This document shows positions 1-64,000 of a stretch of DNA of 64,000 nucleotides, one piece after another. The notes beneath the pieces are model-generated. The model worked only from the letters and a program-made list of their open reading frames with translations. It did not search any database and had not been told where the DNA came from. This DNA is from Polyangia bacterium (GTDB taxonomy: Bacteria > Myxococcota_A > Polyangia > Nannocystales > Nannocystaceae), in assembly GCA_030429545.1 (NCBI GenBank), contig JAUIFF010000004.1, positions 186,001 through 250,000 of the forward strand, written 5' to 3'. The first letter of the stretch is position 1. Each line of letters starts with the position of its first letter. Both the position numbers and the translations under genes were made by a program.

Positions 1-326
1 TCGAGTGAGATGGCCGCGTGACCAGATCCGCGATCGGGAGGTCGGGGCCCTGGTAGAGAACAAACCTGCACATCGCCGAGGATTGTACCTTAGGCACAAA
101 TTGGACAGGTTCGCGCCCATGTTGGCAGCCGCCGACCTCGGCTGTACCGCACCGGTCAGGGTGCTTGCGACCGAAGTTTCGGGGTAGGGTTGGCGCGCGA
201 TGTCGGGGTTTGCATGGAGCGCCTGTTGCCAGGACTGCGGCCTTGCCACGCCGACGTTTGGACCGGGGCAGCGCCCGTTGTCAATAACATCAACCGACGC
301 ATCGAAGTTGTACCTCGGGACCCTAG
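1..326. other. left edge, no gene recognised
   Basis: I see no convincing gene here. A 60-codon open frame at 5-187 on the plus strand has no recognisable domain and no clear ribosome site. The DNA could be the 3' end or downstream region of a gene lying to the left of the window. The tandem repeat begins at its right edge. Confidence 0.4.
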
Positions 327-622
327 TTGGCGCATCGACCCTGGCAGTTAGCCGACGGCCGGGAGCTTAGTTGGCGCATCGCTCCACCAGGCTGTTAGCG
401 GACGGCCGGGAGCTTAGTTGGCGCATCGCTCCACCTCGCCAGGCAGTTAGCGGACGGCCGGGAGCTTAGTTGGCGCATCTCCACCTCGCCAGGCTGTTAG
501 TGGGCGGTCCGGGGGTTACTTGGCGCATCGCTCCACCTCGCCAGGCTGTTAGCGGTCGGTCGGGGGGTTACTTGGCGCATCGCTCCATCTCCCCAGGCTG
601 GTTGCTTGCGGACGGTCGGCGA
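327..622. repeat. tandem repeat, six degenerate copies of 44-52 bp
   Basis: The core TTGGCGCATC recurs at 327, 371, 418, 470, 520 and 572, each followed by GCTCCACC-like bases, CCAGGC, then TTAGC and a G-rich GGACGGCCGGGAG-like segment. Spacing is 44, 47, 52, 50 and 52 bp, and copies drift towards the right end. The array lies just upstream of a lipoprotein gene, so it may overlap that gene's control region or be a neutral minisatellite. The plus reading frame stays open through it, but the translation has no protein-like character. Confidence 0.85.
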
Positions 623-688
623 CAGGTGTGCTGTTCCTCGCGTGGTCGCGGCGTTGGACAAATCTTCGCCCCGACTCGACAACCGGCT

Positions 689-2092
689 ATGCTCGCGCCC
701 GTGTTGCGAAACTGGGAGCTTGTCGCCGCGGGTTTGCTGGTGTTTGCCTGTTCGACACCCGGGGCTCCAAAGGAGCAGTCGGGACCGTCGAAGCCCACCG
801 TTGCTGGCGTAGCCACGCCAACACAACAGGTGGGCAAATCCGCGGAACCTGGGCGCGCCACCCCGGGAGAGCAGGTCGACCCGCCAAAGCCCGTGCCCGA
901 TGCCCCCCGCACTCCGCCACCACCCAACACCGAAACGATCGAGCGGTTACTCAAGTCGGAGCACAAGGGGTTTGTCGAGCCCATGGCGAACCCCGAGCAG
1001 TTTCGCGTGCAGGTGTTGCTGACGACTTTTACCCCGCAGGCAAACGGCCCCGACACCATCGCGGAATATCGCTACCGCCCCGACGCCGACTACATTTACG
1101 TGGCCTCGGCGATCAAAACCTTTGGCACGGTCGCCGCCCTGCGCAAACTTCAGGAGCTGCAGGCAACGGGACACAAGGTCGACCTCAACACCCCAATGGC
1201 GTGGTGTCCCGAGGATCGGAAGTTGTGTTTTACCCGCGACAAGACCAACGTCGAGGGTGAGGTGATCACGCTCGGGCACGAGTTGCGCAAGGTGCATCTT
1301 GTGTCCAACAACTATGCGTTTAACCGTATTTACGAGTTTGTCGGCCACCGCGAAATCAACGAGGTCGCGTGGGAGCTCGGGTTTGCCAGTGTCCGCGTTC
1401 GCCACCGTATGCAGGACAAGTTCGACGAACGGATCCGACGCACCACGCCGCGGATTGAGTTTCGCCCGCCCGAGGGCGAGCCGGTGGTGATCGAGCGCCG
1501 CGTGAGCGACCTAAAACTTTCGCCAACCGAGGGGGTGCTGGTGGGTAAACGCCACATCGACTTCGACGGCAAGGAGCAGCGGCGGCCCAAGAGTTTTGCC
1601 AAGTACAACGCCGCGTCGCTGACCGACCTCCACCGCCTGACACTGGCCGTGCATCGACCCGAGTACCCCGGCGCACCGGACCTGGGGTTGAGCAAGGCGC
1701 ACCGCGAGTTTTTGACCGCGGCCATGGCCGAGATTCCCGCGGAGTCGAAAAACCCGGTCTACGAGCGGCCACAGGCACACTTTCGCTACAAGCTTTTGCT
1801 TCGCGGCGTGCTCGAGGTGCTGCCGCTCGAACGGGTGCGCTACGCCGGCAAACCGGGTCGGGCCTACGGCTTTCACCTCGACTCGGCCTACATCGAAGAT
1901 ACTCAGACCGGACGGGCCATGGTGGTCACAGCCTCGATCCACGCCAACAACGACTACCTGGTCGAAAATACAGAACGGATTTACGACCGCATCAGTCGCC
2001 CGTTTTTCGACAGCCTAGGCGAAGTTTTGGCCCGCGAATTTTTGCTCGCCAACACCCCGGCGAAATCTCAGGGCGACCCGGGCGGGCCCTGA
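689..2092 (+). CDS. lipoprotein of the class A beta-lactamase/penicillin-binding serine hydrolase fold
   Basis: Predicted secreted lipoprotein of 467 residues. The signal segment ends in a lipobox (LLVFAC), then a Pro/Thr/Lys-rich linker runs to about residue 90. The rest fits the beta-lactamase-like serine hydrolase fold: S140-x-x-K143 (ASAIK), an SNN triad (residues 206-208) in the place of S-D-N, and KPG (388-390) in the place of K-T-G. The family acylates an active-site serine with beta-lactam or D-Ala-D-Ala type substrates; the substrate here is unknown. The frame is open from 470, but that part translates the tandem repeat, so the ATG before the signal peptide was chosen. The 3' end overlaps the convergent amidase gene by 25 bp. 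Confidence 0.7.
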   Translation: MLAPVLRNWELVAAGLLVFACSTPGAPKEQSGPSKPTVAGVATPTQQVGKSAEPGRATPGEQVDPPKPVPDAPRTPPPPNTETIERLLKSEHKGFVEPMANPEQFRVQVLLTTFTPQANGPDTIAEYRYRPDADYIYVASAIKTFGTVAALRKLQELQATGHKVDLNTPMAWCPEDRKLCFTRDKTNVEGEVITLGHELRKVHLVSNNYAFNRIYEFVGHREINEVAWELGFASVRVRHRMQDKFDERIRRTTPRIEFRPPEGEPVVIERRVSDLKLSPTEGVLVGKRHIDFDGKEQRRPKSFAKYNAASLTDLHRLTLAVHRPEYPGAPDLGLSKAHREFLTAAMAEIPAESKNPVYERPQAHFRYKLLLRGVLEVLPLERVRYAGKPGRAYGFHLDSAYIEDTQTGRAMVVTASIHANNDYLVENTERIYDRISRPFFDSLGEVLAREFLLANTPAKSQGDPGGP

Positions 2093-2829
2093 AGCTCGAG
2101 GTCGGCAATGCCCTCGCGGACAGCGGCCATAAACGCCGGCCCGGGGTCGACTTTTTGGGTGCGGTAGTCCGGCTCGCGTTCCCAAAACAGCGGGTGGCCT
2201 TCCATCTGTTGATACTCGAAGTGGCCAATGACATGGGTGATGGCAAACCGCTGGGCGAGGTGGCGGACCAGGACAATGTTGGCCGCGACTTGGGCATCGG
2301 TCAGGGGAAACTCGGTATCGTTGCCAACGTTTTCAATGCCAATGGCGACATGGTTGAGGCCGATACAGTGGCGCGCCATCCAGGTTTCGGGCACCAGGCG
2401 GTAGATCGTGCCGTCGCGGTCGACCATAAAATGTGCAGATACATTGACATCGCCGGCAGCAGTGACGTTGGGGCGGCTGTTGTCGATGGTCGGCGGCTCG
2501 AAGTAGCCCCACGACTCCTCTAGCGTCCCACGACCGGTGTGATGCAGCACCACGACCTTGGGGGTGATCGCAATATCACTGGCCTGCGGGTCCTGGTGGC
2601 GTTGACGATAGGCGACGGTCAGCTGCTTGCGCCCGTCGCCAAACGTGATTGGCCGGTCGATGATCGCGATTTGCGTGGTGGTTTTCGCAGGTACTGTCGC
2701 GGGTGTGCTGGCTGGGCTGGCCGGGCTGGCCGGACTGTCCGTGGCCGACGGGGCTGTGGGAGCTGGGGTTGTTCGGCACGCGGGCAGGAGCAGGCAGGAG
2801 GCGGCGACGAGCCGAACGGCGACGGGCAT
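2068..2829 (-). CDS. lipoprotein N-acetylmuramoyl-L-alanine amidase (amidase_2 type)
   Basis: 253-residue lipoprotein: lipobox LLLPAC (Cys18), a Pro/Ala/Ser linker, then an amidase_2/PGRP-like domain from about residue 90. The zinc-site pattern is visible: VVVLHHTG (H96/H97), a later GHFEYQQMEGHP segment and a final K-x-D-P-G (TQKVDPGPAF). The family cuts the amide bond between muramic acid and L-alanine in peptidoglycan. A conserved HFMVDRDGTIYRL strand and an H-x-x-x-x-N-x-x-A-I-G-I-E-N segment support the fold. The anchor suggests action in the periplasm, probably from the outer membrane. It sits among two other cell-wall-type hydrolases, which suggests a peptidoglycan theme, but the genes are not co-directional. 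Confidence 0.8.
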   Translation of the reverse strand: MPVAVRLVAASCLLLPACRTTPAPTAPSATDSPASPASPASTPATVPAKTTTQIAIIDRPITFGDGRKQLTVAYRQRHQDPQASDIAITPKVVVLHHTGRGTLEESWGYFEPPTIDNSRPNVTAAGDVNVSAHFMVDRDGTIYRLVPETWMARHCIGLNHVAIGIENVGNDTEFPLTDAQVAANIVLVRHLAQRFAITHVIGHFEYQQMEGHPLFWEREPDYRTQKVDPGPAFMAAVREGIADLELQGPPGSP

Positions 2830-2928
2830 GGACCGACGCTACCGCGAAGCCCGGCCGCTGCCAAGTGTACGGATGGGCACCGGTTATTTGTGTCTGCAAG
2901 GATCGGCCGGGGCAGTGACAGTGCGGGC

Positions 2929-4275
2929 CTACTGTTGGGGCTCGAGCCCGGCAATCACGGCGTTGGCAAGCGCCGGGCGAACGTCGCGAATCCGGGTGTT
3001 TTTGCGGGTTGGGTGGACCCGATTGGTCAGCAAAATGACAAACAACTTGCGCGTTGGGTCGATCCACAACGAGGTGCCGGTAAAGCCCGTGTGGCCAAAC
3101 GACTGGTGTGAGAGGTTGCCAGCCGACGAACCCGTGCGGCTGGGCGTGTCCCAACCGTAGGCGCGCCCTGAGCCGGGAATGCCTGCCGGTTTGGTAAACG
3201 CCTCGACGGTTTGGGGCGCGACCAATTGTCGGGTGCCCAGGGTGCCGCGGCCGAGCATCATTTGGGCAAACTGGGCGAGGTCGCCGGCGGTCGCAAACAC
3301 CCCGGCATGGGGTGCCACCCCACCCATTGCATATGCATTTTCATCGTGGACCTCACCGCGCAGCACCCGGCCGCGCCACGGGTCGTTTTCGGTTGGGGCA
3401 ATTTGTCCGTGGAGGTCGGCGGGCGGACGGTAGCTCGTGTCGCTCATTGCCAGGGGCGCGAAGATTCGTTTTTGTGCAAATACATCGAGATCCTGGCCGG
3501 CCACGCGCTCGATGATCGCTCCCAACAAAATGATGCCGAGGTCTGAATAAAGCGACTTGCTGCCGGGGCGGTAAACCAGGTCCATGGCCTCGATGTGGGC
3601 GACATAGGCGGCCTTGCCCGTGAGCTGTTCATAAAGTGGGGCCCACCAGTCGATACCCGAGCTGTGGCTCAGCAGGTGGCCGACGGTCACCTCGTGTTTG
3701 TGCTTGCCGACAAATCCCGGGAGGTGGTCGACCACGCGGTCGCTCAGCGACAGCTTGCCCTCGTCGATCAGGAGCATCGCCGCGGTGGTGGTGACGACGA
3801 CCTTGGTCAGGCTCGCCAGGTCATAGATTGTATGTGCATCGACGCTGGCGGCATCTTTGGCATAGCTCAGGTGGCCGTAGCCCTTGAGGTGTACAAGCGC
3901 TCCCCCGCGACCGATCGCCACCACTGCTCCGGGAAATGCCCGACGCGTGATCGCCTTGGTGAGCAGCGCATCGACGGCCCCCATCGCCCCGGGCCGAAAC
4001 CCGGCAGACTCGGGGGAGCGGCGGGGCAGGACAGCTGCCGGCTGAAGCAGGTGGCCATCGGCGTGGTCAGGCTTGGGTGGCGTGTTGCTGCTCGCCACGG
4101 CCTTCACGCTTGCCGTTTGGGTATCGGCGTGGTCAGGCCCGGGTGGCGTGTTGCGGCTCGCCGCAGCTTTTACGCTGGCTGTTTGGTCGACACCCGACGC
4201 ACTCGGGGGCCGGTCGGTGGTTGGGCCACACCCGAGCAGTAGGGCGCAAAGCAGTCCGCGAGGGTGTCGGGCCAT
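2929..4275 (-). CDS. lipoprotein serine hydrolase, class C beta-lactamase/esterase family
   Basis: 448 residues starting at the ATG that gives a lipoprotein signal (LLCALLLGC). The catalytic domain starts near residue 95. S155-L-T-K158 is the nucleophile motif, YSD is the Tyr motif (YSDLGIILLG), and HTG (FGHTGFTGTSLW) replaces KTG, as in many family S12 esterases and peptidases. The linker holds a 22-residue duplication (residues 31-52 and 53-74 both read like QTASVKA...PDHAD), matching a roughly 66-bp tandem duplication near 4058-4190. Three TGYANNTRCA sites fall in this gene (3328, 3475, 3829), the last reading GCA-CAT-ACA. Substrate cannot be named; a D-aminopeptidase or esterase role is as likely as a beta-lactamase. 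Confidence 0.8.
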   Translation of the reverse strand: MARHPRGLLCALLLGCGPTTDRPPSASGVDQTASVKAAASRNTPPGPDHADTQTASVKAVASSNTPPKPDHADGHLLQPAAVLPRRSPESAGFRPGAMGAVDALLTKAITRRAFPGAVVAIGRGGALVHLKGYGHLSYAKDAASVDAHTIYDLASLTKVVVTTTAAMLLIDEGKLSLSDRVVDHLPGFVGKHKHEVTVGHLLSHSSGIDWWAPLYEQLTGKAAYVAHIEAMDLVYRPGSKSLYSDLGIILLGAIIERVAGQDLDVFAQKRIFAPLAMSDTSYRPPADLHGQIAPTENDPWRGRVLRGEVHDENAYAMGGVAPHAGVFATAGDLAQFAQMMLGRGTLGTRQLVAPQTVEAFTKPAGIPGSGRAYGWDTPSRTGSSAGNLSHQSFGHTGFTGTSLWIDPTRKLFVILLTNRVHPTRKNTRIRDVRPALANAVIAGLEPQQ

Positions 4276-4391
4276 GGGCTCGAAGGATGCCACAGCTTGG
4301 TTCAAACGTCCGCTTATGCCACGTTTTGGCGACACTCCAACACCCGGCCCCGGCTTGGCGATGCCGGTCGGGGGATAGTGTCTATACATGT

Positions 4392-5675
4392 TTACTCGGG
4401 TGTGCTGCCGGCGGCCTGCTGGTCGCGCAGGGCCTCCTCGGCGGCGAGTCGCTCCCGCGGGTTTTTGATGACTCCGCGGATGGTCCCGCCACAGCGGGGA
4501 CAGGTCGTCATTTCGGGGGTGAGGCTCTGCCCGCACTTGGGCTCGGAGCAGCGCCGGTCCTTGAGCAACCGTCCGAGGATGAGGCCAAACAGCCCGAGGC
4601 CGGCACCCGCGGCCATGACGTAGTGCATTGGAATCTCCACCCCCTGAAACCCACGGGCGACGACGCCTCCGAGCATGACAACGGGAAGTGCAAGGAGTTT
4701 GGCAACCCGCAACGCGGCACTGCGTTCGACGCGAAACACCGGGAGGCCGTCGTTCATGCCCACGACGCCGCGGTCGAGCCCGAGCTCGGTTTCGCTTTCG
4801 TCTTCGACCTCGGGCTCATCGACTTCGTTGGCGTCGAGGTCTGGAATGAGCGTGTTGATCGAGGGCAGGTCGGGCCAGTGGTCTTCGTCGGGCACGCCTA
4901 GCCGGGTGCCGATGTCGCGGGGGATGTCGATCAGGGCACGGCGATAAAATGCGGCCTGGTTGGCGCGCAGGTATTTTGTGATCCGCCGGTGGCCCTTGCG
5001 TTCGAGCCCGCGCGCACGTGCTTGTACAGCCAACAAATACGCCATGGCGACGGGCCCGAGAACACCGAGCCGCGACTTCTTTGGGCGCGAGCGGAAGTTG
5101 CCGTCGGCCCCGGTGACATGCCGCATCGAGGCCTCGGTGGTGAGGATGCCAAACCCGAGGTAGATGCTGGCGATGTCGATCAGACGCTCGCGCATTTTTT
5201 GGTCGCTCGGGGCGCGAGCGTGGACCACCAAAAACGCGTTGCTGACCGCCCGGGCAGTTGCAGCGACCAGCCCCAAGGGCTCGCGCATGGCCTTGGCCTC
5301 AACCCCCACCCGACACACGCCGTCGCGGATCGAAATCAGCCACACGGTGATGTCTTCGCCGGTGAGCGAGTTGGGCTTGCCCTCGGGTGCTGGCGCGTTG
5401 GGTTTGTCCTCGTGGATCGCAACTTCAACCCGGTACCCCGACAGCCCGGCGTAGTGGAGCAGGCGTTGGCACACCCGCCGCATGCTCGCCTCGCCGCCGC
5501 GCCAACGGTCGGGAAAAAACGTTGCCGTCGGCTCCAACAAAGGCGCCATCACCAGGGGCTCAAAGCCGCAATTCGACACGAGGCCAGCGAGTTGGTTGAC
5601 CAGCTGGGTACGCTCGCTCGCCGGTGGCAGCAAAACGTCGTCGTCCAAATCCTCGGGCATCGGGAGTCGCTCCAT
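4392..5675 (-). CDS. membrane protein with C-terminal zinc ribbon, unknown function
   Basis: 427 residues with no family I can name. The N-terminal 280 residues look globular and soluble (mixed alpha/beta, no signal peptide). A long acidic segment (about 285-305, rich in Asp/Glu) comes next, then two hydrophobic stretches (about 325-345 and 352-372) that can span the membrane. The C-terminus carries four cysteines in a CxxxC...CPRC zinc-ribbon pattern (CSEPKCGQS, CPRCGG). The ribbon and short tail would face the same side as the N-terminal domain. The gene lies tandem to the serine hydrolase with a 116-bp gap, so an operon is possible but not shown. It diverges from the antiporter gene. Confidence 0.6.
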   Translation of the reverse strand: MERLPMPEDLDDDVLLPPASERTQLVNQLAGLVSNCGFEPLVMAPLLEPTATFFPDRWRGGEASMRRVCQRLLHYAGLSGYRVEVAIHEDKPNAPAPEGKPNSLTGEDITVWLISIRDGVCRVGVEAKAMREPLGLVAATARAVSNAFLVVHARAPSDQKMRERLIDIASIYLGFGILTTEASMRHVTGADGNFRSRPKKSRLGVLGPVAMAYLLAVQARARGLERKGHRRITKYLRANQAAFYRRALIDIPRDIGTRLGVPDEDHWPDLPSINTLIPDLDANEVDEPEVEDESETELGLDRGVVGMNDGLPVFRVERSAALRVAKLLALPVVMLGGVVARGFQGVEIPMHYVMAAGAGLGLFGLILGRLLKDRRCSEPKCGQSLTPEMTTCPRCGGTIRGVIKNPRERLAAEEALRDQQAAGSTPE

Positions 5676-5832
5676 ACCACGGTTTGCCGACGATTCTGCC
5701 GCGAGGCCCTGGTCTGGCGTGGATCGGGTGGGTGCCGGTCCGGCTCACCGCGAAAGCCGTTTACAGCCCGTTATTGCAGCTCCTAGCGGGTGTGCGAAAG
5801 AAGTTTGGTTTTCCGTGCTAAGACGGCTCGCA

Positions 5833-7740
5833 GTGACGCATTCGCCACTCGACCTCCCGGGCGTCGCCGTCGGGTTTGCCCTGCTAGCTGGCGGGCTTTC
5901 CCAGGTGTTGGCCCATCACCTCAAGGTGCCGGGCATCGTTTTGTTGTTGCTCGCGGGTGTGCTTTTAGGGCCCGATGTCGCCGATGTTGTTCGCCCGGCG
6001 ACGCTCGCCGATGGCCTGCACCTGTTGGTCGGCTTTGCGGTGGCCGTGATCCTGTTTGAGGGCGGTCTCAACCTCGACCTCAAACGCCTGCGCCGGTCGA
6101 GTCGCGCGATTCGTTACTTGGTCACGCGCGGTGCCGTGATCACGGCGGTGGCCGCCACGGTGTTGGCCCGGTTCACCATGGATTTTTCGTGGTCGGTCGC
6201 GGCCCTGTTCGGCTGTTTGGTCATCGTCACCGGCCCGACGGTGATAAGCCCGTTGATGCGCCGGTTGGCGGTCGAGCCCAACACGGCTTCGCTGCTCGAA
6301 GGCGAGGGGGTGTTGATCGACCCGATCGGGGCCCTGGTGGCCGTGGTTGCCCTCAAGTTTGTGTTGTCGCCCACGCTCGACACCGGGTTTGAAGGCCTGC
6401 TCGATCTTTCCCTCGGGCTCGGAGCTGGCGGCCTCATTGGTGTGCTGTTTGGCGTGGGGCTCGGGTTGGTGTTGCGTCACAAACATCTAATTCCCGAGGG
6501 GATGCACAACATCGTCACCCTGGCCAGTGTGATCGCCCTGTTTCAGGGGTCGAACGCGGTGGTGCACGAAAGTGGACTCGCGGCGGTTACGTTTGCCGGG
6601 ATCGCGCTGCGTGGCATGCACACGCCCCATCTCGAAGACCTCATCGAGTTCAAGGAGCAGCTGACCACCCTGCTGATCGGCATGCTGTTTGTGCTGTTGG
6701 CCGCCGACGTACGGCTCGCCGATGTCTATGGCCTGGGCATGGGCGGGGTGTGGGCGGTCGTCGGCATGATGTTGGTGGTCCGCCCGCTCAACGTATTTTT
6801 GGGCACCCTGGGCGCGGGGCTGCGGTTTCGCCAAAAGTTGTTTTTGTCGTGGATTGGCCCCCGCGGGATTGTCTCGGCCGCGGTGGCCTCGTTGGTCGCA
6901 GTCGAGATGAACCGCACCGGCCTCGAAGGTGGCACCGAGCTGCGGGCCCTGGTTTTCTTGGTGATTGCCGCCACGGTGATCGTCGCCGGCCTCACCGGCG
7001 GTCGGGTGGCGCGGGCCCTCGGCTTGGCTCGGCCGCCGGCCAACGGATGGCTGGTTTTGGGGGCCCATGCCCTGGGTCGTTGTATTGCCAATATTCTCCG
7101 CGAGCGCGGCGAAGATGTGATCCTGCTCGACCGCAATGCCGGTGATTGCCGCCGTGCCGAAGAGCAGGGTTTTCGCGTGGTCTACGGCAACGCCCTGCAC
7201 CCGCGCACCCTGTTGCGGGCCGACTTGGAGCAGCGCGCCGGGGCGATGGCACTCACGCGCAACGATGAGGTCAACCTGCTGTTTATCAACCGCTGCCAAG
7301 AAACCCTGCGTCGCGGCAAGCCGGCGCTGTGGATGGCCCACACCGGAGCGACTGAGGGGATCACGCAAAAGATGGTTAATCAGGCCGGCGCGGATGTCCT
7401 CGCGGGCGCCGGGATTGATGCTGCGATGTGGTGCCACTGGCTCGATCGCGGCCACGCGCGGGTTGTTCGGTTTGTCGTCCACGAGGCCAGCACCGGGATC
7501 GAAATCGCCAGCAAAACACTGTTGCCGTTGCTCGTTGTCCGGGACGGACTGCACCGTCTGGTCGGTACGCGCACCTCCTATATGGTTGGTGACGAAGTCG
7601 TATTCTTAATGCAGATACAACGTGAGGCCGAGATCAGGGTTCAGCTACGCGAATCCGGGTTTCGACCCCTGGTTGTCGAGCAAGCACCCGGGGTGGCGAT
7701 ACATGCCGAGGCCACGGCTGTTGTCGCCCCAACAATTTAG
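5833..7740 (+). CDS. CPA-type cation/proton antiporter with TrkA-N domain
   Basis: 635 residues. Residues 1-400 form a hydrophobic cation/proton antiporter domain with about 12 membrane segments; LFEGGLNLDL, GVLIDPIGAL and SWIGPRGIVSAA are typical of NhaP/CPA1-like exchangers. From about residue 405 a TrkA-N (RCK) nucleotide-binding domain follows (WLVLGAHALGRCIANIL, ILLDRN, VVYGNA), then a TrkA-C-like region. The family swaps Na+ or K+ for H+ across the inner membrane, gated by the cytosolic domain. The first Gly of the dinucleotide motif is weakened (LGAHALG), so ligand binding is uncertain. A GTG at 5833 was chosen because the frame upstream is not protein-like. The stop overlaps the convergent kinase gene by 4 bp. 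Confidence 0.85.
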   Translation: MTHSPLDLPGVAVGFALLAGGLSQVLAHHLKVPGIVLLLLAGVLLGPDVADVVRPATLADGLHLLVGFAVAVILFEGGLNLDLKRLRRSSRAIRYLVTRGAVITAVAATVLARFTMDFSWSVAALFGCLVIVTGPTVISPLMRRLAVEPNTASLLEGEGVLIDPIGALVAVVALKFVLSPTLDTGFEGLLDLSLGLGAGGLIGVLFGVGLGLVLRHKHLIPEGMHNIVTLASVIALFQGSNAVVHESGLAAVTFAGIALRGMHTPHLEDLIEFKEQLTTLLIGMLFVLLAADVRLADVYGLGMGGVWAVVGMMLVVRPLNVFLGTLGAGLRFRQKLFLSWIGPRGIVSAAVASLVAVEMNRTGLEGGTELRALVFLVIAATVIVAGLTGGRVARALGLARPPANGWLVLGAHALGRCIANILRERGEDVILLDRNAGDCRRAEEQGFRVVYGNALHPRTLLRADLEQRAGAMALTRNDEVNLLFINRCQETLRRGKPALWMAHTGATEGITQKMVNQAGADVLAGAGIDAAMWCHWLDRGHARVVRFVVHEASTGIEIASKTLLPLLVVRDGLHRLVGTRTSYMVGDEVVFLMQIQREAEIRVQLRESGFRPLVVEQAPGVAIHAEATAVVAPTI

Positions 7741-9227
7741 GTTGTGTGCGCCCGGCTTCGCAACGAGGCCACGGCCGCGATGACCAGGGCGCACAGCGAG
7801 CTGCAACCAAACGAGGCCCCACTCCAGGCCGGCGACAGGGCGGAGATCAGTGCCCCAATATAATATGCACATGCAATAAGTGCGACCCAGCGTCCAACCC
7901 AAAACGTCGCCAGGGCGGCGGCGGTACCCAGCACAACGTGGTCGCTGATCAGGGTTGTGGTTGGCGGGATGTCGGCCAAAAACCCGGTGAGACGGTGAAA
8001 GATCAGGGCGAAGATCGCCACGGTCGCCCAGCCGACGAGCCTGGTGGTGAGTTCACTTTTGGCGATCGCCCGCCGTGACAGCCAAAAAAATCCGAGTAGC
8101 GGAATCGCGGTGATCAGCACGACCATCAGTGAGTCTCGCGCGTTGGCCTGCTCGACATCCCCGGCGACCTTGTCGACCATCGGCCAGGTGATCAGCAGGA
8201 CTAGGAGAATCGCGAGCGCGAGGGCAAACCGGGTGCGCCAGCCGGTTGCGGGGTCTTGCGACGGGTCGTGGCTGAGTACGGCGAGCAGCTGATCGAGGGT
8301 GGCAAACCGTGCGTGTGGCTCGCGCGCAAGGCCCCGGACCAGGGCGGCATGGATCGCCGCAGGGACCGGGCTATCGACCGGCACAGCTGCCGGCTGTTGC
8401 TCGATGCTGTCGAGCAGTGACATCATATTTGTACGTACAAACGGAAACTTGCCGTAAAGCGCCTCGTAGAGGGCGGCACAAAATGCAAACTGGTCGCCGG
8501 CCGGACCGACGTCTTCGCCCAGGATTTGTTCGGGGGCCATGTAGGCAGGGGTCCCGACCAACGCCCCGGCGTAGGTCGCTTCGGCGTCGAGAATGAGGTT
8601 GCTATCGGTCGATGCCTCGGGGTTGTGGCCAGGTGTCGTCGGTGGCCCGCCACCCAAGCGGGCGAGGCCAAAGTCGATCACACGCGGTCGTCCATCGCCA
8701 CCAACGAGGACGTTTTGCGCCTTAAAGTCGCGGTGGATAAGCCCGCTGCGATGGGCCGCACACAGACCGTGACCTGCCCGAATATACATGTCGACAATCT
8801 CGCGCCACGAGCCGGCCTGGGTCTGCCAGGCAAACAGGGTGGGGCCGTCGACGTGTTCCATCGCCACATAGATCTGGGCCGCGTATTCACCCACCTCAAA
8901 CACCGGGATGACATTGGGATGGGACAGCCTCGCCATCGCCTGGGCCTCGCGCAGCATCCGGGCGCGGGTCTTGTCGTCGGTGGCAACTTCCTCGCGCAGG
9001 ACCTTGATCGCAACCTTGCGGTCGAGCTGGCGGTCGAACGCCGCATAGACACTGCCCATGCCGCCCTCGCCGATCTTGTCGATCAGGGCAAAGCGGCCGA
9101 GGCTCGGCCTGGGGCGGTCGTGGTCGACGCGGAAGGTCTCGCTATCGATCCGGGCGCCAAGGGTTTCGGCGGTGGCAAAAGGAGCGTGAAGGTCGGCCTC
9201 CTGGTGGGTGACATCGGGGGCCTTCAC
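7737..9227 (-). CDS. Ser/Thr protein kinase with multi-pass membrane tail
   Basis: 496 residues. The kinase domain covers about 45-320: Gly loop IGEGGMGSVY, ATP lysine in VAIKVL (K75), catalytic HRDFKAQN, metal-binding DFGLARLG and a TPAYMAPEQ activation-segment end. All key residues are present, so it should be active. The C-terminal 165 residues hold five or six membrane segments and no PASTA, TPR or other sensor domain. This gives a Pkn-type kinase held at the inner membrane by a polytopic tail, common in myxobacteria. A HRDFKAQN loop (instead of HRDLKPEN) is a known myxobacterial variation. Target and signal are unknown. TGYANNTRCA sites fall in the tail and kinase regions (7866, 8430). 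Confidence 0.9.
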   Translation of the reverse strand: MKAPDVTHQEADLHAPFATAETLGARIDSETFRVDHDRPRPSLGRFALIDKIGEGGMGSVYAAFDRQLDRKVAIKVLREEVATDDKTRARMLREAQAMARLSHPNVIPVFEVGEYAAQIYVAMEHVDGPTLFAWQTQAGSWREIVDMYIRAGHGLCAAHRSGLIHRDFKAQNVLVGGDGRPRVIDFGLARLGGGPPTTPGHNPEASTDSNLILDAEATYAGALVGTPAYMAPEQILGEDVGPAGDQFAFCAALYEALYGKFPFVRTNMMSLLDSIEQQPAAVPVDSPVPAAIHAALVRGLAREPHARFATLDQLLAVLSHDPSQDPATGWRTRFALALAILLVLLITWPMVDKVAGDVEQANARDSLMVVLITAIPLLGFFWLSRRAIAKSELTTRLVGWATVAIFALIFHRLTGFLADIPPTTTLISDHVVLGTAAALATFWVGRWVALIACAYYIGALISALSPAWSGASFGCSSLCALVIAAVASLRSRAHTT

Positions 9228-9393
9228 GCGGGCAATGATAGCGCTAGGGCGACACTTCTTTCGGGTGAGGGTCTTTCGGTCACGTGCGAGTTCGCTTTGA
9301 AGCAGAACTCGCAGGGTAGGATTTGGAGTTTCGCACCCCGGGTCGCTGGGTAGAGGGTGCGCGAGTTTGTTGGACTTTGAAGCGCCCAGGAAG

Positions 9394-10071
9394 TTATTCG
9401 GGAGGTTGCAGCTGTTTTGGTCCGTCCGGCTTTGCAGTAGCAGGACTTTCAGGTAGCTGGGTCACCGACGCGGGCAGCACTGGTGGCTCACTTGGAGGCT
9501 GCTCGGGGAGTTCTCTCGGCGTCGGGAGGTTGCTTGGGTCATGAAGTAGAATCGCGTGATCGACCCGGTGGCGTTGGATTCTGTCGCGCTCGGCATCACT
9601 CAAGCTTGGGTCATCGAGCAGTTTTTGAAGGGGTTGAGCGCGTGCTTCAGCGAGTTCGTTTTGCCGCTGGACCGCTGCCAGCTCATGCTCGTGCCGAATC
9701 TGTTCTGGAGTGGTCAGCATATTGTCAAACACCTTCATATTCGCTCCGAGGATTGCGCCTGCGAAGATGAAACCGAAGGCTGCGAGGACCGCCAAACCAG
9801 GGTGGGCCGTAATGAGTAGCGGCACGATCACAATGCTGAGTAAAACTCCTACGACGCCGCCAACGACTGCCCTTGCAGGTCGGCCTCGCATGTCTGCAGC
9901 CGCTTCTGCTAGTTCTTGAATAACCTTGGGAGAACTTTGGAGTTTCTCGCGCGCTGAACGAGCCAGCGCCCTCTTCGAATTTGCCGGTTTGTTAGCTGGT
10001 AGATCTCTAGCCTCCAGATCGTCTGACGACGCCGGTAGATCTTTAGCGTTCTCCGGAGCGTCGCCTGACAT
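9394..10071 (-). CDS. membrane protein with C-terminal Pro-rich tail, unknown
   Basis: 225 residues, no recognised family. The N-terminal 75 residues are charged. Two hydrophobic segments follow (about 73-92 and 96-115), then a helical charged stretch (QLAAVQRQNELAEA-like) that could form a coiled coil, and a Pro/Ser tail. It has no signal peptide, so both ends are probably cytoplasmic. It is the last gene of a three-gene unit: its ATG lies 3 bp after the stop of the preceding gene. Codon use is visibly less GC-rich than the neighbours (runs such as GTAGATCTTTAGCG), which hints at acquisition or relaxed selection. Confidence 0.6.
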   Translation of the reverse strand: MSGDAPENAKDLPASSDDLEARDLPANKPANSKRALARSAREKLQSSPKVIQELAEAAADMRGRPARAVVGGVVGVLLSIVIVPLLITAHPGLAVLAAFGFIFAGAILGANMKVFDNMLTTPEQIRHEHELAAVQRQNELAEARAQPLQKLLDDPSLSDAERDRIQRHRVDHAILLHDPSNLPTPRELPEQPPSEPPVLPASVTQLPESPATAKPDGPKQLQPPE

Positions 10072-10074
10072 CGC

Positions 10075-10344
10075 CTACGAGCGGTATATCTTTCGCATCA
10101 TGCTGATACAAGTGATCAGCCCCAGCACGATAAGTGTCGCTACAACGACTGGCGTGCGGTGGTCACCGGGCTGAGATGACCGGTAGACGGTGCCGATGGT
10201 ACCCGCAAGCATCAACAGGCAGCCGACGCCAACCACAACGAGGGCCCGTAGCTTCGTCAAGATGAAGCGGCCCTTATCGTCAAAAAACGGATATCTAGCG
10301 GGGGGGTTGGGCGCGCCCGCCCCGTGGTTTTTATTGCCGATCAT
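10075..10344 (-). CDS. small two-span membrane protein, middle gene of coupled unit
   Basis: 89 residues with two membrane spans (VVVGVGCLLMLAGTIGTVY and VVVATLIVLGLITCISMM) and a short basic C-terminus. A longer in-frame start at 10425 exists, but the ATG at 10344 forms an ATGA overlap with the stop of the upstream gene, the hallmark of translational coupling, so it was chosen. No family recognised. The arrangement (secreted Cys-rich protein, then two membrane proteins) suggests the three products work together at the envelope. Confidence 0.55.
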   Translation of the reverse strand: MIGNKNHGAGAPNPPARYPFFDDKGRFILTKLRALVVVGVGCLLMLAGTIGTVYRSSQPGDHRTPVVVATLIVLGLITCISMMRKIYRS

Positions 10345-10838
10345 TGTAAGCCCCCAACAAGAGCCACAGTATGCCTCAAATCCCGCCAAGGCTGCGAAGA
10401 ACCTGCTTGTTCGTTTTTGGACCATGCAGACGAGGGCTCAACAAACGCGCAGACTAGCTCGGATGCCGGGGCGGTTTCGTCCTGGCTCGGAATCGGTGAA
10501 TCGTGTTTAACGATGCACTCACACGTTTCATCTTCATAGCACTTGTAGGTCCCGTGGCAGGTCCACCACAACGCAAAACAGTCGAAAGGGGTGTCGCAGG
10601 TCTCATTATCTTTGACGGAGCAAAAGTCTAACAGGTTGTCATCGGTATCGTAACAGCCGATGGTTGCTTCCGGCCAACACAGTGTTTCGGTAGGTGGGCA
10701 TCCGTTTTTGGTACAGCGCCAATTCGGCTCACCGTCATCCGACCACGGGGCTTCTCCATTATCGCACTTTTGGTCCTGTTCTAGAGCGAGATCGTCAGGG
10801 CTCGTTATTAAGATGAGAGCGAACAATGCCACGAACAC
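10341..10838 (-). CDS. secreted cysteine-rich protein, first gene of coupled unit
   Basis: 165 residues. The GTG at 10838 is supported by an AAGGAG ribosome site 6 bases upstream. A short hydrophobic N-terminus (VALFALILI) is a minimal signal peptide, followed by about 14 cysteines between residues 24 and 130 in a small disulfide-rich region (for example CTKNGCPPTETLC and CYEDETCECI). The style resembles the Cys-rich secreted proteins of Nannocystis relatives. Function is unknown. It overlaps the next gene by ATGA. Upstream lies the inverted-repeat region at 10946-11017 and a TGYANNTRCA site at 10860, only 22 bp before the start. Confidence 0.6.
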   Translation of the reverse strand: MFVALFALILITSPDDLALEQDQKCDNGEAPWSDDGEPNWRCTKNGCPPTETLCWPEATIGCYDTDDNLLDFCSVKDNETCDTPFDCFALWWTCHGTYKCYEDETCECIVKHDSPIPSQDETAPASELVCAFVEPSSAWSKNEQAGSSQPWRDLRHTVALVGGLQ

Positions 10839-10945
10839 GACAATCTCCTTATTGAATTTTGTAGGTACATCGACAGCTTCGTTGATTGACCATCAAAATT
10901 CTACAGCATAGAACCTTACCAGGGTTCGCTCGTCAAGCAATTTTT

Positions 10946-11017
10946 GTATGCACATACTCTTTTTTGGGAAGAGTATGAGACTGCGACGCTCGTTGCACAT
11001 ACGTTGTTAGACGTATG
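10946..11017. promoter_or_regulatory. cluster of CATAC/GTATG inverted repeats
   Basis: Three nested palindromes share one half-site. GTATG-CA-CATAC spans 10946-10957. CATACTCTT (10953-10961) pairs with AAGAGTATG (10969-10977) across a 7-base loop. CATACGT (10998-11004) pairs with ACGTATG (11011-11017) across a 6-base loop. The DNA is AT-rich and lies 110-180 bp upstream of the Cys-rich protein gene at 10838, so a repressor or activator binding region is the simplest reading. The middle hairpin could also act as a terminator for the minus-strand gene on the right. Confidence 0.5.
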
Positions 11018-11080
11018 ATCAAGGGATTTTTCTCGAGTTTTGCGCTTGACGTGCGAAAGTAGTGTCGTACGCGCAGCCGG

Positions 11081-12016
11081 CTACTTGCGCTTTTTCTTGC
11101 CCTTGCCCTTACCCTTGCCCTTGTTGAACTTCTTGGCGTTTTTGCGGTTGCGATTGGCCTTGGCCATCACCTTGCCGTCGGCGGCAAATCGCACCGGGGC
11201 CTCGCCAACCTCGTAGAGCATGTTGCCCTCGACCAGTTGGATGATTTGCATGAGGGTGGCGGGCAAAAACGGAGATGCCCCTAAGACCATGCGTTTTTCG
11301 AGTTGGGCGAGCGCGACCTGCTGGCGCAGGGGGATGCGGATGTTGACCAACTTGACCTGGTCGAAGTTGGGGTGGCCGGGGCGCGACCACTCGGGGTCGG
11401 TTTGGATGTGATGCATCCGGCACGACTGCGGCCGTTGGTCCCAGATCCGGCAACGGCCCTTGGCGTCGGCAAAGGCACAGGGCTCGGCCTCCTTGGCATA
11501 GGCGATGCGCCCCTCCTGCACCGGCTTGCTCCCCATGCGAATCTTGGACGGGTCCTTGCCGGTGTAGCGGCTTTGGATTTCGTTGAACTGGCGCTCGCCC
11601 TGTTCGGCCAGTTTTTTGGCGACCTCGGGAAAGTCGGGCCAGGTACGGATGGTCCGGTAAATGACAATCGCCTCGGCTCCGGTGACCGCCATCGGAACTT
11701 CGTAGCAGGCGGGCTTGCCCTCCGGGGTGCCCGGGACGACGGCATCACCTAGGTTCATGGCCTCGCGGACAGTTGCGATATAGCTGTCGTAGTGTTTTTG
11801 CAGGTCGCTGTAGGCGGCCGAGAAGCCCTTGGGAATGCGCTTTTCGATCGCGACATCGGCGATCCCCTCGAGTCCTTCGAGGGTGGAGATGGCCCGGGCC
11901 ATGGCATCGACATGGGGCTGGGCAGCCTTTTTGGCGGCACGCGAGATTTTGCTGTTGCGGTCGCGGGGCAGCGGGCGCCCCCGGCCAAATAGTGCCCCGA
12001 TGAATCCCCAGACCAT
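11081..12016 (-). CDS. YkgJ-like cysteine cluster protein with Lys/Gly-rich tail
   Basis: 311 residues from the ATG at 12016 (an upstream ATG at 12103 would add 29 non-protein-like residues). The middle carries a CxF...G.C.IW..RP..CR pattern (CAFADAKGRCRIWDQRPQSC), close to the YkgJ/CxxCxxCC family thought to bind iron-sulphur or zinc. Only four cysteines are obvious (one in PACYEVP, then three), so a full cluster is not certain. The last 35 residues are a Lys/Gly/Asn-rich tail (KGKGKGKGKKKRK) that could bind nucleic acid. No signal peptide, so probably cytoplasmic. Function unknown. Confidence 0.6.
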   Translation of the reverse strand: MVWGFIGALFGRGRPLPRDRNSKISRAAKKAAQPHVDAMARAISTLEGLEGIADVAIEKRIPKGFSAAYSDLQKHYDSYIATVREAMNLGDAVVPGTPEGKPACYEVPMAVTGAEAIVIYRTIRTWPDFPEVAKKLAEQGERQFNEIQSRYTGKDPSKIRMGSKPVQEGRIAYAKEAEPCAFADAKGRCRIWDQRPQSCRMHHIQTDPEWSRPGHPNFDQVKLVNIRIPLRQQVALAQLEKRMVLGASPFLPATLMQIIQLVEGNMLYEVGEAPVRFAADGKVMAKANRNRKNAKKFNKGKGKGKGKKKRK

Positions 12017-12200
12017 GGGCGCGGGTTGTAGCAACCCGTGGCTATGCCGTCCAATCGATGGCGGCGCCGCGGTGTAGATGCTGTTACACGCTGGGTGTTT
12101 CAAGGTTTCGCAGCGAGGTGAGCTCGCTGGCGAGGATCCACACCTTCACTGACCCGGGTGACGGTTGCGTAGCGAATGTTGCGCGGTTAGCGTTGCCGGC

Positions 12201-13097
12201 ATGTCGAAGAGGATTTTCGCCGCCAACGTCCACTCCCTGCTGTTGGGTCTTTGCTTGGCCACTGCCGGGGGCTGCGACAAGCCTGCGGCTGATAACCCCG
12301 CTCCCGGAGGCGATGGTGGGACCCCGGCCGTTGCCGCGCCGGCAGCTGGTGCCATCACGCTGACCTACAAAAACGCTGCCCACAAGCTCAAGCAAAACTC
12401 GAAGGTCAAGTTCACGGTTTCGGGTGCCCAAGCCGGCGAGCTCAATGCCGACTTTAGTGCGATGCTCGATGTCAGCGATGCCGGTGGCGACCTCAAGGTT
12501 GCCTACAGCGTGGCCGAGTTGCGCAGCCTCGAGTTGACCGGTGCGCTCAAGCCCAAGGCCAAGGACGGAGCCGAGGCTCCCGATCCCGCCGAAAAGTTCA
12601 AGGTTTTGACCGGTGCTTCGATCGTCTCGCCGACCGGTAAGCCCGACAAGGACAAGACCAAGGCGCTTCCCGAAAACGCCGACCACAAGCCCGAGACCGC
12701 CCAATTTACGACTTTCTTCCAGCTCCCCGAGCTGCCCGAAAAGCCGCTGTCGGTCGGCGTGCCGGTGACCGTCGAAAAAGAAGAGGACATCGACTTTATG
12801 GGCGGCATGAAGATGCCGACCGAGTCGGAATCGATCTTTACCCTGGTTTCGGTCGATGATTCGTCGGGCAAAAAGCTGGCGACGGTCAAGATCGAGGGCG
12901 AGACCTCGGGCGCCTTGGAGCACCCACAGGCCGGAATGATTTCCCTCGACGCGACCGAGGAGCACACACTGGTGTTCAACCTAGACGACCAGGTGCCGGT
13001 GTCAGTGACGGCCGAGGCAACCCAGGCGATGACGTTTGGCAGTCAGGGCGGAGCCGAGTTTTCGTACACGCTCAACGCGACCTACGAGCCAGGCTAG
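12201..13097 (+). CDS. lipoprotein, unknown family
   Basis: 298 residues starting at MSKRIFAANV, which gives a lipoprotein signal ending LATAGGC (Cys at about 25). A short Pro/Ala/Gly linker leads into a beta-rich domain (many alternating hydrophobic strands such as KVKFTVSGAQAGEL and VPVTVEKEED). There is a conserved-looking SIFTLVSVDDSSGKKLATVKIEGE segment near residue 220. The residue after the Cys is Asp (C-D-K), which in the E. coli +2 rule favours inner-membrane retention, though that rule is not proven here. I recognise no catalytic motif. The start at 12165 further upstream would put a non-signal segment in front. Confidence 0.65.
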   Translation: MSKRIFAANVHSLLLGLCLATAGGCDKPAADNPAPGGDGGTPAVAAPAAGAITLTYKNAAHKLKQNSKVKFTVSGAQAGELNADFSAMLDVSDAGGDLKVAYSVAELRSLELTGALKPKAKDGAEAPDPAEKFKVLTGASIVSPTGKPDKDKTKALPENADHKPETAQFTTFFQLPELPEKPLSVGVPVTVEKEEDIDFMGGMKMPTESESIFTLVSVDDSSGKKLATVKIEGETSGALEHPQAGMISLDATEEHTLVFNLDDQVPVSVTAEATQAMTFGSQGGAEFSYTLNATYEPG

Positions 13098-13126
13098 GGC
13101 CGGTCTCCCCTGTTGATGCGAAAACC

Positions 13127-13148
13127 AGGCGGCTCATGTGGGCCGCCT
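13127..13148. terminator. hairpin between convergent genes
   Basis: AGGCGGC (13127-13133) pairs perfectly with GCCGCCT (13142-13148) across an 8-base loop, 30 bp after the stop at 13097. A second, imperfect stem (GGGCAACGGG at about 13181 with CCCGTTGTGCCC) overlaps the end of the convergent lipoprotein gene. Neither has a good T-run, so a bidirectional terminator is likely but not certain. The spacer also holds TGCCCATACA (13165), a one-mismatch copy of the iterated motif. Confidence 0.5.
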
Positions 13149-13200
13149 TGTTCGTGGTTGTGTGTGCCCATACAAATAATGGGCAACGGGTTGTGGCCCG

Positions 13201-13587
13201 TTAGCCCGTTGTGCCCGCGGTGGCCTCTCCGGTGGTGTCGCCGGTGGTGTCGCCGGTTAGCGGACCGGTCTCCCCGCTGTCGCTTGCATTGCCCAGGGCA
13301 CACTCTAGGAGGTTGGCACAGCTCGCCGGGTCGCCGGTGTTGAGGGTGCCATCTTCGCATTTGACCTGTTCGACGAGACAGTCGAGATAGGGCTGGACCT
13401 CGCACTCGACATCGCGAAACGACTCGCAATCGACTGCCACTGTTTCGACTTCGCAGGCCTGAAACTCAGCCTCGATTTTGAAGGCGGCATCGTTGCACTG
13501 GCTGACCGGGGTCGGTTTGATGCAGGCGCCTACAACACAGGAGAGTACAAACAAGAAAACTAGCCGGGACGACACGGTTTGGACCAT
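13201..13587 (-). CDS. small cysteine-rich lipoprotein
   Basis: 128 residues from the ATG at 13587, which yields a lipoprotein signal (FVLSCVVGAC). About ten cysteines follow between residues 30 and 90 in regular spacing (C-x10-C-x3, EC-x-V-x3-L-x-C), then a Thr/Gly-rich C-terminal tail with TGDTTGDTTGEATAGTTG repeats. The tail repeat comes from GTGGTGTCGCCG-like 12-bp units at the DNA level. No family recognised; the pattern is typical of myxobacterial outer-surface lipoproteins. It is 111 bp downstream of the P460-like gene on the same strand and could share its transcript. Confidence 0.6.
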   Translation of the reverse strand: MVQTVSSRLVFLFVLSCVVGACIKPTPVSQCNDAAFKIEAEFQACEVETVAVDCESFRDVECEVQPYLDCLVEQVKCEDGTLNTGDPASCANLLECALGNASDSGETGPLTGDTTGDTTGEATAGTTG

Positions 13588-13697
13588 ACCACTTTGGGCC
13601 CTCGCCACCGAGACATTTGCCGATGCATGTTTACGCCCGCCCACGCTCGGCCGGGTGTGGTCGGTGGCGATACAAGCAGCCGCGGTCCGGTGGCCGC

Positions 13698-14198
13698 TCA
13701 CCCGGGAGCGGGGAAACCAAACGCCCGAACAAAGTCATCTCCGGCACTGTGGCAACCCATACAGGTTGAGATCCGGTCACCGGCAAACTTCGGTTCCTGG
13801 TCGTTGTCGCCGATGTACTCCTCGTAGTACCAGCCACCCTCGCGCTTTTCCATGATCGCCAGGATGTCGCGCTCGGTCGCCTCGATGTCGGTCCAACCAT
13901 CCTTGACGATGATCGATCCAACCGGCCATTCACTGAGCTCCTCACCCTCGGCCGGCGGCACCAGGGCCTCGACCAGGACGTCGTTGATGTAGATCTCGAC
14001 GTAGTTGCCGTGGGGGGCATCGCTGACCTCAATGCCAGGGTAGCCAGGCGCACGCTCCCACGAGGTGTAGTCCATGTCGCGGACCTTGAGCAGCAGGCCG
14101 TTGCCCCCGTCACCGGTTTTGGTGTCGCCACATCCGGTGAGCAACAGGCCCGTGGCCAGGGCAGAGACGACACATAGATCGCGAATGGAGGTCAGCAC
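13698..14198 (-). CDS. cytochrome P460-like c-type heme lipoprotein
   Basis: 166 residues with a lipoprotein signal (ATGLLLTGC, Cys23). The C-terminal CMGCH (146-150) is a classical heme c attachment motif, followed by SAGDDFVRAF, and the preceding YVEIYIND, SIIVKDGW and GGWYYEEYIGD strands match the cytochrome P460/c'-beta fold. Family members bind a single c-heme and act in nitrogen oxide or hydroxylamine chemistry, or as gas-binding proteins. The Lys that cross-links the heme in true P460 cannot be assigned by eye. It would be anchored to the periplasmic face of a membrane. No partner oxidoreductase gene is nearby. Confidence 0.75.
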   Translation of the reverse strand: MLTSIRDLCVVSALATGLLLTGCGDTKTGDGGNGLLLKVRDMDYTSWERAPGYPGIEVSDAPHGNYVEIYINDVLVEALVPPAEGEELSEWPVGSIIVKDGWTDIEATERDILAIMEKREGGWYYEEYIGDNDQEPKFAGDRISTCMGCHSAGDDFVRAFGFPAPG

Positions 14199-14364
14199 GG
14201 GGCAAGCCTAACAGGCTGTGGTTTTGCCCGTCACCACAACAACCATTGCCAGCCCTAGTGTGCGCAAATTTGCCCGTCGTCGTGAGCGGCGTTTCGCGGC
14301 CAGATCACGTCGCGGCTGTCGCGTAGCTATCTGCAGACGTGGGGCGCGAGCCCAAGATTGTTTG

Positions 14365-15747
14365 ATGTACAACCTGTTCGTGTCCGCCCGCCACCACTTT
14401 CGCCGTGCCGATGCGTCCAACCCCCGCTCGGTCGCCGTGCAAATCCTGGTCGCGATCGAGCGTACCCGCGGATTTTCAAACCGCATCCTCGATCGCGAAC
14501 TCGGACGCAATGCCCGGCTGTCCCACCGCGACCGCGGGTTGTGTACGGCGTTGGTCTATGGCGTGTTGCGCAACCAGGCCCGGCTCGACCATGTCATCGA
14601 CCACTTCGCCCACAAGCCCAAGGGGCTGCGCGGCCCGGTGCGGTGGGCCCTGCGGATCGGTGCGTTTGAACTGTTGGAGCTCGGGCATCCGATTCACGCC
14701 GTCGCCTCGGAGGTCGACAAACTCGTCAAAGCTGCGGGCAAGGGTGCATTGGGGCGGACATGCCATGCCTTGATCCGGGCGATCGAACGCGACGCGGCCG
14801 GGTTTGAGGCCAGCACCAAAAAGCCACTCGATGTACTCGAGCGGCGCTATTCGGTGCCGCGGTGGTTGGCCGGTCGGTGGCTGCGGGAATTGGGGCCAAG
14901 CCAGGCGATTGAGCGGGCGATTGCCATCTCGGGGCCGTGCCCGGTCGACATCCGTGTCGACTGCTCGCGGGTCGACGCGGCCACGGTGGCCCAGGCGTTG
15001 CGGACAGCCGGGTTTGAACTCGAACAACTCCCCGGCCAACCCCAGGCAATACGGATCCGGCGAGGTGGTGCGGTCGCCCAGCACCCAATGCATGTACAAG
15101 GATTATGTTCGGTGCAGGCGATAGGTTCCCAGCAGGCGGTGTTAGCCCTGGCGCCGCAGCCGGGTGAGCGGGTGCTCGATGCCTGTGCCGGGATTGGGGT
15201 GAAGACCTTGCACCTCGCCGAGGTCATGCAACGTCGCGGCACCCTGGTTGCGACCGAGCCATCCCCCCGGATTTCGCAGCTGCAGGCCACGGCGATCCGC
15301 GGGCAGTTGCACGGGCGCGAGCTCGACCTGCGGCTTGTGCAGGCAGCGATGGACACCCCCGAACCGGTCCCCGAGGTCGACGACAACGGGGCGTTTGATG
15401 CGGTCTTGGTCGACGCGCCCTGTACGGGCCTGGGTAACTTGGGCCGCCACCCGGAGTTGCGCTGGACCAGTCGCTACGAGGACATCGCCAGCTGTGCCGA
15501 GCTTCAGGCGAGGATCCTGCGGCGATGCTGGCAACGGGTCAAGCCGGGCGGGCGCCTGGTCTATGCAGTTTGTAGTTTGGAGCCGGAGGAAGGGCGGCAA
15601 CTGATCGCCGAATTTATTGCAAGTACAAGCGATGCCGAGCTGGCGAGTGAGCAGACGTGGACACCCGAGAGCCACCAAACCGACGGGTTTTATTTGGCGG
15701 CGCTCGGGCGCTCGGGCGGCAAAATAAGTGCCAGTGCGCACAGTTAG
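14365..15747 (+). CDS. rsmB: 16S rRNA (cytosine-C5) methyltransferase RsmB
   Basis: 460 residues. The N-terminal NusB-like helical domain (RSVAVQILVAIERTRGFSNR...) is followed by a SAM-dependent methyltransferase: motif I VLDACAGIGVKTLHLAE, motif IV VDAPCTGLGNLGRHPELRW with the release cysteine, and motif VI YAVCSLEPEEG with the catalytic cysteine. The NusB-like domain separates RsmB from RsmF. It makes m5C967 in 16S rRNA (E. coli numbering). ATG at 14365 was chosen although the frame is open from 14218; the upstream stretch is Arg-rich and unlike protein. Motif I has VCAGIG-like DACAGIG instead of DxCAAPGGK, an unusual divergence. Two TGYANNTRCA sites lie inside (15089 as M-H-V-Q, 15618 as A-S-T). 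Stop overlaps the convergent lipoprotein gene by 4 bp. Confidence 0.85.
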   Translation: MYNLFVSARHHFRRADASNPRSVAVQILVAIERTRGFSNRILDRELGRNARLSHRDRGLCTALVYGVLRNQARLDHVIDHFAHKPKGLRGPVRWALRIGAFELLELGHPIHAVASEVDKLVKAAGKGALGRTCHALIRAIERDAAGFEASTKKPLDVLERRYSVPRWLAGRWLRELGPSQAIERAIAISGPCPVDIRVDCSRVDAATVAQALRTAGFELEQLPGQPQAIRIRRGGAVAQHPMHVQGLCSVQAIGSQQAVLALAPQPGERVLDACAGIGVKTLHLAEVMQRRGTLVATEPSPRISQLQATAIRGQLHGRELDLRLVQAAMDTPEPVPEVDDNGAFDAVLVDAPCTGLGNLGRHPELRWTSRYEDIASCAELQARILRRCWQRVKPGGRLVYAVCSLEPEEGRQLIAEFIASTSDAELASEQTWTPESHQTDGFYLAALGRSGGKISASAHS

Positions 15748-16292
15748 AGAATGTAGTCGATATATCCCCCCTCAAGGCACATGTTGAGCTGTGCACCAAC
15801 CGGGTTGAGCAGGCAGCGTACGCGGTCACCAAGTTCGGTAGCGTCGAGACATGCCTGAAACTCCTCGGGCGAGGTAAGTTCGTGTATGGTTACGGGGTCC
15901 TGCTCTCCGCCGAGGTCTTCGACGTGGTACCTACTAAACAGCGCTCGTCCATCCTCTGAAATGACGAGTTCGTAGCCAACCCGTTCGTAGCCGGGTGGGT
16001 TGTAGCCAGTAAACTCCCAGCGAAGCAAACCTGGTTGTTGATCGTGCAGGCGCTGCAATACACAGGCAAGCGCCGCATTGTCGTCGATTTGCCAACCGCG
16101 GTCGCCGTTTTTGCCAACCGGACAATCGCCGCTGTCACAGCGTATGTTCAGGCTAGGGCATGCACTTTCCTCGTAACACGAAAACTCGACATGCCGGTTT
16201 TCTTCGCGGGAGGCACATGCGCAGTCGTCACTGCCACAGGAATTGACGAGTACAACACAACAGACGGATGCGACGAGACCACGAACAAGCAT
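15744..16292 (-). CDS. cysteine-rich lipoprotein, unknown
   Basis: 182 residues. The signal segment (ASVCCVVLVNSC) ends at a lipobox Cys of about residue 19. Several cysteines follow in a short stretch (CACASREE, CYEESACPS, CDSGDCPVG). The second half is a mixed alpha/beta domain with strands such as YELVISEDGRALFSRYH and a conserved-looking VTIHELTSPEEFQACLDA segment. I do not recognise a family. GC content is lower than in rsmB next door. The start has no alternative that would keep the signal peptide. Confidence 0.6.
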   Translation of the reverse strand: MLVRGLVASVCCVVLVNSCGSDDCACASREENRHVEFSCYEESACPSLNIRCDSGDCPVGKNGDRGWQIDDNAALACVLQRLHDQQPGLLRWEFTGYNPPGYERVGYELVISEDGRALFSRYHVEDLGGEQDPVTIHELTSPEEFQACLDATELGDRVRCLLNPVGAQLNMCLEGGYIDYIL

Positions 16293-16400
16293 GCAACGAG
16301 CCTATCCGCAGCGAGTGTTCGCGACTAGGCCGGATAGTGTTCAGTACGCCTGTGTGGGGCGATGGTGGAGGTTGGCGGACCTGACGACTTGATGACCTGA

Positions 16401-17900
<1,500 letters not shown>

Positions 17901-17985
17901 GATGCAGGGACATTAGCCCGGATTGCGCTCAACGTCACGAAGCCGGTCTGTTCAGGTGAAATCGCCTTCTCGACGGCAAAACAAA

Positions 17986-18011
17986 GGGCCGCTCGCAAGC
18001 GCGAACGGCCC
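17986..18011 (-). terminator. intrinsic terminator of the polytopic membrane protein gene
   Basis: GGGCCG (17986-17991) pairs with CGGCCC (18006-18011) and the inner TCGC pairs with GCGA, giving an almost perfect 11-bp stem with an AAGC loop. On the minus strand it is followed by CTTTGTTTTGCC, a T-rich tail. It sits 21 bp after the stop at 18033 on the minus strand. Confidence 0.75.
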
Positions 18012-18032
18012 AAGCTCGAATCTGAGCTGACT

Positions 18033-18758
18033 TTATTTGCGGAGGAAGCGAGCGATCGGAGCGGCGAAGATCGCGGGCACGACCAGCAACGAACCGGCGA
18101 GCAGCGGGAAGATCGAACCGGCGACCACCAGCGAGCCGGCGGGATCGAGGAACAGGTACCCGACGCCAGGTTGGCCAAGCAGGCCGAGCCCACTGATCAC
18201 AGCGCCCACACCAGCAGCACCCAGGGCCGCCACACTCCAGGTGCGACCGCGGATCATGCCGACAAAGCCGGCGATGGCGAGACCCAGCACGCCCCATGCA
18301 AATGCATCGGCTTCGGGGCCCAGGGCCCAAATGATGAGAATCGGCAGGCTAAAGCCGGCGGAGCGAACGGCCCGGCGCATGAGTGCGATCGAGTCTTCCT
18401 GGAAGTTCCAGCGCTCGGCAGTCGCTTCGGAGTGCTCGTAGTGAGACGCCATGCCCTCGCCAGCCAAAAACACGGCGATGATGAGGTGCGGGATGCCGAA
18501 GATCAGAATCGATGGGTCGGGGCCAATCTGCAACAGCCCGAGCAGCAGGATGATGGCGCCGAAGTTGCCCAGCCCCATGGCAAACCACCGCGACCAAAAC
18601 CATTCGGCCGCGATCCCCATAAACGCGATCCCGTAACAGGCCGCGAGGGCGAGACAGAATTGGAACATCTCCTCGGGGCCCAAAACGGCGGTGAGGAGGT
18701 ATTGCCAGAAGAACAGACTGAGGAAGAGCAGAGCAGTTGCGCGACGGATACCGATCAT
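18033..18758 (-). CDS. polytopic membrane protein, unknown
   Basis: 241 residues starting at MIGIRRATALL (the ATG at 18776 adds six residues). Hydropathy by eye gives six to seven membrane spans, with one charged loop (MASHYEHSEATAERWNFQEDSIALMRRAV, about residues 105-135) between two halves. No transporter signature was found. A terminator at 17986-18011 ends the unit, so it is probably expressed alone. One TGYANNTRCA site (18297, TGCAAATGCA) reads as D-A-F-A-W on the minus strand. Function cannot be inferred from neighbours. Confidence 0.6.
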   Translation of the reverse strand: MIGIRRATALLFLSLFFWQYLLTAVLGPEEMFQFCLALAACYGIAFMGIAAEWFWSRWFAMGLGNFGAIILLLGLLQIGPDPSILIFGIPHLIIAVFLAGEGMASHYEHSEATAERWNFQEDSIALMRRAVRSAGFSLPILIIWALGPEADAFAWGVLGLAIAGFVGMIRGRTWSVAALGAAGVGAVISGLGLLGQPGVGYLFLDPAGSLVVAGSIFPLLAGSLLVVPAIFAAPIARFLRK

Positions 18759-18849
18759 GTGAAGCCTCGCCGGCAAGCCTACGCTGGACCCGTGCGTGGT
18801 GCAATCACCGATCTCCTGCGCGCAGGTCCCGCTTGCCCGGCAACGCGCG

Positions 18850-19896
18850 TCAGGGCAAGGTGCTCATGATCCAGGCGTAATCCTGCCCCTGCTGGCACTC
18901 GTTGCGGGTGTAGGCCTCGACGTTGGTGACATAACCCGAGCGCTCGGCGAATACGAACTGCTTGAAGTCTCCCTGGGTGACGAGCCCGGAGTTGTCGTTG
19001 AACGATTCGAACACAATTGCCTGCGGCCCGGTGTTCTCCGCGGGTGCGCAACAGTCCTCGGTGCAGGCCTCGCAGCTGGGGTCCTCGCTAAACGGTGCGA
19101 CCGCAAGGCCCGGAAGGTCGGGCATCGTCAGCTGGTCATCGACGGCCACGTAGTGGCGAATCGGATTGAGCGCCGGCTCGGAGATCACCACCGCCGATGG
19201 GCCACATTCATTGTTCATGAGCGGCTTGTTGTATTCAATTTTGATGCTTATACAATTAGTTTCGGGAAGGAACTCGGGACTGAGCTCGAGCACCGGAAAT
19301 CCCATGTAGTCGACCCTGAGCAGGAGCATGGGAAAGTCGCACTGGCCGCATTCAGGGTCGCAGGGCGAGATCCGGATTTCATTTTCCATGGTCCACTCGG
19401 CGTAGCTATAAAACGTCTCGCTGGTGTCACACATGCCGGTGGCTTCATCCCCGCCGAGCACCTCCTTGACGAGGATCGAAAGGTCGTCGAGGTCCTGCTG
19501 TGGCGGGCACACGGGGAGCCCGGTATCGCTGTCGATGCCGGTTTCAGTGTCGACATCGGTCGACGAGCCCGTGGTCGATGTCGAGGTGACGCCGTCGGTG
19601 GGATCGACCGTGGTTTCGGTCATGGTGTCGGGCAGGCTCGGGTCGATGGTCGAATCGGTTGATTCGGTGGGCCCCGTTGTTGTTGTCGAGGTGGTCGTGA
19701 GCGGCTCGGTGGTGTCGACGTCGGTGGTGGCGTCCGTGTCCGAACCAGGCCGGGTGTCGCGGGTGTCGTTGGTGTCACTGCTGCCAGCTGTCGAACTCGC
19801 CCCGGGAGGACCGTCGTAGTCGGGGTTTTTAAAACTACATCCACAGGCGAGGGCACCCGTCACGGCCAGGAGAACATGTCGCAGGTGCCAGTCCAT
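18850..19896 (-). CDS. tandem paralogous lipoprotein, copy 1 (last in operon)
   Basis: 348 residues, last of five paralogues. Signal ends LACGC (Cys20), then the family tag SFKNPDYDG, then a 110-residue Thr/Ser/Asp linker (GSDTDATTDVDTTEPL-like). The C-terminal domain (from about 130) shares with the other copies a central CxxCxxC (CDPECGQC), a buried strand ending in NxECGxSAVVI, a CEACTEDCC cluster and the end WIMSTL. It begins 26 bp after copy 2. The residue after the acylated Cys is Ser, compatible with outer-membrane sorting. No function is known. The conserved cysteines suggest structural disulfides in a secreted beta domain. Confidence 0.75.
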   Translation of the reverse strand: MDWHLRHVLLAVTGALACGCSFKNPDYDGPPGASSTAGSSDTNDTRDTRPGSDTDATTDVDTTEPLTTTSTTTTGPTESTDSTIDPSLPDTMTETTVDPTDGVTSTSTTGSSTDVDTETGIDSDTGLPVCPPQQDLDDLSILVKEVLGGDEATGMCDTSETFYSYAEWTMENEIRISPCDPECGQCDFPMLLLRVDYMGFPVLELSPEFLPETNCISIKIEYNKPLMNNECGPSAVVISEPALNPIRHYVAVDDQLTMPDLPGLAVAPFSEDPSCEACTEDCCAPAENTGPQAIVFESFNDNSGLVTQGDFKQFVFAERSGYVTNVEAYTRNECQQGQDYAWIMSTLP

Positions 19897-19922
19897 GGGC
19901 GGATCATACCGCGTGAGCAGGG

Positions 19923-20960
19923 TTAGAGCTCGAGTGTTGTCAACAACAATTCAAATTTCGGTTTGCACTCGAGGTCGACTCGACCGACATGCGCTTGGAC
20001 GAAGCCAGGCTCATTCATAAATGTGATTTCTTCGGGGGGTTCGGCCGGGTAGATGACCGGCGGTTCGCCCTCAAAGTTGTTTGGGGCAAACACAAACTTG
20101 TAGCGGCCCGGCTCCTCGCCATCACAACAGTTGCCATCGCAATCGGGGCACAGCTCGATGGGTTCAGGTTGGAATCCGAGCTCGGGCACGGGGGAGCCAG
20201 TTTGCTCGTCGATCACAATAAACCGCGGTTTATCGGTTTCATAATCACGAAGGATCAGGCCCGAGATCGTACACATGTTGCCGCCGGCGGGTTTGCGGGG
20301 CGACATGTTGAGGATCATACAGGTTCCATCGGGCAGGTTCCCGGGGTTGGGCCGCAGCCACTCGGAACCGGGTGGGACGGTGAGATCGATCAGGAGTGAT
20401 TCGCTGGGGCAGTTGTTGCAGTCTTCGTTCAAGCACTGCGAAAGCACCATTGTGTCGCCCGCATGGGCAACCTGCACCAACGCGGGGGGGATCGGCAGCA
20501 TGCAGTTGCCGACAAACTCCTCCATCGTCGGAACATGCTCGACATAGAGTTTAAGGGGGTCGGGGGGCGCCTCGTCACAATCGAGGCCGCCGGTCGTTGT
20601 ATCACCATCTGTTGTGACCCCGGTCGAACTGTCGAGTGTGGTCGACGACGTCGAAGCCGAACCTTCGCTGTCGCTATCTTCGGTGGTACTCGGATCGACT
20701 GTCGAGCCCGACGTGCCCGGGTCGGTCGTGACCGATGTGCCTGTCGTGGTCACCTCGCCAGTAGAGGTTTCGCCTGTGGTTACGCCTTCGGAGGTCGACG
20801 GCCCGGTGACCTCCACACCGCTATCCGAGGAGCTGGCTGTCTCACCGCCGTAGTTGGGGTTGCGGACCGAGCAGCTGGTGACGACGAGCATCGCCAACAC
20901 GCCTAGGGTTGGTGGGCGAAGCGACAGGGCGGTGGCTTTTTTTGATGGCTGATAAGACAT
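19923..20960 (-). CDS. tandem paralogous lipoprotein, copy 2
   Basis: 345 residues. The signal is longer than in the sister copies, ending VVTSC (Cys30), followed by the tag SVRNPNYGG and a Thr/Ser/Gly/Glu linker of about 95 residues. The C-terminal domain has CLNEDCNNC, then NMCTISGLILRDYETDKPRF (like the GVSALVIRD strand of copy 5), the CPDCDGNCC cluster and a final ELLLTTLEL in place of W-I-L-S-T-L. The ATG is separated from the stop of copy 3 by a single base, so the two are very likely translated from one message. Function unknown. Confidence 0.75.
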   Translation of the reverse strand: MSYQPSKKATALSLRPPTLGVLAMLVVTSCSVRNPNYGGETASSSDSGVEVTGPSTSEGVTTGETSTGEVTTTGTSVTTDPGTSGSTVDPSTTEDSDSEGSASTSSTTLDSSTGVTTDGDTTTGGLDCDEAPPDPLKLYVEHVPTMEEFVGNCMLPIPPALVQVAHAGDTMVLSQCLNEDCNNCPSESLLIDLTVPPGSEWLRPNPGNLPDGTCMILNMSPRKPAGGNMCTISGLILRDYETDKPRFIVIDEQTGSPVPELGFQPEPIELCPDCDGNCCDGEEPGRYKFVFAPNNFEGEPPVIYPAEPPEEITFMNEPGFVQAHVGRVDLECKPKFELLLTTLEL

Positions 20961-20961
20961 G

Positions 20962-21999
20962 TCAAAACGAGAAGGTACTTAGTATCCATGAAAATGGTGT
21001 GTGCTGGGGGTCGCAATCGTCTGGTTGATAGGCATAAATGGTCTTCACGACCGCCGGCATACCGTTGTAGGAGATATCGAGCGCCGGTCCCTCGGGGACG
21101 ACGACTTCCTCGTCGAACGGGAGTCCACTAAACAGTAGCGACCACTGTCCGGGCGCAGGCTCAACGAGGTCACAACATTCGCACGAACATTGTTCGTGGT
21201 CGACGACTTCGGTTGTAAATCCGCCGAGAGGGGGCATGATTTGGCCGTCCGTGACCGCGATGAAGTTTTGAAAGTCGTCGGAGATGAGCAACCCAGAAAC
21301 GCCGCATTCAAAGTTGTCGAGTTTAAGCCCGTAGTCGAGGCGATAGGAAATGCACGCCCCTGGGGGGAGTATGGCCGGGCTGAGTTTGAATGCGGGGTCG
21401 GGGTCGTTGGGATTGATCGCGAGCGTGAACTTCTCTTCGTCCCCGCAGCCACAACCCATTTCGCACGCCTGGAGGTAGAGCGTGTCTTCGATCCAGATGA
21501 CCTGGCTGTGATACTCGATGCCGGTATTGCAACTGTCGGTTGGTGGCGCCTCGTTGATGACGTCGAAAATTTCAATGACCGGTTCGGGGAACAGCTGTGG
21601 GATGCAGGCGTTGCCCTCGCTGTCTGATTCGGACTCGGTTGTCGGCAACGTCGGGTCGTCGGTGCTCGACGAGCCGTCTGACGTCGAGGTTGGGTCGGTC
21701 GAGACGTCGATGGTGGTCTCGTCGATGGTGGTCACCGTGCCCAGTGTTTCGCCTGTCGACGTCGAGCTAGTCGGGGCGGTCGTTGAGCCCTCGGAGCCCG
21801 AGGACGTACTGGCCGAGCTGCCAGAGGTTGGGACCGTCGTCGTGCCCGACGAGGTCGATCCACCCGACGAAGACCCGAGCGAGGAGCCCTGGGTTGGTGC
21901 GTAGTTGGGATTGGTGAAGGGACACCCGGTTGCCAAAACCAGTGCATAGGCAATGAAAGTCAAGGGTGCTGCAGTTGATAGATATTTATATACATGCAT
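20962..21999 (-). CDS. tandem paralogous lipoprotein, copy 3
   Basis: 345 residues from the ATG at 21999. The frame is open up to 22674, but that part lies antisense-in-frame over copy 4 and is not protein-like, and the chosen ATG gives a good signal (IAYALVLATGC, Cys26) and the tag PFTNPNYAP. A Ser/Thr/Gly linker of about 105 residues leads to the shared C-terminal domain: CEMGCGCGDEE, FECGVSGLLISDDF, the CSCECCD cluster and FSWILSTF at the end. Its start lies one base after the stop of copy 4. The start codon sits in an AT-rich TATATACATGCATA sequence, a rearranged relative of the iterated palindrome. Confidence 0.75.
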   Translation of the reverse strand: MHVYKYLSTAAPLTFIAYALVLATGCPFTNPNYAPTQGSSLGSSSGGSTSSGTTTVPTSGSSASTSSGSEGSTTAPTSSTSTGETLGTVTTIDETTIDVSTDPTSTSDGSSSTDDPTLPTTESESDSEGNACIPQLFPEPVIEIFDVINEAPPTDSCNTGIEYHSQVIWIEDTLYLQACEMGCGCGDEEKFTLAINPNDPDPAFKLSPAILPPGACISYRLDYGLKLDNFECGVSGLLISDDFQNFIAVTDGQIMPPLGGFTTEVVDHEQCSCECCDLVEPAPGQWSLLFSGLPFDEEVVVPEGPALDISYNGMPAVVKTIYAYQPDDCDPQHTPFSWILSTFSF

Positions 22000-22000
22000 A

Positions 22001-22951
22001 TTAGTCAAGGGTCGAAAGGATCCATTGAAAGTCTGCCGTGCAGTCGGGCTCGATGGTTGCACGGTAGTTTTTAAAGATACCGGGATAGCCGTAAAACAAG
22101 ACGTCTTCCATCTCCTCGGGCTCGAGTAGGGGCTCGGGATCGATGGCTTCACCGGTGAGGCGAATACCGTGGTGGTCGCTCGGGGGAAGTTGACAACACT
22201 CCATCTGATCACAGATGTCACATTCGAGTGGAACGACCGAGGAGCCGACTTCGAGTGTGCTGGGTGCACCGAATTGGCCGTCGACGATGACGTATCGCGG
22301 GGTGTCATCGCCATCGCGGATAACCATCGCTGAAGCCTCGTACTCTTCGAAGTCGGATGGGCGCCGGATATCGAACTGAATGTGCAGGCATGGGCCGAGT
22401 TCGAGCAGGCTGGGTGCATCGATTCCCAGGTCGTCGGGGACCTTGACGTGGACTTCGTAGGAAGCATCGAGGTCGCAGCCGTTACAGCCCGGGGGGCAGT
22501 TGGCCAGCTGCAAAAAATCGTCCTTGAACGCTGGCTCGATCCACAGCTCGAAAGTCCCCATATCCGGAAACACCACGGGTATATTTGTACCTGCATATAG
22601 TAGATCCAGCGATGGCGGGTCGTCGACGCCGGGGTTACATTGGTCTGGCTCGGTTTCGGTGGTCGGCTCAACACCCGTTTCGGTGTCGCTTTCGGAGTTG
22701 CTCGGGTCGACGGTGGTCGACACCGTGACGTCGGTTAGCGAGGAGTCGTCGTTGCCAGTGGACGGCTCCTGGGTTGTGACACCGGCGGTTGTCTCGGCGA
22801 CAGTGGTTCCCGAACCGGCAGTTGTCGCCGCCGTGGTCGACTCACTGTGCGAGCCATCCCATGCGGGATTGCGAAAGGAGCAGCCGCTGGCGAGCGTAAG
22901 GGCCAAGCCTACGAGTAAAGTCTTAGTGGATAAATATGGTCGAAAAACCAT
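22001..22951 (-). CDS. tandem paralogous lipoprotein, copy 4
   Basis: 316 residues, the shortest copy. Signal LTLASGC (Cys24), tag SFRNPAWDG, then a shorter Thr/Val/Ser/Asp linker (about 75 residues). The C-terminal domain has CPPGCNGCD, EASAMVIRDGDDTPRYVIVDGQ (clearly homologous with the ALVIRD and FIVIDEQ strands of the others), the CDICDQMECC cluster and FQWILSTLD at the end. A TGYANNTRCA site (22586) codes for Y-A-G-T-N near the domain start. It begins 12 bp after copy 5. Confidence 0.75.
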   Translation of the reverse strand: MVFRPYLSTKTLLVGLALTLASGCSFRNPAWDGSHSESTTAATTAGSGTTVAETTAGVTTQEPSTGNDDSSLTDVTVSTTVDPSNSESDTETGVEPTTETEPDQCNPGVDDPPSLDLLYAGTNIPVVFPDMGTFELWIEPAFKDDFLQLANCPPGCNGCDLDASYEVHVKVPDDLGIDAPSLLELGPCLHIQFDIRRPSDFEEYEASAMVIRDGDDTPRYVIVDGQFGAPSTLEVGSSVVPLECDICDQMECCQLPPSDHHGIRLTGEAIDPEPLLEPEEMEDVLFYGYPGIFKNYRATIEPDCTADFQWILSTLD

Positions 22952-22963
22952 GTCGTCCTTAGG

Positions 22964-24019
22964 CTACATGATCGGCAGCGAGCCGACGAGCCAGGCGAAC
23001 GGGGGCGGGCCCTCGGGCTCACAAATCGCGGGAATGAGCGACTTTACGTTCTTGGCCGTCGCGGTGTAGCCCTGATACATCACCTGCTGTGTCTCGTCCT
23101 CGTAGAGGATTGTTTGGGCGCCAAACGGGCCGCCGGAAAACTTGAATTTCCAATACCCGGGCTGCGGCATGTTCATCCCGCAGCAGTCGCAGTCCATGCA
23201 CAGCTCATCGGTTTTTTCCTCAACCATAAACACGCCGACCGGGTTTTGCATCTGACCATCGGTGGCGACGAGGCGGATATTCTCCTGTGCATCACGGATG
23301 ACCAGTGCCGACACCCCGCACTTGCCTCCACCTGGGTAGTCGTAGGTAAATTGGTAGGATATACAATGATCGGGTGAGATGCTGCCCTCATCGAGCGTGA
23401 TATTGGGGACCCCGTCGAAGTTGTGGAGGATGATCTCGTGTTTGAGCTCGCCACACTCACAATTATTTTCGTTGGTGATACAGCCTTCGAGCTGGAGTTT
23501 GTCGCCGACCCAGTGGGGCCGGCTGTAAAATAGCGCCTCGGTTTCGCAGTTGCCGACCTGCGGCGCGTTGAGAGCGAGGTTGCGGGCCTCGATCAGCGGG
23601 GAATCCTGGGGCTCCTGCGTGCATACGACAATACCTTCGGTATCCGTTTCAGTTTCGGTGTCGGGGTCGACAATTGTCGTGGCGCCAGTTGGATCGTCGG
23701 TAGGATCACCTGTTGAGCTGCCGATCGTCGGGTCGTCGGTGGACGCAGTCCCGTCGCTCGTCGAGGTCGAACCGGTACTGGGGTCGGTAGAGTCGGTCGG
23801 CCCGCTCGACGTGCCCGAGGTTGTGCCGGCCGAGGGGTCGTCGATTGTCGGTTCGAGCGTGGTCGTGGATGTCGGCGAGGTCGAGGTCCCGTGGGCGGTG
23901 GTCGGTGAGGACGTCGTGGATTCGCCGGTTGTGCTTGCCCCGTCGTAGTCGGGGTTGGTAAATGCGCAGCCGCCAGCAAGCAGGACAGCCGCCAGGCTAG
24001 TATGTATGTACAATTTCAT
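22964..24019 (-). CDS. tandem paralogous lipoprotein, copy 5 (first in operon)
   Basis: 351 residues. Short signal ending LLAGGC (Cys18), tag AFTNPDYDG, then the longest and most Thr-rich linker (about 110 residues, TSTSPTSTTTLEPT-like). The C-terminal domain carries CITNENNCECG, GKCGVSALVIRDAQENIRLVATDGQ, the CMDCDCCGMN cluster and FAWLVGSLPIM. As the first gene it should carry the promoter for the array, within the 120-bp gap to the gene at 24140 or as read-through from it. The iterated site TGTATGTACA (24003-24012) covers codons 3-6 (L-Y-I-H). Confidence 0.75.
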   Translation of the reverse strand: MKLYIHTSLAAVLLAGGCAFTNPDYDGASTTGESTTSSPTTAHGTSTSPTSTTTLEPTIDDPSAGTTSGTSSGPTDSTDPSTGSTSTSDGTASTDDPTIGSSTGDPTDDPTGATTIVDPDTETETDTEGIVVCTQEPQDSPLIEARNLALNAPQVGNCETEALFYSRPHWVGDKLQLEGCITNENNCECGELKHEIILHNFDGVPNITLDEGSISPDHCISYQFTYDYPGGGKCGVSALVIRDAQENIRLVATDGQMQNPVGVFMVEEKTDELCMDCDCCGMNMPQPGYWKFKFSGGPFGAQTILYEDETQQVMYQGYTATAKNVKSLIPAICEPEGPPPFAWLVGSLPIM

Positions 24020-24139
24020 AATGACACCAAGGCAGTGTGCGACCGCGAGGTGTCAAAAATCACCACACCCCGGTCGACACGGATCGATAGTAGTCGATCC
24101 ATGCCTACCAGACATGGTCTTTTGTGCAGGTTTTAGGAG

Positions 24140-25027
24140 CTAGAAGCGGCTGGTCCACACAAGGCCGGCCGAACGCGGTCCGGCATAGGGGGCGAAGGCC
24201 TGGCGCTTTTGTTTGTCCTTGATCTTCTTGGCCCGTAACGCTGTCACAACAATGACAGCCGCTGTGGCCACGCCACCCACGACAAACCCGATGTCGGAAA
24301 CGAGTGCCGATGTGCGTTGGTTGCTGAGGTCGACCGCCGCGATGTCGGAGCAAAACGTGCTCGACTCACCCGTCGTACAGTTTTCGAGCGCAGCATTTTT
24401 TTTGTTGTTGGCCCGGATACCCAACCCAATACCCACGCCAAAGCCAGCGACAGCCGTCGCCGTCAAGGCCCATGCGGCCGGGCCAAAGACTTTTTCCTTG
24501 GGTGGAGGCGCGTCTTGCTGCGGGGGTTGTTGGGGCTGGTTTTGCTGGTTCGCAATCTGCTCTTGCTTGGCCTTCTCGGCGGCTTGGGCCTTGAGCTCCG
24601 CTTCGCGTTGTTGCTTTTCCTGTTGGCGTTGACGCAGGGCGTCGATTTTGCGGCCAAGGGTGTCGGTTTGATCCTTGGGAGCAAAGGCCCGGTACTGGTC
24701 GAGGTAGTTGGCCGCCTCGCCGAACTCACCCATGCGCTCGTAGGCCTGGCTGATGTTGAACAGGAACTGATAGCGCTTGGAGAGTTCGTAGCCCTCTTTG
24801 AAGGCTAGGATCGCGGCCTCATAGGAGCCCTCGTCGTACAGACGCTTACCATTTTGGTAGAGCTCCGAGGCGCGGGCCGTATTGGCATCGCCACCGGCTT
24901 CGGCGGCTGGTGCTTCAGGCGCTTCGGGCTCGGCCGGTTGTTGCCCATGGGCGAACTGTGTCGGGCCGAGCACAAGCCCGGTACAGACAAACAGGGAGAT
25001 CAAACGGGCGCCGGGTGTTGCGATCAT
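24140..25027 (-). CDS. secreted TPR-like protein with C-terminal membrane segments
   Basis: 295 residues from the ATG at 25027, which gives a Sec signal (LISLFVCTGLVLGPTQFAHG). Residues 45-120 form two TPR-like repeats (ASELYQNGKRLYDEGSYEAA, ISQAYERMGEFGEAANYLDQ), the BTAD/YbgF-like pattern of envelope proteins. A Gln/Lys/Glu coiled coil and a Gln/Pro linker follow. Two hydrophobic segments (AAWALTATAVAGFGVGIGLG and VVGGVATAAVIVVTAL) flank a small loop with a Cys pair. The protein ends PRSAGLVWTSRF. The TPR plus two-span layout recurs in many deltaproteobacterial proteins of unknown role. Open frame to 25174 adds an unlikely extension. Confidence 0.65.
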   Translation of the reverse strand: MIATPGARLISLFVCTGLVLGPTQFAHGQQPAEPEAPEAPAAEAGGDANTARASELYQNGKRLYDEGSYEAAILAFKEGYELSKRYQFLFNISQAYERMGEFGEAANYLDQYRAFAPKDQTDTLGRKIDALRQRQQEKQQREAELKAQAAEKAKQEQIANQQNQPQQPPQQDAPPPKEKVFGPAAWALTATAVAGFGVGIGLGIRANNKKNAALENCTTGESSTFCSDIAAVDLSNQRTSALVSDIGFVVGGVATAAVIVVTALRAKKIKDKQKRQAFAPYAGPRSAGLVWTSRF

Positions 25028-25134
25028 CGGTTTCCTCGGGAGCCTGCGCTCATGCAGATTCCTGCGCAGTATACCCGTGCTGCCGCAGTCAGTGGATTTT
25101 CTCGCCAACTGCGACGTGTGTGCATGCAAGCACG

Positions 25135-25350
25135 CTAGTCCGAGCGCGGAGCCCTCCGGTGGCAGATATTGCACGGCGGGCGCTCGGGCCCTCCGGGGAT
25201 TTCTGGCATGGGTGGATCGAGGGGCTCGTGATGCGCAGTTGCGGTCGCTGCTCCGAACTGACCTTCGGTGACAGCGTCGACGAGGTCACAACCTCCCAGT
25301 AGCGAAACAACGCTAACGATTCCAATCAACCTTCCGAGTTTGTCTCCCAT
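25135..25350 (-). CDS. small lipoprotein with a CxxCH motif
   Basis: 71 residues. The ATG at 25350 has a strong ribosome site (GGAGGAGG about 8 bases upstream), which rules out the longer frame from 25425. The signal ends VVSLLGGC. The mature part is only about 47 residues and closes with PPCNICHRRAPRSD. CNICH is a heme c attachment motif, so it may be a tiny monoheme lipoprotein. In so short a protein the motif could also be chance or a metal site. A HHEPLDPPMPEIPGGPE segment could supply a distal ligand (His). Confidence 0.6.
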   Translation of the reverse strand: MGDKLGRLIGIVSVVSLLGGCDLVDAVTEGQFGAATATAHHEPLDPPMPEIPGGPERPPCNICHRRAPRSD

Positions 25351-25535
25351 CTCGGTTCCTCCTCCCGTGAGTACACGGTTCTGCTCGTGGAAAGCTCCCT
25401 TGTTCAGGTGCCTTCCAAACCTCACACGAAAATCCTAACAAAAGTTTAAAAAACTTCCGGACCTACCATGGAGGAGGATCTTTGGTTGTTGTCACCCGTT
25501 GTCTCTAGCAGTGTTCCGATTGCGCTAGTCGGTTT

Positions 25536-26264
25536 TTAGAACTGCATGCTGTAGGCAACGCCACCGCCGCCGGGGAGCATCGTCGGTGCGACGGCGACCT
25601 TCTTTTTGCGTTGCCACTTCTTGTAGCGAGCAGCGTGGATGCCACCAACGACGAGCAGCAAGGTGCCCACCAGTGCAACCGAGGCCGCGATTGGTACCAG
25701 TAGCCGCCGGTTGTGTTGGTTTTTGCACCCAATGGTTTTGGCCGGCTCGGGGCAGTTTGTCAGTGCCACCGAGGCACCGATCCCGCCCGCTCCGAGACCG
25801 AGCAAGATGCCGCCGGTCGTCATCATGCCGATACCCTTGGCCGGGCGACCGGCGAGTTTGGGCTCGGCCATCTCTTCTTCTTCGGGACCTTCGAGGGTCG
25901 GCTCGGCAGGGGTGGCGGCCTCGGCAGGTTGCTCGCCCTCGGCGGGATCTGTCCCGGCTTCACCCTCGGGTTGTTCGCCTTCGGCGGGCTCGCCTGCAAC
26001 TTCGCCCTCGGGAGTTTCAGTTCCGTCGGGCTGTTCACCTTCAACCGCACCTTCGGCGGGGACACCCTCAGCAGGTGTTTCGCCCGCGGGAGTTTCGGCA
26101 CCTTCGGCCGGCGCTTCTGTTGCATCGGTAGGTTGTTCACCGTCGGCCGGAGCAGCTTCGGTGGGAGCATCACCCTCGACAGGTTGCGCCGCGATCGCGG
26201 GCAACGGCATGGCGGCGAGGCTGATGGCGAGCAGGGGCGAAGTGAGACGAGCGATGACCTTCAT
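25536..26264 (-). CDS. exported Glu/Pro/Gly-rich repeat protein with two membrane spans
   Basis: 242 residues from the ATG at 26264 with a Sec signal (LLAISLAAMPLPAIAAQP). Residues 30-130 are low-complexity repeats of GEQP, PAEG and EGETP type. Two hydrophobic segments follow (MMTTGGILLGLGAGGIGASVAL and LVPIAASVALVGTLLLVVGGI) with a Cys pair in the loop between them, and the end is GGVAYSMQF. The second half resembles that of the TPR-like protein at 24140 (two spans, Cys-pair loop, basic stretch, terminal Phe), so the two may be paralogous in that part with different N-terminal domains. Function unknown. Confidence 0.65.
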   Translation of the reverse strand: MKVIARLTSPLLAISLAAMPLPAIAAQPVEGDAPTEAAPADGEQPTDATEAPAEGAETPAGETPAEGVPAEGAVEGEQPDGTETPEGEVAGEPAEGEQPEGEAGTDPAEGEQPAEAATPAEPTLEGPEEEEMAEPKLAGRPAKGIGMMTTGGILLGLGAGGIGASVALTNCPEPAKTIGCKNQHNRRLLVPIAASVALVGTLLLVVGGIHAARYKKWQRKKKVAVAPTMLPGGGGVAYSMQF

Positions 26265-26499
26265 AGTGGTTTTTTGCGGTGGTGTCAGAGGTTGTCCCGA
26301 GGACGCGGGCGAGCCTGCGTGCGAGCGCAGTATCATATGCCCCTGTTGGCTTCACAAGCCCCTTGTCCGCTTCGCCTCAATTTCTCACCGACGGATAACT
26401 TGTAATTGCGGAAAACCCGCGTAGACAGTTGGTCGTAGCGATGTGTAGTAAGGATGGCTTGACAGACTCGGCTGGCAAAAAGCCAAAGGAATCCTCGGC

Positions 26500-27054
26500 A
26501 TGACCCTGATCGACGAGATCGACAATCCCCCGCGTCCACGCACCAAAGATCTGCTGTGGGGCCTCGTGTTTGGTGTCCCGCTGATCGCTGCGTTCGCCTA
26601 TTTTGCCCTGCCGGGGCTGATTGCGACGGTGCTCGGGGAGGCCAGCGACTTCGACGAGCGGCTGCGGCAAGAAGACGCCTATATGCAGGCGGTGTGTACC
26701 GTTGGGTTTAACTTGGACCGCGACGAAGATCTCTGTAACTGCGCCCTGGCGATCGACTACCCCTCGCTCGACTGCCGCCAGCCATTTTTGCGGTGGAGCC
26801 TCGATCGCCATGTCGAAACCTGCTCGGATGAACAGACCCACAAGCAAGCGTTGACGTTTTGCAGCTGCATCGAATCGGTCCACGGGGCGATTGTCCCGGC
26901 CGAGGAGGCCGGTGACGAGGTGGCGGTGCGCCAGTCGATCCAGGCGGTTGGTCGCTGCATCGAGCTCGAAGACGGCGTGCCGTTGCCGGGCCTCGACGCC
27001 CTCGCCCCAGGTATCGATCCGGAGGCGGCCGAGCAGATCGGCAGCCCGAAGTAG
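26500..27054 (+). CDS. single-span cysteine-containing membrane protein
   Basis: 184 residues: a short cytoplasmic N-terminus, one membrane span (GLVFGVPLIAAFAYFALPGLIATVL, about 21-45), then an extracytoplasmic domain with eight cysteines in the first 110 residues (VCTVGF, LCNCALAID, LDCRQ, ETCSDE, FCSCIES, GRCIEL). The even number suggests disulfides or a metal site. No family recognised. Divergent from the low-complexity protein gene. It is followed by a palindrome at 27065-27084. Confidence 0.55.
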   Translation: MTLIDEIDNPPRPRTKDLLWGLVFGVPLIAAFAYFALPGLIATVLGEASDFDERLRQEDAYMQAVCTVGFNLDRDEDLCNCALAIDYPSLDCRQPFLRWSLDRHVETCSDEQTHKQALTFCSCIESVHGAIVPAEEAGDEVAVRQSIQAVGRCIELEDGVPLPGLDALAPGIDPEAAEQIGSPK

Positions 27055-27064
27055 CGATTGCGTA

Positions 27065-27084
27065 AAACATGTATGGACATGTTT
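27065..27084. promoter_or_regulatory. perfect inverted repeat AAACATGT-ATGG-ACATGTTT
   Basis: An 8-bp perfect inverted repeat with a 4-base spacer, 11 bp after the stop at 27054 and 181 bp before trmB. It lacks a T-run beyond the natural TTT, so it is either a weak terminator or a protein-binding site. The surrounding 27060-27180 is unusually AT-rich, with AAATATGTATAAAC and GTGTATAAGC. Confidence 0.4.
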
Positions 27085-27264
27085 CGCCGGCGTAGTCGAT
27101 CGCCTGACCACGGCGTCGCGGTAAATATGTATAAACAAATTAACCACGGCCGGTTCGGCAGTTGCTTAAGGTGTATAAGCACTTAACCCAGATGGTCGCT
27201 TGGTGAGTCATCCCCCACCAAAGGGTTGGGCGTAGCGGCGTTTATCGGCTACCCTCCCGCCGTC

Positions 27265-27912
27265 ATGCGAGGTATTCGCCAACACGTCAACCCGCTGGGC
27301 CTGCACTACTCGATTCCCCGCGCCCAGCCGTTGACCCGACCACAACATCTCCCGGCCGATGCTCCGGTCGAGGTCGAACTCGGGTGTGCCGATGCCCAGT
27401 TCAGCTTTCAGCTCGCACGCCACGCCCCCGACACCTGGGTTTGCGGCCTCGAAATCCGGGAGCCCTGGGTCGCCCGCAACCTGCGACGGGTCGCCCGCGA
27501 GAACATCCAAAACCTGAGCTTTGGCTACGTCAACCTCAATGTCGACCTCGATCGGGTGTTTGCCCCGCGCAGTGTCGATCGCTTTCATCTGCTGTTTCCC
27601 GACCCGTGGTTCAAGGACAAGCACAAAAAGCGGCGTGTGGTCGAGCCGTCGCTGTGCCGCACAATCATCGAACAACTGCGTCCGGGCGGCGAGCTGCACA
27701 TCGCCAGCGATATCTTTGAAATCACGCTCGAAGCGATGGCTGAAATCGAGGGGAGCGAGGAGTTTTCGCGGCATTTTGAAAACCTCGCCGGGCCGTGGAG
27801 TTTTTGGCGGGGTAATCCGTTCGCCGTCGCGAGCCGGCGCGAGGACACGACCCTACGGCGTGGGCAACGGGTGTGGCGGGTCCGCTACCGGGTTGACCAC
27901 GGCGATTCGTAA
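27265..27912 (+). CDS. trmB: tRNA (guanine-N7)-methyltransferase TrmB
   Basis: 215 residues. The SAM-binding motif (VEVELGCADAQFSFQLAR) and the family hallmark FPDPWFKDKHKKRRVV are clear, followed by GELHIASDIFE. The enzyme methylates N7 of G46 in tRNA variable loops using SAM. The ATG at 27265 (MRGIRQHVNPL) matches the usual short N-terminus. The frame is open from 27226 with no better start. The loop usually reading TD.. is SDIFE here, within family variation. Confidence 0.88.
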   Translation: MRGIRQHVNPLGLHYSIPRAQPLTRPQHLPADAPVEVELGCADAQFSFQLARHAPDTWVCGLEIREPWVARNLRRVARENIQNLSFGYVNLNVDLDRVFAPRSVDRFHLLFPDPWFKDKHKKRRVVEPSLCRTIIEQLRPGGELHIASDIFEITLEAMAEIEGSEEFSRHFENLAGPWSFWRGNPFAVASRREDTTLRRGQRVWRVRYRVDHGDS

Positions 27913-27986
27913 ATCCGGGTCCAACTTCGGAGCGCGCCGACTTGCCACGGAGTTGGTCGACTCAAAAATGGTTGCTGTTGCAACAA

Positions 27987-28484
27987 TCATGCAAAGATCA
28001 GCCACAGGGTCACGGCAAAAAATACGCCGGTCGCAATCAGTGGCCAGGTCAATCCGGGGAGCTCGCCATCGCGGCGGTCGAGCTCGGTGACGGTGACCCG
28101 TGTCGACGTAAACTCCCCGGCTTCGCGGAGGGCTTGGCGCACGCGTGAGCCCGGGTGGAGGACCTCGAGCACGAGTTGGCCGATCCGGAACTGGGTGCCG
28201 TGGACCACCGACGTTTGGCCAAACAGGCGTTTTTCATTGACGTGAATGCCGTTTTTGCTGCCGAGGTCGGTGATGACGAAGTCGTCGGCGGTGACTTCAA
28301 GCTCGGCGTGGCGGCGGGACACCCCGGGGGCTGTCAGCACGATCGAACACTCGGAGCCGCGGCCGAGCACGTGGCGACCGGGGCTCAAGGTGTGGACGCG
28401 ACCGATCTCGGTCCCGGTGAGTTCGCGTAGACGTGCGACAATGGTTACCTCCGGCGACGGGTCGGCAGGTTGTTGTGCAGTCAC
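27987..28484 (-). CDS. FHA-domain protein with C-terminal membrane anchor
   Basis: 165 residues. An FHA domain covers about 12-115: HVLGRGSECSIVL, VSRRHAEL, DLGSKNGIHVNEKRL all match the phosphothreonine-binding fold, including the Gly-Arg, Ser-x-x-His and Ser-Lys-Asn-Gly residues. The last 20 residues are hydrophobic (PLIATGVFFAVTLWLIFA), so it is probably tail-anchored with the FHA domain in the cytoplasm, where it can bind Thr-phosphorylated partners. The start codon overlaps the stop of the upstream comEC-like gene (ATGA), so the two are translated in a coupled way. A link to a kinase such as that at 7737 is possible but not local. Confidence 0.85.
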   Translation of the reverse strand: MTAQQPADPSPEVTIVARLRELTGTEIGRVHTLSPGRHVLGRGSECSIVLTAPGVSRRHAELEVTADDFVITDLGSKNGIHVNEKRLFGQTSVVHGTQFRIGQLVLEVLHPGSRVRQALREAGEFTSTRVTVTELDRRDGELPGLTWPLIATGVFFAVTLWLIFA

Positions 28485-30388
28485 AGATCAGGGGTGCCAA
28501 ACTTCTGAAGATTTTTCCAGCGACCGGCGACAAAACATACCGGGAGGTGGCCAGTCGCTGCGACCACCAACACCGTCCGCGAGTCGAAGCCCGCCGCACG
28601 ATGCATGCTGATACATGCGTCGAGGCCGGCGTTTGCCCACGGAATTTCAACTTCTTGGCACAATGCTCGGGTGTCGAGCATCCCGGCCTGAAGCAAACCT
28701 TCGCGGACGGGCCCAAGGTGCGGTGCGCTTGTCCGACTCGAAACTTCTTGGGTGACGGCGACCGAAGAAATCCCAAGGGCGCGCAACAACGGCGGCCACC
28801 GACCCGGCGAGCCGAGCGGGTTTTGCAAACAGGTCACCTCGCGCGCACGCACGAGGCTGGAAAACCGGCCGGGCCGACCGACGACGATTGTCGCCTCGGC
28901 CGGGACATCGCTTGAGGTCCGCAGCGAGATGAGGGAGATCACTTCGACCAACACCACGCCCACGCATGTGACCGGCCCGGGAAGCCAACGATTGGCCCGG
29001 GTGCCGCGATGCCAGGCGCGTGCGTGGAGCCCAAGTGCGATGCCGGCAAACCCCAGGACAACCAGGCTGCTGACGGCCGGAATCCGCGCCATCAAGGCTG
29101 CGATGTCGAGGATGAGTTCCGCCCCCCAGGTCGCCGGAGCTAACGCAAGCGGGCCGAGGATGCTCGAGGCAAACAGTCCAACAATCGCCGTTGGGACAAT
29201 AAAAAGCGTGAATACCGGGATCGCGATGAGGTTGCTGAGCGCCCCGTAAAGCGCCGCCGAACCGAAAAACCACAGGGACACAGGGACCGTGCCCCAGGTG
29301 ACATGCCAACTTTGGGCGACGATGCCCGAGGGCGCATCCCGCTTGACGAGGATGGCCATGGCGGAAAACGACAGGTGAAATCCTGGCGAGATTGACCAGG
29401 TTGGCTCGACCACGAGGAGGATGGCGGCGGCAATTGTGAGGAGCGTGTAGCCGTGAGGTCTTTTTCCGAGCAGGGCCGAGACATGCAGCAGAGAAAACAT
29501 CAATGCTGCGCGAACAGCGGAGGGAGCACCGCCAGTGAGGGCGACATAAGCTGCGACCGGTAGCCACGAAAGCAACGCGCCGATCGCGATGGACCCCCCG
29601 AGCGCGACGCCCAGGCGAAGGCTGATCGTATAGAAGAACAGCGCCGCGACGCCAACGTGCATGCCGCTGACTGCAATGATGTGGCCAAGTCCGGCGGCCC
29701 GCAGGTCACTGCGCGCATCGGGCGGAAGCGTGCTGGCCATGCCCATCAACGACGCTGTCAAAAACCCGCGGCCAGGTTGCCCCAGGGCCCATTCCCAGGC
29801 GTCTTGGCGGGTTTGACCGACCCATCGCCAGTATCTCGAATTTAGGGATTTGGACCGATTTTTATGCCAATACTCGGATGTCCAAACGCGCCGGTGAAAG
29901 CCCTGTTTTCGCGCCCGGACACGTGCACTCGTCTGTCCTGGCAACGGCTCTCGACGCTGGGTAATTTGCTCCGCTGGCAACCACAGCTGGTCGCCCGATG
30001 ACAGCGGGCAAGCCGACGGCGGCAGCGAAATCTGCCACCGCAGTGCGGGGCTCTCGTCGGGGTGGGCAACCACTTGGCAGCGCGCACCCGGGCGCGAGGC
30101 ATGGTGGACGGTGACCGCGAGCAGGCCAGTTCGCTGGCGCTGAAGTTGGGTTTGCGTTGGGGTGCTGTGCAACCCGTGAACCACGCCAGCCAAACAGACA
30201 ACTGTGACGACGAGGGAAAAGTGCGGACGCAGGAAGCCGATGACCACGGCCGCGACAGCAAGCCCGAGCAGCGCGAGTATCGTGCTGTCCGGGGAGAGGT
30301 AAGGCCAGGAGTGGGGCCAGTGGAGTGCAAGTAGGACTCCAAGAGTCACTGACACGCACAAACAGGACGCGAGCAATAGAGGGCGCAT
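28481..30388 (-). CDS. comEC: ComEC/Rec2-family DNA uptake channel, N-terminal and competence domains
   Basis: 635 residues from the ATG at 30388. Three leading membrane spans and a soluble DUF4131-like segment (about 85-185) precede the polytopic competence domain. GLGHIIAVSGMHVGVAALFF and GGAPSAVRAALMFSLLHVSA are hallmarks. The family forms the inner-membrane pore for single-stranded DNA in natural transformation. The expected C-terminal metallo-beta-lactamase-like nuclease domain is not evident: after the last span only about 145 residues remain and no HxHxDH metal motif is present. It is shorter than B. subtilis ComEC (776 residues). Coupled with the downstream FHA gene. Confidence 0.82.
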   Translation of the reverse strand: MRPLLLASCLCVSVTLGVLLALHWPHSWPYLSPDSTILALLGLAVAAVVIGFLRPHFSLVVTVVCLAGVVHGLHSTPTQTQLQRQRTGLLAVTVHHASRPGARCQVVAHPDESPALRWQISLPPSACPLSSGDQLWLPAEQITQRREPLPGQTSARVRARKQGFHRRVWTSEYWHKNRSKSLNSRYWRWVGQTRQDAWEWALGQPGRGFLTASLMGMASTLPPDARSDLRAAGLGHIIAVSGMHVGVAALFFYTISLRLGVALGGSIAIGALLSWLPVAAYVALTGGAPSAVRAALMFSLLHVSALLGKRPHGYTLLTIAAAILLVVEPTWSISPGFHLSFSAMAILVKRDAPSGIVAQSWHVTWGTVPVSLWFFGSAALYGALSNLIAIPVFTLFIVPTAIVGLFASSILGPLALAPATWGAELILDIAALMARIPAVSSLVVLGFAGIALGLHARAWHRGTRANRWLPGPVTCVGVVLVEVISLISLRTSSDVPAEATIVVGRPGRFSSLVRAREVTCLQNPLGSPGRWPPLLRALGISSVAVTQEVSSRTSAPHLGPVREGLLQAGMLDTRALCQEVEIPWANAGLDACISMHRAAGFDSRTVLVVAATGHLPVCFVAGRWKNLQKFGTPDL

Positions 30389-30762
30389 GTGGGGGCGATT
30401 CGGCCAACTCGCCCCGGTGTTGCGTCTCGAGAGATCTCCCGGGCACGGATTTCTCACCTACGGAGTTCAAAGAGGGTTGTAAATGCACGGGATTCCCGGC
30501 CGGGGTCGAATCTCAGCTCACCACATCTGGGTGGCTAAAGTTGCCCAAGTCGCATGACGTGGAGATTTTCCCAGCCTGCGGCCAACTTCATGCAAATGCC
30601 GGCATACACTGTTTCCTTTCGCTCTCTGCGAAAATCCTCGAGCGACTCGCGCATCCGCAACTGTGGCCGCGAACACCCGCGACCTTTGCGACAAAATCTC
30701 GCCCTGCGAATGCTCCGCGAAATTGCCAGCACGGCCACGAACAACCTACACTTGCCGCAGCC
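30389..30762. other. divergent intergenic region comEC / MXAN_5187-like
   Basis: 374 bp between two divergent starts. It holds one full TGYANNTRCA copy (30478, TGTAAATGCA), a near copy (TGCAAATGCC at about 30595), and AT-richer stretches that could hold promoters. Open frames run through it on the plus strand (from 30325) but look like read-through, not protein. Confidence 0.4.
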
Positions 30763-32427
30763 GTGCTGCTGACCAAGATCTGGACCGCTATCCTCGCATT
30801 GCTCGCCACCCTGTTCTTGGCGGGCATGTTCCTTTTGTCCCATGGCTCCGCCGGGGGATTCTCGGATGCCGATCGCGCCGCGATCCGGGCTACCACTGAA
30901 GCTGGCATCGCGGCCCTCACGGCCGAGATCCATGCCTCTCCGGTCTCGCGGGCATCTGCGCTCCTGCAAACCCCGGAGCTAAAAGCCGCCCTCGGGCCGC
31001 AAAAAGTTGAAGACGGTGACAAGGCGGAGGAACAACTGCCGCTGCAACAAACATTTGTTGCCACCGCCAACGCGGCCTTGCTCGATGAGTACCCGCAGAT
31101 GAGCGTCGGCCTGCTCGACGCCGACGGCAAGGTGATCGTCAGCACCGGTGTCAACGACACCCTCGTCGGCTCCGTCGGCGAGCTGCCCAATTACAAAGAT
31201 ACCGCCGCTGAACAGGACGCCCAGTTCTCGGCCGCGTTCGACAACTACCTCTATGTCGTGCGCCTGTTTCGGGCCGACGACAAAGGTCGTCGCCTCGTCG
31301 CGTTGCAACCTCTCAACATTGGTGCGGGTTCGTTTTTACGGACAGTCCTCGGCACCGATAACCCAGCCGGTTTGGTCCGCGGCGGCAAGCTTTTGCAAGA
31401 GGGAAAAATCGGTACGCAGACGGTTGAGACAGAGCTGACGACAATGGCCAAGTCGCACGCTTCGGAAACACCGCAAAAAGGTGCCAGCAGCGTGGCTCGA
31501 GTCGGCGAAGGGAAAAATGCCCGGATCGGTTCGATCGGTCGTGTGCCCGGCCCCGCCGGACGCGGCGAAAATGGCGTGTACCTGGTCGTGCTGTCCAACA
31601 ACACCGCCGCCGCCGGTCAACACGATTTGGCCTCAGCCCTCAAGGCTTCGATGGACAACGGCGGGATGGAGCACCTCAACCTGACGGCGCTCATCGGCCT
31701 GCTGCTGGTGAGCGTGACTCTGGCCCTGTACCTGCCCAACCTCGAAGGCACGGGCCCGATTCGCCGGCTCACCCAAGAGTTCCGGGCCATGCTCCAAGGT
31801 ACCCAGCAACAGCTGTTTTACGACACATACACAGGTCCGATCGGCGAGCTTGCCCAGGCTGCTGTCGCCTACCACGAGACCCTGCGCGCGAGCTTGCAGT
31901 CGGCCGAGATGGAACTCGACGGCGAAGGCGGCGGCACACGTTCGCATCGCCGGGTCGGCACACGTTCAAATCGACGGCTCCGCACCGGCGCGCAACGTTC
32001 GGTTCGCAAGGCCGAACCGCAACAACCACAACGTCAGTCCGATCCCGACGATATGCCGACACAAGCCCATCAGGCGGTCGGCCGCGGACCTGGCTTTTTC
32101 ACCATGCCAGCGACCAAGCCATTGCGCTCCCGCGAGACCGTTATCGGCAACTTGATGACCGTCGACAACGATACGTCCACGCCCGAGGCAACCAATAAGG
32201 GAGACGCCGAGCGCGAGGCCTACTACCAAAACGTCTACGAAGAGTTCATCAAGTTCAAGGTCGAGAACAACGAGGCGATCGACAACTTCACCTACGAGAA
32301 GTTTGCAACCAAACTGCGGGCCAACACCGCAACCTTGATGAAGCGCCAAGACGTCAAAGACGTGCAGTTCTCCGTCTACCTCAAGGACGGCAAGGTCGCC
32401 CTCAAGGCACGCGTCGTCCGCGGCTAA
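30763..32427 (+). CDS. membrane sensor-like protein, MXAN_5187 family
   Basis: 554 residues starting at a GTG (30763) that opens on the first membrane span (IWTAILALLATLFLAGMFLL). A periplasmic sensor-like region (about 40-290, with a Cache-like VGLLDADGKVIVST strand), a second span (TALIGLLLVSVTLALYLP, near 310) and a HAMP-like stretch follow. A basic Arg/Gln linker leads to the C-terminal 70 residues (YYQNVYEEFIKFKVENNEAI...), which recall the MXAN_5187 C-terminal domain of myxobacteria. That name is from memory and should be checked. No kinase or cyclase domain. The stop is 18 bp before def, so the two may be co-transcribed. Confidence 0.65.
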   Translation: MLLTKIWTAILALLATLFLAGMFLLSHGSAGGFSDADRAAIRATTEAGIAALTAEIHASPVSRASALLQTPELKAALGPQKVEDGDKAEEQLPLQQTFVATANAALLDEYPQMSVGLLDADGKVIVSTGVNDTLVGSVGELPNYKDTAAEQDAQFSAAFDNYLYVVRLFRADDKGRRLVALQPLNIGAGSFLRTVLGTDNPAGLVRGGKLLQEGKIGTQTVETELTTMAKSHASETPQKGASSVARVGEGKNARIGSIGRVPGPAGRGENGVYLVVLSNNTAAAGQHDLASALKASMDNGGMEHLNLTALIGLLLVSVTLALYLPNLEGTGPIRRLTQEFRAMLQGTQQQLFYDTYTGPIGELAQAAVAYHETLRASLQSAEMELDGEGGGTRSHRRVGTRSNRRLRTGAQRSVRKAEPQQPQRQSDPDDMPTQAHQAVGRGPGFFTMPATKPLRSRETVIGNLMTVDNDTSTPEATNKGDAEREAYYQNVYEEFIKFKVENNEAIDNFTYEKFATKLRANTATLMKRQDVKDVQFSVYLKDGKVALKARVVRG

Positions 32428-32445
32428 ACCAGCACGGGAGATTCG

Positions 32446-33021
32446 ATGGCGTTTTTACAAATCGCCCAAATCGGGCATCCCGTGCTCCGGCAACCAACCC
32501 GCGAGGTCGAAAAAGAAGAACTCGAAACCCCAGCGTTTCAAGGGTTCATCGACGACCTGATCGACACCATGCGCGAGGCCCGAGGCGCAGGCCTAGCCGC
32601 CAATCAGGTCTACCGCTCAGTTCGCGTGTGTGTGATCGAAGTCCACAACAACCCGCGCTACCCCTACAAACCCAACATCCCGCTGACCGTACTCGTCAAC
32701 CCCAAGCTCACACCCATCGGCAACGAGACGTTCGAGAACTTCGAGGGGTGTCTGTCGGTCCCAGACATGCGAGGGGTGGTCCGCCGCCACGCCGAGTTGC
32801 GTATACAAGCACTTGATCGGCAAGGCAATCGCATCGACCGCACCGTCCGCGGCATCACAGCCGGAACGTTTCAACACGAGTGCGACCACCTCGACGGGAT
32901 GCTGTTTTTAGACCGGGTGCACGATACGCGGACGCTTTGTACGTGGAAAGAGTTTGCCCGGCATCACGAGCAGGCTTTCGCCGACAAGGTGCGGGCCATC
33001 GTCAACCAGTACGGCTCCTAG
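32446..33021 (+). CDS. def: peptide deformylase
   Basis: 191 residues with all three motifs: GAGLAANQV (48-56), EGCLSVP (100-106, metal ligand Cys102) and QHECDHLDG (143-151, ligands His144 and His148, catalytic Glu145). It removes the formyl group from the N-terminal methionine of new proteins, using Fe2+ or another metal. GGGAG lies 7 bases before the ATG. The YKPNIPLTVLVNPKLTPIGN insert is normal for the family. Unusually, fmt does not follow; the gene is followed by the repeat cluster. Confidence 0.92.
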   Translation: MAFLQIAQIGHPVLRQPTREVEKEELETPAFQGFIDDLIDTMREARGAGLAANQVYRSVRVCVIEVHNNPRYPYKPNIPLTVLVNPKLTPIGNETFENFEGCLSVPDMRGVVRRHAELRIQALDRQGNRIDRTVRGITAGTFQHECDHLDGMLFLDRVHDTRTLCTWKEFARHHEQAFADKVRAIVNQYGS

Positions 33022-33022
33022 C

Positions 33023-33129
33023 GCTAGCGCGGGTCTTTTTGGCCGTGAGAGCGGTCGTGAGAGGCTCGCAGTAGTGACTACAGCTTCGCCTCTCACGACT
33101 CGCTTCACGGCCAAAAATCCTCCGCGCTA
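33023..33129. repeat. long imperfect inverted repeat, about 43-bp arms
   Basis: The left arm (from CTAGCGCGG at 33023, through TTTTTGGCCGTGA to GTGAGAGGC) matches the reverse complement of the right arm (GCCTCTCACGACTCGC...CCTCCGCGCTAG, ending at 33129) with only a few mismatches over about 43 bp. The centre is a short TCGCAGTAGTGACTACAGCTTC loop. It starts directly after the def stop, so its RNA could form a strong hairpin and end def transcription. The outer sequence GGCCAAAAATCCTCCGCG recurs twice more in the next 330 bp. Confidence 0.8.
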
Positions 33130-33478
33130 GTTTGGGGTTCGGGGTTTGGCGTCCGGGGTTTGGGAGCGTTGGTTTGGGATGGTCCGGGGTTTGGCGTCCG
33201 GGGTTTGGGAGCGTTGGTTTGGGAGGTCCGGGGTTTGGGAGCGTCGGTTCGCGGGGTCTGGGGTTTGGGAGCGTTGGTTTTGGAGGCCGGGGTTTTCGAC
33301 GTCCCAGGGTTCGCGTCTCCCAACTCGGTATCGCGGCCAAAACCCTCCGCGTCCGGAGTTTGGCTGCGTTGGTTTGGGGTGCCCGGTTCGGCAGCCGAGG
33401 GGCGGGAGGTCGGGGTTTTCGACGTCTGCGGTTCGCGTCCTCCCAACTTCGCGGCCAAAAATCCTCCGCGAGGTCGGG
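33130..33478. repeat. direct-repeat cluster, G-rich, with recurring GGCCAAAA..CCTCCGCG blocks
   Basis: Two layers are visible. First, GGTCCGGGGTTTGGGAGCG / TTGGTTTGGGA units of about 28-32 bp recur five or six times between 33135 and 33290. Second, a block starting GGTTTTCGACGTC, with GGTTCGCGTC, CCCAACT and CGCGGCCAAAA then CCTCCGCG, occurs at about 33289-33350 and again at 33413-33470. All frames are open through it on the minus strand (giving PKPTLPNPGP-like peptides), which is a by-product of the repeats. Long runs of GGG/GGGG make G-quadruplexes possible. I think it is a noncoding mobile-like or recombination-prone intergenic element. Confidence 0.7.
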
Positions 33479-33659
33479 TGGCAGCACTAGCGCCGGCGCC
33501 CTAGTCGGGACCTTTGCAACAGGTGTGTGGTCCGGTCCGTGTCCGCCCAGGCTCGCTGGCCGTGCTCGCTAACTTTGCCGTGGGCGATGGATCTGGGTGG
33601 CTGCTGCTGTGTGGATGGGACCGGCTCTCGAGGAGTGCTATGGTCACGCCCAGCGCGGC

Positions 33660-35156
33660 ATGCCACTGCGACCCAAAACACGTTCTATCGCCAGCATTAC
33701 GGCTTCGCTTGTCATCCATGCGCTGGCGGTGGTGCGGCTGAACTGTGGGTTCGATGTCGATATCGAGATGCCGGAGTTTGAACTCGAGCTGACCGAGATG
33801 GAGATGCTCGACCCCGATCAACAACTCGGCGATCAGCCCGAGGCTCCCCCCGAACCCGAAGTTGTTGCGACCCCGCCACCTACTCCTGAAACGCCGCCCG
33901 AGCCCGAGAAGGACCCGGAGGCGCCGGCAACGGAGCCCGAACCGGAGCCGGAGCCGGAGCCGGAGCCGGAGAAGCCGAAGTTTGGCAAGAAGAACTCCAA
34001 GATCGACAAACTCGGTCCGGCGAACTCTTCGTTTTTCATCCTGCTGGCGACCCGCAAGATCAGCAAACTCAAGTTTGCCTCGCAGGTCGTCGACCTGGTC
34101 GCGCCGCTACCTGACTTTGAGTTCATCATCGAAGGTGGTGGCTTTCATGTCCTGCGCGACTTCAACTACATCCTGATTGCGAGTCCCGATCTGCGCTGGG
34201 TGAGCCAAACGTTTTTGGCGGTCGAGTACCGGCTCGACCGCGAAGAACTCAAAGCCGGGCTCGAACGGGCAGCTGCGTTAGACGGGCAGGCGATCACGTG
34301 GACCGAACGCGACGACGGGATCATCACGGGCGAGCCCAAACCCACCGACCCCGAACGCGAAGATTGGGATCCGCGGGTGTTTATCCTGTTCGAGAAAAAA
34401 GTTGCGCTGTACGTGCGCCCGGAGTTTTTAGACCAAATCCTGACCGGGCCCGACGACAGCAAGGGGCGGACCACCGGCAACTATGTCGCCAACCTCACCC
34501 GTCTGCGGAGGTTTGCCGCCCGCGAGCCCCGGGCGGGCCTTCAGCTGGCGTTCAAAGATCTGCATAGCGCCCTCAAAAAACCCAAGCGCCCGCCGCCGTT
34601 TCCGATTCCAGACGACCTCGAGATCATGGCCGAGGCCGCCAACGAACCCGAACTCGTGGCTAAGTTTGAGTTTGTCGACCAGGTCGAAGCCAAGGACTTT
34701 GAAAACAAGTGGACCGAGTCGCTGCCCAAGGTCATCGACACCAAGGTCCCATTTATCGCCCGCGGCCTCGTGCGCGGGATCTACTCGGGTATCGAACTCG
34801 AACGCAGCCGTAAAGATGTCACCCTGCGCAACCGCTTTAGCGAGACCCAGGCGACGATGTTGCTCGACTTGATGGGTGACCTGTCGGCCAAGATGCTCAA
34901 GCGCGACCCCAAAAAGATGGAGGAGCGGCGCAAGCAACGTGACGAGCTGTGGAAGGCGCGTAAAAACGGCAGGCTGACCCCGTCGCAGGCCTACGAAAAA
35001 ATCGAGGAGAGCAAGGCGCCCGCCAAGGCTCCGGGGGACAGCAAGGCCGCCGAACCAGCGCCTGAGCCCACACCAGTCGACAAGCCAGTCAAAAAACCAG
35101 CGCTGCTGCCCAAGCCCCCGCCGACACCACCAAAGCCGGTTGAGCCGCAGCCTTAA
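33660..35156 (+). CDS. TonB-like N-anchored protein with Pro/Glu linker, unknown C-terminal domain
   Basis: 498 residues from the ATG at 33660. A basic N-terminus and one span (SIASITASLVIHALAVV) are like TonB/TolA anchors. A Pro/Glu linker (about 45-110, with [11 protein letters not shown]) could cross the periplasm. Residues 130-430 are a compact mixed domain, and residues 435-498 a Lys/Arg-rich helix and a second Pro/Lys tail. No TonB box or C-terminal TonB fold is clear. The frame is open from 33597, but the later ATG gives the natural anchor. The DNA GAGCCG repeat (around 33947-33970) repeats the theme of Glu-Pro linkers elsewhere in the window. Confidence 0.6.
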   Translation: MPLRPKTRSIASITASLVIHALAVVRLNCGFDVDIEMPEFELELTEMEMLDPDQQLGDQPEAPPEPEVVATPPPTPETPPEPEKDPEAPATEPEPEPEPEPEPEKPKFGKKNSKIDKLGPANSSFFILLATRKISKLKFASQVVDLVAPLPDFEFIIEGGGFHVLRDFNYILIASPDLRWVSQTFLAVEYRLDREELKAGLERAAALDGQAITWTERDDGIITGEPKPTDPEREDWDPRVFILFEKKVALYVRPEFLDQILTGPDDSKGRTTGNYVANLTRLRRFAAREPRAGLQLAFKDLHSALKKPKRPPPFPIPDDLEIMAEAANEPELVAKFEFVDQVEAKDFENKWTESLPKVIDTKVPFIARGLVRGIYSGIELERSRKDVTLRNRFSETQATMLLDLMGDLSAKMLKRDPKKMEERRKQRDELWKARKNGRLTPSQAYEKIEESKAPAKAPGDSKAAEPAPEPTPVDKPVKKPALLPKPPPTPPKPVEPQP

Positions 35157-35646
35157 CGTCTCGACGCGGTGTGATCACGCGAGTGGTCCTCGGGTTGCTT
35201 GTCAACATGTTGTGTATACATGTTTTCGCGTCATCGGTGACACGGTCGCGGACATGTTTGTGTGTACAACGGACAGCGCGATCTCAGGAGGTTCAGCCCT
35301 GTTGCTCGTTGGTAAGCGACACATTTTCGCTGCTTGCCGGCGGCGACGCGACGATATTGTCAGGATTTCCCAGCACTAGGATGGCTCACTGGCGGGTTTG
35401 GGACAGCTCGCTGGCATGTTTGAGTGCGTCGGAGTTGGCGGGTTTGGGACAGCTGAAGACGCAACTTCGCAGCTCGCTCAGGCGTATGTTGTACCGTGAT
35501 CTTTTTGCTGGTGGTCAGCCAAGAGCATCGTTACGGCGCAACCTAACCTATTGCACATGCAACTTGGAGTTGTCGTTGCCTCTCGATGGCGTCGTGTTGG
35601 CGTGTTGTCACGCACCCGGTTGTTCGACCGGCGGTCGCAGTCCCAG
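35157..35646. other. intergenic region with a 20-bp direct repeat
   Basis: No gene recognised. GGCGGGTTTGGGACAGCT occurs at about 35392 and again at about 35437. A TGYANNTRCA site lies at 35552 (TGCACATGCA) and a near copy at 35211 (TGTGTATACA). The region may be the 3' ends of convergent transcription units from 35156 and 35647. Confidence 0.4.
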
Positions 35647-36204
35647 CTACGTGCCCTCGGGCGCCGCGAACTCGCACAGCAAGGCTCCGCTGTCGACCGT
35701 GTCGCCCTCGGCCACTGCGATCCGGGCAACCGTGCCGTCTAGTGGCGCGTACATCTCGTTCTCCATCTTCATGGCCTCCACGATCACCACCGGGGCGCCG
35801 CGCTCAACGCTATCGCCCTCGGCGACGAGGATCTTCACAACTCGCCCGGGCATCGGCGCCTTGAGCTTCCGCGAGCCAGCGTCACCGCCGCCCGCCTCGC
35901 GCAGGGCTGCAGCCATGGCGGCTTGTTGGGCCGAGAGCACTTCAAAATCGATCGCTATGCCAGCGATCGCCGCCGAAGTTGGTTTGGCCGCATGATCGAG
36001 CGTGACCAGGTGTTGTTTGCCACCGTCCAAGGAGCGCACGAGCACTTTGCCGTCGGCCGCCGCCCGCACTTCAAACGTGCGCTCGCCAACAGTGACCCGC
36101 GAGGCTTGCCCGGGGGCCCGGGTGTCGAGTAGGACGGTGGCCGCGTGCTCGCGGTCGTCAACGTTGACAACAAACCGGACCGGAGAATTCGCAGGGGTCG
36201 CCAC
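35647..36204 (-). CDS. biotin carboxyl carrier (biotinyl-lipoyl) domain protein
   Basis: 185 residues. The C-terminal 75 residues form a biotinyl domain with EAMKMENEMYAP; Lys146 in the A-M-K-M motif is the attachment site. The N-terminal 90 residues have no clear catalytic motif and resemble the linker part of acyl-CoA carboxylase biotin subunits. It would carry CO2 for a carboxylase (acetyl-, propionyl- or methylcrotonyl-CoA type) whose other subunits are not in this window. A GTG at 36204 was chosen because the divergent ArsA-like gene starts 17 bp away; the frame upstream would overlap it. Confidence 0.82.
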   Translation of the reverse strand: MATPANSPVRFVVNVDDREHAATVLLDTRAPGQASRVTVGERTFEVRAAADGKVLVRSLDGGKQHLVTLDHAAKPTSAAIAGIAIDFEVLSAQQAAMAAALREAGGGDAGSRKLKAPMPGRVVKILVAEGDSVERGAPVVIVEAMKMENEMYAPLDGTVARIAVAEGDTVDSGALLCEFAAPEGT

Positions 36205-36221
36205 AGCCCGCAGACTAAGCC

Positions 36222-37352
36222 ATGCAACCCAGCCCGTCCACGCCTCACCCGCTCGCCGCCGGCGCGCCCAAGACCCGGAAGATCGTCCTGTGCGTCGGTC
36301 CCGGTGGCGTCGGCAAAACAACCTGTGCTGCCGCCCTAGCACTCGCCGCAGCCCGTGGCGGTCGCCGGGTGCTCGTCGTCACCATCGACCCGTCGCGCCG
36401 CCTCGGCCAAGCCCTCGGGTTTGAAGACGGCGCCAAGCCGGGTGTCGAGTTGCCTGTCCAAACCCCAGCACTTGCGGGTACCGGCGGATCGCTTCACGCG
36501 CTGTTGCTCGACGGCCGCGTTGTGTTCGATCGCCTCGTCGCCGCCTATGCCAACGACAGTGCGCAGGCCAAGCGCATTGTGCAAAACCCGCTGTATCAGA
36601 CGATGACCCAGCATCTAGGCGGGGCCCTCGAGTACGCCGCGATCGCCCAACTTCGGTTGCTCCACCGCGAGGGCCGCTACGACCTGATCGTCCTCGACAC
36701 CCCACCCACGGCCAACGCCCTCGACTTTTTGCAGGCCCCCGAACGGATCCAAGAACTCGTCACCAACCCGGCGATCCGCCTGCTCACCGGCACCGGTCGG
36801 CTCGGCAGTCGTCTCCTCGGGATCGGCAACGGCATGGTGCTCAAGGTCCTGGGGGCGATGGGCGGCGGCGAGTTCGTCAAGGACCTAGGCGAGTTCCTGC
36901 GCGACTTTTCTGTGGTGCTCGAGCAATTCCACAAGCAGGCCGGCGACTTTCAAGTGCTGCTCACCTCCGAAACCACCGGCGCCCTGCTAGTGACCTCAGC
37001 CGCGGCCTTCAGCGTGCGCGAGGCGGTTTCATTTTTAGGTGTTTTGCGCGAGCGCAGCCTCCGGGTCGACGGCGTGGTGCTCAACCGCGTCACCCCACCG
37101 TTTCCCGCCTTCCCCGAAACCGATGCATGTACAACCTACCTGCAAGCCCACGGAGGAAGCCAGGCCGTGGCCAGCGTGCGCGAAGCCTACAACGGGTTGC
37201 GCATACAAGGAGATCGCAGCCGGCAGGCGATCGTCGCCCTCAAACAGGCCTACAGTGCCGTCACGGTGTGGGCACTGCCACGCCGCGAGCCACCGCCGAC
37301 CTCACTCGACGAACTCCACACATTAGAGCGAGACTTTGTGTGCGTGGGCTAG
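36222..37352 (+). CDS. ArsA/GET3-family ATPase
   Basis: 376 residues with a deviant Walker A GPGGVGKTT (26-34, Lys32 in the P-loop), VVTIDPSRRLGQALG as the switch I/A-loop, and DLIVLDTPPTANALDFLQAPERI as the Walker B/switch II. This is the family of anion-pump or Get3-like ATPases. Here it is a single-domain form, like the pairs in myxobacteria and mycobacteria, not a two-domain ArsA. No arsenite genes are near, so an arsenic role is not supported. A TGYANNTRCA site (37124) reads D-A-C-T-T. Divergent with the biotin carrier gene; the 17-bp gap implies very short or leaderless messages. Confidence 0.82.
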   Translation: MQPSPSTPHPLAAGAPKTRKIVLCVGPGGVGKTTCAAALALAAARGGRRVLVVTIDPSRRLGQALGFEDGAKPGVELPVQTPALAGTGGSLHALLLDGRVVFDRLVAAYANDSAQAKRIVQNPLYQTMTQHLGGALEYAAIAQLRLLHREGRYDLIVLDTPPTANALDFLQAPERIQELVTNPAIRLLTGTGRLGSRLLGIGNGMVLKVLGAMGGGEFVKDLGEFLRDFSVVLEQFHKQAGDFQVLLTSETTGALLVTSAAAFSVREAVSFLGVLRERSLRVDGVVLNRVTPPFPAFPETDACTTYLQAHGGSQAVASVREAYNGLRIQGDRSRQAIVALKQAYSAVTVWALPRREPPPTSLDELHTLERDFVCVG

Positions 37353-37390
37353 CAGCCCAAATTGAATCCAAGTGAGATGCTATTCGCGTC

Positions 37391-37564
37391 TCATGACAGC
37401 TGCTCCCACGAACGTGATGCGGCGACAATACACAAGCCGAGGCCAGCCAGAGCCTCTCCGAGAAGCTGCCTGGCGTCGGTCGCCATCGTGCTGCCAACCG
37501 CGGTAGCGATAAAGCCGGCAACGAGATAACAGGTTGATAGCGTTTTTGAACTTGAGTTACCCAT
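37391..37564 (-). CDS. small hydrophobic protein, possible
   Basis: 57 residues (MGNSSSKTLSTCYLVAGF...). It has one or two hydrophobic stretches (YLVAGFIATAVGSTM and LAGLGLCIVAAS). The longer frame from 37831 is less credible. No ribosome site is obvious. Listed because it is the only protein-like frame in a 720-bp gap. Confidence 0.35.
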   Translation of the reverse strand: MGNSSSKTLSTCYLVAGFIATAVGSTMATDARQLLGEALAGLGLCIVAASRSWEQLS

Positions 37565-38075
37565 GTGACGCAAGTTTACCCCGCTCGCCGACTTCGGAGT
37601 TGCCGTGTGTCGGCACAAAATTCGCGCCCAAGTACATGCATATTCATGATTAATCCGTGCAGAGTTGTCCCCAAGTAGCGAGCCGTCGACGAATTGGGTG
37701 TTTGCCGCCACTGCATGAAGTCTTGCCAAGCAGCCGATGGGATGCACAAAGTATGGCCGGTGCCTCGGGCCCGGAAACATCGGCAGCGACGACCGCTGCA
37801 ACAACCTCCGAATTGTCAGTGACAGGGTCATTCGACACGAACACGATTGCGGAGGAGGTACGGGATATATGCATGTACACTCAACACGTTTCCCGTGAAC
37901 CGTACCGACGAATAACTGCGATCTCGCCGATCGGTGTGTAGACAGTGAGAAATTGAGATAGTCCTGCCTACTTCCGGGGTGTAGACCTTTGAGTCTTGGA
38001 TGGGGTCGGCGACACGTCGATGGCCTGCCCCGGACGATTCTGGTGTCTGTACACCCTTAGTCGACTGGCGAGCCT
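37565..38075. other. intergenic region carrying an iterated-motif site
   Basis: No gene recognised. The region is AT-richer than average and holds TGCATGTACA (37870-37879), plus a related GTACATGCATATTCATG (about 37633). An upstream control role for the small gene at 37391 is possible. Confidence 0.35.
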
Positions 38076-39227
38076 TTAGGTCGGCGGCTGTTCGCCACAC
38101 ATCTCGAGGGCGAGCTTGAGGCCGGACTCAAAAAACGGGACGTAGTCGTCTGCACAGTTACTTCCCTGGACGGCGTGGTCGATCTCAAACCGAAGGAACG
38201 ACTCGATATCCGAGGAATAATCGAGGGTTCCTTGTTTACCGCACACGGAGACATCCTGCGGGTGGGTGTGGTCCGTGCCGATTCCCAGGACAACAACCTT
38301 GTCGCGGTCCCCGTTTTTTGCGTAGTAGATCGTCTCGGCCCAGTCTTTTGGGGTACCGGCGATGCTGTCATCGATGCCAGCGTACCCTGTAAAAAGCACG
38401 ATGAAGAGCAGGGCATCGTCGCGCAAAAACCCAAAGTTGCATCCGCCGGGAATCTTGGTAATAGGCGGCTCGAGGGCTTGGACCATGGCATTCTCGGCCA
38501 TGATGCTATTTTGATCGGTCCAGCCGGTCTCGGTAATACAGCTGAGTTCACCTAATAGGTCATCGGTCACAGACGACTGGATCCACCGTTGCCCACCGGC
38601 AAACTCGCAGCGTTTATTTGCAGATGCATAGCCGGCGGGAAAGAGGAAGCCGGCTCCTCGGGTCTTGTCACAATCGCTGAGGGAGTCGTCAAGATGGGGC
38701 TGGCAAGGATAGTCCGGCGGGCCAATGGGGTCGCAGTTGACTCCGTTGTTTTGGGCGCACTGCGAACCGCAGGCGACAATTCCCCAATTTTGATAGGGGT
38801 TTGCAACCATCCAGTGGGTGTCGAAGTTGGCAAACCACTCGACCATCATCGGCAGGACCACGGGCAGGGCCTCGGCCATCGTCGGCCAGAAGTTCTCGAT
38901 GTAGTAGTGGCGGTCAAAGACAATGAGGATGTCGATCTTGCCGTTGCAGTCGTACTCGGGCTCGCCAAAGTCGGGAACCATCGAAGTCTCGGTAGGATGG
39001 CCCGAGGTAGAAGTGGTGTCTTCGCTCGTGTCGTCGCCAGTGATGGATGTGGTGGAGGATGGCTGTGCGGTCGAGGACGAGGCGAGGGTTGGCTCGGGAA
39101 TCGGCTGGGTGGTCGCAGGTGCGTAGGTCGTCGTGGTCGTTGGCTCGATCTCGGGACCGTTGCATGCGCAAATAGCGAGGGCGAGGGCGCCAAGTTGTGG
39201 CGAGCGGGTCACCCGTTGAGGTTGCAC
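38076..39227 (-). CDS. lipoprotein with Thr/Pro linker and vWA-like domain with altered MIDAS
   Basis: 383 residues. Signal ends ALAICAC (Cys22), then a Thr/Pro/Ser linker (to about residue 85). The main domain starts CNGKIDILIVFDRHYYIENFW, like the first strand of von Willebrand A domains, but the D-x-S-x-S metal motif is changed to D-R-H-Y-Y. Later DALLFIVLFTGYAGIDDS and KVVVLGIG fit the D and G strands. Twelve cysteines suggest disulfides. The layout (lipobox, Thr linker, vWA-like core) is common in Nannocystis-type genomes. With the MIDAS lost, metal-dependent binding is unlikely. A TGYANNTRCA site lies at 38619. Confidence 0.7.
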   Translation of the reverse strand: MQPQRVTRSPQLGALALAICACNGPEIEPTTTTTYAPATTQPIPEPTLASSSTAQPSSTTSITGDDTSEDTTSTSGHPTETSMVPDFGEPEYDCNGKIDILIVFDRHYYIENFWPTMAEALPVVLPMMVEWFANFDTHWMVANPYQNWGIVACGSQCAQNNGVNCDPIGPPDYPCQPHLDDSLSDCDKTRGAGFLFPAGYASANKRCEFAGGQRWIQSSVTDDLLGELSCITETGWTDQNSIMAENAMVQALEPPITKIPGGCNFGFLRDDALLFIVLFTGYAGIDDSIAGTPKDWAETIYYAKNGDRDKVVVLGIGTDHTHPQDVSVCGKQGTLDYSSDIESFLRFEIDHAVQGSNCADDYVPFFESGLKLALEMCGEQPPT

Positions 39228-39351
39228 CTACTTCCAGCTGCGGTCAATATGTAGCTAATTTGCTCGTATGTACAACAAAACCGTTGAGCGTCAAGGAGTT
39301 CTCGGGCAGGTTATCGCCAGGTGCCCGAAATCCTCGTTACAAACCTGCAGG

Positions 39352-39651
39352 TTACTGCACTGCGCTCAGGGCTAGGCATTCGAGCGTGTCGAGCAGGGTT
39401 TGGTGACACGCCGCACTCTCCATTTGGGCATCCGCCAAGAATTCGTTTTGATCTCTTCGCAGCGCATGATGTGTTCGTCGGGATTGTCGAGGACATCCGG
39501 GGACTGCCCACCCAACGTCCATTCGAGGTCTTTTTCGCAGTAGGCTGCGGATGTCTTTGGGTGTATCGCAGGCCAACCCGACAAACCGCGCTGACCCGGT
39601 GGCTAGCGACCGAACCTCACATGCCGCAAGCATGACAGGTTCTGGGCTCAC
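39352..39651 (-). pseudogene. frameshifted remnant of a small cysteine-containing protein
   Basis: No single frame is convincing, but two frames join into protein-like sequence. Frame one gives RFVGLACDTPKDI (around 39585-39552). One base shifted, frame two gives AAYCEKDLEWTLGGQSPDV and LDNPDEHIMRCEEIKTN (to about 39450). Shifted back, frame one continues QMESAACHQTLLDTLECLAL to the stop at 39352. Codon use in each part is normal for this genome. Two compensating indels in a short gene, or two sequencing errors, would explain it. The spaced cysteines resemble those in the lipoprotein at 13201. Confidence 0.4.
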
Positions 39652-39748
39652 CCGGCTGTAACGGGGGGCACGCCTACGTTGGGCCCCGATGTCGACCGTC
39701 GAGCAATCGCTCGATGTCTCGAGTGGGTGCGCTCGCTACAATGCCGCC

Positions 39749-41608
39749 ATGCTCCGACGCTCAAGCCTCGCCACCACATTGTCGATCGCTGGAGCTTGGT
39801 TCGGGCTAACGCTGTGCGCCTGTGATGCGCCCCCCTCCCAAACACCTCGACAAAACGCTGTGTCACCACCATCAAAACCCATTGCTGATACACCCAATAA
39901 AACCCCGCAACCTGTCCGCGGCGACCGGGTGACGGGCGCTTTATGGGCGACGCGTTCGCCCGTACTTGGCAGCCAGGGGATGGCGGCCACCAGTCATCCG
40001 CTTGCGACCATGATTGCGATTGATACCCTGCGCGACGGGGGGTCGGCCGTCGACGCAGCGATTGCTGCCAACGCGGCGCTTGGCCTGATGGAGCCCACGG
40101 GTTGTGGGATCGGCGGCGACCTGTTTGCGATTGTGTGGGACCCCAAGGCCGAAAAACTCGTCGGGCTCAATGCTTCCGGGCGCGCGCCGATGGGGCAGAC
40201 ATTGGCCCAACTTCGTCAGCGGATTTCCAAGGATGGCCAGCTACCGGCAGAAATTCCCAACTGGGGGGCTGTTTCGGTCACCGTGCCCGGTGCGGTCGAC
40301 GGGTGGTTTACCCTGCACGAGCGCTACGGCCGGCGCACCATGGCCCAAAACCTTGCTCCGGCAATTGCCTATGCAAGAAATGGCTTTCCCGTCACCCAGC
40401 TGATCGGCCACTACCTCGGTCGCTCACTCGATGCATTTACAAAATTACACGGTCGCGGGCTGATCGAGGAGATCGACAACTACCGGGCCACGTTTGTGAT
40501 CGACGGCAAGGCCCCGAGCGAGGGACAGATCTTTCAAAACCCGCAGCTTGCGACCACCTATCAACGGATCGCCGAGGGTGGCCGCGATGCGTTTTACACC
40601 GGTAAAATCGCCGATACGATCGACGCGTATATGCAACGGATCGGCGGGCCGCTGCGCAAGGCCGACTTTGTTGCCCACCGCTCGCAATGGGTCGAGCCGG
40701 TGTCGGTCAACTACCGCGGCTACGATGTTTGGGAGCTGCCGCCCAATGGCCAGGGCATCGCCGCCTTGCAAATCCTCAACGTGTTGGAGGGCTTTGACCT
40801 CGCGTCGATGGGCTTTGGCTCGGCCGACCACATCCACGTGATGGCCGAGGCCAAGAAGCTGGCGTTTGCCGACCGGGCCCGGTTTTACGCCGACCCGGCG
40901 TTTGCCGAGGTGCCGGTGGCCGAACTCCTTAGCGATGCCTATGCAACAAAACGCCGCGGGCTTATCGACCTCAACAGGGCTGCTTTGTCGGTCGACCCTG
41001 GCGAGCCCAAACTCGAGCGCGGCGATACGATTTATCTGACCGTGGCCGATGCCGACGGGATGATGGTTTCGCTTATCCAATCGAACTACCGCGGGATGGG
41101 CTCGGGCCTGGTCCCCGACGGGCTCGGGTTTATGTTGCAGGACCGTGGCGCCCTGTTTTCGCTCGATGCTGACCACCCAAATGCATATGCACCCAAAAAG
41201 CGGCCGTTTCACACCATTATCCCCGCGTTTGTCAGCCGGCAGGGCAAACCCTGGATGAGCTTTGGCCTGATGGGCGGCGGGATGCAACCACAGGGCCACG
41301 CCCAGGTGGTCGTCAACATGGTCGACTTTGGCATGAACGTGCAAGAGGCAGGCGATGCTGCCCGTTGGCACCATCGCGGCTCGACCCAGCCCTATGTCAC
41401 CGGCAAGCCGATGCAAGACGGCGGAGTGTTGCAGCTCGAGTCCGGGTTTGCTGATACAACGATTTCTGAGTTGCGGACCCGCGGGCACCACGTCGAAATC
41501 ACAACCGGACCGTTTGGCGGCTACCAAGCGATCGTGCGCGACCCCGCGACCGGGGTGTATTGGGGCGCAAGTGAGATGCGTAAGGACGGACTCGCCCTCG
41601 GCTATTGA
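39749..41608 (+). CDS. ggt: gamma-glutamyltransferase, lipoprotein form
   Basis: 619 residues from the ATG at 39749, which gives a lipoprotein signal (WFGLTLCAC). Family features are AATSHPLATMIAIDTLRDGGSAVDAA near the N-terminus, the autocleavage/nucleophile region RGDTIYLTVADADG (Thr427) and NYRGMGSGLVPDGLGFMLQDRG. The enzyme transfers or hydrolyses the gamma-glutamyl group of glutathione and is processed into two chains before Thr427. Most bacterial enzymes are soluble periplasmic, so the lipid anchor is a variation. Two TGYANNTRCA sites (40432, 41182) read D-A-F-T and N-A-Y-A. An upstream start at 39689 is possible but gives no signal. Confidence 0.85.
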   Translation: MLRRSSLATTLSIAGAWFGLTLCACDAPPSQTPRQNAVSPPSKPIADTPNKTPQPVRGDRVTGALWATRSPVLGSQGMAATSHPLATMIAIDTLRDGGSAVDAAIAANAALGLMEPTGCGIGGDLFAIVWDPKAEKLVGLNASGRAPMGQTLAQLRQRISKDGQLPAEIPNWGAVSVTVPGAVDGWFTLHERYGRRTMAQNLAPAIAYARNGFPVTQLIGHYLGRSLDAFTKLHGRGLIEEIDNYRATFVIDGKAPSEGQIFQNPQLATTYQRIAEGGRDAFYTGKIADTIDAYMQRIGGPLRKADFVAHRSQWVEPVSVNYRGYDVWELPPNGQGIAALQILNVLEGFDLASMGFGSADHIHVMAEAKKLAFADRARFYADPAFAEVPVAELLSDAYATKRRGLIDLNRAALSVDPGEPKLERGDTIYLTVADADGMMVSLIQSNYRGMGSGLVPDGLGFMLQDRGALFSLDADHPNAYAPKKRPFHTIIPAFVSRQGKPWMSFGLMGGGMQPQGHAQVVVNMVDFGMNVQEAGDAARWHHRGSTQPYVTGKPMQDGGVLQLESGFADTTISELRTRGHHVEITTGPFGGYQAIVRDPATGVYWGASEMRKDGLALGY

Positions 41609-41620
41609 GCCTTCGGCTCA
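41606..41620 (+). terminator. hairpin overlapping the ggt stop codon
   Basis: TGAGCC (41606-41611) pairs with GGCTCA (41615-41620). The loop is of the stable C(UUCG)G type. The stem includes the TGA stop itself. There is no T-run, so a factor-independent terminator is not certain. Confidence 0.35.
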
Positions 41621-41741
41621 CCGTCGTGAAAGTTCGTGAAAGCTGCTGCAATGGTGTTGGCAGCGAACCCACGGCATCGTCAGGATGCCTCGAGAGACAT
41701 CCGATTACCGGCCTGTCGCTCGGGCAGATAGGACAGCAGCC

Positions 41742-42092
41742 ATGGGAAAAACATGTGAAATCACCAACGTTACCAACCGCACCAGTGGCAAGATTATGGT
41801 CACGAAACTCGAAGATATCGGTGCCAATAGCTTCTTGGTCGAAGCCGGGCAGTCAACTGTCAACCTGATCTGGTTGCCGGTGGTGGCCAGTGAGTCGGCG
41901 TTTGTCAAAAAGACGCTGGTGGTCTTGAGCCTCACAGACAGCCGGATTCTCGGGTTTTTGTGGCAGACGTCGGATGCCGTGATTCGGGTTTCGAAAACCG
42001 GGTACAGCGACGATGCCAAGCCGCTTGCGGGGCGCAACACCGATCGCGTGAGCCTCACGGTCCGGGCCGACGGCAGTTTGCACGGGGACTGA
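41742..42092 (+). CDS. small protein, unknown
   Basis: 116 residues with an AGGA ribosome site before the ATG at 41742; the longer frame from 41685 lacks one. The sequence is beta-rich (CEITNVTNRTSGKIMVTKL, STVNLIWLPVVA, KTLVVLSLTDSRILGFLWQ) with no signal peptide or membrane span. I recognise no family. It stands alone between ggt and icd. The composition and codon use match the rest of the genome. Confidence 0.55.
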   Translation: MGKTCEITNVTNRTSGKIMVTKLEDIGANSFLVEAGQSTVNLIWLPVVASESAFVKKTLVVLSLTDSRILGFLWQTSDAVIRVSKTGYSDDAKPLAGRNTDRVSLTVRADGSLHGD

Positions 42093-42423
42093 CAAGGGGT
42101 GCGCACGGGCTGGGACGAATGTGCCCGCCCGTGCGCAATTATCATGTTGATACAACGAAAATGCGGTTTGATGGGGGCATGGCCACCGCAAATATTGTAT
42201 TTGCTTGTGCAATCAAAACCCGACATCTCGGGGTTGGCGGACACCGGGAGTTGAGCGAAATGAGTTGTGTGTTCCCACACTGTGAGGATCACCTGTCTAA
42301 ACCCCAGCAAACACCTGTCTACCCCGTCATCAGCCGCCCCCGCGGGTGTGGTATACGGCCCGGCGAACCTCCATTTTCCAACCGCCTGCGCGCGCGGGCC
42401 CGATTGACAAGGAATCGCCAAAG
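42093..42423. other. intergenic region upstream of icd
   Basis: 331 bp without a gene. CACCTGTCTA occurs twice (about 42289 and 42311), which may be a binding site or control element for icd. TGTTGATACA (42144) is a variant of the iterated motif, and GTATTTGCTTGTGCAATC (about 42197) has half-site-like repeats. Confidence 0.4.
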
Positions 42424-43674
<1,251 letters not shown>

Positions 43675-43695
43675 GCTTCGCTCGTTACAACAAGG

Positions 43696-43729
43696 TCGGC
43701 GGCGCCCCCAGGGGTAGCCGCCGATTTTT
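43696..43729 (+). terminator. intrinsic terminator of icd
   Basis: TCGGCGGC (43696-43703) pairs with GCCGCCGA (43717-43724), the inner CCCC can pair with GGGG, and TTTTT follows directly. It lies 22 bp after the icd stop. The first base of an iterated TGYANNTRCA site (43729) abuts the T-run. Confidence 0.85.
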
Positions 43730-43746
43730 GTAGATGCACGGAAATT

Positions 43747-43921
43747 TTGGGCTCGCCCGAGACCGTTGGCAATGGGCGTCGGGTGAAGAAGGCGAGCGGT
43801 AAGGTCGAGCCCGAGACCGAGCTGCCCACGGGGCGCCAAGTTCACGTTTGCGCAACTCGAGCAGCACGGTCCGGCCGAGCGGGCAGGGGCGATGTTTCGG
43901 AATTACCTCTTCCCCGAGTGA
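43747..43921 (+). pseudogene. short frameshifted coding remnant
   Basis: Frame one gives VKKASGKVEPETELPTG (to about 43830). One base later the reading continues AKFTFAQLEQHGPAERAGAM and FRNYLFPE to a stop at 43919-43921. The shift falls at a GGGG run (43829-43834), where an indel is likely. Each half has genome-typical codons and a protein-like hydrophobic pattern, but neither makes a full gene and the start (TTG at 43747) is weak. It could be a true short pseudogene or a sequencing error in a small protein of about 58 residues. Confidence 0.3.
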
Positions 43922-44001
43922 CATCGCGGATTGCCGCGAGCTGGTCGGCGTCAGGTTTGCGACATACGAGCCAGCGACGTCGCCAGCCCCTCGACCCACG
44001 G

Positions 44002-44083
44002 CTAGCGCGGCTCGGGCAGGGGAAGTTCGAGTGTCACATCGCCTAGCGCGGCTCGGGCAGGGGAAGGTCGAGTGTCACGTCGC
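44002..44083. repeat. 41-bp tandem duplication at the 3' end of a gene
   Basis: The unit CTAGCGCGGCTCGGGCAGGG (start) through GAGTGTCACATCGC occurs at 44002-44042 and again at 44043-44083 with two or three differences. The right copy encodes the last 13 residues and stop of the minus-strand gene at 44043. The left copy lies just downstream and would be translated only if the stop were lost. Confidence 0.75.
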
Positions 44084-44519
44084 CGGCCGTGTCTGCCGTG
44101 AGGGCGAGGCTACTTTTAAACTTGGCCGACGCGGCGACATCGAGGGAGCGGTCGCCACCCCAACAAAGGGTCGCGCACATCGAGATGTCGATCGCGGCTT
44201 GGTGCACCGAGTTGTCGCCGCTGGGTTTGACGATCGTGATGATGTTGACATCGAGCACGGCCTCACCGTTGGCATCGGCGACTCGCTGCTCCGCGATCTC
44301 TAAGACCTCGGGATGGTCGGGCACAATAATGTGTAGCTGCACCGAAGTCTCCGGTGCAAACCGCCAACCATCGGCGGCGTGCAGACGCAACGTCAAGGTC
44401 CCGCGACCAAGCCCAAGTGGCGTTGGAGGTTTGGCCACCTCGATGGTCGGGACCGCTGTGGGTTGCTCTTCTGTCGCCACTGCGGGTGAGAATATCGTGT
44501 TCGCAGCAGGTCGGTGCAT
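44043..44519 (-). CDS. beta-rich protein, unknown
   Basis: 158 residues. After a Thr/Pro/Val N-terminus, strands such as GTLTLRLHAADGWRF, VQLHIIVPDHPEVLEIAEQ and AVLDVNIITIVKP give an immunoglobulin-like beta character. MCATLCWGGDRS holds a CxxxC pair, as in redox or DsbD-like folds, but no match can be named. No signal peptide is seen at the chosen ATG and no other start is available before an in-frame stop. The 3' end is the right copy of a 41-bp duplication. A TGYANNTRCA site (44332) reads V-Q-L-H on the coding strand. Confidence 0.45.
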   Translation of the reverse strand: MHRPAANTIFSPAVATEEQPTAVPTIEVAKPPTPLGLGRGTLTLRLHAADGWRFAPETSVQLHIIVPDHPEVLEIAEQRVADANGEAVLDVNIITIVKPSGDNSVHQAAIDISMCATLCWGGDRSLDVAASAKFKSSLALTADTAGDVTLDLPLPEPR

Positions 44520-44661
44520 TCGGTTGGCCGACCATCTGGTGAGGAAGGTCGGCCTGTTTTAGCGCGTGCTGTGGTGTGCACGAAATTGCCGGTGTCCAAA
44601 ATCGCGTTTTACCCGCGGTGGTAAGCCTCCCGCTTGCATCTGCAAACCGAGGTCACGGGCA

Positions 44662-46245
44662 TTAACCGGAACGTGCGGGCGGTTTGATACGACCGGTCGC
44701 ATAGCGCAGCCGGGCATTGGCGACCCGAAGATCGATCCTGGCATTGACGTCTTGCAAACTGGCTGAGACACGCTCGGACTCCGCCGAAATAATGTCGGTG
44801 GTGGTTGCCTGACCCACCCGAAAAAGATCTGTGGCGACCCGGTAACCCTCCTCCGAAGCCTGGGCGGCGCGCTCGTTGAGGACGATGTTGGCCATGGCTT
44901 TTTTGCGGTCGAGATAGGCTTGGGTGACCTCCATGGTGATGCCACGGCGCAGCTTTTCGCCGTTGAGATCGACCGCCCGGCGGTTTTGTTTGTACTCGCG
45001 AATTTTGGCGCTGGCCTGGGCCGCTTGGTTGATCGAGTAGCTCAGTTGGACACCCACCGCCCACGAACCATTCCACTCGTTTTGCAGCGGGAAAAACCGC
45101 TGGTTGGGATTGGCGTAGGTGGCGTTGGCAAACCCGTCGAGTCGCGGGAAGTACTGCGCCCGGGTGGCCTTGATGCCCTCGTGCACGGCCTTGGAGTTTT
45201 GTTGCAGCGACTTGAGTTCCAACCGATTTTGGTGGGCCTCGTGCACGAGCTTGTCGAGGTTTTGGCTGCGCGGCAGGTCGCCCGGCATACCCAGGACATC
45301 CTCGCCCACGCGAAACTGTATGTCCGAGTCGTTGAGCATCACCCGGAGGTTTTGCTCGGTCAGTGCTTTGAACGCTTCGGCCTCGGCGACAAACGTTTCA
45401 CCGCGGGCGACCACCGCATCGAGGCGCAGGACATCAGCCTTCGACGCCACACCGGCCGCCAGCGCAGACTCGGCATCTTCGAGCCGGGCCCGGCTGCGCT
45501 CGAGTGAGTCGCGGGCAACCGTCACCTGGGCAACCGCCCGCAGCCAGTTGTAGTAGGCGAGTCGGGCGTCGGTTTGGGCCTTGATCAGAGCTGCCTGATG
45601 GGCCAGCTCAGCGGCCTTGCGGGTGGCGATCGAACCCCGCCTGGCCGGTACCAGCGAGAGGATGTAGTCGGAGATCGGGACCGAGAGTTTGGCCTCCAAC
45701 GAAAAACTGTTGAGCGGCAACTCAAAGTTAAAGGCCGAGGTGTCGAACGGGGCAGCACCAATCGGAATACCGGCCGAGTCGACCACACACTGGCCCATAC
45801 CACCGGGGCAGGGCCCAATGACGATGGGTCCCTCCGTGGCCGCGCCGACGATGAACCCACCTTCGGCGTCGCCATCCCCACCGAAGTTATTTTCGGCGTA
45901 CGACAGTCGCGTGTAGCCGGCACTCACCGACACCTGCGGGATGAAGTTGATCATTGTCTGGTCGAGTTGGGCCGCCGCCTTTTGGATGTCCGACTCGGCG
46001 AGCGCCACATCGGGCGAGGAGTCGGCCGCCTTGGCGGCGATTTGGTCGGCCGTGAGCCCCCCACTGACCGGCGCAAAAGCCTGGGTCAGGGGGTTTTCAA
46101 ACTCGGCGACCTCGGGCTCGTCGACGGTATCGACGGTGTCGACAGTGTCGACGGGGGCCGGGCCCTCGGTAGTCGGCTCGCCGGCCGGGGGTTGCGTGAG
46201 GGTGAGGAGCGCTGTTGCCAACGCCCAGGAAGGGAGCGTAGCCAT
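44662..46245 (-). CDS. TolC-family outer-membrane efflux protein
   Basis: 527 residues with a Sec signal (first 20). After a linker carrying three VDT repeats (DTVDTVDTVDE), the protein has the long amphipathic helices and two-fold symmetric layout of outer-membrane efflux proteins: PDVALAESDIQKAAAQLDQT and IPQVSVSAGYT in the first half, LELKSLQQNSKAVHEG and FPRLDGFANATYANP in the second. It forms a trimeric channel that docks on the adaptor and pump. Last gene of the RND operon, 36 bp after the pump gene. The VDT linker is unusual for the family and comes from a GTCGAC-type 9-bp repeat near 46125-46155. Confidence 0.9.
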   Translation of the reverse strand: MATLPSWALATALLTLTQPPAGEPTTEGPAPVDTVDTVDTVDEPEVAEFENPLTQAFAPVSGGLTADQIAAKAADSSPDVALAESDIQKAAAQLDQTMINFIPQVSVSAGYTRLSYAENNFGGDGDAEGGFIVGAATEGPIVIGPCPGGMGQCVVDSAGIPIGAAPFDTSAFNFELPLNSFSLEAKLSVPISDYILSLVPARRGSIATRKAAELAHQAALIKAQTDARLAYYNWLRAVAQVTVARDSLERSRARLEDAESALAAGVASKADVLRLDAVVARGETFVAEAEAFKALTEQNLRVMLNDSDIQFRVGEDVLGMPGDLPRSQNLDKLVHEAHQNRLELKSLQQNSKAVHEGIKATRAQYFPRLDGFANATYANPNQRFFPLQNEWNGSWAVGVQLSYSINQAAQASAKIREYKQNRRAVDLNGEKLRRGITMEVTQAYLDRKKAMANIVLNERAAQASEEGYRVATDLFRVGQATTTDIISAESERVSASLQDVNARIDLRVANARLRYATGRIKPPARSG

Positions 46246-46281
46246 GTTCGATACTTCCAGTTTTCGGGTGAACGATGCGGC

Positions 46282-49200
46282 TTAGGAGCGATCGGTGTTG
46301 TCGTTGTCGTCGAGGTTGATATCGACGTCGGCGACCGGGAAGGCCGGGGTCGGGCCGTCGCCCATGGCAAAGTCATGGGGTGGCTTACTTGGGGCAATGA
46401 GTGTAGGTACATTCATTTGCGCCGGGGGTTGTTTCACCTCGGGGACGTGACTGTCGCGGGCCGACAGCGCGTCGAGCATCCGCATCGCGTCCTCCTGCGA
46501 GTGGGCGATCAGGGTCTTGGCCTGACCTGTGGCCTCGACATCGACCGGGATATCGAGGGCCGGAGCCACCGCGGCATCGAGGTCGGGGAGGTCGACATCG
46601 GAGACATCGACATCGAGGGCTTCGCTGTCCGAGCCCGGCTCGATTCCGAAGAACTTGCGGCTGACCCAGCTCATTTGCATGTTGGTCACCATGCGGTCGA
46701 ACAGCAGGTAGACGACCGGAATGACAACCAGGGTGAGCGCGGTCGAGGTGATCATCCCACCAATGACACACACGGCCATCGGCGCACGGGCCTGACCACC
46801 CTCACCGAGGGCCATGGCCACCGGCAACATGCCAAAGATGGTCGCACCGGCGGTCATAAAGATCGGACGGATCCGGACCACCCCCGCGGCCACCAGGGCC
46901 TCAAACAACGGCTTGCCCGCTTCGCGTTCGGAGTTGGCAAAGTCGACCAGCAAAATCGCGGTCTTGGTCACCAAACCCATCAGCATGATGATGCCGATAA
47001 AGCTAAACAGGTTGAGGCTCATGTCGGTGAGGTAGAGGCCACCGAAGGCACCGATAACCGAAAGTGGTAGCGAGACCATGATGGTGATCGGTTGGATCAG
47101 GCTGTCGAACTGGGCAGCCAAAATCATGTAGACGAGGATGACCGCGAGGCCGAGGGCCAGCAGCATGCTGATGAACGAGTCGATCATCATCTCGGTGTTG
47201 CCCATCCAACCTGTGGTCAGGTGTTCGGGCACGACCCGGGCGACCGCGTCTTCGACGATTTTCTGGGCTTCACCGGTGGATATGCCCTTGAGGTCAGCCA
47301 AGACGAGGACCTGACGCATCCGGTCCTGACGCTCGATCTCACTGGGCCCCTCCTCGCGCTCTAGGGTCACGAGGTTGGCGAGGTCGATGAGCTCGCCACG
47401 GGCCGAGCGGACCTTGAGGTTGGCCAGCGACTCGAGGTTTTGTCGCTGATCCTCGGGCATTTGCAGGATGATGTCGTAGACACTGGCGCCGTCCTTGAGG
47501 GTCGAGACGGTGTCGCCGGCCATCAACGAACGCACGGTGCTGGCGATCGTCGCCACCGGCACGCCCTGGTCGGCCGCCTTGTTGCGATCGACGTGGATCG
47601 CCAGCTCAGGCTTACCTCCGCGGTAGGTCGTGTCGAGGTCGACAAACTTCCCGGTCTTGGCCAACTCGGCCTTCAGCGCATCGGCAGCTGCCACGACTTC
47701 GTCGAGGTTGTTGCCGCGAATCGAGTATTGAATCGGCTGGCTGCGAAAGCCCGAGTCGCCGCCGATCGGGTCGATCTTCTCGACCGTGATGATGGCTCCT
47801 TGGACATCTGCCATCCGCTCGCGGACCCAGTTCATGGCGTCGAACTGTGAGAAGTCGCGGTCGTGGGGCTTGGTCAGGGTCACCGTGATCTTGGCGCGGT
47901 TGACCTGACCCTGGGCTCCACCACCGATCGTCGTGAAGGTGTCCTGAACGTCAGGTAGATTTTGGCGGACATCCTCGGAGATCGCCCGAGTCGTAGCGAT
48001 AGTTGGCCCCAGGCGTGTCCCGGTTGGCATCTCGATGTTGATGGCAAACTCTGAACGGTCGTCGTTGGGAATGAACTCCGACTTGACCTGGGTGACCAGG
48101 AACACCGAGCCGACCATCGCGGTAATCGCCATCGCCAGGGTTGTCCACGGAAACCGCAGACACCAGCGCAAGATGGCGGCGTAGACCCGCTCGACCCCGG
48201 CAAACATCCGGTTGAAGCCGGTTTTGAAGGGGCGAAACAGCTTGCCGATGGGGGCGAAGATCATGGCAAACACACCGCGGCTCGGCGGCGCATGTTCGCT
48301 GCGCATGATTCGCGAGGCGAGCATGGGTGTCAGGGTAAAGCTGACCAGCATCGAGATCAGGACCGCCGCCGACACGGTCATGCCGAACTGAAAGAAAAAC
48401 CGCCCGACGATGCCCTGCATGTAGGCCACCGGGACAAACACCGCGGCGATCGACATGGTCGTGGCAATCACCGCAAACCCGATTTCCGAGGTTGCGTCGA
48501 GGGCGGCCTGGCGCTTGCCCTTACCCATCTCTAGGTGGCGGTAGATGTTCTCAATCACGACAATCGCGTCGTCGACCAAAATCCCGATCGACAGCGACAG
48601 CGCCAGCATGGTGAGGTTGTTGAAGGTAAACCCCATCATCTCCATGAACGTGAACGTTGCGACCACGCTGGTGGGGATTGCCAGGGCGGCGATAAACGTC
48701 GCCCGAATGTCGTGTAAGAACACCAGAATGATGATGACCGTGAGGACAGCCCCGATGATGAGGTCGTCGATCACGGAGTTGATCGAGTTCGATACGAACA
48801 CGGAGTTGTCCGAGGGGACAGCCACCGCGATGCCGCGCTTTTCAAGTTCCGGCGTGAGCTTGTCGAGGGTCTTGCGCACGCCCTTGGCAATCGACACTGT
48901 GTTGGCGCCACTTTGCTTGCGGACCACCAGTGAGACCGCCGACTCGCCATTCAAAAATGAGGCGGAGCGGGCATCTTCGACACCGTCGACGACGTCGGCG
49001 ACATCCTTGATTTTGAGACCGGTGTTGCGCCCGGGAATCAAAATCTCCTCGATCTCGCTGACCGAGTGGACCTCGCCCTTGGTTTTGACGGTGAGCTCCT
49101 GCCCACCACTTTCAAAGTAACCGGCCGGCAGCTCGATGTTTTGCGCCTTGATGGCGTTGGCGACATCGTCGACAGTAATCCCGTGGCCGACGAGTTTGCG

Positions 49201-49767
49201 CGGGTCGACATTGATTTTGATCTGGCGCTCGCGGCCACCGATGATGTCGACCGAACCGACACCCTGGACCTGCTGGACCTTTTGTTTGACCACGTCCTTG
49301 GAGATCTCGGTGAGCTGCTCGATCGGCAAGTCACTCGCCAACGCGACCTTTAAGACAGGTGCCGCACCGGTGTCGAACTTTTGCACGACCGGTGGTTCGA
49401 TGCCGTCGGGGAGGTTGCGTTCGATCGTCGCGATCTTGTCGCGGACCTCCTGCAGGGCCTTGTCGCCGTTGACTTCGAGCTCAAACTCCAAGATGACCTG
49501 AGAGACACTCTCGGAGTTGCGCGAGGTCATGCGCTTGACCCCGCCAAGCGACTGCAGGGCCTCCTCGATCTTGTCGGCAACCTTGGTTTCCATGGTTGCC
49601 GGGTCGCCACCGGGGTAGACGACCGTTGTGGTCACGATCGGAAAGTCGACGCTCGGGTAGAGGTCGACGCCTAGGCGCGGGAGGCTAAAAAACCCGAACA
49701 CCATCAGGGCAGCGATCAGCATCGCCGCCAAAATGGAGCGCTTAATGGAAATCTCTGCGAGTTTCAT
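46282..49767 (-). CDS. RND-family efflux pump (HAE-1/AcrB-like)
   Basis: 1161 residues. The N-terminus (IKRSILAAMLIAALMVFGFF) and the membrane-4 motif GILVDDAIVVIENIYRHLE with the paired aspartates of the proton relay are typical, as are PSVDFPIVTTTVVYPGGDP, VLAVTFTL-like loops and the C-terminal membrane repeat ending TALTLVVIPVVYLLFDRM. The protein uses the proton gradient to move drugs or lipophilic molecules to the exterior through the adaptor and channel. After the last span it has about 120 extra residues (DVDVSDVDLPDLD..., then a Pro/Asp tail), rare in AcrB relatives. Its ATG overlaps the adaptor stop (ATGA). Confidence 0.93.
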   Translation of the reverse strand: MKLAEISIKRSILAAMLIAALMVFGFFSLPRLGVDLYPSVDFPIVTTTVVYPGGDPATMETKVADKIEEALQSLGGVKRMTSRNSESVSQVILEFELEVNGDKALQEVRDKIATIERNLPDGIEPPVVQKFDTGAAPVLKVALASDLPIEQLTEISKDVVKQKVQQVQGVGSVDIIGGRERQIKINVDPRKLVGHGITVDDVANAIKAQNIELPAGYFESGGQELTVKTKGEVHSVSEIEEILIPGRNTGLKIKDVADVVDGVEDARSASFLNGESAVSLVVRKQSGANTVSIAKGVRKTLDKLTPELEKRGIAVAVPSDNSVFVSNSINSVIDDLIIGAVLTVIIILVFLHDIRATFIAALAIPTSVVATFTFMEMMGFTFNNLTMLALSLSIGILVDDAIVVIENIYRHLEMGKGKRQAALDATSEIGFAVIATTMSIAAVFVPVAYMQGIVGRFFFQFGMTVSAAVLISMLVSFTLTPMLASRIMRSEHAPPSRGVFAMIFAPIGKLFRPFKTGFNRMFAGVERVYAAILRWCLRFPWTTLAMAITAMVGSVFLVTQVKSEFIPNDDRSEFAINIEMPTGTRLGPTIATTRAISEDVRQNLPDVQDTFTTIGGGAQGQVNRAKITVTLTKPHDRDFSQFDAMNWVRERMADVQGAIITVEKIDPIGGDSGFRSQPIQYSIRGNNLDEVVAAADALKAELAKTGKFVDLDTTYRGGKPELAIHVDRNKAADQGVPVATIASTVRSLMAGDTVSTLKDGASVYDIILQMPEDQRQNLESLANLKVRSARGELIDLANLVTLEREEGPSEIERQDRMRQVLVLADLKGISTGEAQKIVEDAVARVVPEHLTTGWMGNTEMMIDSFISMLLALGLAVILVYMILAAQFDSLIQPITIMVSLPLSVIGAFGGLYLTDMSLNLFSFIGIIMLMGLVTKTAILLVDFANSEREAGKPLFEALVAAGVVRIRPIFMTAGATIFGMLPVAMALGEGGQARAPMAVCVIGGMITSTALTLVVIPVVYLLFDRMVTNMQMSWVSRKFFGIEPGSDSEALDVDVSDVDLPDLDAAVAPALDIPVDVEATGQAKTLIAHSQEDAMRMLDALSARDSHVPEVKQPPAQMNVPTLIAPSKPPHDFAMGDGPTPAFPVADVDINLDDNDNTDRS

Positions 49768-50807
49768 GACTCACTCTCTTCGTCGGCAGCACCCTCGGCA
49801 GCGGCTAGGGCAGCGTCGCCCGTGTTGGCCTTGAGGTTGAGGTCCGGGTTGTTGAGAACGTCGGGGTTTTGCGGAGCTGGCGGGGCGAATGCCTGCGAGG
49901 AAATCTCGACATACATCCCGGGCTTGAGCAGTCCGTCCTTGTTGGACAGGTGGGCGACGATCTCGACGGTACGCGTGATCGGGTCGACCATTGGCTGGAT
50001 CCGGGCGATGGTGGCCGTGCGCGAGATGTTGAGCGCGGGGAACTCAGCCGTGATTTCGCGGCCGACTTCGAGGGTTCGCAGCAGCATCTCGGGCAACTTG
50101 ACCCGCAGCTCCAGGGTTGTTTGATCCTGCAACAAAATCACTGGGGTCGGCGGCATCATGGTGACGGTCTCGCCAACCTGCTTAAACCGGCGGACGATCA
50201 GCCCGTCGAACGGGGCGATTGCAGCGGTATCGGCCCGGTTGCGACGGGCCATCGAGACCGCGGCCTTGGCCTGGGCAACTCCGGCTTCGGCCTGGTCATA
50301 GGCACTTTTGGCCTGGTCGTAGTTGGCACTCGAGATCGAGCCACGGTCCTTGAGTTTTTGCTGACGGTCGAGCGCGCGCTTGGCCTGGTCGCGGGCGATG
50401 ACCGCCCCGCTGAGCGAGGCCTGGGCCTGCTTGATACCGATGCTCTGGGCACCGCCAGCCAGGCGAAACAGGGTTGTGCCCTTTTTCACCGTATCGCCCT
50501 CCTCGACCAGGATGGCACTGATGGTGCCGGAGGCCTTGGGCCCGATGGTCGCCTCGCGAATCGGTGTAACTGCACCGACATAGCGCTCGAGCAGGTTTTG
50601 TTCACCCCCGGCGAGCGGCGAGCGACGCGACGAGTTTTCGACCTCTTTTTGGGCCTTGGCGACCGGGTCAAAGGCCTCCGAGTCCTGGGCTGGTGGCAGT
50701 CCGGACTTGCCAGGTTCGTTGCTGGTACAACCGCCTAGGCTCGCTGCTAGGAGCGCGAGGCCGAGGCCGGTGGAAAGAATGCTTTGCATACGCATGGCGG
50801 ATTTCAT
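49764..50807 (-). CDS. RND periplasmic adaptor lipoprotein (HlyD/AcrA-like)
   Basis: 347 residues. Signal and lipobox (LLAASLGGC) anchor it to a membrane. ATIGPKASGTISAILVEEGD is the lipoyl-like half motif. A helical hairpin (about 115-195, ASLSGAVIARDQAKRALDRQ), a beta-barrel (IAPFDGLIVRRFKQVGETV) and an Asn/Leu-rich C-terminus follow. It bridges the pump and TolC-like channel. Its start overlaps the stop of the regulator gene by ATGA, and its stop overlaps the pump start, so regulator, adaptor and pump are translated as a coupled message. A TGYANNTRCA site (50565) reads V-G-A-V-T-P. Confidence 0.9.
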   Translation of the reverse strand: MKSAMRMQSILSTGLGLALLAASLGGCTSNEPGKSGLPPAQDSEAFDPVAKAQKEVENSSRRSPLAGGEQNLLERYVGAVTPIREATIGPKASGTISAILVEEGDTVKKGTTLFRLAGGAQSIGIKQAQASLSGAVIARDQAKRALDRQQKLKDRGSISSANYDQAKSAYDQAEAGVAQAKAAVSMARRNRADTAAIAPFDGLIVRRFKQVGETVTMMPPTPVILLQDQTTLELRVKLPEMLLRTLEVGREITAEFPALNISRTATIARIQPMVDPITRTVEIVAHLSNKDGLLKPGMYVEISSQAFAPPAPQNPDVLNNPDLNLKANTGDAALAAAEGAADEESES

Positions 50808-51448
50808 TTGGGGTGGGCACCTTGCAAAAACATGTCGAAGATCAGGTCGGTCTTGGCCGCGAGATTCTTTGGGCAGCCCCGGCGGATCCAGGCAAAAATC
50901 ATGGCTTCGGTCAGGCCAGAAAAAAGCCCCGCGAGTTCGTCGGCGGGGATGTCCTGGCGAAGTTGTTTGGACTCGATTGCTTGTACAAATGCTTCACGAA
51001 CAAGCTGTTCGTGGAACTCGTGGAGGTCGTCGTTGCCCTCACCGATGTGGCGAAGCGAGCGAGCTTCGAGGCCGCCGCGCCGGATGTGGATCATGAACAG
51101 CGCACCGTTTTCTTCCAAAAAGCGCAGGGAGGTCTCGGTGATGGCTCGCAGCCGGGCGAGCGGCTCGGCGAGCTCAAGCGCCGGGGCGAGTTCCTCCTTC
51201 AGCCGGCTTTGGCCGCGCTTGAGGATCGACTCGAACACCTGGTCTTTGTTTTTAAAGTAGTTGTAGAGCGTACCTGCGGCGACACCGGCCTCGGCCGCAA
51301 TGTCGGCCATTTTGGCGTCGTGAAATCCGAGGCGACCGAACACCCGTTCCGCCGCGACTAGGATGGCTTCACGATAGGCCGCACGGCTCTCACTCCGCAC
51401 GGTTTCGCGCACGCTGGTACGCTTTGCTCTCGCTGATCTCGTCGCCAT
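50804..51448 (-). CDS. TetR-family repressor of the RND operon
   Basis: 214 residues from the ATG at 51448 (MATRSARAKRTS), which puts the basic N-terminus first; an ATG at 51472 is also in frame. The HTH is AAERVFGRLGFHDAKMADIA then AAEAGVAAGTLYNYFKNKDQ, with the recognition helix conserved as in TetR. The C-terminal ligand-binding domain is of the usual helical kind. It should repress its own operon until a ligand binds, and the palindrome at 51471-51496 is the likely operator. First gene of the operon, so autoregulation is direct. Confidence 0.9.
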   Translation of the reverse strand: MATRSARAKRTSVRETVRSESRAAYREAILVAAERVFGRLGFHDAKMADIAAEAGVAAGTLYNYFKNKDQVFESILKRGQSRLKEELAPALELAEPLARLRAITETSLRFLEENGALFMIHIRRGGLEARSLRHIGEGNDDLHEFHEQLVREAFVQAIESKQLRQDIPADELAGLFSGLTEAMIFAWIRRGCPKNLAAKTDLIFDMFLQGAHPK

Positions 51449-51470
51449 ACAAACACCGTTTCCCGATGTC

Positions 51471-51496
51471 ATTCATTTATATGAATCTCGATTCAT
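51471..51496. promoter_or_regulatory. likely TetR operator: overlapping ATTCAT/ATGAAT palindromes
   Basis: ATTCAT (51471) - TTAT - ATGAAT (51481), followed by ATGAATC-TC-GATTCAT (51481-51496), a perfect 7-2-7 palindrome. The three half-sites share one ATGAAT element and lie 23-48 bp upstream of the regulator's ATG. The region 51470-51600 is very AT-rich (TCATATTAATTTAG, CATATAAATG), fitting a promoter overlapped by an operator. No clean -35 can be fixed by eye on the minus strand. Confidence 0.65.
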
Positions 51497-51699
51497 GTCA
51501 AATGATTTCACAGTCATATTAATTTAGTTGTTTAAAATCATATAAATGCGGAATCCGAAATAATCGGCTCCGCACTCTACTTGACATAGTTAAGATGCTC
51601 GTTCACCGAATGAACTGAGGTTCATCACAGTGAATAGGCACTTCTGGGCGATTTAGTAGCTTCCCGTGAGGTGCGAATGCGCAATCTTGCGAGATCGCT

Positions 51700-53286
51700 T
51701 TATTGGAGCCAGCTGTCGATGGTGTCGACCGCGGGTGCGACCCATCCCATTTGCAAGTGGTTGATGCTCGAAAGCACCTCGGTTGCCACGGCCTGCCCGA
51801 TCCCAACCGTGTGGCTGCAGCTGTCGACAAACACGACGCCATCGCTGGGCCCACCGATTTCGTTGGGGATCCCGAGCATCATTTGGGACATGTCCCCCGG
51901 GTCGATCTCGCTGCAAAGCAGGTAGGTCTCGACGCTCGCGGGTACCGGAGACTGCAGCATGTCGGCGATCAGCGAGCCCTGGTCGATGGCAAACGCAATG
52001 CCCTTGCCGCGGGTGGTGGTTCCTTGATGCTGCATCGATTCGCCGTAGTAGGTCGAGTCGCTGTCGACCACCGCAAACTCACCGTTGCCGAAGTTGGCCG
52101 TGCCGGTGAGGGGAAAGCTGTCGTCTAGACGGGCGAGCATCTGGCGTTGCCCGACATAGAAGTCACCCATGGCCGTTTTAAGGATCGAATGCTCCGAACG
52201 GTCTTGCCACTGGCCGAACAACAACAACTCCTCGTGGGGAGAGGGCGAGTTGAGCATGCCACCGTAGTCGGGAAAGATCTGTGGGGCCGTGGCAGCTCCC
52301 CAGCGGTAGATGTAGTCGAGGCCCTTGTTGGGACCGCCGATCAAGATGAGCTTGCGGACATCTTGGGCATAGGGCGTGCCCCAGGGCTCTCGCACATCGG
52401 TGGTGTACAGCCGCGCGGCGAATGCCCCCTTGGACCATCCAATAAGGTCGACCTGCTCGTTCGCAGTACGGGCGCGGATGATGCGAATCGCCTGGTGGAT
52501 TTGCTCGGCCCAATGCAGGTTGTTGCCCTGGCCATGGGGGTACATCACGGCAAACACCGGGACGTCGCGGTCGACCAAATCCTGCATGAGCCCGGTTGCC
52601 GGGCACGATTGCTGGCCGCAGCCGTAATCGCCGAGCATACCGGGGTTGGCAAACGCCCGGTCAGGACTGTCGGTTGCCCCGTGGGCGAGCAGCACTGGAG
52701 TGCGCGAGTTCTCGGCCCATTTCGGTGCATAGTAAACTAAAAACACGCGGCGGTCGGGGACGGGGTCGTTGTCGAAGTAGGTCAGGTGGGGTTCGAGCAG
52801 GTGACTGCGCGGCCCGGGAAAATAGTCCTCGGGTGGCATTTCTGTGTCGACCATGCGCCAGCGTTCAACCCGGGCCCAGCCGTGGGCGGGATCGTCAAAC
52901 GCTTCTTCGAGGACAAGCCCAGCGAGCGGGTCGGGGTCGCCATCGGTTGTGGTTTCGCTGGTTTCTCCCTGCGTGGCCTCGGTTTCACCGGCCGTCGTCG
53001 GGCCGGTTGTGGGGCCAGTTGTGGGGCCAGTTGTGGGGCCAGTTGTGGGGCCAGTTGTGGGGCCAGTTGTGTCCGCGGTCGTGTCACCCGTCCCGTCAGT
53101 GGGATCGCCGGTTGGGCCGGCGGTATCCGAGCCCACTGCCGTCTCGCTGGTGTCGCCGGTTTCGCCCGTAGCAGCCGTCTCGCTCGCAGCGGTTTGCGTG
53201 CCCGTGCCCGAACAGGCGATGGGTGTGCATGCAAGTATGGCGGCAAGCAAGGTGAGCGGTGCGGTTGCGAGGTTGGGCCGACGCAT
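51700..53286 (-). CDS. lipoprotein alpha/beta hydrolase with Thr/Gly linker
   Basis: 528 residues. Signal ends PIACSG (Cys25 or nearby). A long Thr/Ser/Asp linker (to about 130) holds six TTGP repeats. The catalytic domain from about 150 shows an alpha/beta hydrolase: VLLAHGATDSP near the oxyanion, LIGWSKGAFAARL (G-x-S-x-G nucleophile elbow) and VRKLILIGGPNKG after it. The serine hydrolyses an ester or related bond. It resembles extracellular lipases or polyester hydrolases by size, but the substrate is unknown. It lies downstream of the repressor region on the same strand, with a 250-bp AT-rich gap, so is a separate unit. Confidence 0.75.
   Translation of the reverse strand: MRRPNLATAPLTLLAAILACTPIACSGTGTQTAASETAATGETGDTSETAVGSDTAGPTGDPTDGTGDTTADTTGPTTGPTTGPTTGPTTGPTTGPTTAGETEATQGETSETTTDGDPDPLAGLVLEEAFDDPAHGWARVERWRMVDTEMPPEDYFPGPRSHLLEPHLTYFDNDPVPDRRVFLVYYAPKWAENSRTPVLLAHGATDSPDRAFANPGMLGDYGCGQQSCPATGLMQDLVDRDVPVFAVMYPHGQGNNLHWAEQIHQAIRIIRARTANEQVDLIGWSKGAFAARLYTTDVREPWGTPYAQDVRKLILIGGPNKGLDYIYRWGAATAPQIFPDYGGMLNSPSPHEELLLFGQWQDRSEHSILKTAMGDFYVGQRQMLARLDDSFPLTGTANFGNGEFAVVDSDSTYYGESMQHQGTTTRGKGIAFAIDQGSLIADMLQSPVPASVETYLLCSEIDPGDMSQMMLGIPNEIGGPSDGVVFVDSCSHTVGIGQAVATEVLSSINHLQMGWVAPAVDTIDSWLQ
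53000..53072. repeat. 12-bp tandem repeat encoding TTGP units
   Basis: GGGGCCAGTTGT repeats six times in a row with almost no differences inside the hydrolase gene, encoding T-T-G-P on the minus strand. Because the units are nearly identical, this part of the linker must be of recent origin or prone to length change. Confidence 0.85.
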
Positions 53287-53424
53287 GTTCGGGACCTAGC
53301 ACAGCTTGCGCAAACATGCGCATCGTCGCAGCGGCTTTGGGCCGACCGTCGCGGTGTGCGTAGTCACTTGCGGACGCAGCGTGTTGGCTTTGCTAGCTAC
53401 GCTTGTAGCAGCAACAAAGCCCTG

Positions 53425-55017
53425 CTAGCCGGCGTAGGAGTCGTCCTGTTCGATCTTGCTGAGCACCCAGTCAAACTCGCCGGCGGTGAGGTGGGCCCCG
53501 CAGTATTCGCACGAGCCGGCCATGCCGATATTGAGGGGGGCACCACAGTTGGGACAGTTGTGGTCCAGGCGCGGTGCACCGCGAACTTTGGCCGCGCGGA
53601 TCAACGTCCAATACTCGGTGTAGGCGCGATTGTTGGTGCGGCTGCCCGAGACTTTGAGCCCGTCGGATTGGCGCACGGTGTAGTCGCGACCGGTCGCGTA
53701 GATCCGTAGGGTCACGGCATCGAAGTGGCGGTCGCGGATGGTTTTAACGACCTCGGTCCGCTTGACGTGCATGCCTTCGAGGACGTTGCGCAGGCCTTGG
53801 TTGCGGTAGGCGTCGATCCAGTACTGCAAATAGTTGTAGAGGCCATCGGAAACAAACGGGCGCACGGCGGTGAGGTCGAGCGCGGTCCAGCCGGCATTGA
53901 GCTCGGTGTAGATCATTCGCAGGCGGGCGGCCAGGCTTTCGCGCGTCACCTCTGGGTCGTCGCGGTGGAGCTTGGCAAACCGTTGCTCATACATCGGTTG
54001 GAACACGGTCGCCTTGTCGTTGCCGTATTCCGCGACGTTTTGGGTGAGGACCGGGGGGCGTTGTTCCTGGTGGTCGAGGCCGATCGACGACACGCTCCAG
54101 TCGAAGGTGCCACCCTCGACCGCCTGGTTGCAGTGGGCACAGCGATTTTGGTCGGAGGCGACATAGGGCGCACCACAGCTTGGGCAGTGCAGGCTGCGGG
54201 CGCCGGTGGGTGCCTCGGTTTGCACGGTGGCATCGCGGATCAGCAGCCAGCGCTCACGCAAATAGTAGGTGTGTAAATCGTCGGGCGTCCCGGCGGTGAG
54301 GTTGGCCTCGAACTTGAGCGTGACCTGAACGCGGTTGGGTTGGCCATCCCGCATGCGCGCGGTGTCGGGGATCACCACACTGTGTATATGCATGGCGCCG
54401 ATCACCACGTTGGACACCGGGACGTCTCTTGGCTGTCGGCGTTTGAGTTGTTTGCGCGCCCGCGGGCTGAGGTAGGGGGCGAGCGCTGCCATGGCTGCGG
54501 GATTGGCCCGGGCCTGGTGAGCTTGGGCGAACAGGCGGTAGGCAAAGTCCTCAAACAGCACCTGCGAAAATTCCGGGTCGAGTTTTCGCAGCCCGTTGAG
54601 ATTGGACACCCGGCTGACCGAACCCGCGGCAAACAGCTCCATGTCCTCGGGGGTCGCCGCCATGGCGCTGTCCCACGACTCTTTGTCGGTCTTGGCCTTG
54701 TTGAAGAACACAAACAGCATGATGCCGACCGTCAGCGGAATGCCGATGATCGGGTGTTCGAGGCATAGCCAAATCAAAAACACGATGGCATCGCCGTCAC
54801 CACCACCGCCACTGCTGCTGTAGGAACTGCTCGAGCCGCCACTGTAGGACGAACCACCGCCCGAGTACGAATGCCCGCCGCCGGGGCGCAGTGTTTCGGC
54901 AAGAACTTCGGGACAGGTAGATGCGTAGACCGCGACCACGACGGCAGCGGTAAAAAGCCGCGGGTAGCGGACCAGGGCCCAAAACACGGGGGAGCTGAGA
55001 TAGCTTGGGTTGTTCAC
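53425..55017 (-). CDS. Tim44-like membrane protein with two zinc ribbons
   Basis: 530 residues. A signal-like N-terminus (about 20-40) and a Gly/Ser/Tyr-rich stretch (GGGHSYSGGGSSYSGGSSSS) precede a membrane span (FLIWLCLEHPIIGIPLTVGIMLFVFF). Two Tim44-like (NTF2-like) halves follow (about 125-280 and 330-500), each ending in a zinc ribbon: CPSCGAPYVASDQNRCAHC and CPNCGAPLNIGMAGSCEYC. The halves look like an internal duplication. Tim44-like proteins often tether to membranes. Its ATG overlaps the stop of the TPM gene (ATGA), so the two are translated together. A TGYANNTRCA site (54383) codes for M-H-I-H. Confidence 0.72.
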   Translation of the reverse strand: MNNPSYLSSPVFWALVRYPRLFTAAVVVAVYASTCPEVLAETLRPGGGHSYSGGGSSYSGGSSSSYSSSGGGGDGDAIVFLIWLCLEHPIIGIPLTVGIMLFVFFNKAKTDKESWDSAMAATPEDMELFAAGSVSRVSNLNGLRKLDPEFSQVLFEDFAYRLFAQAHQARANPAAMAALAPYLSPRARKQLKRRQPRDVPVSNVVIGAMHIHSVVIPDTARMRDGQPNRVQVTLKFEANLTAGTPDDLHTYYLRERWLLIRDATVQTEAPTGARSLHCPSCGAPYVASDQNRCAHCNQAVEGGTFDWSVSSIGLDHQEQRPPVLTQNVAEYGNDKATVFQPMYEQRFAKLHRDDPEVTRESLAARLRMIYTELNAGWTALDLTAVRPFVSDGLYNYLQYWIDAYRNQGLRNVLEGMHVKRTEVVKTIRDRHFDAVTLRIYATGRDYTVRQSDGLKVSGSRTNNRAYTEYWTLIRAAKVRGAPRLDHNCPNCGAPLNIGMAGSCEYCGAHLTAGEFDWVLSKIEQDDSYAG

Positions 55018-55652
55018 GCCACCGCCTCCCGGTCATCGATGTCGTCGGGAAGTTCGTTGACGTCGTCGGCTGCCCGCGGGAGTTTTTCGCCGAGGATGGG
55101 GCCCAACGTTTTCAGTGCATCTGCAATTTTGACGACATTGGAGCCGGCCAGCATCTCGACACGCAGCGTGCGAACGGCTGCCTGCCAAGCCGGGTTGTCC
55201 GCGGTTGCCTGGGCCACCGCCGCATCGCACACGATTTCGATGGTGCGTTCAAAAATCGAGATGTACACCAGCATCCCGGTGCGTCCCTGGGTCAGGCGCA
55301 CACCCTTGGCAAAAAACGTCGACTGGGCTGCCTCGCGGACCCTCGCCCGGCGCCCGAACTCGGTGGTGAACAACCGCTGGCACGGCGGGAAGTTGTGGCA
55401 GACGATGCCGACAATCAGGCCGGCGAGTGCCGGGTCGATCAAAAACCAGTGCAGGGCAAACGGAGCCTCGGCATACAGCAGCACCGCGGACATCAACAGC
55501 GAGGCGATGAATGCCGCGGTGACGGTCGTATGGCTGTAGTTGCCGGAGCGTGGTCGCACCGAGATCACGACCTCGGCACTGGAATGCGATTCGATCGATT
55601 GAATCGCCGCCTTTAGGGCCTGCTTGCCCCCTTCGTCTAGAAATCGCGCCAC
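55014..55652 (-). CDS. TPM/TLP18.3-like domain membrane protein
   Basis: 212 residues from a GTG at 55652 (RFLDEGGKQALKAAIQSIE). The first part (SIESHSSAEVVISVRPRSG) recalls the TPM-domain start. Two spans follow (AAFIASLLMSAVLLYAEA and LIDPALAGLIVGIVCH). The second half (TGMLVYISIFERTIEIVCDAA) matches the TPM end pattern, that is, a TPM fold interrupted by two spans. Function in bacteria is unclear (TPM proteins may be repair or phosphatase-like). Overlap with the Tim44-like gene suggests a working pair. A TGYANNTRCA site (55116) reads I-A-D-A-L. Confidence 0.65.
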   Translation of the reverse strand: MARFLDEGGKQALKAAIQSIESHSSAEVVISVRPRSGNYSHTTVTAAFIASLLMSAVLLYAEAPFALHWFLIDPALAGLIVGIVCHNFPPCQRLFTTEFGRRARVREAAQSTFFAKGVRLTQGRTGMLVYISIFERTIEIVCDAAVAQATADNPAWQAAVRTLRVEMLAGSNVVKIADALKTLGPILGEKLPRAADDVNELPDDIDDREAVA

Positions 55653-55889
55653 GTGCCGGAGATGATAAACAATTCGCCGGCGCGATCGATTGTCATTGCC
55701 ACGGATTGTGTTCGGCAATCGGGGGCCGGCGCGGTATCGACAAGCCTAAATCCGCGCAAACAACTTGTATTGTCAAAACAATCGAGCACGTGCGCGGAGA
55801 TTGCTGGCGATGCTCGAAAAAGGGCGAGCATGACGGTGTTACGAGTAGGGTGACAGGCCGGGGGCAAACCGGCTAACGTCCCCCCAAGC

Positions 55890-57578
55890 ATGGCTGCGAC
55901 CGAGCCCCTGCATGTACGCGACGCCCTCGACAAGTTGGTCAATCAGTTTTCTGACCCGCTGTCCTTTTTAAGAGAGCTCATCCAAAACGCCCTCGATGCG
56001 GGGAGCCGTGAGGTCGACGTTTGGGTCGACTTTGAGGAGGGCGAGGGGGCCAAGCAAACGCCGCAAGATCGCGGTGTCATGATCCTCCGGGTCGAGGACT
56101 GGGGCGAGGGCATGACCCGTGAGATCATCGAAAAACGTCTCACCCGGCTGTTTTCCTCGGCCAAGGATGGCGACCGGACCAAGATCGGCAAGTTTGGCAT
56201 CGGCTTTGTTTCGGTGTTTGCGTTGGAGCCCGATGCTGTGGTGATCGACACCTCCCGCGAGGGGGAGCACTGGCGGATTGTGTTTGACCGCGAGCGCAAC
56301 TACTCGCTGATCGAGCGTGACGAGCCGGTCGAAGGCACCAAGATCCGGGTGATGGTCAACGCCACCCGGGCCCGCGCCGAGGAAGTTCGCACCCGGGCCC
56401 GCGATGTCGTGCGCTACTGGTGTAAGCACGTCCGCGGCGAGATCCACTTTCAGGGCGACCTCGTCAGTCAAGCGTTTGCGTTGCAGGCCCCGTGTGTGGT
56501 CGAGCGCCCGGGCGAGGAGACGGCGATTGTCGTCGCCCATCCGCAAGAGCCCGGTGAGGGCATTCAGGGGTTTTACAACCGCGGCCTCACGCTCATCGAG
56601 CACCGCGACCAGGTGATCCCCGGGCTTGCGTTTAAGGTCTCGTCGGTTCGCTTAGAGCACACGCTCACCCGCGACAATGTCATTGAAGATGCCGGCTACC
56701 GGGCCTGCCTCAAGCAAGTACGTGAGCTCGCTGCGGGGCCGTTGTGCAAGCAAGTATTCGCGATGCTCGACGCCCACGTCACCCAGGGCAAGCACCCCGA
56801 GTTGCGTGAGTACCTCTACCGGGCGGCGGCCTGGCATGTGCAAAACACCAGCAGCTTTCCCCGCGAAGTACTTGCGAGTTGTGTGTATACGCAACCATCC
56901 GGGGCGGCTGTGCGGCTCGACCAGCTGATCGCCGCCTGCAAAAAAAAGCGGGTGCTGTTTGCCGGTGCTCGCAGCCCCTTGACCGATGCGGTCGAGGCCA
57001 CCGGCGAGCTGATTCTGGCCCTCAAACCCCCCACGGAACTCAGCGAAGAGGCCCAGGTTATTCAGCCCGATGAGCCCGAGGCACTGTTGCTGTTACATGC
57101 ATTTGCGGACATGGCCGGGCTCAAGTCGAAGTTGCGGTGGTTGCCGCAGGAATTGTGTCAGCCCCAGCCCCCGACCGGCGCGGCCGAGGCCCGCGACTTC
57201 AACCCGCTGCTCGCCGGCGTCGCCGATATGATCCGCGAGTACGGGGGTAAGCTTTCGGGGGTGGTGTTTGGCCACTTCGACTATCCGGAGTCGGGCATTT
57301 CCCAGCAGGTGGCCATTACCCAGCACGCCCTCGGTGAACTCAGTTCGGTGAGCGAGGTCAAAACCCTGGGCATGTCGCTGTTTTCCCGCCGTCGGATGTT
57401 GGTGCTCAACGCCGATCACCCGGCCGTGATTCGCTGCATGGAGCTGGCCCAGCACGAGCCGGAGTTTTCGAGTTATTTGCTTGTCAAACTATTTTTCCTC
57501 GGGGATAGGCTCGATCCAAAGGTCGATGCTGCCCTCGCCAAACACGCGATGGAGCGAAGGTGTCGCAGGTCGATCTAG
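55890..57578 (+). CDS. GHKL ATPase (Hsp90-like N-domain) protein, first of pair
   Basis: 562 residues. The ATPase domain covers about 1-215: the N box ELIQNALDAG (Asn33, Asp36), the G1 box VEDWGEGM (Asp70, Gly72, Gly74) and the G2 box GKFGIGFVSVF (Gly101-105). All metal- and ATP-binding residues are present. The domain resembles HtpG and MutL/sacsin-type ATPases. The rest (about 240-562) includes QALDVH-like helices, but I see no HtpG middle- or C-terminal domain; length is shorter than HtpG (624). The last 19 bases overlap the start of the giant downstream gene, so the two are probably made together. Confidence 0.8.
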   Translation: MAATEPLHVRDALDKLVNQFSDPLSFLRELIQNALDAGSREVDVWVDFEEGEGAKQTPQDRGVMILRVEDWGEGMTREIIEKRLTRLFSSAKDGDRTKIGKFGIGFVSVFALEPDAVVIDTSREGEHWRIVFDRERNYSLIERDEPVEGTKIRVMVNATRARAEEVRTRARDVVRYWCKHVRGEIHFQGDLVSQAFALQAPCVVERPGEETAIVVAHPQEPGEGIQGFYNRGLTLIEHRDQVIPGLAFKVSSVRLEHTLTRDNVIEDAGYRACLKQVRELAAGPLCKQVFAMLDAHVTQGKHPELREYLYRAAAWHVQNTSSFPREVLASCVYTQPSGAAVRLDQLIAACKKKRVLFAGARSPLTDAVEATGELILALKPPTELSEEAQVIQPDEPEALLLLHAFADMAGLKSKLRWLPQELCQPQPPTGAAEARDFNPLLAGVADMIREYGGKLSGVVFGHFDYPESGISQQVAITQHALGELSSVSEVKTLGMSLFSRRRMLVLNADHPAVIRCMELAQHEPEFSSYLLVKLFFLGDRLDPKVDAALAKHAMERRCRRSI

Positions 57579-60500
57579 TCAACCAGATGGTTTCTGAGTT
57601 GCGCGAAGAGGGTGCTGTTCGTGCGCAGGGTGGATTTACCATCGACAGCGAGAAGGCCCGCGACAAGATGCGGCAGTTTCAGCTGGCCGTGCCCCAGGAG
57701 TATGTTTTGTTGCTGGTACAAGCAGCGGTCCTCAAGGGCGCCAGCCAGATCGCGTTTGATATCGACGCCGACGATGTGCGGATGAACTTTGACGGCGAGC
57801 CGTTTACCCGCGACGACCTCGAAAACATCTACGGAGCGATGTTCGTCGATCGCACCGACCGGCAGATCCACGCCCGCCAGGAGCTGGCGATGGCCCTCAA
57901 CGCGGCCATGGCCCTCAACCCGCGTTACATTCGCCTGCTCAGTGGCAACCGCGAAAGCCGGGTGTTTTTGCAGATACAACCGGGCAAGGACGATCTACTC
58001 AAGCAAGCCGAACCCAATGTCGAGGGCACCTGGATCCACATCAAGCAACGCTTTCGTCCAGGGCTCGTGCTCGAGTTTGTCCGCAACCTCCGGGGCAAGG
58101 TCGCCGAGGAGGTTCACCTGCGCGATCGCTGTCGCTACAGCGGGGTGGCAATTACCCTCGACGGCAAGCAAATTTCGCAGGGCACCGAGCTCGAAGGGGT
58201 GGTCGCCACGGTACGGGTGGCGGGCGAGGGTGTTGCCGGCATGGCCGGGTTTGAACCGCCGACCCGCGACGACGACGATGCCCCGCGGGTGCCGGCGGTG
58301 ATCGAAATTCTGTGTAACGGGGTGTCGCTCACCCGCCACGAAGACCCCAACCTGCCGCGATTTTTTCATGCCCTGGTCGACGGCTCACACCTGCTCAAGG
58401 ACGTGTCGCAACGCGATGTCGTGCGCAACGACGCCTACGACCAGCTGATGGATGCGGTGCGCGATGCCGCCGATCGGGCGTTTGTGGTGCTGGTCAAGGC
58501 GGCCAGCGAGGGCGAGGTTCCCAAGTGGGTGCGCGGTGTGGTCATCAATTGGTTGTATGAGCATGCAAATCAGGTGCGTGAGCAGACAGAGCCCGTCAAG
58601 CAGGACACACCGCTCGCGGCTGCGCTGAGTGTCCCGCTGTGGCCATTGGTTGGCGGCTCCACGGCCGCGACCGCCGAGCTGCTGGCGGCCAGCGATATCC
58701 ACTACACCGACAAGGACTTTGAGGGCTATTTGCCCGAGGACTTAAGCCAGGTGGTGTTGCTCGACAACACCAACATCGACGACCTGTTTCACGAGTTGTT
58801 TGGCAGCGCGGCCAAGTCGGTGACGCGGCGGATCGAACGGGCCTATCGCCATGAGCTCAACCGCCGCAAGTGGCGTGAACGGGTGCATCCGCCCCACCTC
58901 GGCGAGGGGATCTTTATCGCCACCGCGGTGATCGTCGACGACGGTGTCGGCGGCCAGATCGGTCTGCGCGAGATGACCACCGACCTCGCCGAAGTGCGGA
59001 TGGTCAAGGACGGTTGTGTGTTGTTCGAGGCCTATCCCCGCGGGCCGGTGGCCGGGCTTTTGGGGGTGGTCGTTGCCGACTTCGAGCCCACCAGCGCCTA
59101 CGACAACGCCCGTCATAATCGTGCATATGCACGGGCATTGATGGCGTTTTTGTGTGCGGTCGAACGCCTGATGGCGACCGCCGCCCAAACCGAGTTGGCC
59201 GCCTCGGGCCGCTCGGCGGTGTTGCGGCGGACCATCCTCGATTACCTCGCAGCCGTGACAGAGGAGGAGTATGCCCTCGATATCTTCGAGGAGTTTGGAT
59301 TTTCGCGGACCCACGCCCGGCGCCAGCTCAGCAGTGTCGACATCGATGTTTGCCTGCCCAAGTGGAACCTCGACGGGGATTCGCCACACCCGTTGACCAC
59401 GGTGCCGCTGTTTCGCACCCACGCCGGCAAGACCGTCAGCCTGCAACACATTCACGCACTTGCCAGCAAAGACTCGCGGATGCCGTGGTTGCCCACGGTG
59501 GCCGACAGGTCGGGCCTTTCGGGGACCAGCGAGTTGCCGAGCGAGCTACTGCTGCTCGACCCCGTCGAGCGAACCGTTTTGCTGCGCTTGATCGGCCACG
59601 AACGGTTGATGGACTTCTCGCCGGTGTTGCGTACCTTGCAGCACCAGGCCCGGTTTTTACGCAAGCCACGATTGCCCCTGAGCCTGCGCCACGAAGCCGA
59701 GGTCTCGGTCGAGTTTCGGTGGGAGAGTTGCAAGGGGGTCATTGGTCTTCGCCGGGCCGATGTCAATCTCTCGAACGCCGAGTTTCGAGCCGAGATTTCG
59801 GTGCGAAAATTTCACCGCGGCCTGGCCGAACTCAACCCGCGGACGCTGTTGCCGGGCATTGTCGCGGTGGTCAACGACGACGAGGTCGAGACCAATGAGG
59901 AGTGGACCGACCTCGCCTCGCGCCAGCCGAAATGTCTCGACGTGGTGTTGGGCGAAGTCCCGGGGTTGCTCAAGGCCGCCCTCGAGCGCCGGTTTCATCG
60001 CCGTGAACTCCACGCCTATTTGTTTGTCGCGCTGATGGCCATGCTCCCCCAGGAGCTATTCCCCACGCTACTCAAGTTGCATGAGCAACAGGATTTGGCG
60101 GCCTATCAGCAACTCATCGAGCTGACCAAAACCTACTCGCTTTCGCAGGTGGCCAAGGCCATTGCCCATGTCGAAAAGCGCGGTCGCGAGTTGACCCCGG
60201 CCACGGTCGAGGCCTCGCTCAAAAATCGCAAGGTTCGTGCCCGTGGCGGCGGCCCGCTCGACCACCTGCGCGTGGGGATGATGGTGTATCTGCAACAGCT
60301 GATCCAGTTGCCGATGTTGTTGACGACCGCCGGTAACCAGCTGTGCCTCAACGACCTGTTGGCAGCCTACCGCGAGCAGGGGGTGATTTACTACATTCGC
60401 CGTGAACTGCCCGGCAATGTCGAATACGACGGTGATGAGCGCTTGGTGCTCAACCTCGACTCGCACCAACGCCGGCGCTTGCAAGCGGTTTTCGGGGCTA

Positions 60501-62383
60501 ACAAGCTGGTCAACTCCCTCGATTTTATTGAGTCCTGGCAGCGCAAGCGCAGGTTTAATCTCAAGCGCGAGGTTTCGGCGCTGACCGTGTCTGAGCGCGA
60601 TGCCGTGGTGATGATCGACATCAATACCGGGGGATTTACCGGCCAACTCGGGCTGCGGCGCTGGAACTTTCGCGAGCCCGAGGGGGCGCGCATTAAGGTT
60701 TGTTGTACACGCAGGGAAGTTTGCAGCCTCGATCTGTCACTCGACATCGCCCTGGTCGGGATTCTCAATCACGACAAGCTGCAGACCAACGACACGTTTA
60801 CCGGGGTGACACGCAAGCAGGCCGATACGATTCGCAAGTTGTGCAAGGATTCGGTCGAGGAGCTGGTCGCCGCGCTTGCGAGGCGCTGGAGTGCGTTGTC
60901 GATTTCGGGCGACCACACCGTGACCGACCTCGCTCGCCACGTACTCGCTAAGCGTGCCCGCCGGGTCAATGGCGACCGCCGGCGACTGATGCGAGCCACC
61001 ACCCGCAAGCTCGCCGAGTTGCCGATTTTTCGCGACATTGAGGGCTCACAACACACGCTGGCCGAGCTCGTCGACAGCTACAAACAACACGGGGCGATCT
61101 ACTACGTGGCCTCGCAGTGGCGGGCGGAGGTACCCGACGAGCATCCGGTGATCGACGCCCGCGAGGCTGTGTTGGCCGACCTGTCGCAGTTGTTTACGGT
61201 GGTCACCGACTACGAAGGTGTCTATCGCGAGCAGCAACAAACCCGGCGGCGACGCGAGAACTCGCCCAAGATGCTGCGCAAGGCACCCGACCACGCGGTG
61301 GCCAGTGTGCGGATCAAAGAAAAGGGGCTCGACGGCTGGATTTGGCTACCCTCGCGGGTTGTTGGCGACGCGGTTATCGGGTTTGGCGATAGCGAGTTTG
61401 TGGTCGAAAAGCGCACCGGTGAGGGGCACTACCCGTGTCGTGGTGCGATCGTTGTTGACGAGTCGCGGATTCGTGGCTCGTGGGAGTTTGTCCAGCTCGC
61501 GCGCAAGCAGGAGATCGCGGTGAAGAAGGCGATCAATCGCCTGTATCGCGAGGTTATGGCGGGGTACGAGCGGGCCCACGAAGCCAAGGGCGCGGGGACC
61601 TTGGAGGCCCGGATACGCGATGCCTTTGGCGAGCATGTATCTGCACAGATCGTTGCCGGGTATCTGCGCAAGGCGCTGCTCAACCTGTTTCGTGCGGGGG
61701 CCGATCCCACGCGTTCGCGCGAGCGAACGTTGTACCGACGCATGCGCAACGCGCCGCTTTTGTCCCTTCGAAACGGACGGATGATCTCACTCGAGGTTGC
61801 CCTTGAAGAGCGCCCGGCGGATCTCAGCCACTTGCAGCTGTGGCCACCCACACTCATCCGCGAACAGATCGAGGCGCAGCCCGAGCCCGAGCCCGAACCC
61901 GAGCCCGAGCCCGAGCCCGAGCCAGCGAAGGCCCAGCCCGAGCCCGAAAAGCCGAAGGCCAAGCCGAAGCGCCGGCGTAAAAAGAAGGCTAAACACAAGC
62001 CCAAGCCACAGCCCAAGCCCGAGCCGCCGCCGCCACCACCCGAGCCCGAGCAGTTGTTGCTCGAGGCCGTGCGCAACGAGTTGCGAGTGCTGCGACGCTC
62101 CGATAAGGCGCTGCTGAGTAATCGCCAGCTCGAGCGTCTCGACTACGGGTGTACGACCGAGGAGGTCATCGCCTACGACGATGGCGGCCAGGTGACGATC
62201 AACACCCTCCACCCGGTGGTGGCTGCCGCAGTTGAAAAACGGGCCGCCGATCCGCTGCTCGTGAGCATGGTAACTTCGGCTGTATATACATTCTTAAACC
62301 TGATCCACGAGCAGATCGAAGATCGCCACGAATTGGTGTTTCACGAGCTCCACGCGAGCCACGTGTTGTCGACGTTTGGCTGA
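57560..62383 (+). CDS. giant 1607-residue protein with degenerate GHKL N-terminus and four internal repeats
   Basis: 1607 residues. Residues 1-230 look like a decayed GHKL fold: [20 protein letters not shown] sits where ELIQNALDAG should be, with Asn lost to Ala, and MNFDGEPF replaces D-x-G-x-G. Four homologous modules follow (about 450-537, 707-812, 1003-1107, 1244-1337), each with a G..G.IGLR-like start and a [14 protein letters not shown]-like strand ([14 protein letters not shown] in the third). Residues 1439-1497 are Pro/Glu then Lys/Pro-rich. The end (1500-1607) is a helical domain. I know no characterised homologue. The 19-bp overlap with the GHKL gene and the shared fold argue for a joint machine. 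Confidence 0.72.
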
Positions 62384-62443
62384 CCGCGGCAGCGACCCTC
62401 GCCGGCCAGCAACCTGACGCGACGCCGGGGCCTGTGCCGTGGT

Positions 62444-64000
62444 ATGAGCCTGTTCGTGACGCTCAACTCTGCCCAACTCGCTGCGGTCCAACACCGCGGA
62501 GCCCCGCTGTTGGTGCTCGCCGGCGCGGGCACGGGAAAGACCCGGGTGATCACCCATCGGGTCGCCTCGCTGCTCGACGATGGGGTCCCGCCCTGGCGCG
62601 TGTTGGCGGTCACGTTTACCAACAAGGCGGCCAGCGAGATGCGTGCCCGGATCGCCGAGTTGTGTGGCGACGACCACGACATCAAGGGGTTGTGGGTCGG
62701 CACATTTCACTCAATTTGTGCCCGGATCCTCCGGCGATTTGGCGAGCCGGTGGGCCTCAGCCCGAACTTCTCGATCTACGACTCGGCCGACCAAAAATCG
62801 CTGATGAAGCAGACGATGAAGGAGCTGCGCATCAGCGACAAGACCTATCGTCCGCAGCTGTTTTTGGGGTACCTCGACAAACTCAAAAACGCCGGTCGGC
62901 ACGTCAGCGACAAGGCGCTTTTCCGGCTCGGGGTTGAGGAGCCGGTGCGGTCGACTGCGCTGAATGTGCTCAAACGCTACCAACGCAAGCTGCGAGCGGC
63001 CGATGCCGCGGATTTTGGCGACCTGCTGGTGTTGGCGGTTGAGTTGCTCGAGCAGGCCAGGGCCCAGCCCGCACCAGAACCTGTATATACACCGCCACCA
63101 CCACCGGCTCCGGGTCAAACCGGGAGCTTGTTTGCCGACTTGCCCAACCCCTCGCGCCAGCAAACCGCGCCCTCGGGCCGCCTGCGGTACCGCAAAAAAG
63201 CACCGACCGACGGTTCGCAACTCGCCGACCAGGACCCGGTTGTCAAGCTTACGCGGCGTTTCAAACAGGTGCTCGTCGACGAGTATCAAGATACCAACCC
63301 GGTCCAGGCCAGGCTTGTGCGGGCGCTTTCGGGGGAGGCCGAAGTCTGTGTGGTCGGCGATGACGACCAGGCGATTTACGGCTGGCGCGGGGCCGATGTG
63401 ACCCAGATCCTCGGGTTTCCCGAGCGCCATCCCGGCAGTCGAATTATCCGCCTCGAGCAAAACTACCGCAGTACCTCGCATATTCTCGAGTGCGCCCACG
63501 AAATCATTCGCCGCAACCGTGGCCGCCACGGCAAAAAGTTGTGGAGCGAACTCGGCGATGGCCAACCGGTACGGGTGCTCACCGTCGAGGATGAGCGCGA
63601 GGAGGCCCGGTTTATCGCCAACGATATCATCGATTATCTCGAGCAGGGTTCGCCCGAGGACATTGCGATTTTCTACCGAACCCACGCCCAGTCGCGCGCG
63701 ATCGAAGAGGCCCTACGCCTGGCAGGCCTGCGTTACAACGTGTTTGGCGGGTTGCGGTTTTTTGACCGCAAGGAGATCAAGGACCTCGTCGCCTACCTGC
63801 GGCTGTTGGTCAACCGTGCCAGCGATGTCGACTTTTTGCGGGTGGTCAACACCCCGCCGCGCAAGCTCGGCAAGACCTCGATTGGGCGGTTGAGTGAATA
63901 TGCAAGCGCGCGCGACATGTCGCTTTGGCAAGCCGTTGCACATGCACAAGAAGCGGGGATCGGCACGGCGGCACGGCGGCGGCTCGAGGCGTTTGTCACC
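62444..64000 (+). CDS. UvrD/PcrA-type DNA helicase, truncated by window end
   Basis: 519 residues are visible and the frame runs off the right edge. Superfamily 1A motifs are clear: Q/Walker A NSAQLAAVQHRGAPLLVLAG and GAGTGKTRVI, motif Ia TFTNKAASEMR, motif Ib GTFHSICARILRRFG, Walker B VDEYQDTNPVQ, motif III GDDDQAIYGWRGA, motif IV EQNYRST. It unwinds DNA 3' to 5' in repair and replication restart. An unusual Pro-rich insert of about 65 residues (ARAQPAPEPVYTPPPPPAPG then SLFADLPNPSRQQ...) falls before Walker B. The ATG at 62444 is 61 bp after the giant gene's stop. TGYANNTRCA sites lie at 63082 (in the insert) and 63935. Confidence 0.93.
   Translation, partial: MSLFVTLNSAQLAAVQHRGAPLLVLAGAGTGKTRVITHRVASLLDDGVPPWRVLAVTFTNKAASEMRARIAELCGDDHDIKGLWVGTFHSICARILRRFGEPVGLSPNFSIYDSADQKSLMKQTMKELRISDKTYRPQLFLGYLDKLKNAGRHVSDKALFRLGVEEPVRSTALNVLKRYQRKLRAADAADFGDLLVLAVELLEQARAQPAPEPVYTPPPPPAPGQTGSLFADLPNPSRQQTAPSGRLRYRKKAPTDGSQLADQDPVVKLTRRFKQVLVDEYQDTNPVQARLVRALSGEAEVCVVGDDDQAIYGWRGADVTQILGFPERHPGSRIIRLEQNYRSTSHILECAHEIIRRNRGRHGKKLWSELGDGQPVRVLTVEDEREEARFIANDIIDYLEQGSPEDIAIFYRTHAQSRAIEEALRLAGLRYNVFGGLRFFDRKEIKDLVAYLRLLVNRASDVDFLRVVNTPPRKLGKTSIGRLSEYASARDMSLWQAVAHAQEAGIGTAARRRLEAFVT

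What the first reader, a model, noticed from the sequence alone, without database searches (positions are those of the whole stretch)
2434..63944. A highly iterated 10-bp palindrome TGYANNTRCA, about 20-fold over expectation
Hand scan of all 64 kb found 35 full copies of TGYANNTRCA (positions in the feature list). With roughly two-thirds G+C, base composition alone predicts 1-2. Copies are spread along the whole window, in genes of unrelated function on either strand, and in intergenic DNA. In genes the site appears in different reading frames (M-H-V-Q in rsmB, D-A-C-T in the ArsA-like gene, N-A-Y-A in ggt, L-Q-I-Q in the giant gene) and forces low-GC codons such as ATA, GTA, ACA and GCA that are otherwise rare here. 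So selection or a copying process acts on DNA, not protein. The palindrome with a 2-bp spacer fits a dimeric DNA-binding protein, a methyltransferase target, an uptake or chromosome-organisation signal, or a HIP1-like iterated word. I know of no description of this motif in this bacterial group.
Basis: seen in the sequence. Interest (0 to 1): 0.88.

Follow-up and report, generated by a model that had tools for sequence, protein, structure and literature searches.

The report
Evenly spaced palindrome marking one genome
One myxobacterium has about eleven thousand copies of a 24-letter mirror-symmetric DNA word written across its whole genome, mostly in silent gene positions and spaced more evenly than chance, while its sampled relatives lack the excess, so something in this bacterium probably reads this word as a mark on its own DNA.

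Summary
The window holds 36 copies of TGYANNTRCA (2 expected); the 8.6 Mb genome holds 4,915 against 412 for the reversed word. Only spacer 2 is enriched. The 10-mer is the core of a graded ~24-bp palindrome, AAWTNNTTGYAN|NTRCAANNAWTT, at about 1.3 per kb (roughly 11,000 sites). In genes, 353 strict copies stand against 35 in synonymous-codon shuffles; 269 (3 expected) lie in the one frame where all four fixed T/A of the half-sites are wobble bases. Against a relative, sites arose by silent substitution, without indels. Sites repel each other below about 300 bp; permuted-motif controls do not, and held-out DNA repeats it. Probable foreign islands are nearly empty. No other genome of 318 in the class or 379 sampled in the phylum shows it. 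A dimeric reader of self DNA is inferred. No C5 methyltransferase was found; six of seven N4/N6 enzymes checked have homologues in motif-free relatives.

The parts
2434..2443 (.). core TGCAGATACA, extended score 20.3
3328..3337 (.). core TGCATATGCA, 17.6
3475..3484 (.). core TGCAAATACA, 17.0
3829..3838 (.). core TGTATGTGCA, 16.3
7610..7619 (.). core TGCAGATACA, 16.2
7866..7875 (.). core TGCACATGCA, 19.7
8430..8439 (.). core TGTACGTACA, 16.1
10860..10869 (.). core TGTAGGTACA, 16.5, outside called genes
15089..15098 (.). core TGCATGTACA, 18.3
15618..15627 (.). core TGCAAGTACA, 18.2
16465..16474 (.). core TGTAGGTACA, 13.7
18297..18306 (.). core TGCAAATGCA, 12.6
22586..22595 (.). core TGTACCTGCA, 19.5
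24003..24012 (.). core TGTATGTACA, 17.6
26860..26869 (.). core TGCAGCTGCA, 11.7
30478..30487 (.). core TGTAAATGCA, 14.9, just upstream of the comEC ORF
35552..35561 (.). core TGCACATGCA, 15.1, outside called genes
37124..37133 (.). core TGCATGTACA, 19.3, in the ArsA-like gene
37870..37879 (.). core TGCATGTACA, 17.6, outside called genes
38619..38628 (.). core TGCAGATGCA, 11.9
40432..40441 (.). core TGCATTTACA, 17.1, in ggt
41182..41191 (.). core TGCATATGCA, 15.0, in ggt
43729..43738 (.). core TGTAGATGCA, 18.9, outside called genes
44332..44341 (.). core TGTAGCTGCA, 17.0
44635..44644 (.). core TGCATCTGCA, weak flanks (6.3), may be a chance copy
46402..46411 (.). core TGTAGGTACA, 19.0, in the AcrB-like gene
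50565..50574 (.). core TGTAACTGCA, 15.4
54383..54392 (.). core TGTATATGCA, weak flanks (9.7)
55116..55125 (.). core TGCATCTGCA, 17.3
57969..57978 (.). core TGCAGATACA, 13.9, in the 1,607-aa ORF
59122..59131 (.). core TGCATATGCA, 16.3
60285..60294 (.). core TGTATCTGCA, 16.3
61636..61645 (.). core TGTATCTGCA, 13.5
62281..62290 (.). core TGTATATACA, 14.5
63082..63091 (.). core TGTATATACA, 10.5
63937..63946 (.). core TGCACATGCA, 14.6
10945..10954 (.). extended site missed by the strict word: TGTATGCACA, 18.5
17493..17502 (.). extended site TGTAGATTCA, 17.2
19245..19254 (.). extended site TGCTTATACA, 23.0, the best-scoring site in the window
27128..27137 (.). extended site TGTATAAACA, 20.5
27973..27982 (.). 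extended site TGCTGTTGCA, 18.1
35211..35220 (.). extended site TGTGTATACA, 19.1
37637..37646 (.). extended site TGCATATTCA, 19.0
42145..42154 (.). extended site TGTTGATACA, 19.2
58554..58563. extended site TGTATGAGCA, 18.7 (further extended sites are listed)
28481..30457 (-). comEC homologue (658-aa ORF, PF03772): inner-membrane DNA uptake channel, relevant to the uptake hypothesis only

Best explanation
SHOWN: the genome carries about 11,000 copies (extrapolated) of a symmetric, graded ~24-bp DNA word, placed mainly by silent substitutions, evenly spaced, nearly absent from the probable foreign islands examined, and in no excess in any sampled relative. INFERRED: the word is a self-DNA recognition site read on double-stranded DNA by a dimeric protein (TGYA half-sites, with AT-rich flanks read less strictly). 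It accumulated by molecular drive. DNA from siblings that carries a site is captured or kept preferentially (natural uptake is the likeliest route) and recombined into the chromosome, so variants that gain a site spread until every few hundred bases hold one. On this view a second site within one incoming fragment adds nothing, which gives the observed repulsion below about 300 bp. It works like the uptake sequences of Haemophilus and Neisseria, but the word is palindromic. The reader protein is unknown.
For: Bimodal score distribution with 758 coding sites against 52 expected, and the same flank logo in coding and intergenic copies. Silent-frame enrichment 269 against 3.2. 26 sites aligned to the same-genus relative: no indels, codon identity 3% against 33% background, residue identity 58% against 61%. 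Pair density 0.51 of expectation at 0-100 bp and 0.62 at 100-200 bp; counts underdispersed, variance/mean 0.66-0.77. Twelve permuted motifs give 1.01-1.30 at 30-150 bp against 0.60 for the real one. Held-out 400 kb: 1.30 sites per kb, 0.49 at 30-150 bp, z -4.7. Near-empty islands, for example C18:99-130 kb. Haemophilus USS share ~1 kb spacing, relatively even distribution, AT-rich flanks, and no gain from a second site within 100 bp (PMC7811141). A comEC gene lies in the window itself.
Against: Known uptake sequences are not palindromes (PMC1939737) and run through whole families, whereas this word is in one sampled genome only. ComEC is widespread and proves no competence. No sequence-specific receptor was identified and competence of this lineage is unknown. 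Even spacing would also follow from chromosome organisation, or from a methylation mark that serves a neighbourhood.
Confidence: 0.4

Rival explanations
1. HIP1-like methylated word: an orphan N4-cytosine or N6-adenine methyltransferase modifies the palindrome (C8 or A9 are the near-invariant modifiable bases), and the mark, used in mismatch repair or strand memory, makes copies accumulate.
For: Palindromic, about one per kb, inside genes, sporadic in one genome, as for the alternative HIPs, which each go with a matching methyltransferase (PMC4390886). G000 has several methyltransferases without an evident restriction partner. One, at C14:116946-117872, has no close relative in the family.
Against: No C5 methyltransferase found. 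Three of the four PF01555 enzymes have 60-75% identical relatives in motif-free genomes, and three Eco57I-type ones have 45-57% identical relatives there. The C14 enzyme is 56-61% identical to enzymes of which two are annotated beside NotI-family endonucleases, which suggests another, GC-rich target. HIPs are short, GC-rich and sharp; this motif is AT-rich with a graded flank profile out to about 7 bp, unusual for a methyltransferase.
Confidence: 0.28
2. Chromosome organisation: an abundant dimeric nucleoid protein, possibly of the winged-helix GntR or HutC sort, binds a site every ~750 bp to fold or bridge the chromosome, and selection keeps coverage even.
For: Even spacing and repulsion. Graded palindrome with AT flanks like a protein footprint. 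The compact TGTA-N2-TACA geometry recalls GntR-type operators (own knowledge).
Against: Needs selection on some 11,000 weak sites at once. The same-genus relative and 27 others in the family do without it. No large-scale gradient seen in the sampled contigs, as far as tested.
Confidence: 0.2
3. Pure mutation or conversion bias: a sequence-specific repair or gene-conversion process creates the word without any function.
For: Copies enter genes and intergenic DNA alike, filtered to silent positions.
Against: Repulsion between sites is hard to get without a benefit that saturates. Fifteen or so bits over 24 bp is long for a repair bias.
Confidence: 0.1
4. Chance, codon usage or a spreading repeat element.
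For: None beyond the word occurring in coding DNA.
Against: Codon-shuffle, spacer and reversed-word controls; no conserved sequence beyond about 8 bp of flank; no indels at sites.
Confidence: 0.01

Closest known systems
Uptake signal sequence (USS) of Haemophilus influenzae and DUS of Neisseria
   Same: Thousands of copies, about one per kb, inside and outside genes, AT-rich flanks, graded one-off enrichment, relatively even spacing, depleted in foreign DNA (PMC7811141, PMC1939737 and own knowledge).
   Different: USS and DUS are asymmetric and family-wide; this is a palindrome, in one sampled genome, in a myxobacterium, with no uptake data.
HIP1 and alternative HIPs of cyanobacteria (PMC4390886)
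   Same: Palindromic iterated word, around one per kb, in coding DNA, alternative forms sporadic in single genomes.
   Different: HIPs are 5-8 bp, GC-rich and sharp, each with a matching methyltransferase; this is AT-rich, ~24 bp and graded, with an N2 centre and no matched enzyme.
Chi, KOPS and matS chromosome signals
   Same: Overrepresented DNA words read by a protein.
   Different: Chi and KOPS are asymmetric and oriented; matS is rare and regional (own knowledge). This is symmetric, very dense and genome-wide.
GntR/HutC and AraR operators (TGTANNTACA-like)
   Same: Very similar compact core (own knowledge).
   Different: Those are single regulatory sites at promoters, not thousands of sites inside genes.

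Membership tests
DNA uptake sequence (USS/DUS) | strong genome-wide overrepresentation, about one per kb | tested here: met
   4,915 strict copies; 1.3 extended sites per kb
DNA uptake sequence (USS/DUS) | even spacing | tested here: met
DNA uptake sequence (USS/DUS) | foreign islands depleted | tested here: met
   C18:99-130 kb and others; foreign origin of the islands is inferred from GC and gene content
DNA uptake sequence (USS/DUS) | asymmetric word | tested here: not met
   symmetric, inverted half-sites
DNA uptake sequence (USS/DUS) | preferential uptake of DNA with the word | not testable with these tools
   needs an uptake assay
DNA uptake sequence (USS/DUS) | competence machinery present | tested here: inconclusive
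   comEC present in window; receptor and other parts not searched
HIP (highly iterated palindrome) | iterated palindrome within coding DNA | tested here: met
HIP (highly iterated palindrome) | short GC-rich word of 5-8 bp | tested here: not met
   AT-rich, ~24 bp graded
HIP (highly iterated palindrome) | matching methyltransferase in the genome | tested here: inconclusive
   no C5 enzyme; N4/N6 enzymes present, targets unknown
Nucleoid or chromosome-organisation site | bound by an abundant nucleoid protein | not testable with these tools
   needs ChIP or pull-down
Dispersed repeat or MITE | homologous sequence beyond the core | tested here: not met
   flank logo flat beyond about 8 bp
Transcription-factor regulatory sites | concentrated upstream of genes | tested here: not met
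   uniform along genes, 1.21/kb coding and 1.78/kb outside called genes

The most novel reading that the evidence does not exclude
A palindromic self-DNA mark in a myxobacterium: a dimeric receptor or sorting protein prefers DNA carrying this 24-bp word, and biased exchange among siblings has written the word some 11,000 times, evenly, into silent positions. This would be an uptake-sequence-like system of a symmetric kind, outside Pasteurellaceae and Neisseriaceae.
Probability: 0.35. Interest if true: 0.92.

Novelty: new variant of a known kind. Interest (0 to 1): 0.82.

Why it matters
Genome-wide iterated words are known from very few lineages (USS, DUS, HIP1), and why they arise is still argued. 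Here is a fresh, apparently independent case in one lineage, with a motif-free relative placed in the same genus for comparison. It has clear silent placement and a measurable range of site-to-site repulsion.

Tried and rejected
TGCA-N7-TGCA also looked enriched, but it is mostly one local tandem array at C18:125.3-126.8 kb. G118 of the same class seemed to share the word (126 against 12), but it is a 40% GC genome and spacers 2, 5 and 8 are equally common. RNA hairpin: the loop would be 2 bases, and Y2/R7 combinations (109 CG, 120 CA, 68 TG, 56 TA) show no covariation. Paralogue conservation inside the genome was underpowered (7 of 37 sites shared). The first named-genome scan found no relatives; the second gave the identity of G001 and a Nannocystis neighbour. 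Papers on HIP and uptake words were found, but none describing this word in myxobacteria.
Full report
OBSERVATION. The exact word TGYANNTRCA occurs 36 times in the window against 1.97 expected in dinucleotide shuffles. The window is part of contig 18 of an 8.6 Mb, 39-contig genome (G000), in which the word occurs 4,915 times against 412 for the same pattern read backwards. In 437 kb, spacers 0, 1, 3 and 4 give 29, 4, 7 and 7 copies against 227 for spacer 2. In the same-genus relative G001 spacer 2 gives 13 in 394 kb. A scan of all four-base inverted half-sites with spacers 0-8 puts TGTA and TGCA with spacer 2 first.

ANATOMY. The flanks of strict copies are not random. C is nearly excluded at -1 and G at -4, and -4 to -7 are AT-rich; beyond about 8 bp nothing is conserved. 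The same profile appears in 349 coding and 99 intergenic copies, so it is not a codon effect. An iterated weight matrix gives AAWTNNTTGYAN|NTRCAANNAWTT. Scores are bimodal: 758 coding sites above 11 bits against 52 in synonymous shuffles. That is 1.34 sites per kb over 823 kb and 1.30 per kb in 400 kb not used for training, against 0.046 per kb in G001. So about 11,000 sites are expected genome-wide (extrapolated). T0, G1, C8 and A9 are near-invariant. A3 is replaced in about a quarter of sites, and T is favoured over C at Y2 once expectation is taken into account.

ACTION ON DNA. With codons shuffled among synonymous positions within each gene, 35 coding copies are expected and 353 are seen. 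By frame the counts are 269 against 3.2 for xxT GYA NNT RCA, 71 against 24.7, and 13 against 7.4. In the favoured frame both T and both A of the half-sites (T0, A3, T6, A9) are third codon positions. About a tenth of all GTA and GCA codons lie in such sites. Alignment of genes to G001 gave 26 sites. None has an indel. Residue identity is 58% (61% background), but codon identity is 3% (33% background). A typical case is AAT GTA TTT ACA here and AAC GTG TTC ACC there, both Asn-Val-Phe-Thr. The sites therefore arose mainly by silent substitution and not by insertion of an element.

SPACING. Pairs of sites are half as frequent as expected below 100 bp, 0.62 at 100-200 bp and 0.84 at 200-300 bp, then at or near expectation. 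Window counts are underdispersed, with variance/mean 0.66-0.77. Twelve permuted motifs of matched density give ratios of 1.01-1.30 at 30-150 bp against 0.60 for the real motif. The held-out regions repeat it: 0.49, z -4.7. One site thus seems to serve a few hundred bases.

DISTRIBUTION. Density is similar in most regions sampled across the large contigs, with a few sparse stretches, and along genes; it is 1.21 per kb in coding DNA and 1.78 per kb outside called genes (the second class includes uncalled genes). Some low-GC islands are nearly empty. One, C18:99-130 kb, has 5 sites where about 40 would be usual. It carries a 1,980-aa methylase-SNF2 helicase fusion, an M23 peptidase and a ClpP-like protease among unknown genes. 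This fits DNA acquired after or outside the process. Across relatives, 28 other members of the family show no excess. Neither do the other 317 genomes of the class nor the others of a 379-genome sample of the phylum; G118 is a composition effect. The family is probably Nannocystaceae: the length of a G001 contig matches record JAUIKS010000002.1 (Polyangia bacterium Co_bin.371), and the closest named relative of a 1,103-aa protein is a Nannocystis MAG at 76%.

WHO READS IT. The two half-sites vary independently, so the word is read on double-stranded DNA, most simply by a dimer. Methyltransferases were examined because HIP words go with them (PMC4390886). No C5 enzyme was found. Of four PF01555 enzymes, three have 60-75% identical relatives in genomes without the word. 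The fourth (C14:116946-117872) is specific to G000 within the family, but it resembles enzymes of which two are annotated beside NotI-family endonucleases, at 56-61%. Three Eco57I-type enzymes have 45-57% identical relatives in motif-free genomes. Not every methyltransferase class was searched and the assembly is about 95% complete, so this weakens but does not exclude a methylation role. A comEC homologue lies in the window (28481-30457); it is necessary for uptake in known systems, but common.

INTERPRETATION. What is shown: a symmetric, graded, silent-placed, evenly spaced, lineage-specific word. What is inferred: a dimeric reader, and accumulation by a benefit that saturates within a few hundred bases. 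Haemophilus uptake sequences share the spacing of about 1 kb, relatively even distribution, AT-rich flanks, and the finding that a second site within 100 bp adds nothing to uptake (PMC7811141). On these grounds I rank uptake-type drive first (0.4), a HIP1-like methylation word second (0.28), a nucleoid protein third (0.2) and a functionless bias last (0.1). The palindrome and the single-genome distribution are against plain membership of the uptake-sequence class. The AT-rich, graded, 24-bp form is against plain membership of the HIP class. I therefore call it a new variant of the known kind of iterated genomic words.

Noticed in passing
G000 contig 18:109864-115809 (L024:9864-15809, - strand); similar at C29, C5, C39, C27: Very large ORFs (about 1,600-2,250 aa), those scanned joining an Eco57I-type methylase domain to an SNF2/ResIII helicase; the C18 one lies inside an island that nearly lacks the palindrome. 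Possible defence systems.
   Followed up: partly
G000 contig 18:125331-126828: Tandem array of about 30-bp units with TGCACCTGGTGTGCA (TGCA-N7-TGCA), inside the palindrome-poor island.
   Followed up: partly
G000, 823 kb sampled: TCGCGA is strongly avoided (265 seen, 529 expected from a maximal-order Markov model), as if a restriction system with that target acts or acted here; TTCGAA is also low.
   Followed up: no
G000 contig 14:116946-117872 (L101): Methyltransferase with an SPPY motif, related to those of NotI-family restriction systems, with no endonuclease recognised in the two neighbouring ORFs.
   Followed up: partly
G000 and G001: The two genomes are placed in one genus but differ by about 10 points in GC in the sampled regions (61% and 71%) and share only about 61% residue identity in the aligned genes.
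   Followed up: no
contig 18 and others, extended sites: A small excess of site pairs exactly 20-21 bp apart centre to centre (9 pairs), two helical turns, within the general repulsion.
   Followed up: no

Follow-up and report, generated by a model that had tools for sequence, protein, structure and literature searches.

The window, by which we mean the whole 64,000-nucleotide stretch that was analysed, derives from a genome of 8.6 Mb and carries near its end two intact open reading frames on the plus strand. Gene A (55890..57578) encodes a protein of 562 aa and gene B (57560..62383) a giant protein of 1607 aa. The two share 19 bp (57560..57578), as had been stated in an earlier interpretation made from the letters alone (the sequence-only reading); B starts with GTG, and a Shine-Dalgarno-like stretch is located within A. 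Upstream of A lies a divergent TPM/Tim44-like gene pair, in which the gene for a TPM-like membrane protein (55014-55718) adjoins that for a Tim44-like protein (53425-55017, minus strand). The latter protein opens with a hydrophobic, Gly/Ser-rich stretch, behind which come Tim44-like domains and zinc ribbons, two of each. A further minus-strand gene (51700-53286) encodes a secreted lipase/thioesterase-like protein with a signal peptide followed by a long Thr/Gly/Pro repeat, (GPTT)n. Downstream of B, on the same strand, a UvrD/PcrA-type helicase gene starts after 60 bp. The named genera found to carry an A-type gene were Plesiocystis, Enhygromyxa, Paraliomyxa and Nannocystis; the organism, a marine-type myxobacterium, therefore most probably belongs to the Nannocystaceae within the Myxococcota, and the Plesiocystis lineage was used as a guide.

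To protein A, Pfam assigned a GHKL ATPase domain (HATPase_c_3) and a sacsin N domain and nothing else, while NCBIfam assigned an HtpG N domain. The sacsin-type matches passed the cut-offs of both PF25794 (SACS N domain; 42.6 against 32.8 bits) and NF047352 (NCBI sacsin N-domain; 52.6 against 50). The similarity extended well beyond the N domain. When hhalign was used to compare a profile of the window's A subfamily with an HtpG profile, built from E. coli and the sampled genomes, residues 12-517 of A matched HtpG 14-591 (E 4e-21), a near full-length alignment spanning the N, M and C domains. The corresponding limits on the plus strand are 55890-56474 for N, about 56475-57179 for M and about 57177-57575 for C.

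The catalytic residues of A were then scored in a set of 103 homologues from Myxococcota genomes. Glu29 and Asn33 (55974..55988, plus strand), the general base and the Mg-binding Asn of the GHKL fold, were present in 102/102 aligned homologues, the D70-W-G-E-G-M box (56097..56114, plus) in 102-103 of the 103, and the G100-K-F-G-I-G box (56187..56204, plus) in all 103. Wherever they were aligned, Glu29, Asn33, Asp36, Asp70, Gly72, Gly74, Gly100, Gly103 and Gly105 were invariant. The view that the first gene keeps its ATP-binding boxes is thus borne out. Arg261 (56670..56672, plus), in the motif LTRDN, was likewise found in 103/103 homologues and aligned with the Hsp90 segment NVSRE, which makes it the equivalent by alignment of the Hsp90 middle-domain arginine, the only residue that touches the ATP gamma-phosphate (PMC5550277). 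Judged by these residues and the domain order, A is apparently an intact GHKL ATPase, an Hsp90-like N-M-C protein with predicted activity.

Two observations stand against a plain Hsp90 assignment. The match between the C-terminal domains of A and HtpG (E 3e-5) covered 34 columns only, and neither A nor B matched the Pfam HSP90 model PF00183 at E 1, nor did any paralogue at 0.1, whereas E. coli HtpG, run as a control, matched at 1e-126. Since PF00183 was not matched, the pair was classed as Hsp90-like and not as HtpG. An ordinary HtpG is also encoded in the window's genome (L076), so the A/B pair is an addition to it.

Protein B begins with a pseudo-GHKL N domain (residues 1-232; 57560..58255, plus) that matched the N domain of A at E 2e-12, a result in keeping with AlphaFold2 and Foldseek. 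With a profile of 14 B homologues, residues of about 30-406 aligned with A 9-396 (E 2e-17), in agreement with the earlier proposal that the second gene starts with a GHKL-like fold. The active site, however, is changed: the Asn is replaced by Ala55, the Asp of the DxGxG box is gone and its second Gly is Pro81. The sequence-only reading had noted the substitution of Asn by Ala and the loss of the box in the window's B, and both extend to its relatives. The Mg-binding Asn occurred in no B homologue with a residue at that position (Ala in 70, Ser in 7, others), and the D-x-G-x-G-M box in 0/98. The middle-domain Arg was replaced in 68/88. With the Asn and the box lost and the Arg mostly replaced, ATP hydrolysis by B would be very unlikely. 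As judged from the alignments, the decay is not complete everywhere: the Arg was kept in 20/88 homologues and the general-base Glu in 76/88, although not in the window's B. Since the N domain of B is far nearer to that of A (E 2e-12) than to that of HtpG (E 0.08), B looks like a duplicated, ATPase-dead copy of A.

To assign the remainder of B, the protein was cut into seven pieces, each of which was set against the three domains (N, M and C) of A and HtpG. Only like pieces matched; every unlike pair, serving as a control for chance, gave E values above 0.01. The first middle domain, M1 (residues 233-445; 58256..58894), follows directly after the pseudo-GHKL domain, matched the middle domains of A (E 3e-10) and HtpG (E 7e-5), and has Gln284 where the catalytic Arg would be. 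M2 (446-705; 58895..59674) matched the middle domain of A at E 1e-5, as did M3 (706-1000; 59675..60559) at E 2.5e-5 and M4 (1001-1245; 60560..61294) at E 5.5e-7, with M4 also matching HtpG (E 4e-5). M5 (1246-1432; 61295..61855) is the most diverged; its matches were confined to the other repeats (M4 at E 1.5e-10), and neither A nor HtpG was hit directly. A low-complexity (PE)n / (KPK)n linker (1433-1494; 61856..62041), with pLDDT below 50 over most of its length, then leads into an Hsp90-type C-terminal domain (1495-1607; 62042..62380) that matched the C-terminal domain of A at E 1.8e-5. All of these features lie on the plus strand.

The five middle domains were mutually homologous (M1-M4 E 6e-18, M2-M3 4e-24, M4-M5 1.5e-10), the weakest pair being M1-M5 at 9e-4. 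Four homologous modules had been described previously; these are real and correspond, in order, to M2-M5 (E 4e-24 to 5e-5), but a fifth copy, M1, which does not carry their G..G.IGLR signature, had been overlooked. The predicted architecture of B is therefore pseudo-N, five tandem Hsp90 middle domains, a linker and an Hsp90-type C-terminal domain. Searches of B against Pfam, NCBIfam, PADLOC and PDB sequences recognised no family. The previous statement that no described family was recognised thus holds for the giant protein at the level of named families, but the pair does fall within the Hsp90 superfamily, as a remote member.

Structure prediction agreed with these assignments. AlphaFold2 was run on B alone in two parts, residues 1-705 and 706-1607, giving mean pLDDT values of 88.8 and 85.0, respectively. 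The secondary-structure strings revealed a pattern recurring across the modules, namely five strands, a long helix and a second alpha/beta unit. For both parts, the top 50 Foldseek matches in the PDB were TRAP1 or other Hsp90 chains, with best E values of 1e-15 (1-705) and 1.5e-4 (706-1607); structural likeness of the N-terminus to GHKL proteins of the Hsp90/TRAP1 kind was accordingly recovered. Since residues 706-1607 include no GHKL domain, the Hsp90 matches of the second part must stem from the middle and C-terminal domains. Overall TM-scores were low (0.4 and 0.2, respectively), as expected where chains differ in the number and arrangement of their domains.

The distribution of the pair was determined with A as bait, the B genes being taken from the neighbourhoods of A; a single-protein B query against genome contigs gave no match. 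A was present in 50 of 237 sampled Myxococcota genomes (E 1e-12), and at least 343 candidate stretches with relatives were found across 84,980 species genomes. Occurrence was mainly in Myxococcota, with linked B genes also in Elusimicrobia and Eremiobacterota. One contig labelled as a Woesearchaeota archaeon MAG (L233) contains three A-B pairs in a row and may be a mis-binned bacterial contig. The window's genome alone encodes four A-B pairs and one solo A.

A linked B on the same strand was found beside 78 of 92 A genes, a count made without the A5 type described below. Of the remaining 14, nine form the A4 clade and two sit at the end of a contig; the other three are true exceptions. With the A4 clade and the contig ends left out, the linkage is 78/81. 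That the genes stay together in relatives, usually overlapping, is what the idea of a pair called for; the overlaps were mostly 22 bp or 4 bp. In some loci B lies upstream of A, and several loci have more than one B per A or tandem A-B-A-B arrays (L115, L098, L126, L105, L209). The A4 clade is monophyletic (9/9, support 0.996) and was never accompanied by a linked B; its loci (L014:7165-8985, L058-L064 and L154) have partly shared neighbouring ORFs. The number of middle domains per B ranged from 1 to 7 by clade, with about four, five (the window's group) and six in separate groups, these counts being approximate in diverged groups where matches are weak. Two apparent A-B fusions were set aside. 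The first, a single 1908-aa ORF in a Myxococcales MAG (L177:6872-12598), was not accepted as proof of contact, as it comes from one MAG and could equally result from a single-base error where the genes overlap; the second (L172) was dropped because A ends there in ambiguous residues (XX).

A membrane-type version of the pair, A5/B5, is kept in about ten relatives. A5 (L015:7667-10648, minus strand) has two hydrophobic, probably transmembrane segments and, lying between them within the middle domain, a transglutaminase core (PF01841, E 3e-11) with a conserved GDCD motif. B5 (L015:5963-7579), of 538 aa, appears to be a dead N-M-C protein with a single middle domain, and matched A at E 1e-13. To judge from these sequences, A5/B5 shows that the pairing of an active with a dead protein holds without repeat expansion too.

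Hsp90 chains form dimers through their C-terminal domains, and their N domains close upon ATP binding. The A/B pair shares with Hsp90, HtpG and TRAP1 the N-M-C order, the GHKL ATPase residues and the middle-domain arginine (Arg261) of A, and the Hsp90-type C-terminal domain, which A and B each have. The known Hsp90s, in contrast, form homodimers in which each chain has a single middle domain and the dimer has two ATPase sites, while here the product of the second gene is dead as an ATPase and contains the middle domain five times. The pair is Hsp90-like in fold and probably also in action. An active/pseudo-ATPase pair of the chaperone type had already been suggested, and this is supported; what had been missed were the Hsp90 middle domains, the C-terminal domains and the N-M-C nature of A.

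Because A and B each have an Hsp90-type C-terminal domain and only one ATP site is live, an A/B heterodimer is the simplest reading. The best explanation of the data, to which we give a probability of roughly 0.6, is an Hsp90-like machine of unlike halves, with A as the ATP-consuming partner and B as the source of a long client-binding arm. B would have arisen from a copy of A that lost its ATP site while its middle domain multiplied to five. The two proteins would join via their C-terminal domains, and ATP bound to A would close the N domain of A onto the pseudo-N domain of B, the latter possibly acting as a fixed partner or activator. The row of middle domains in B may reach out as an arm for holding clients that are large, long or multivalent, with ATP being spent by A alone.

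The A4 clade and the three other A genes with no B are a point against the heterodimer, as they show that A-type proteins can act alone. In a competing reading, A would form homodimers like an ordinary Hsp90, and B would be a separate protein, a giant holdase or scaffold in transient, co-chaperone-like contact with A. It is favoured by the A4 clade and by the loci in which two or three B genes accompany one A (L098, L115, L126), which are a poor fit to a simple 1:1 complex. A mere scaffold, however, would have no need of the pseudo-N and C-terminal domains that B keeps, and the gene overlap retained in relatives points to coupled translation. We therefore consider this arrangement unlikely, though it is the strongest competitor of the heterodimer.

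The sequence-only reading had also hinted at a defence system, and an anti-phage defence or conflict function, with the GHKL ATPase sensing and B executing or regulating, would suit the patchy spread (50/237 Myxococcota genomes), the several different pairs per genome and the matches of PADLOC GHKL proteins such as TmtA to the N domain of A. TmtA, a candidate defence protein, shares with A a GHKL N domain, but of the 1300 residues in its model only about 100 are matched, with no similarity in the rest and no defence context. Pfam recognised no effector domain in A or B. Among 100 flanking genes no Pfam family occurred more than three times, the mixture including no fixed partner and no repeated defence genes; neither a fixed neighbourhood nor a defence island was thus apparent. 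PADLOC matched two of these 100 genes, both with kinase-type domains, which was judged to be background, and conserved neighbour clusters were rejected since they consisted mostly of ORFs antisense to A and B. Plasmid and phage records gave no match to the pair, and viral contigs gave distant N-domain matches only. A defence role is accordingly improbable. Least probable of all is a DNA-related GHKL machine (of the topoisomerase VI, MutL, MORC or SMCHD1 type) that includes the adjoining UvrD/PcrA-type helicase. Despite the position of that gene and weak matches of the N domain to Top6B and MutL, the middle and C-terminal domains matched Hsp90 only, UvrD occurred once in the 100 flanking genes, and in a locus of the same genus (L036) the gene after B runs in the opposite direction and does not have the size of a UvrD ORF.

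Returning to the unlike-halves machine, its nearest known counterparts differ from it in several respects. Sacsin is a giant animal chaperone with Hsp90-like SRR repeats (PMC3629688, PMC3710099) and resembles the pair in being a giant Hsp90-derived chain and in the sacsin N-domain models matched by A. In sacsin, however, whole N+M units are repeated, three per chain, together with ubiquitin-like, DnaJ and HEPN domains, while in B a single dead N domain is present and the middle domain alone is repeated; Pfam found no DnaJ, HEPN or multiple SRR units in A or B. Pairs of one competent and one ATPase-impaired protomer have been made as hemi-active TRAP1 heterodimers (+/E115A and +/R402A; PMC5550277), and designed yeast Hsp90 heterodimers are among the work cited in PMC11687934. 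These are laboratory constructs from one gene, while the A/B asymmetry would be a natural trait that is conserved and encoded in the genes. In a search for pseudo-Hsp90 or inactive Hsp90 paralogues that covered the open-access literature, with subscription papers outside its scope, only engineered or mixed heterodimers were found. The A/B pair is real and conserved; within the open-access literature it is undescribed.

Experiments on engineered heterodimers have addressed whether the Hsp90 dimer needs two ATPase sites and what purpose its asymmetry serves (PMC5550277, PMC11687934). For TRAP1 engineered in this way, efficient cycling requires firing at both sites (PMC5550277); a machine with one site would need another mode of action, which makes a natural pair of interest. 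As a tentative wider proposal, held with less confidence than the heterodimer itself, these proteins may be a new class of chaperone machine, made up of natural, obligate single-site Hsp90-like heterodimers. The tandem middle domains of the dead partner (1 to 7, by clade) would determine how long or how multivalent the client arm is, and a membrane-spanning sister would carry a transglutaminase-like domain inserted in the middle domain of its active partner. The Hsp90 reading accounts for a family of bacterial proteins, some as long as about 2000 residues, for which Pfam, NCBIfam and the PDB give no sequence match, and the varying number of middle domains would offer a natural series of arm lengths for following how client binding scales. 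If the reading is true, the occurrence of a live/dead pair across the phylum and beyond would mean that evolution itself has built single-site Hsp90-like machines.
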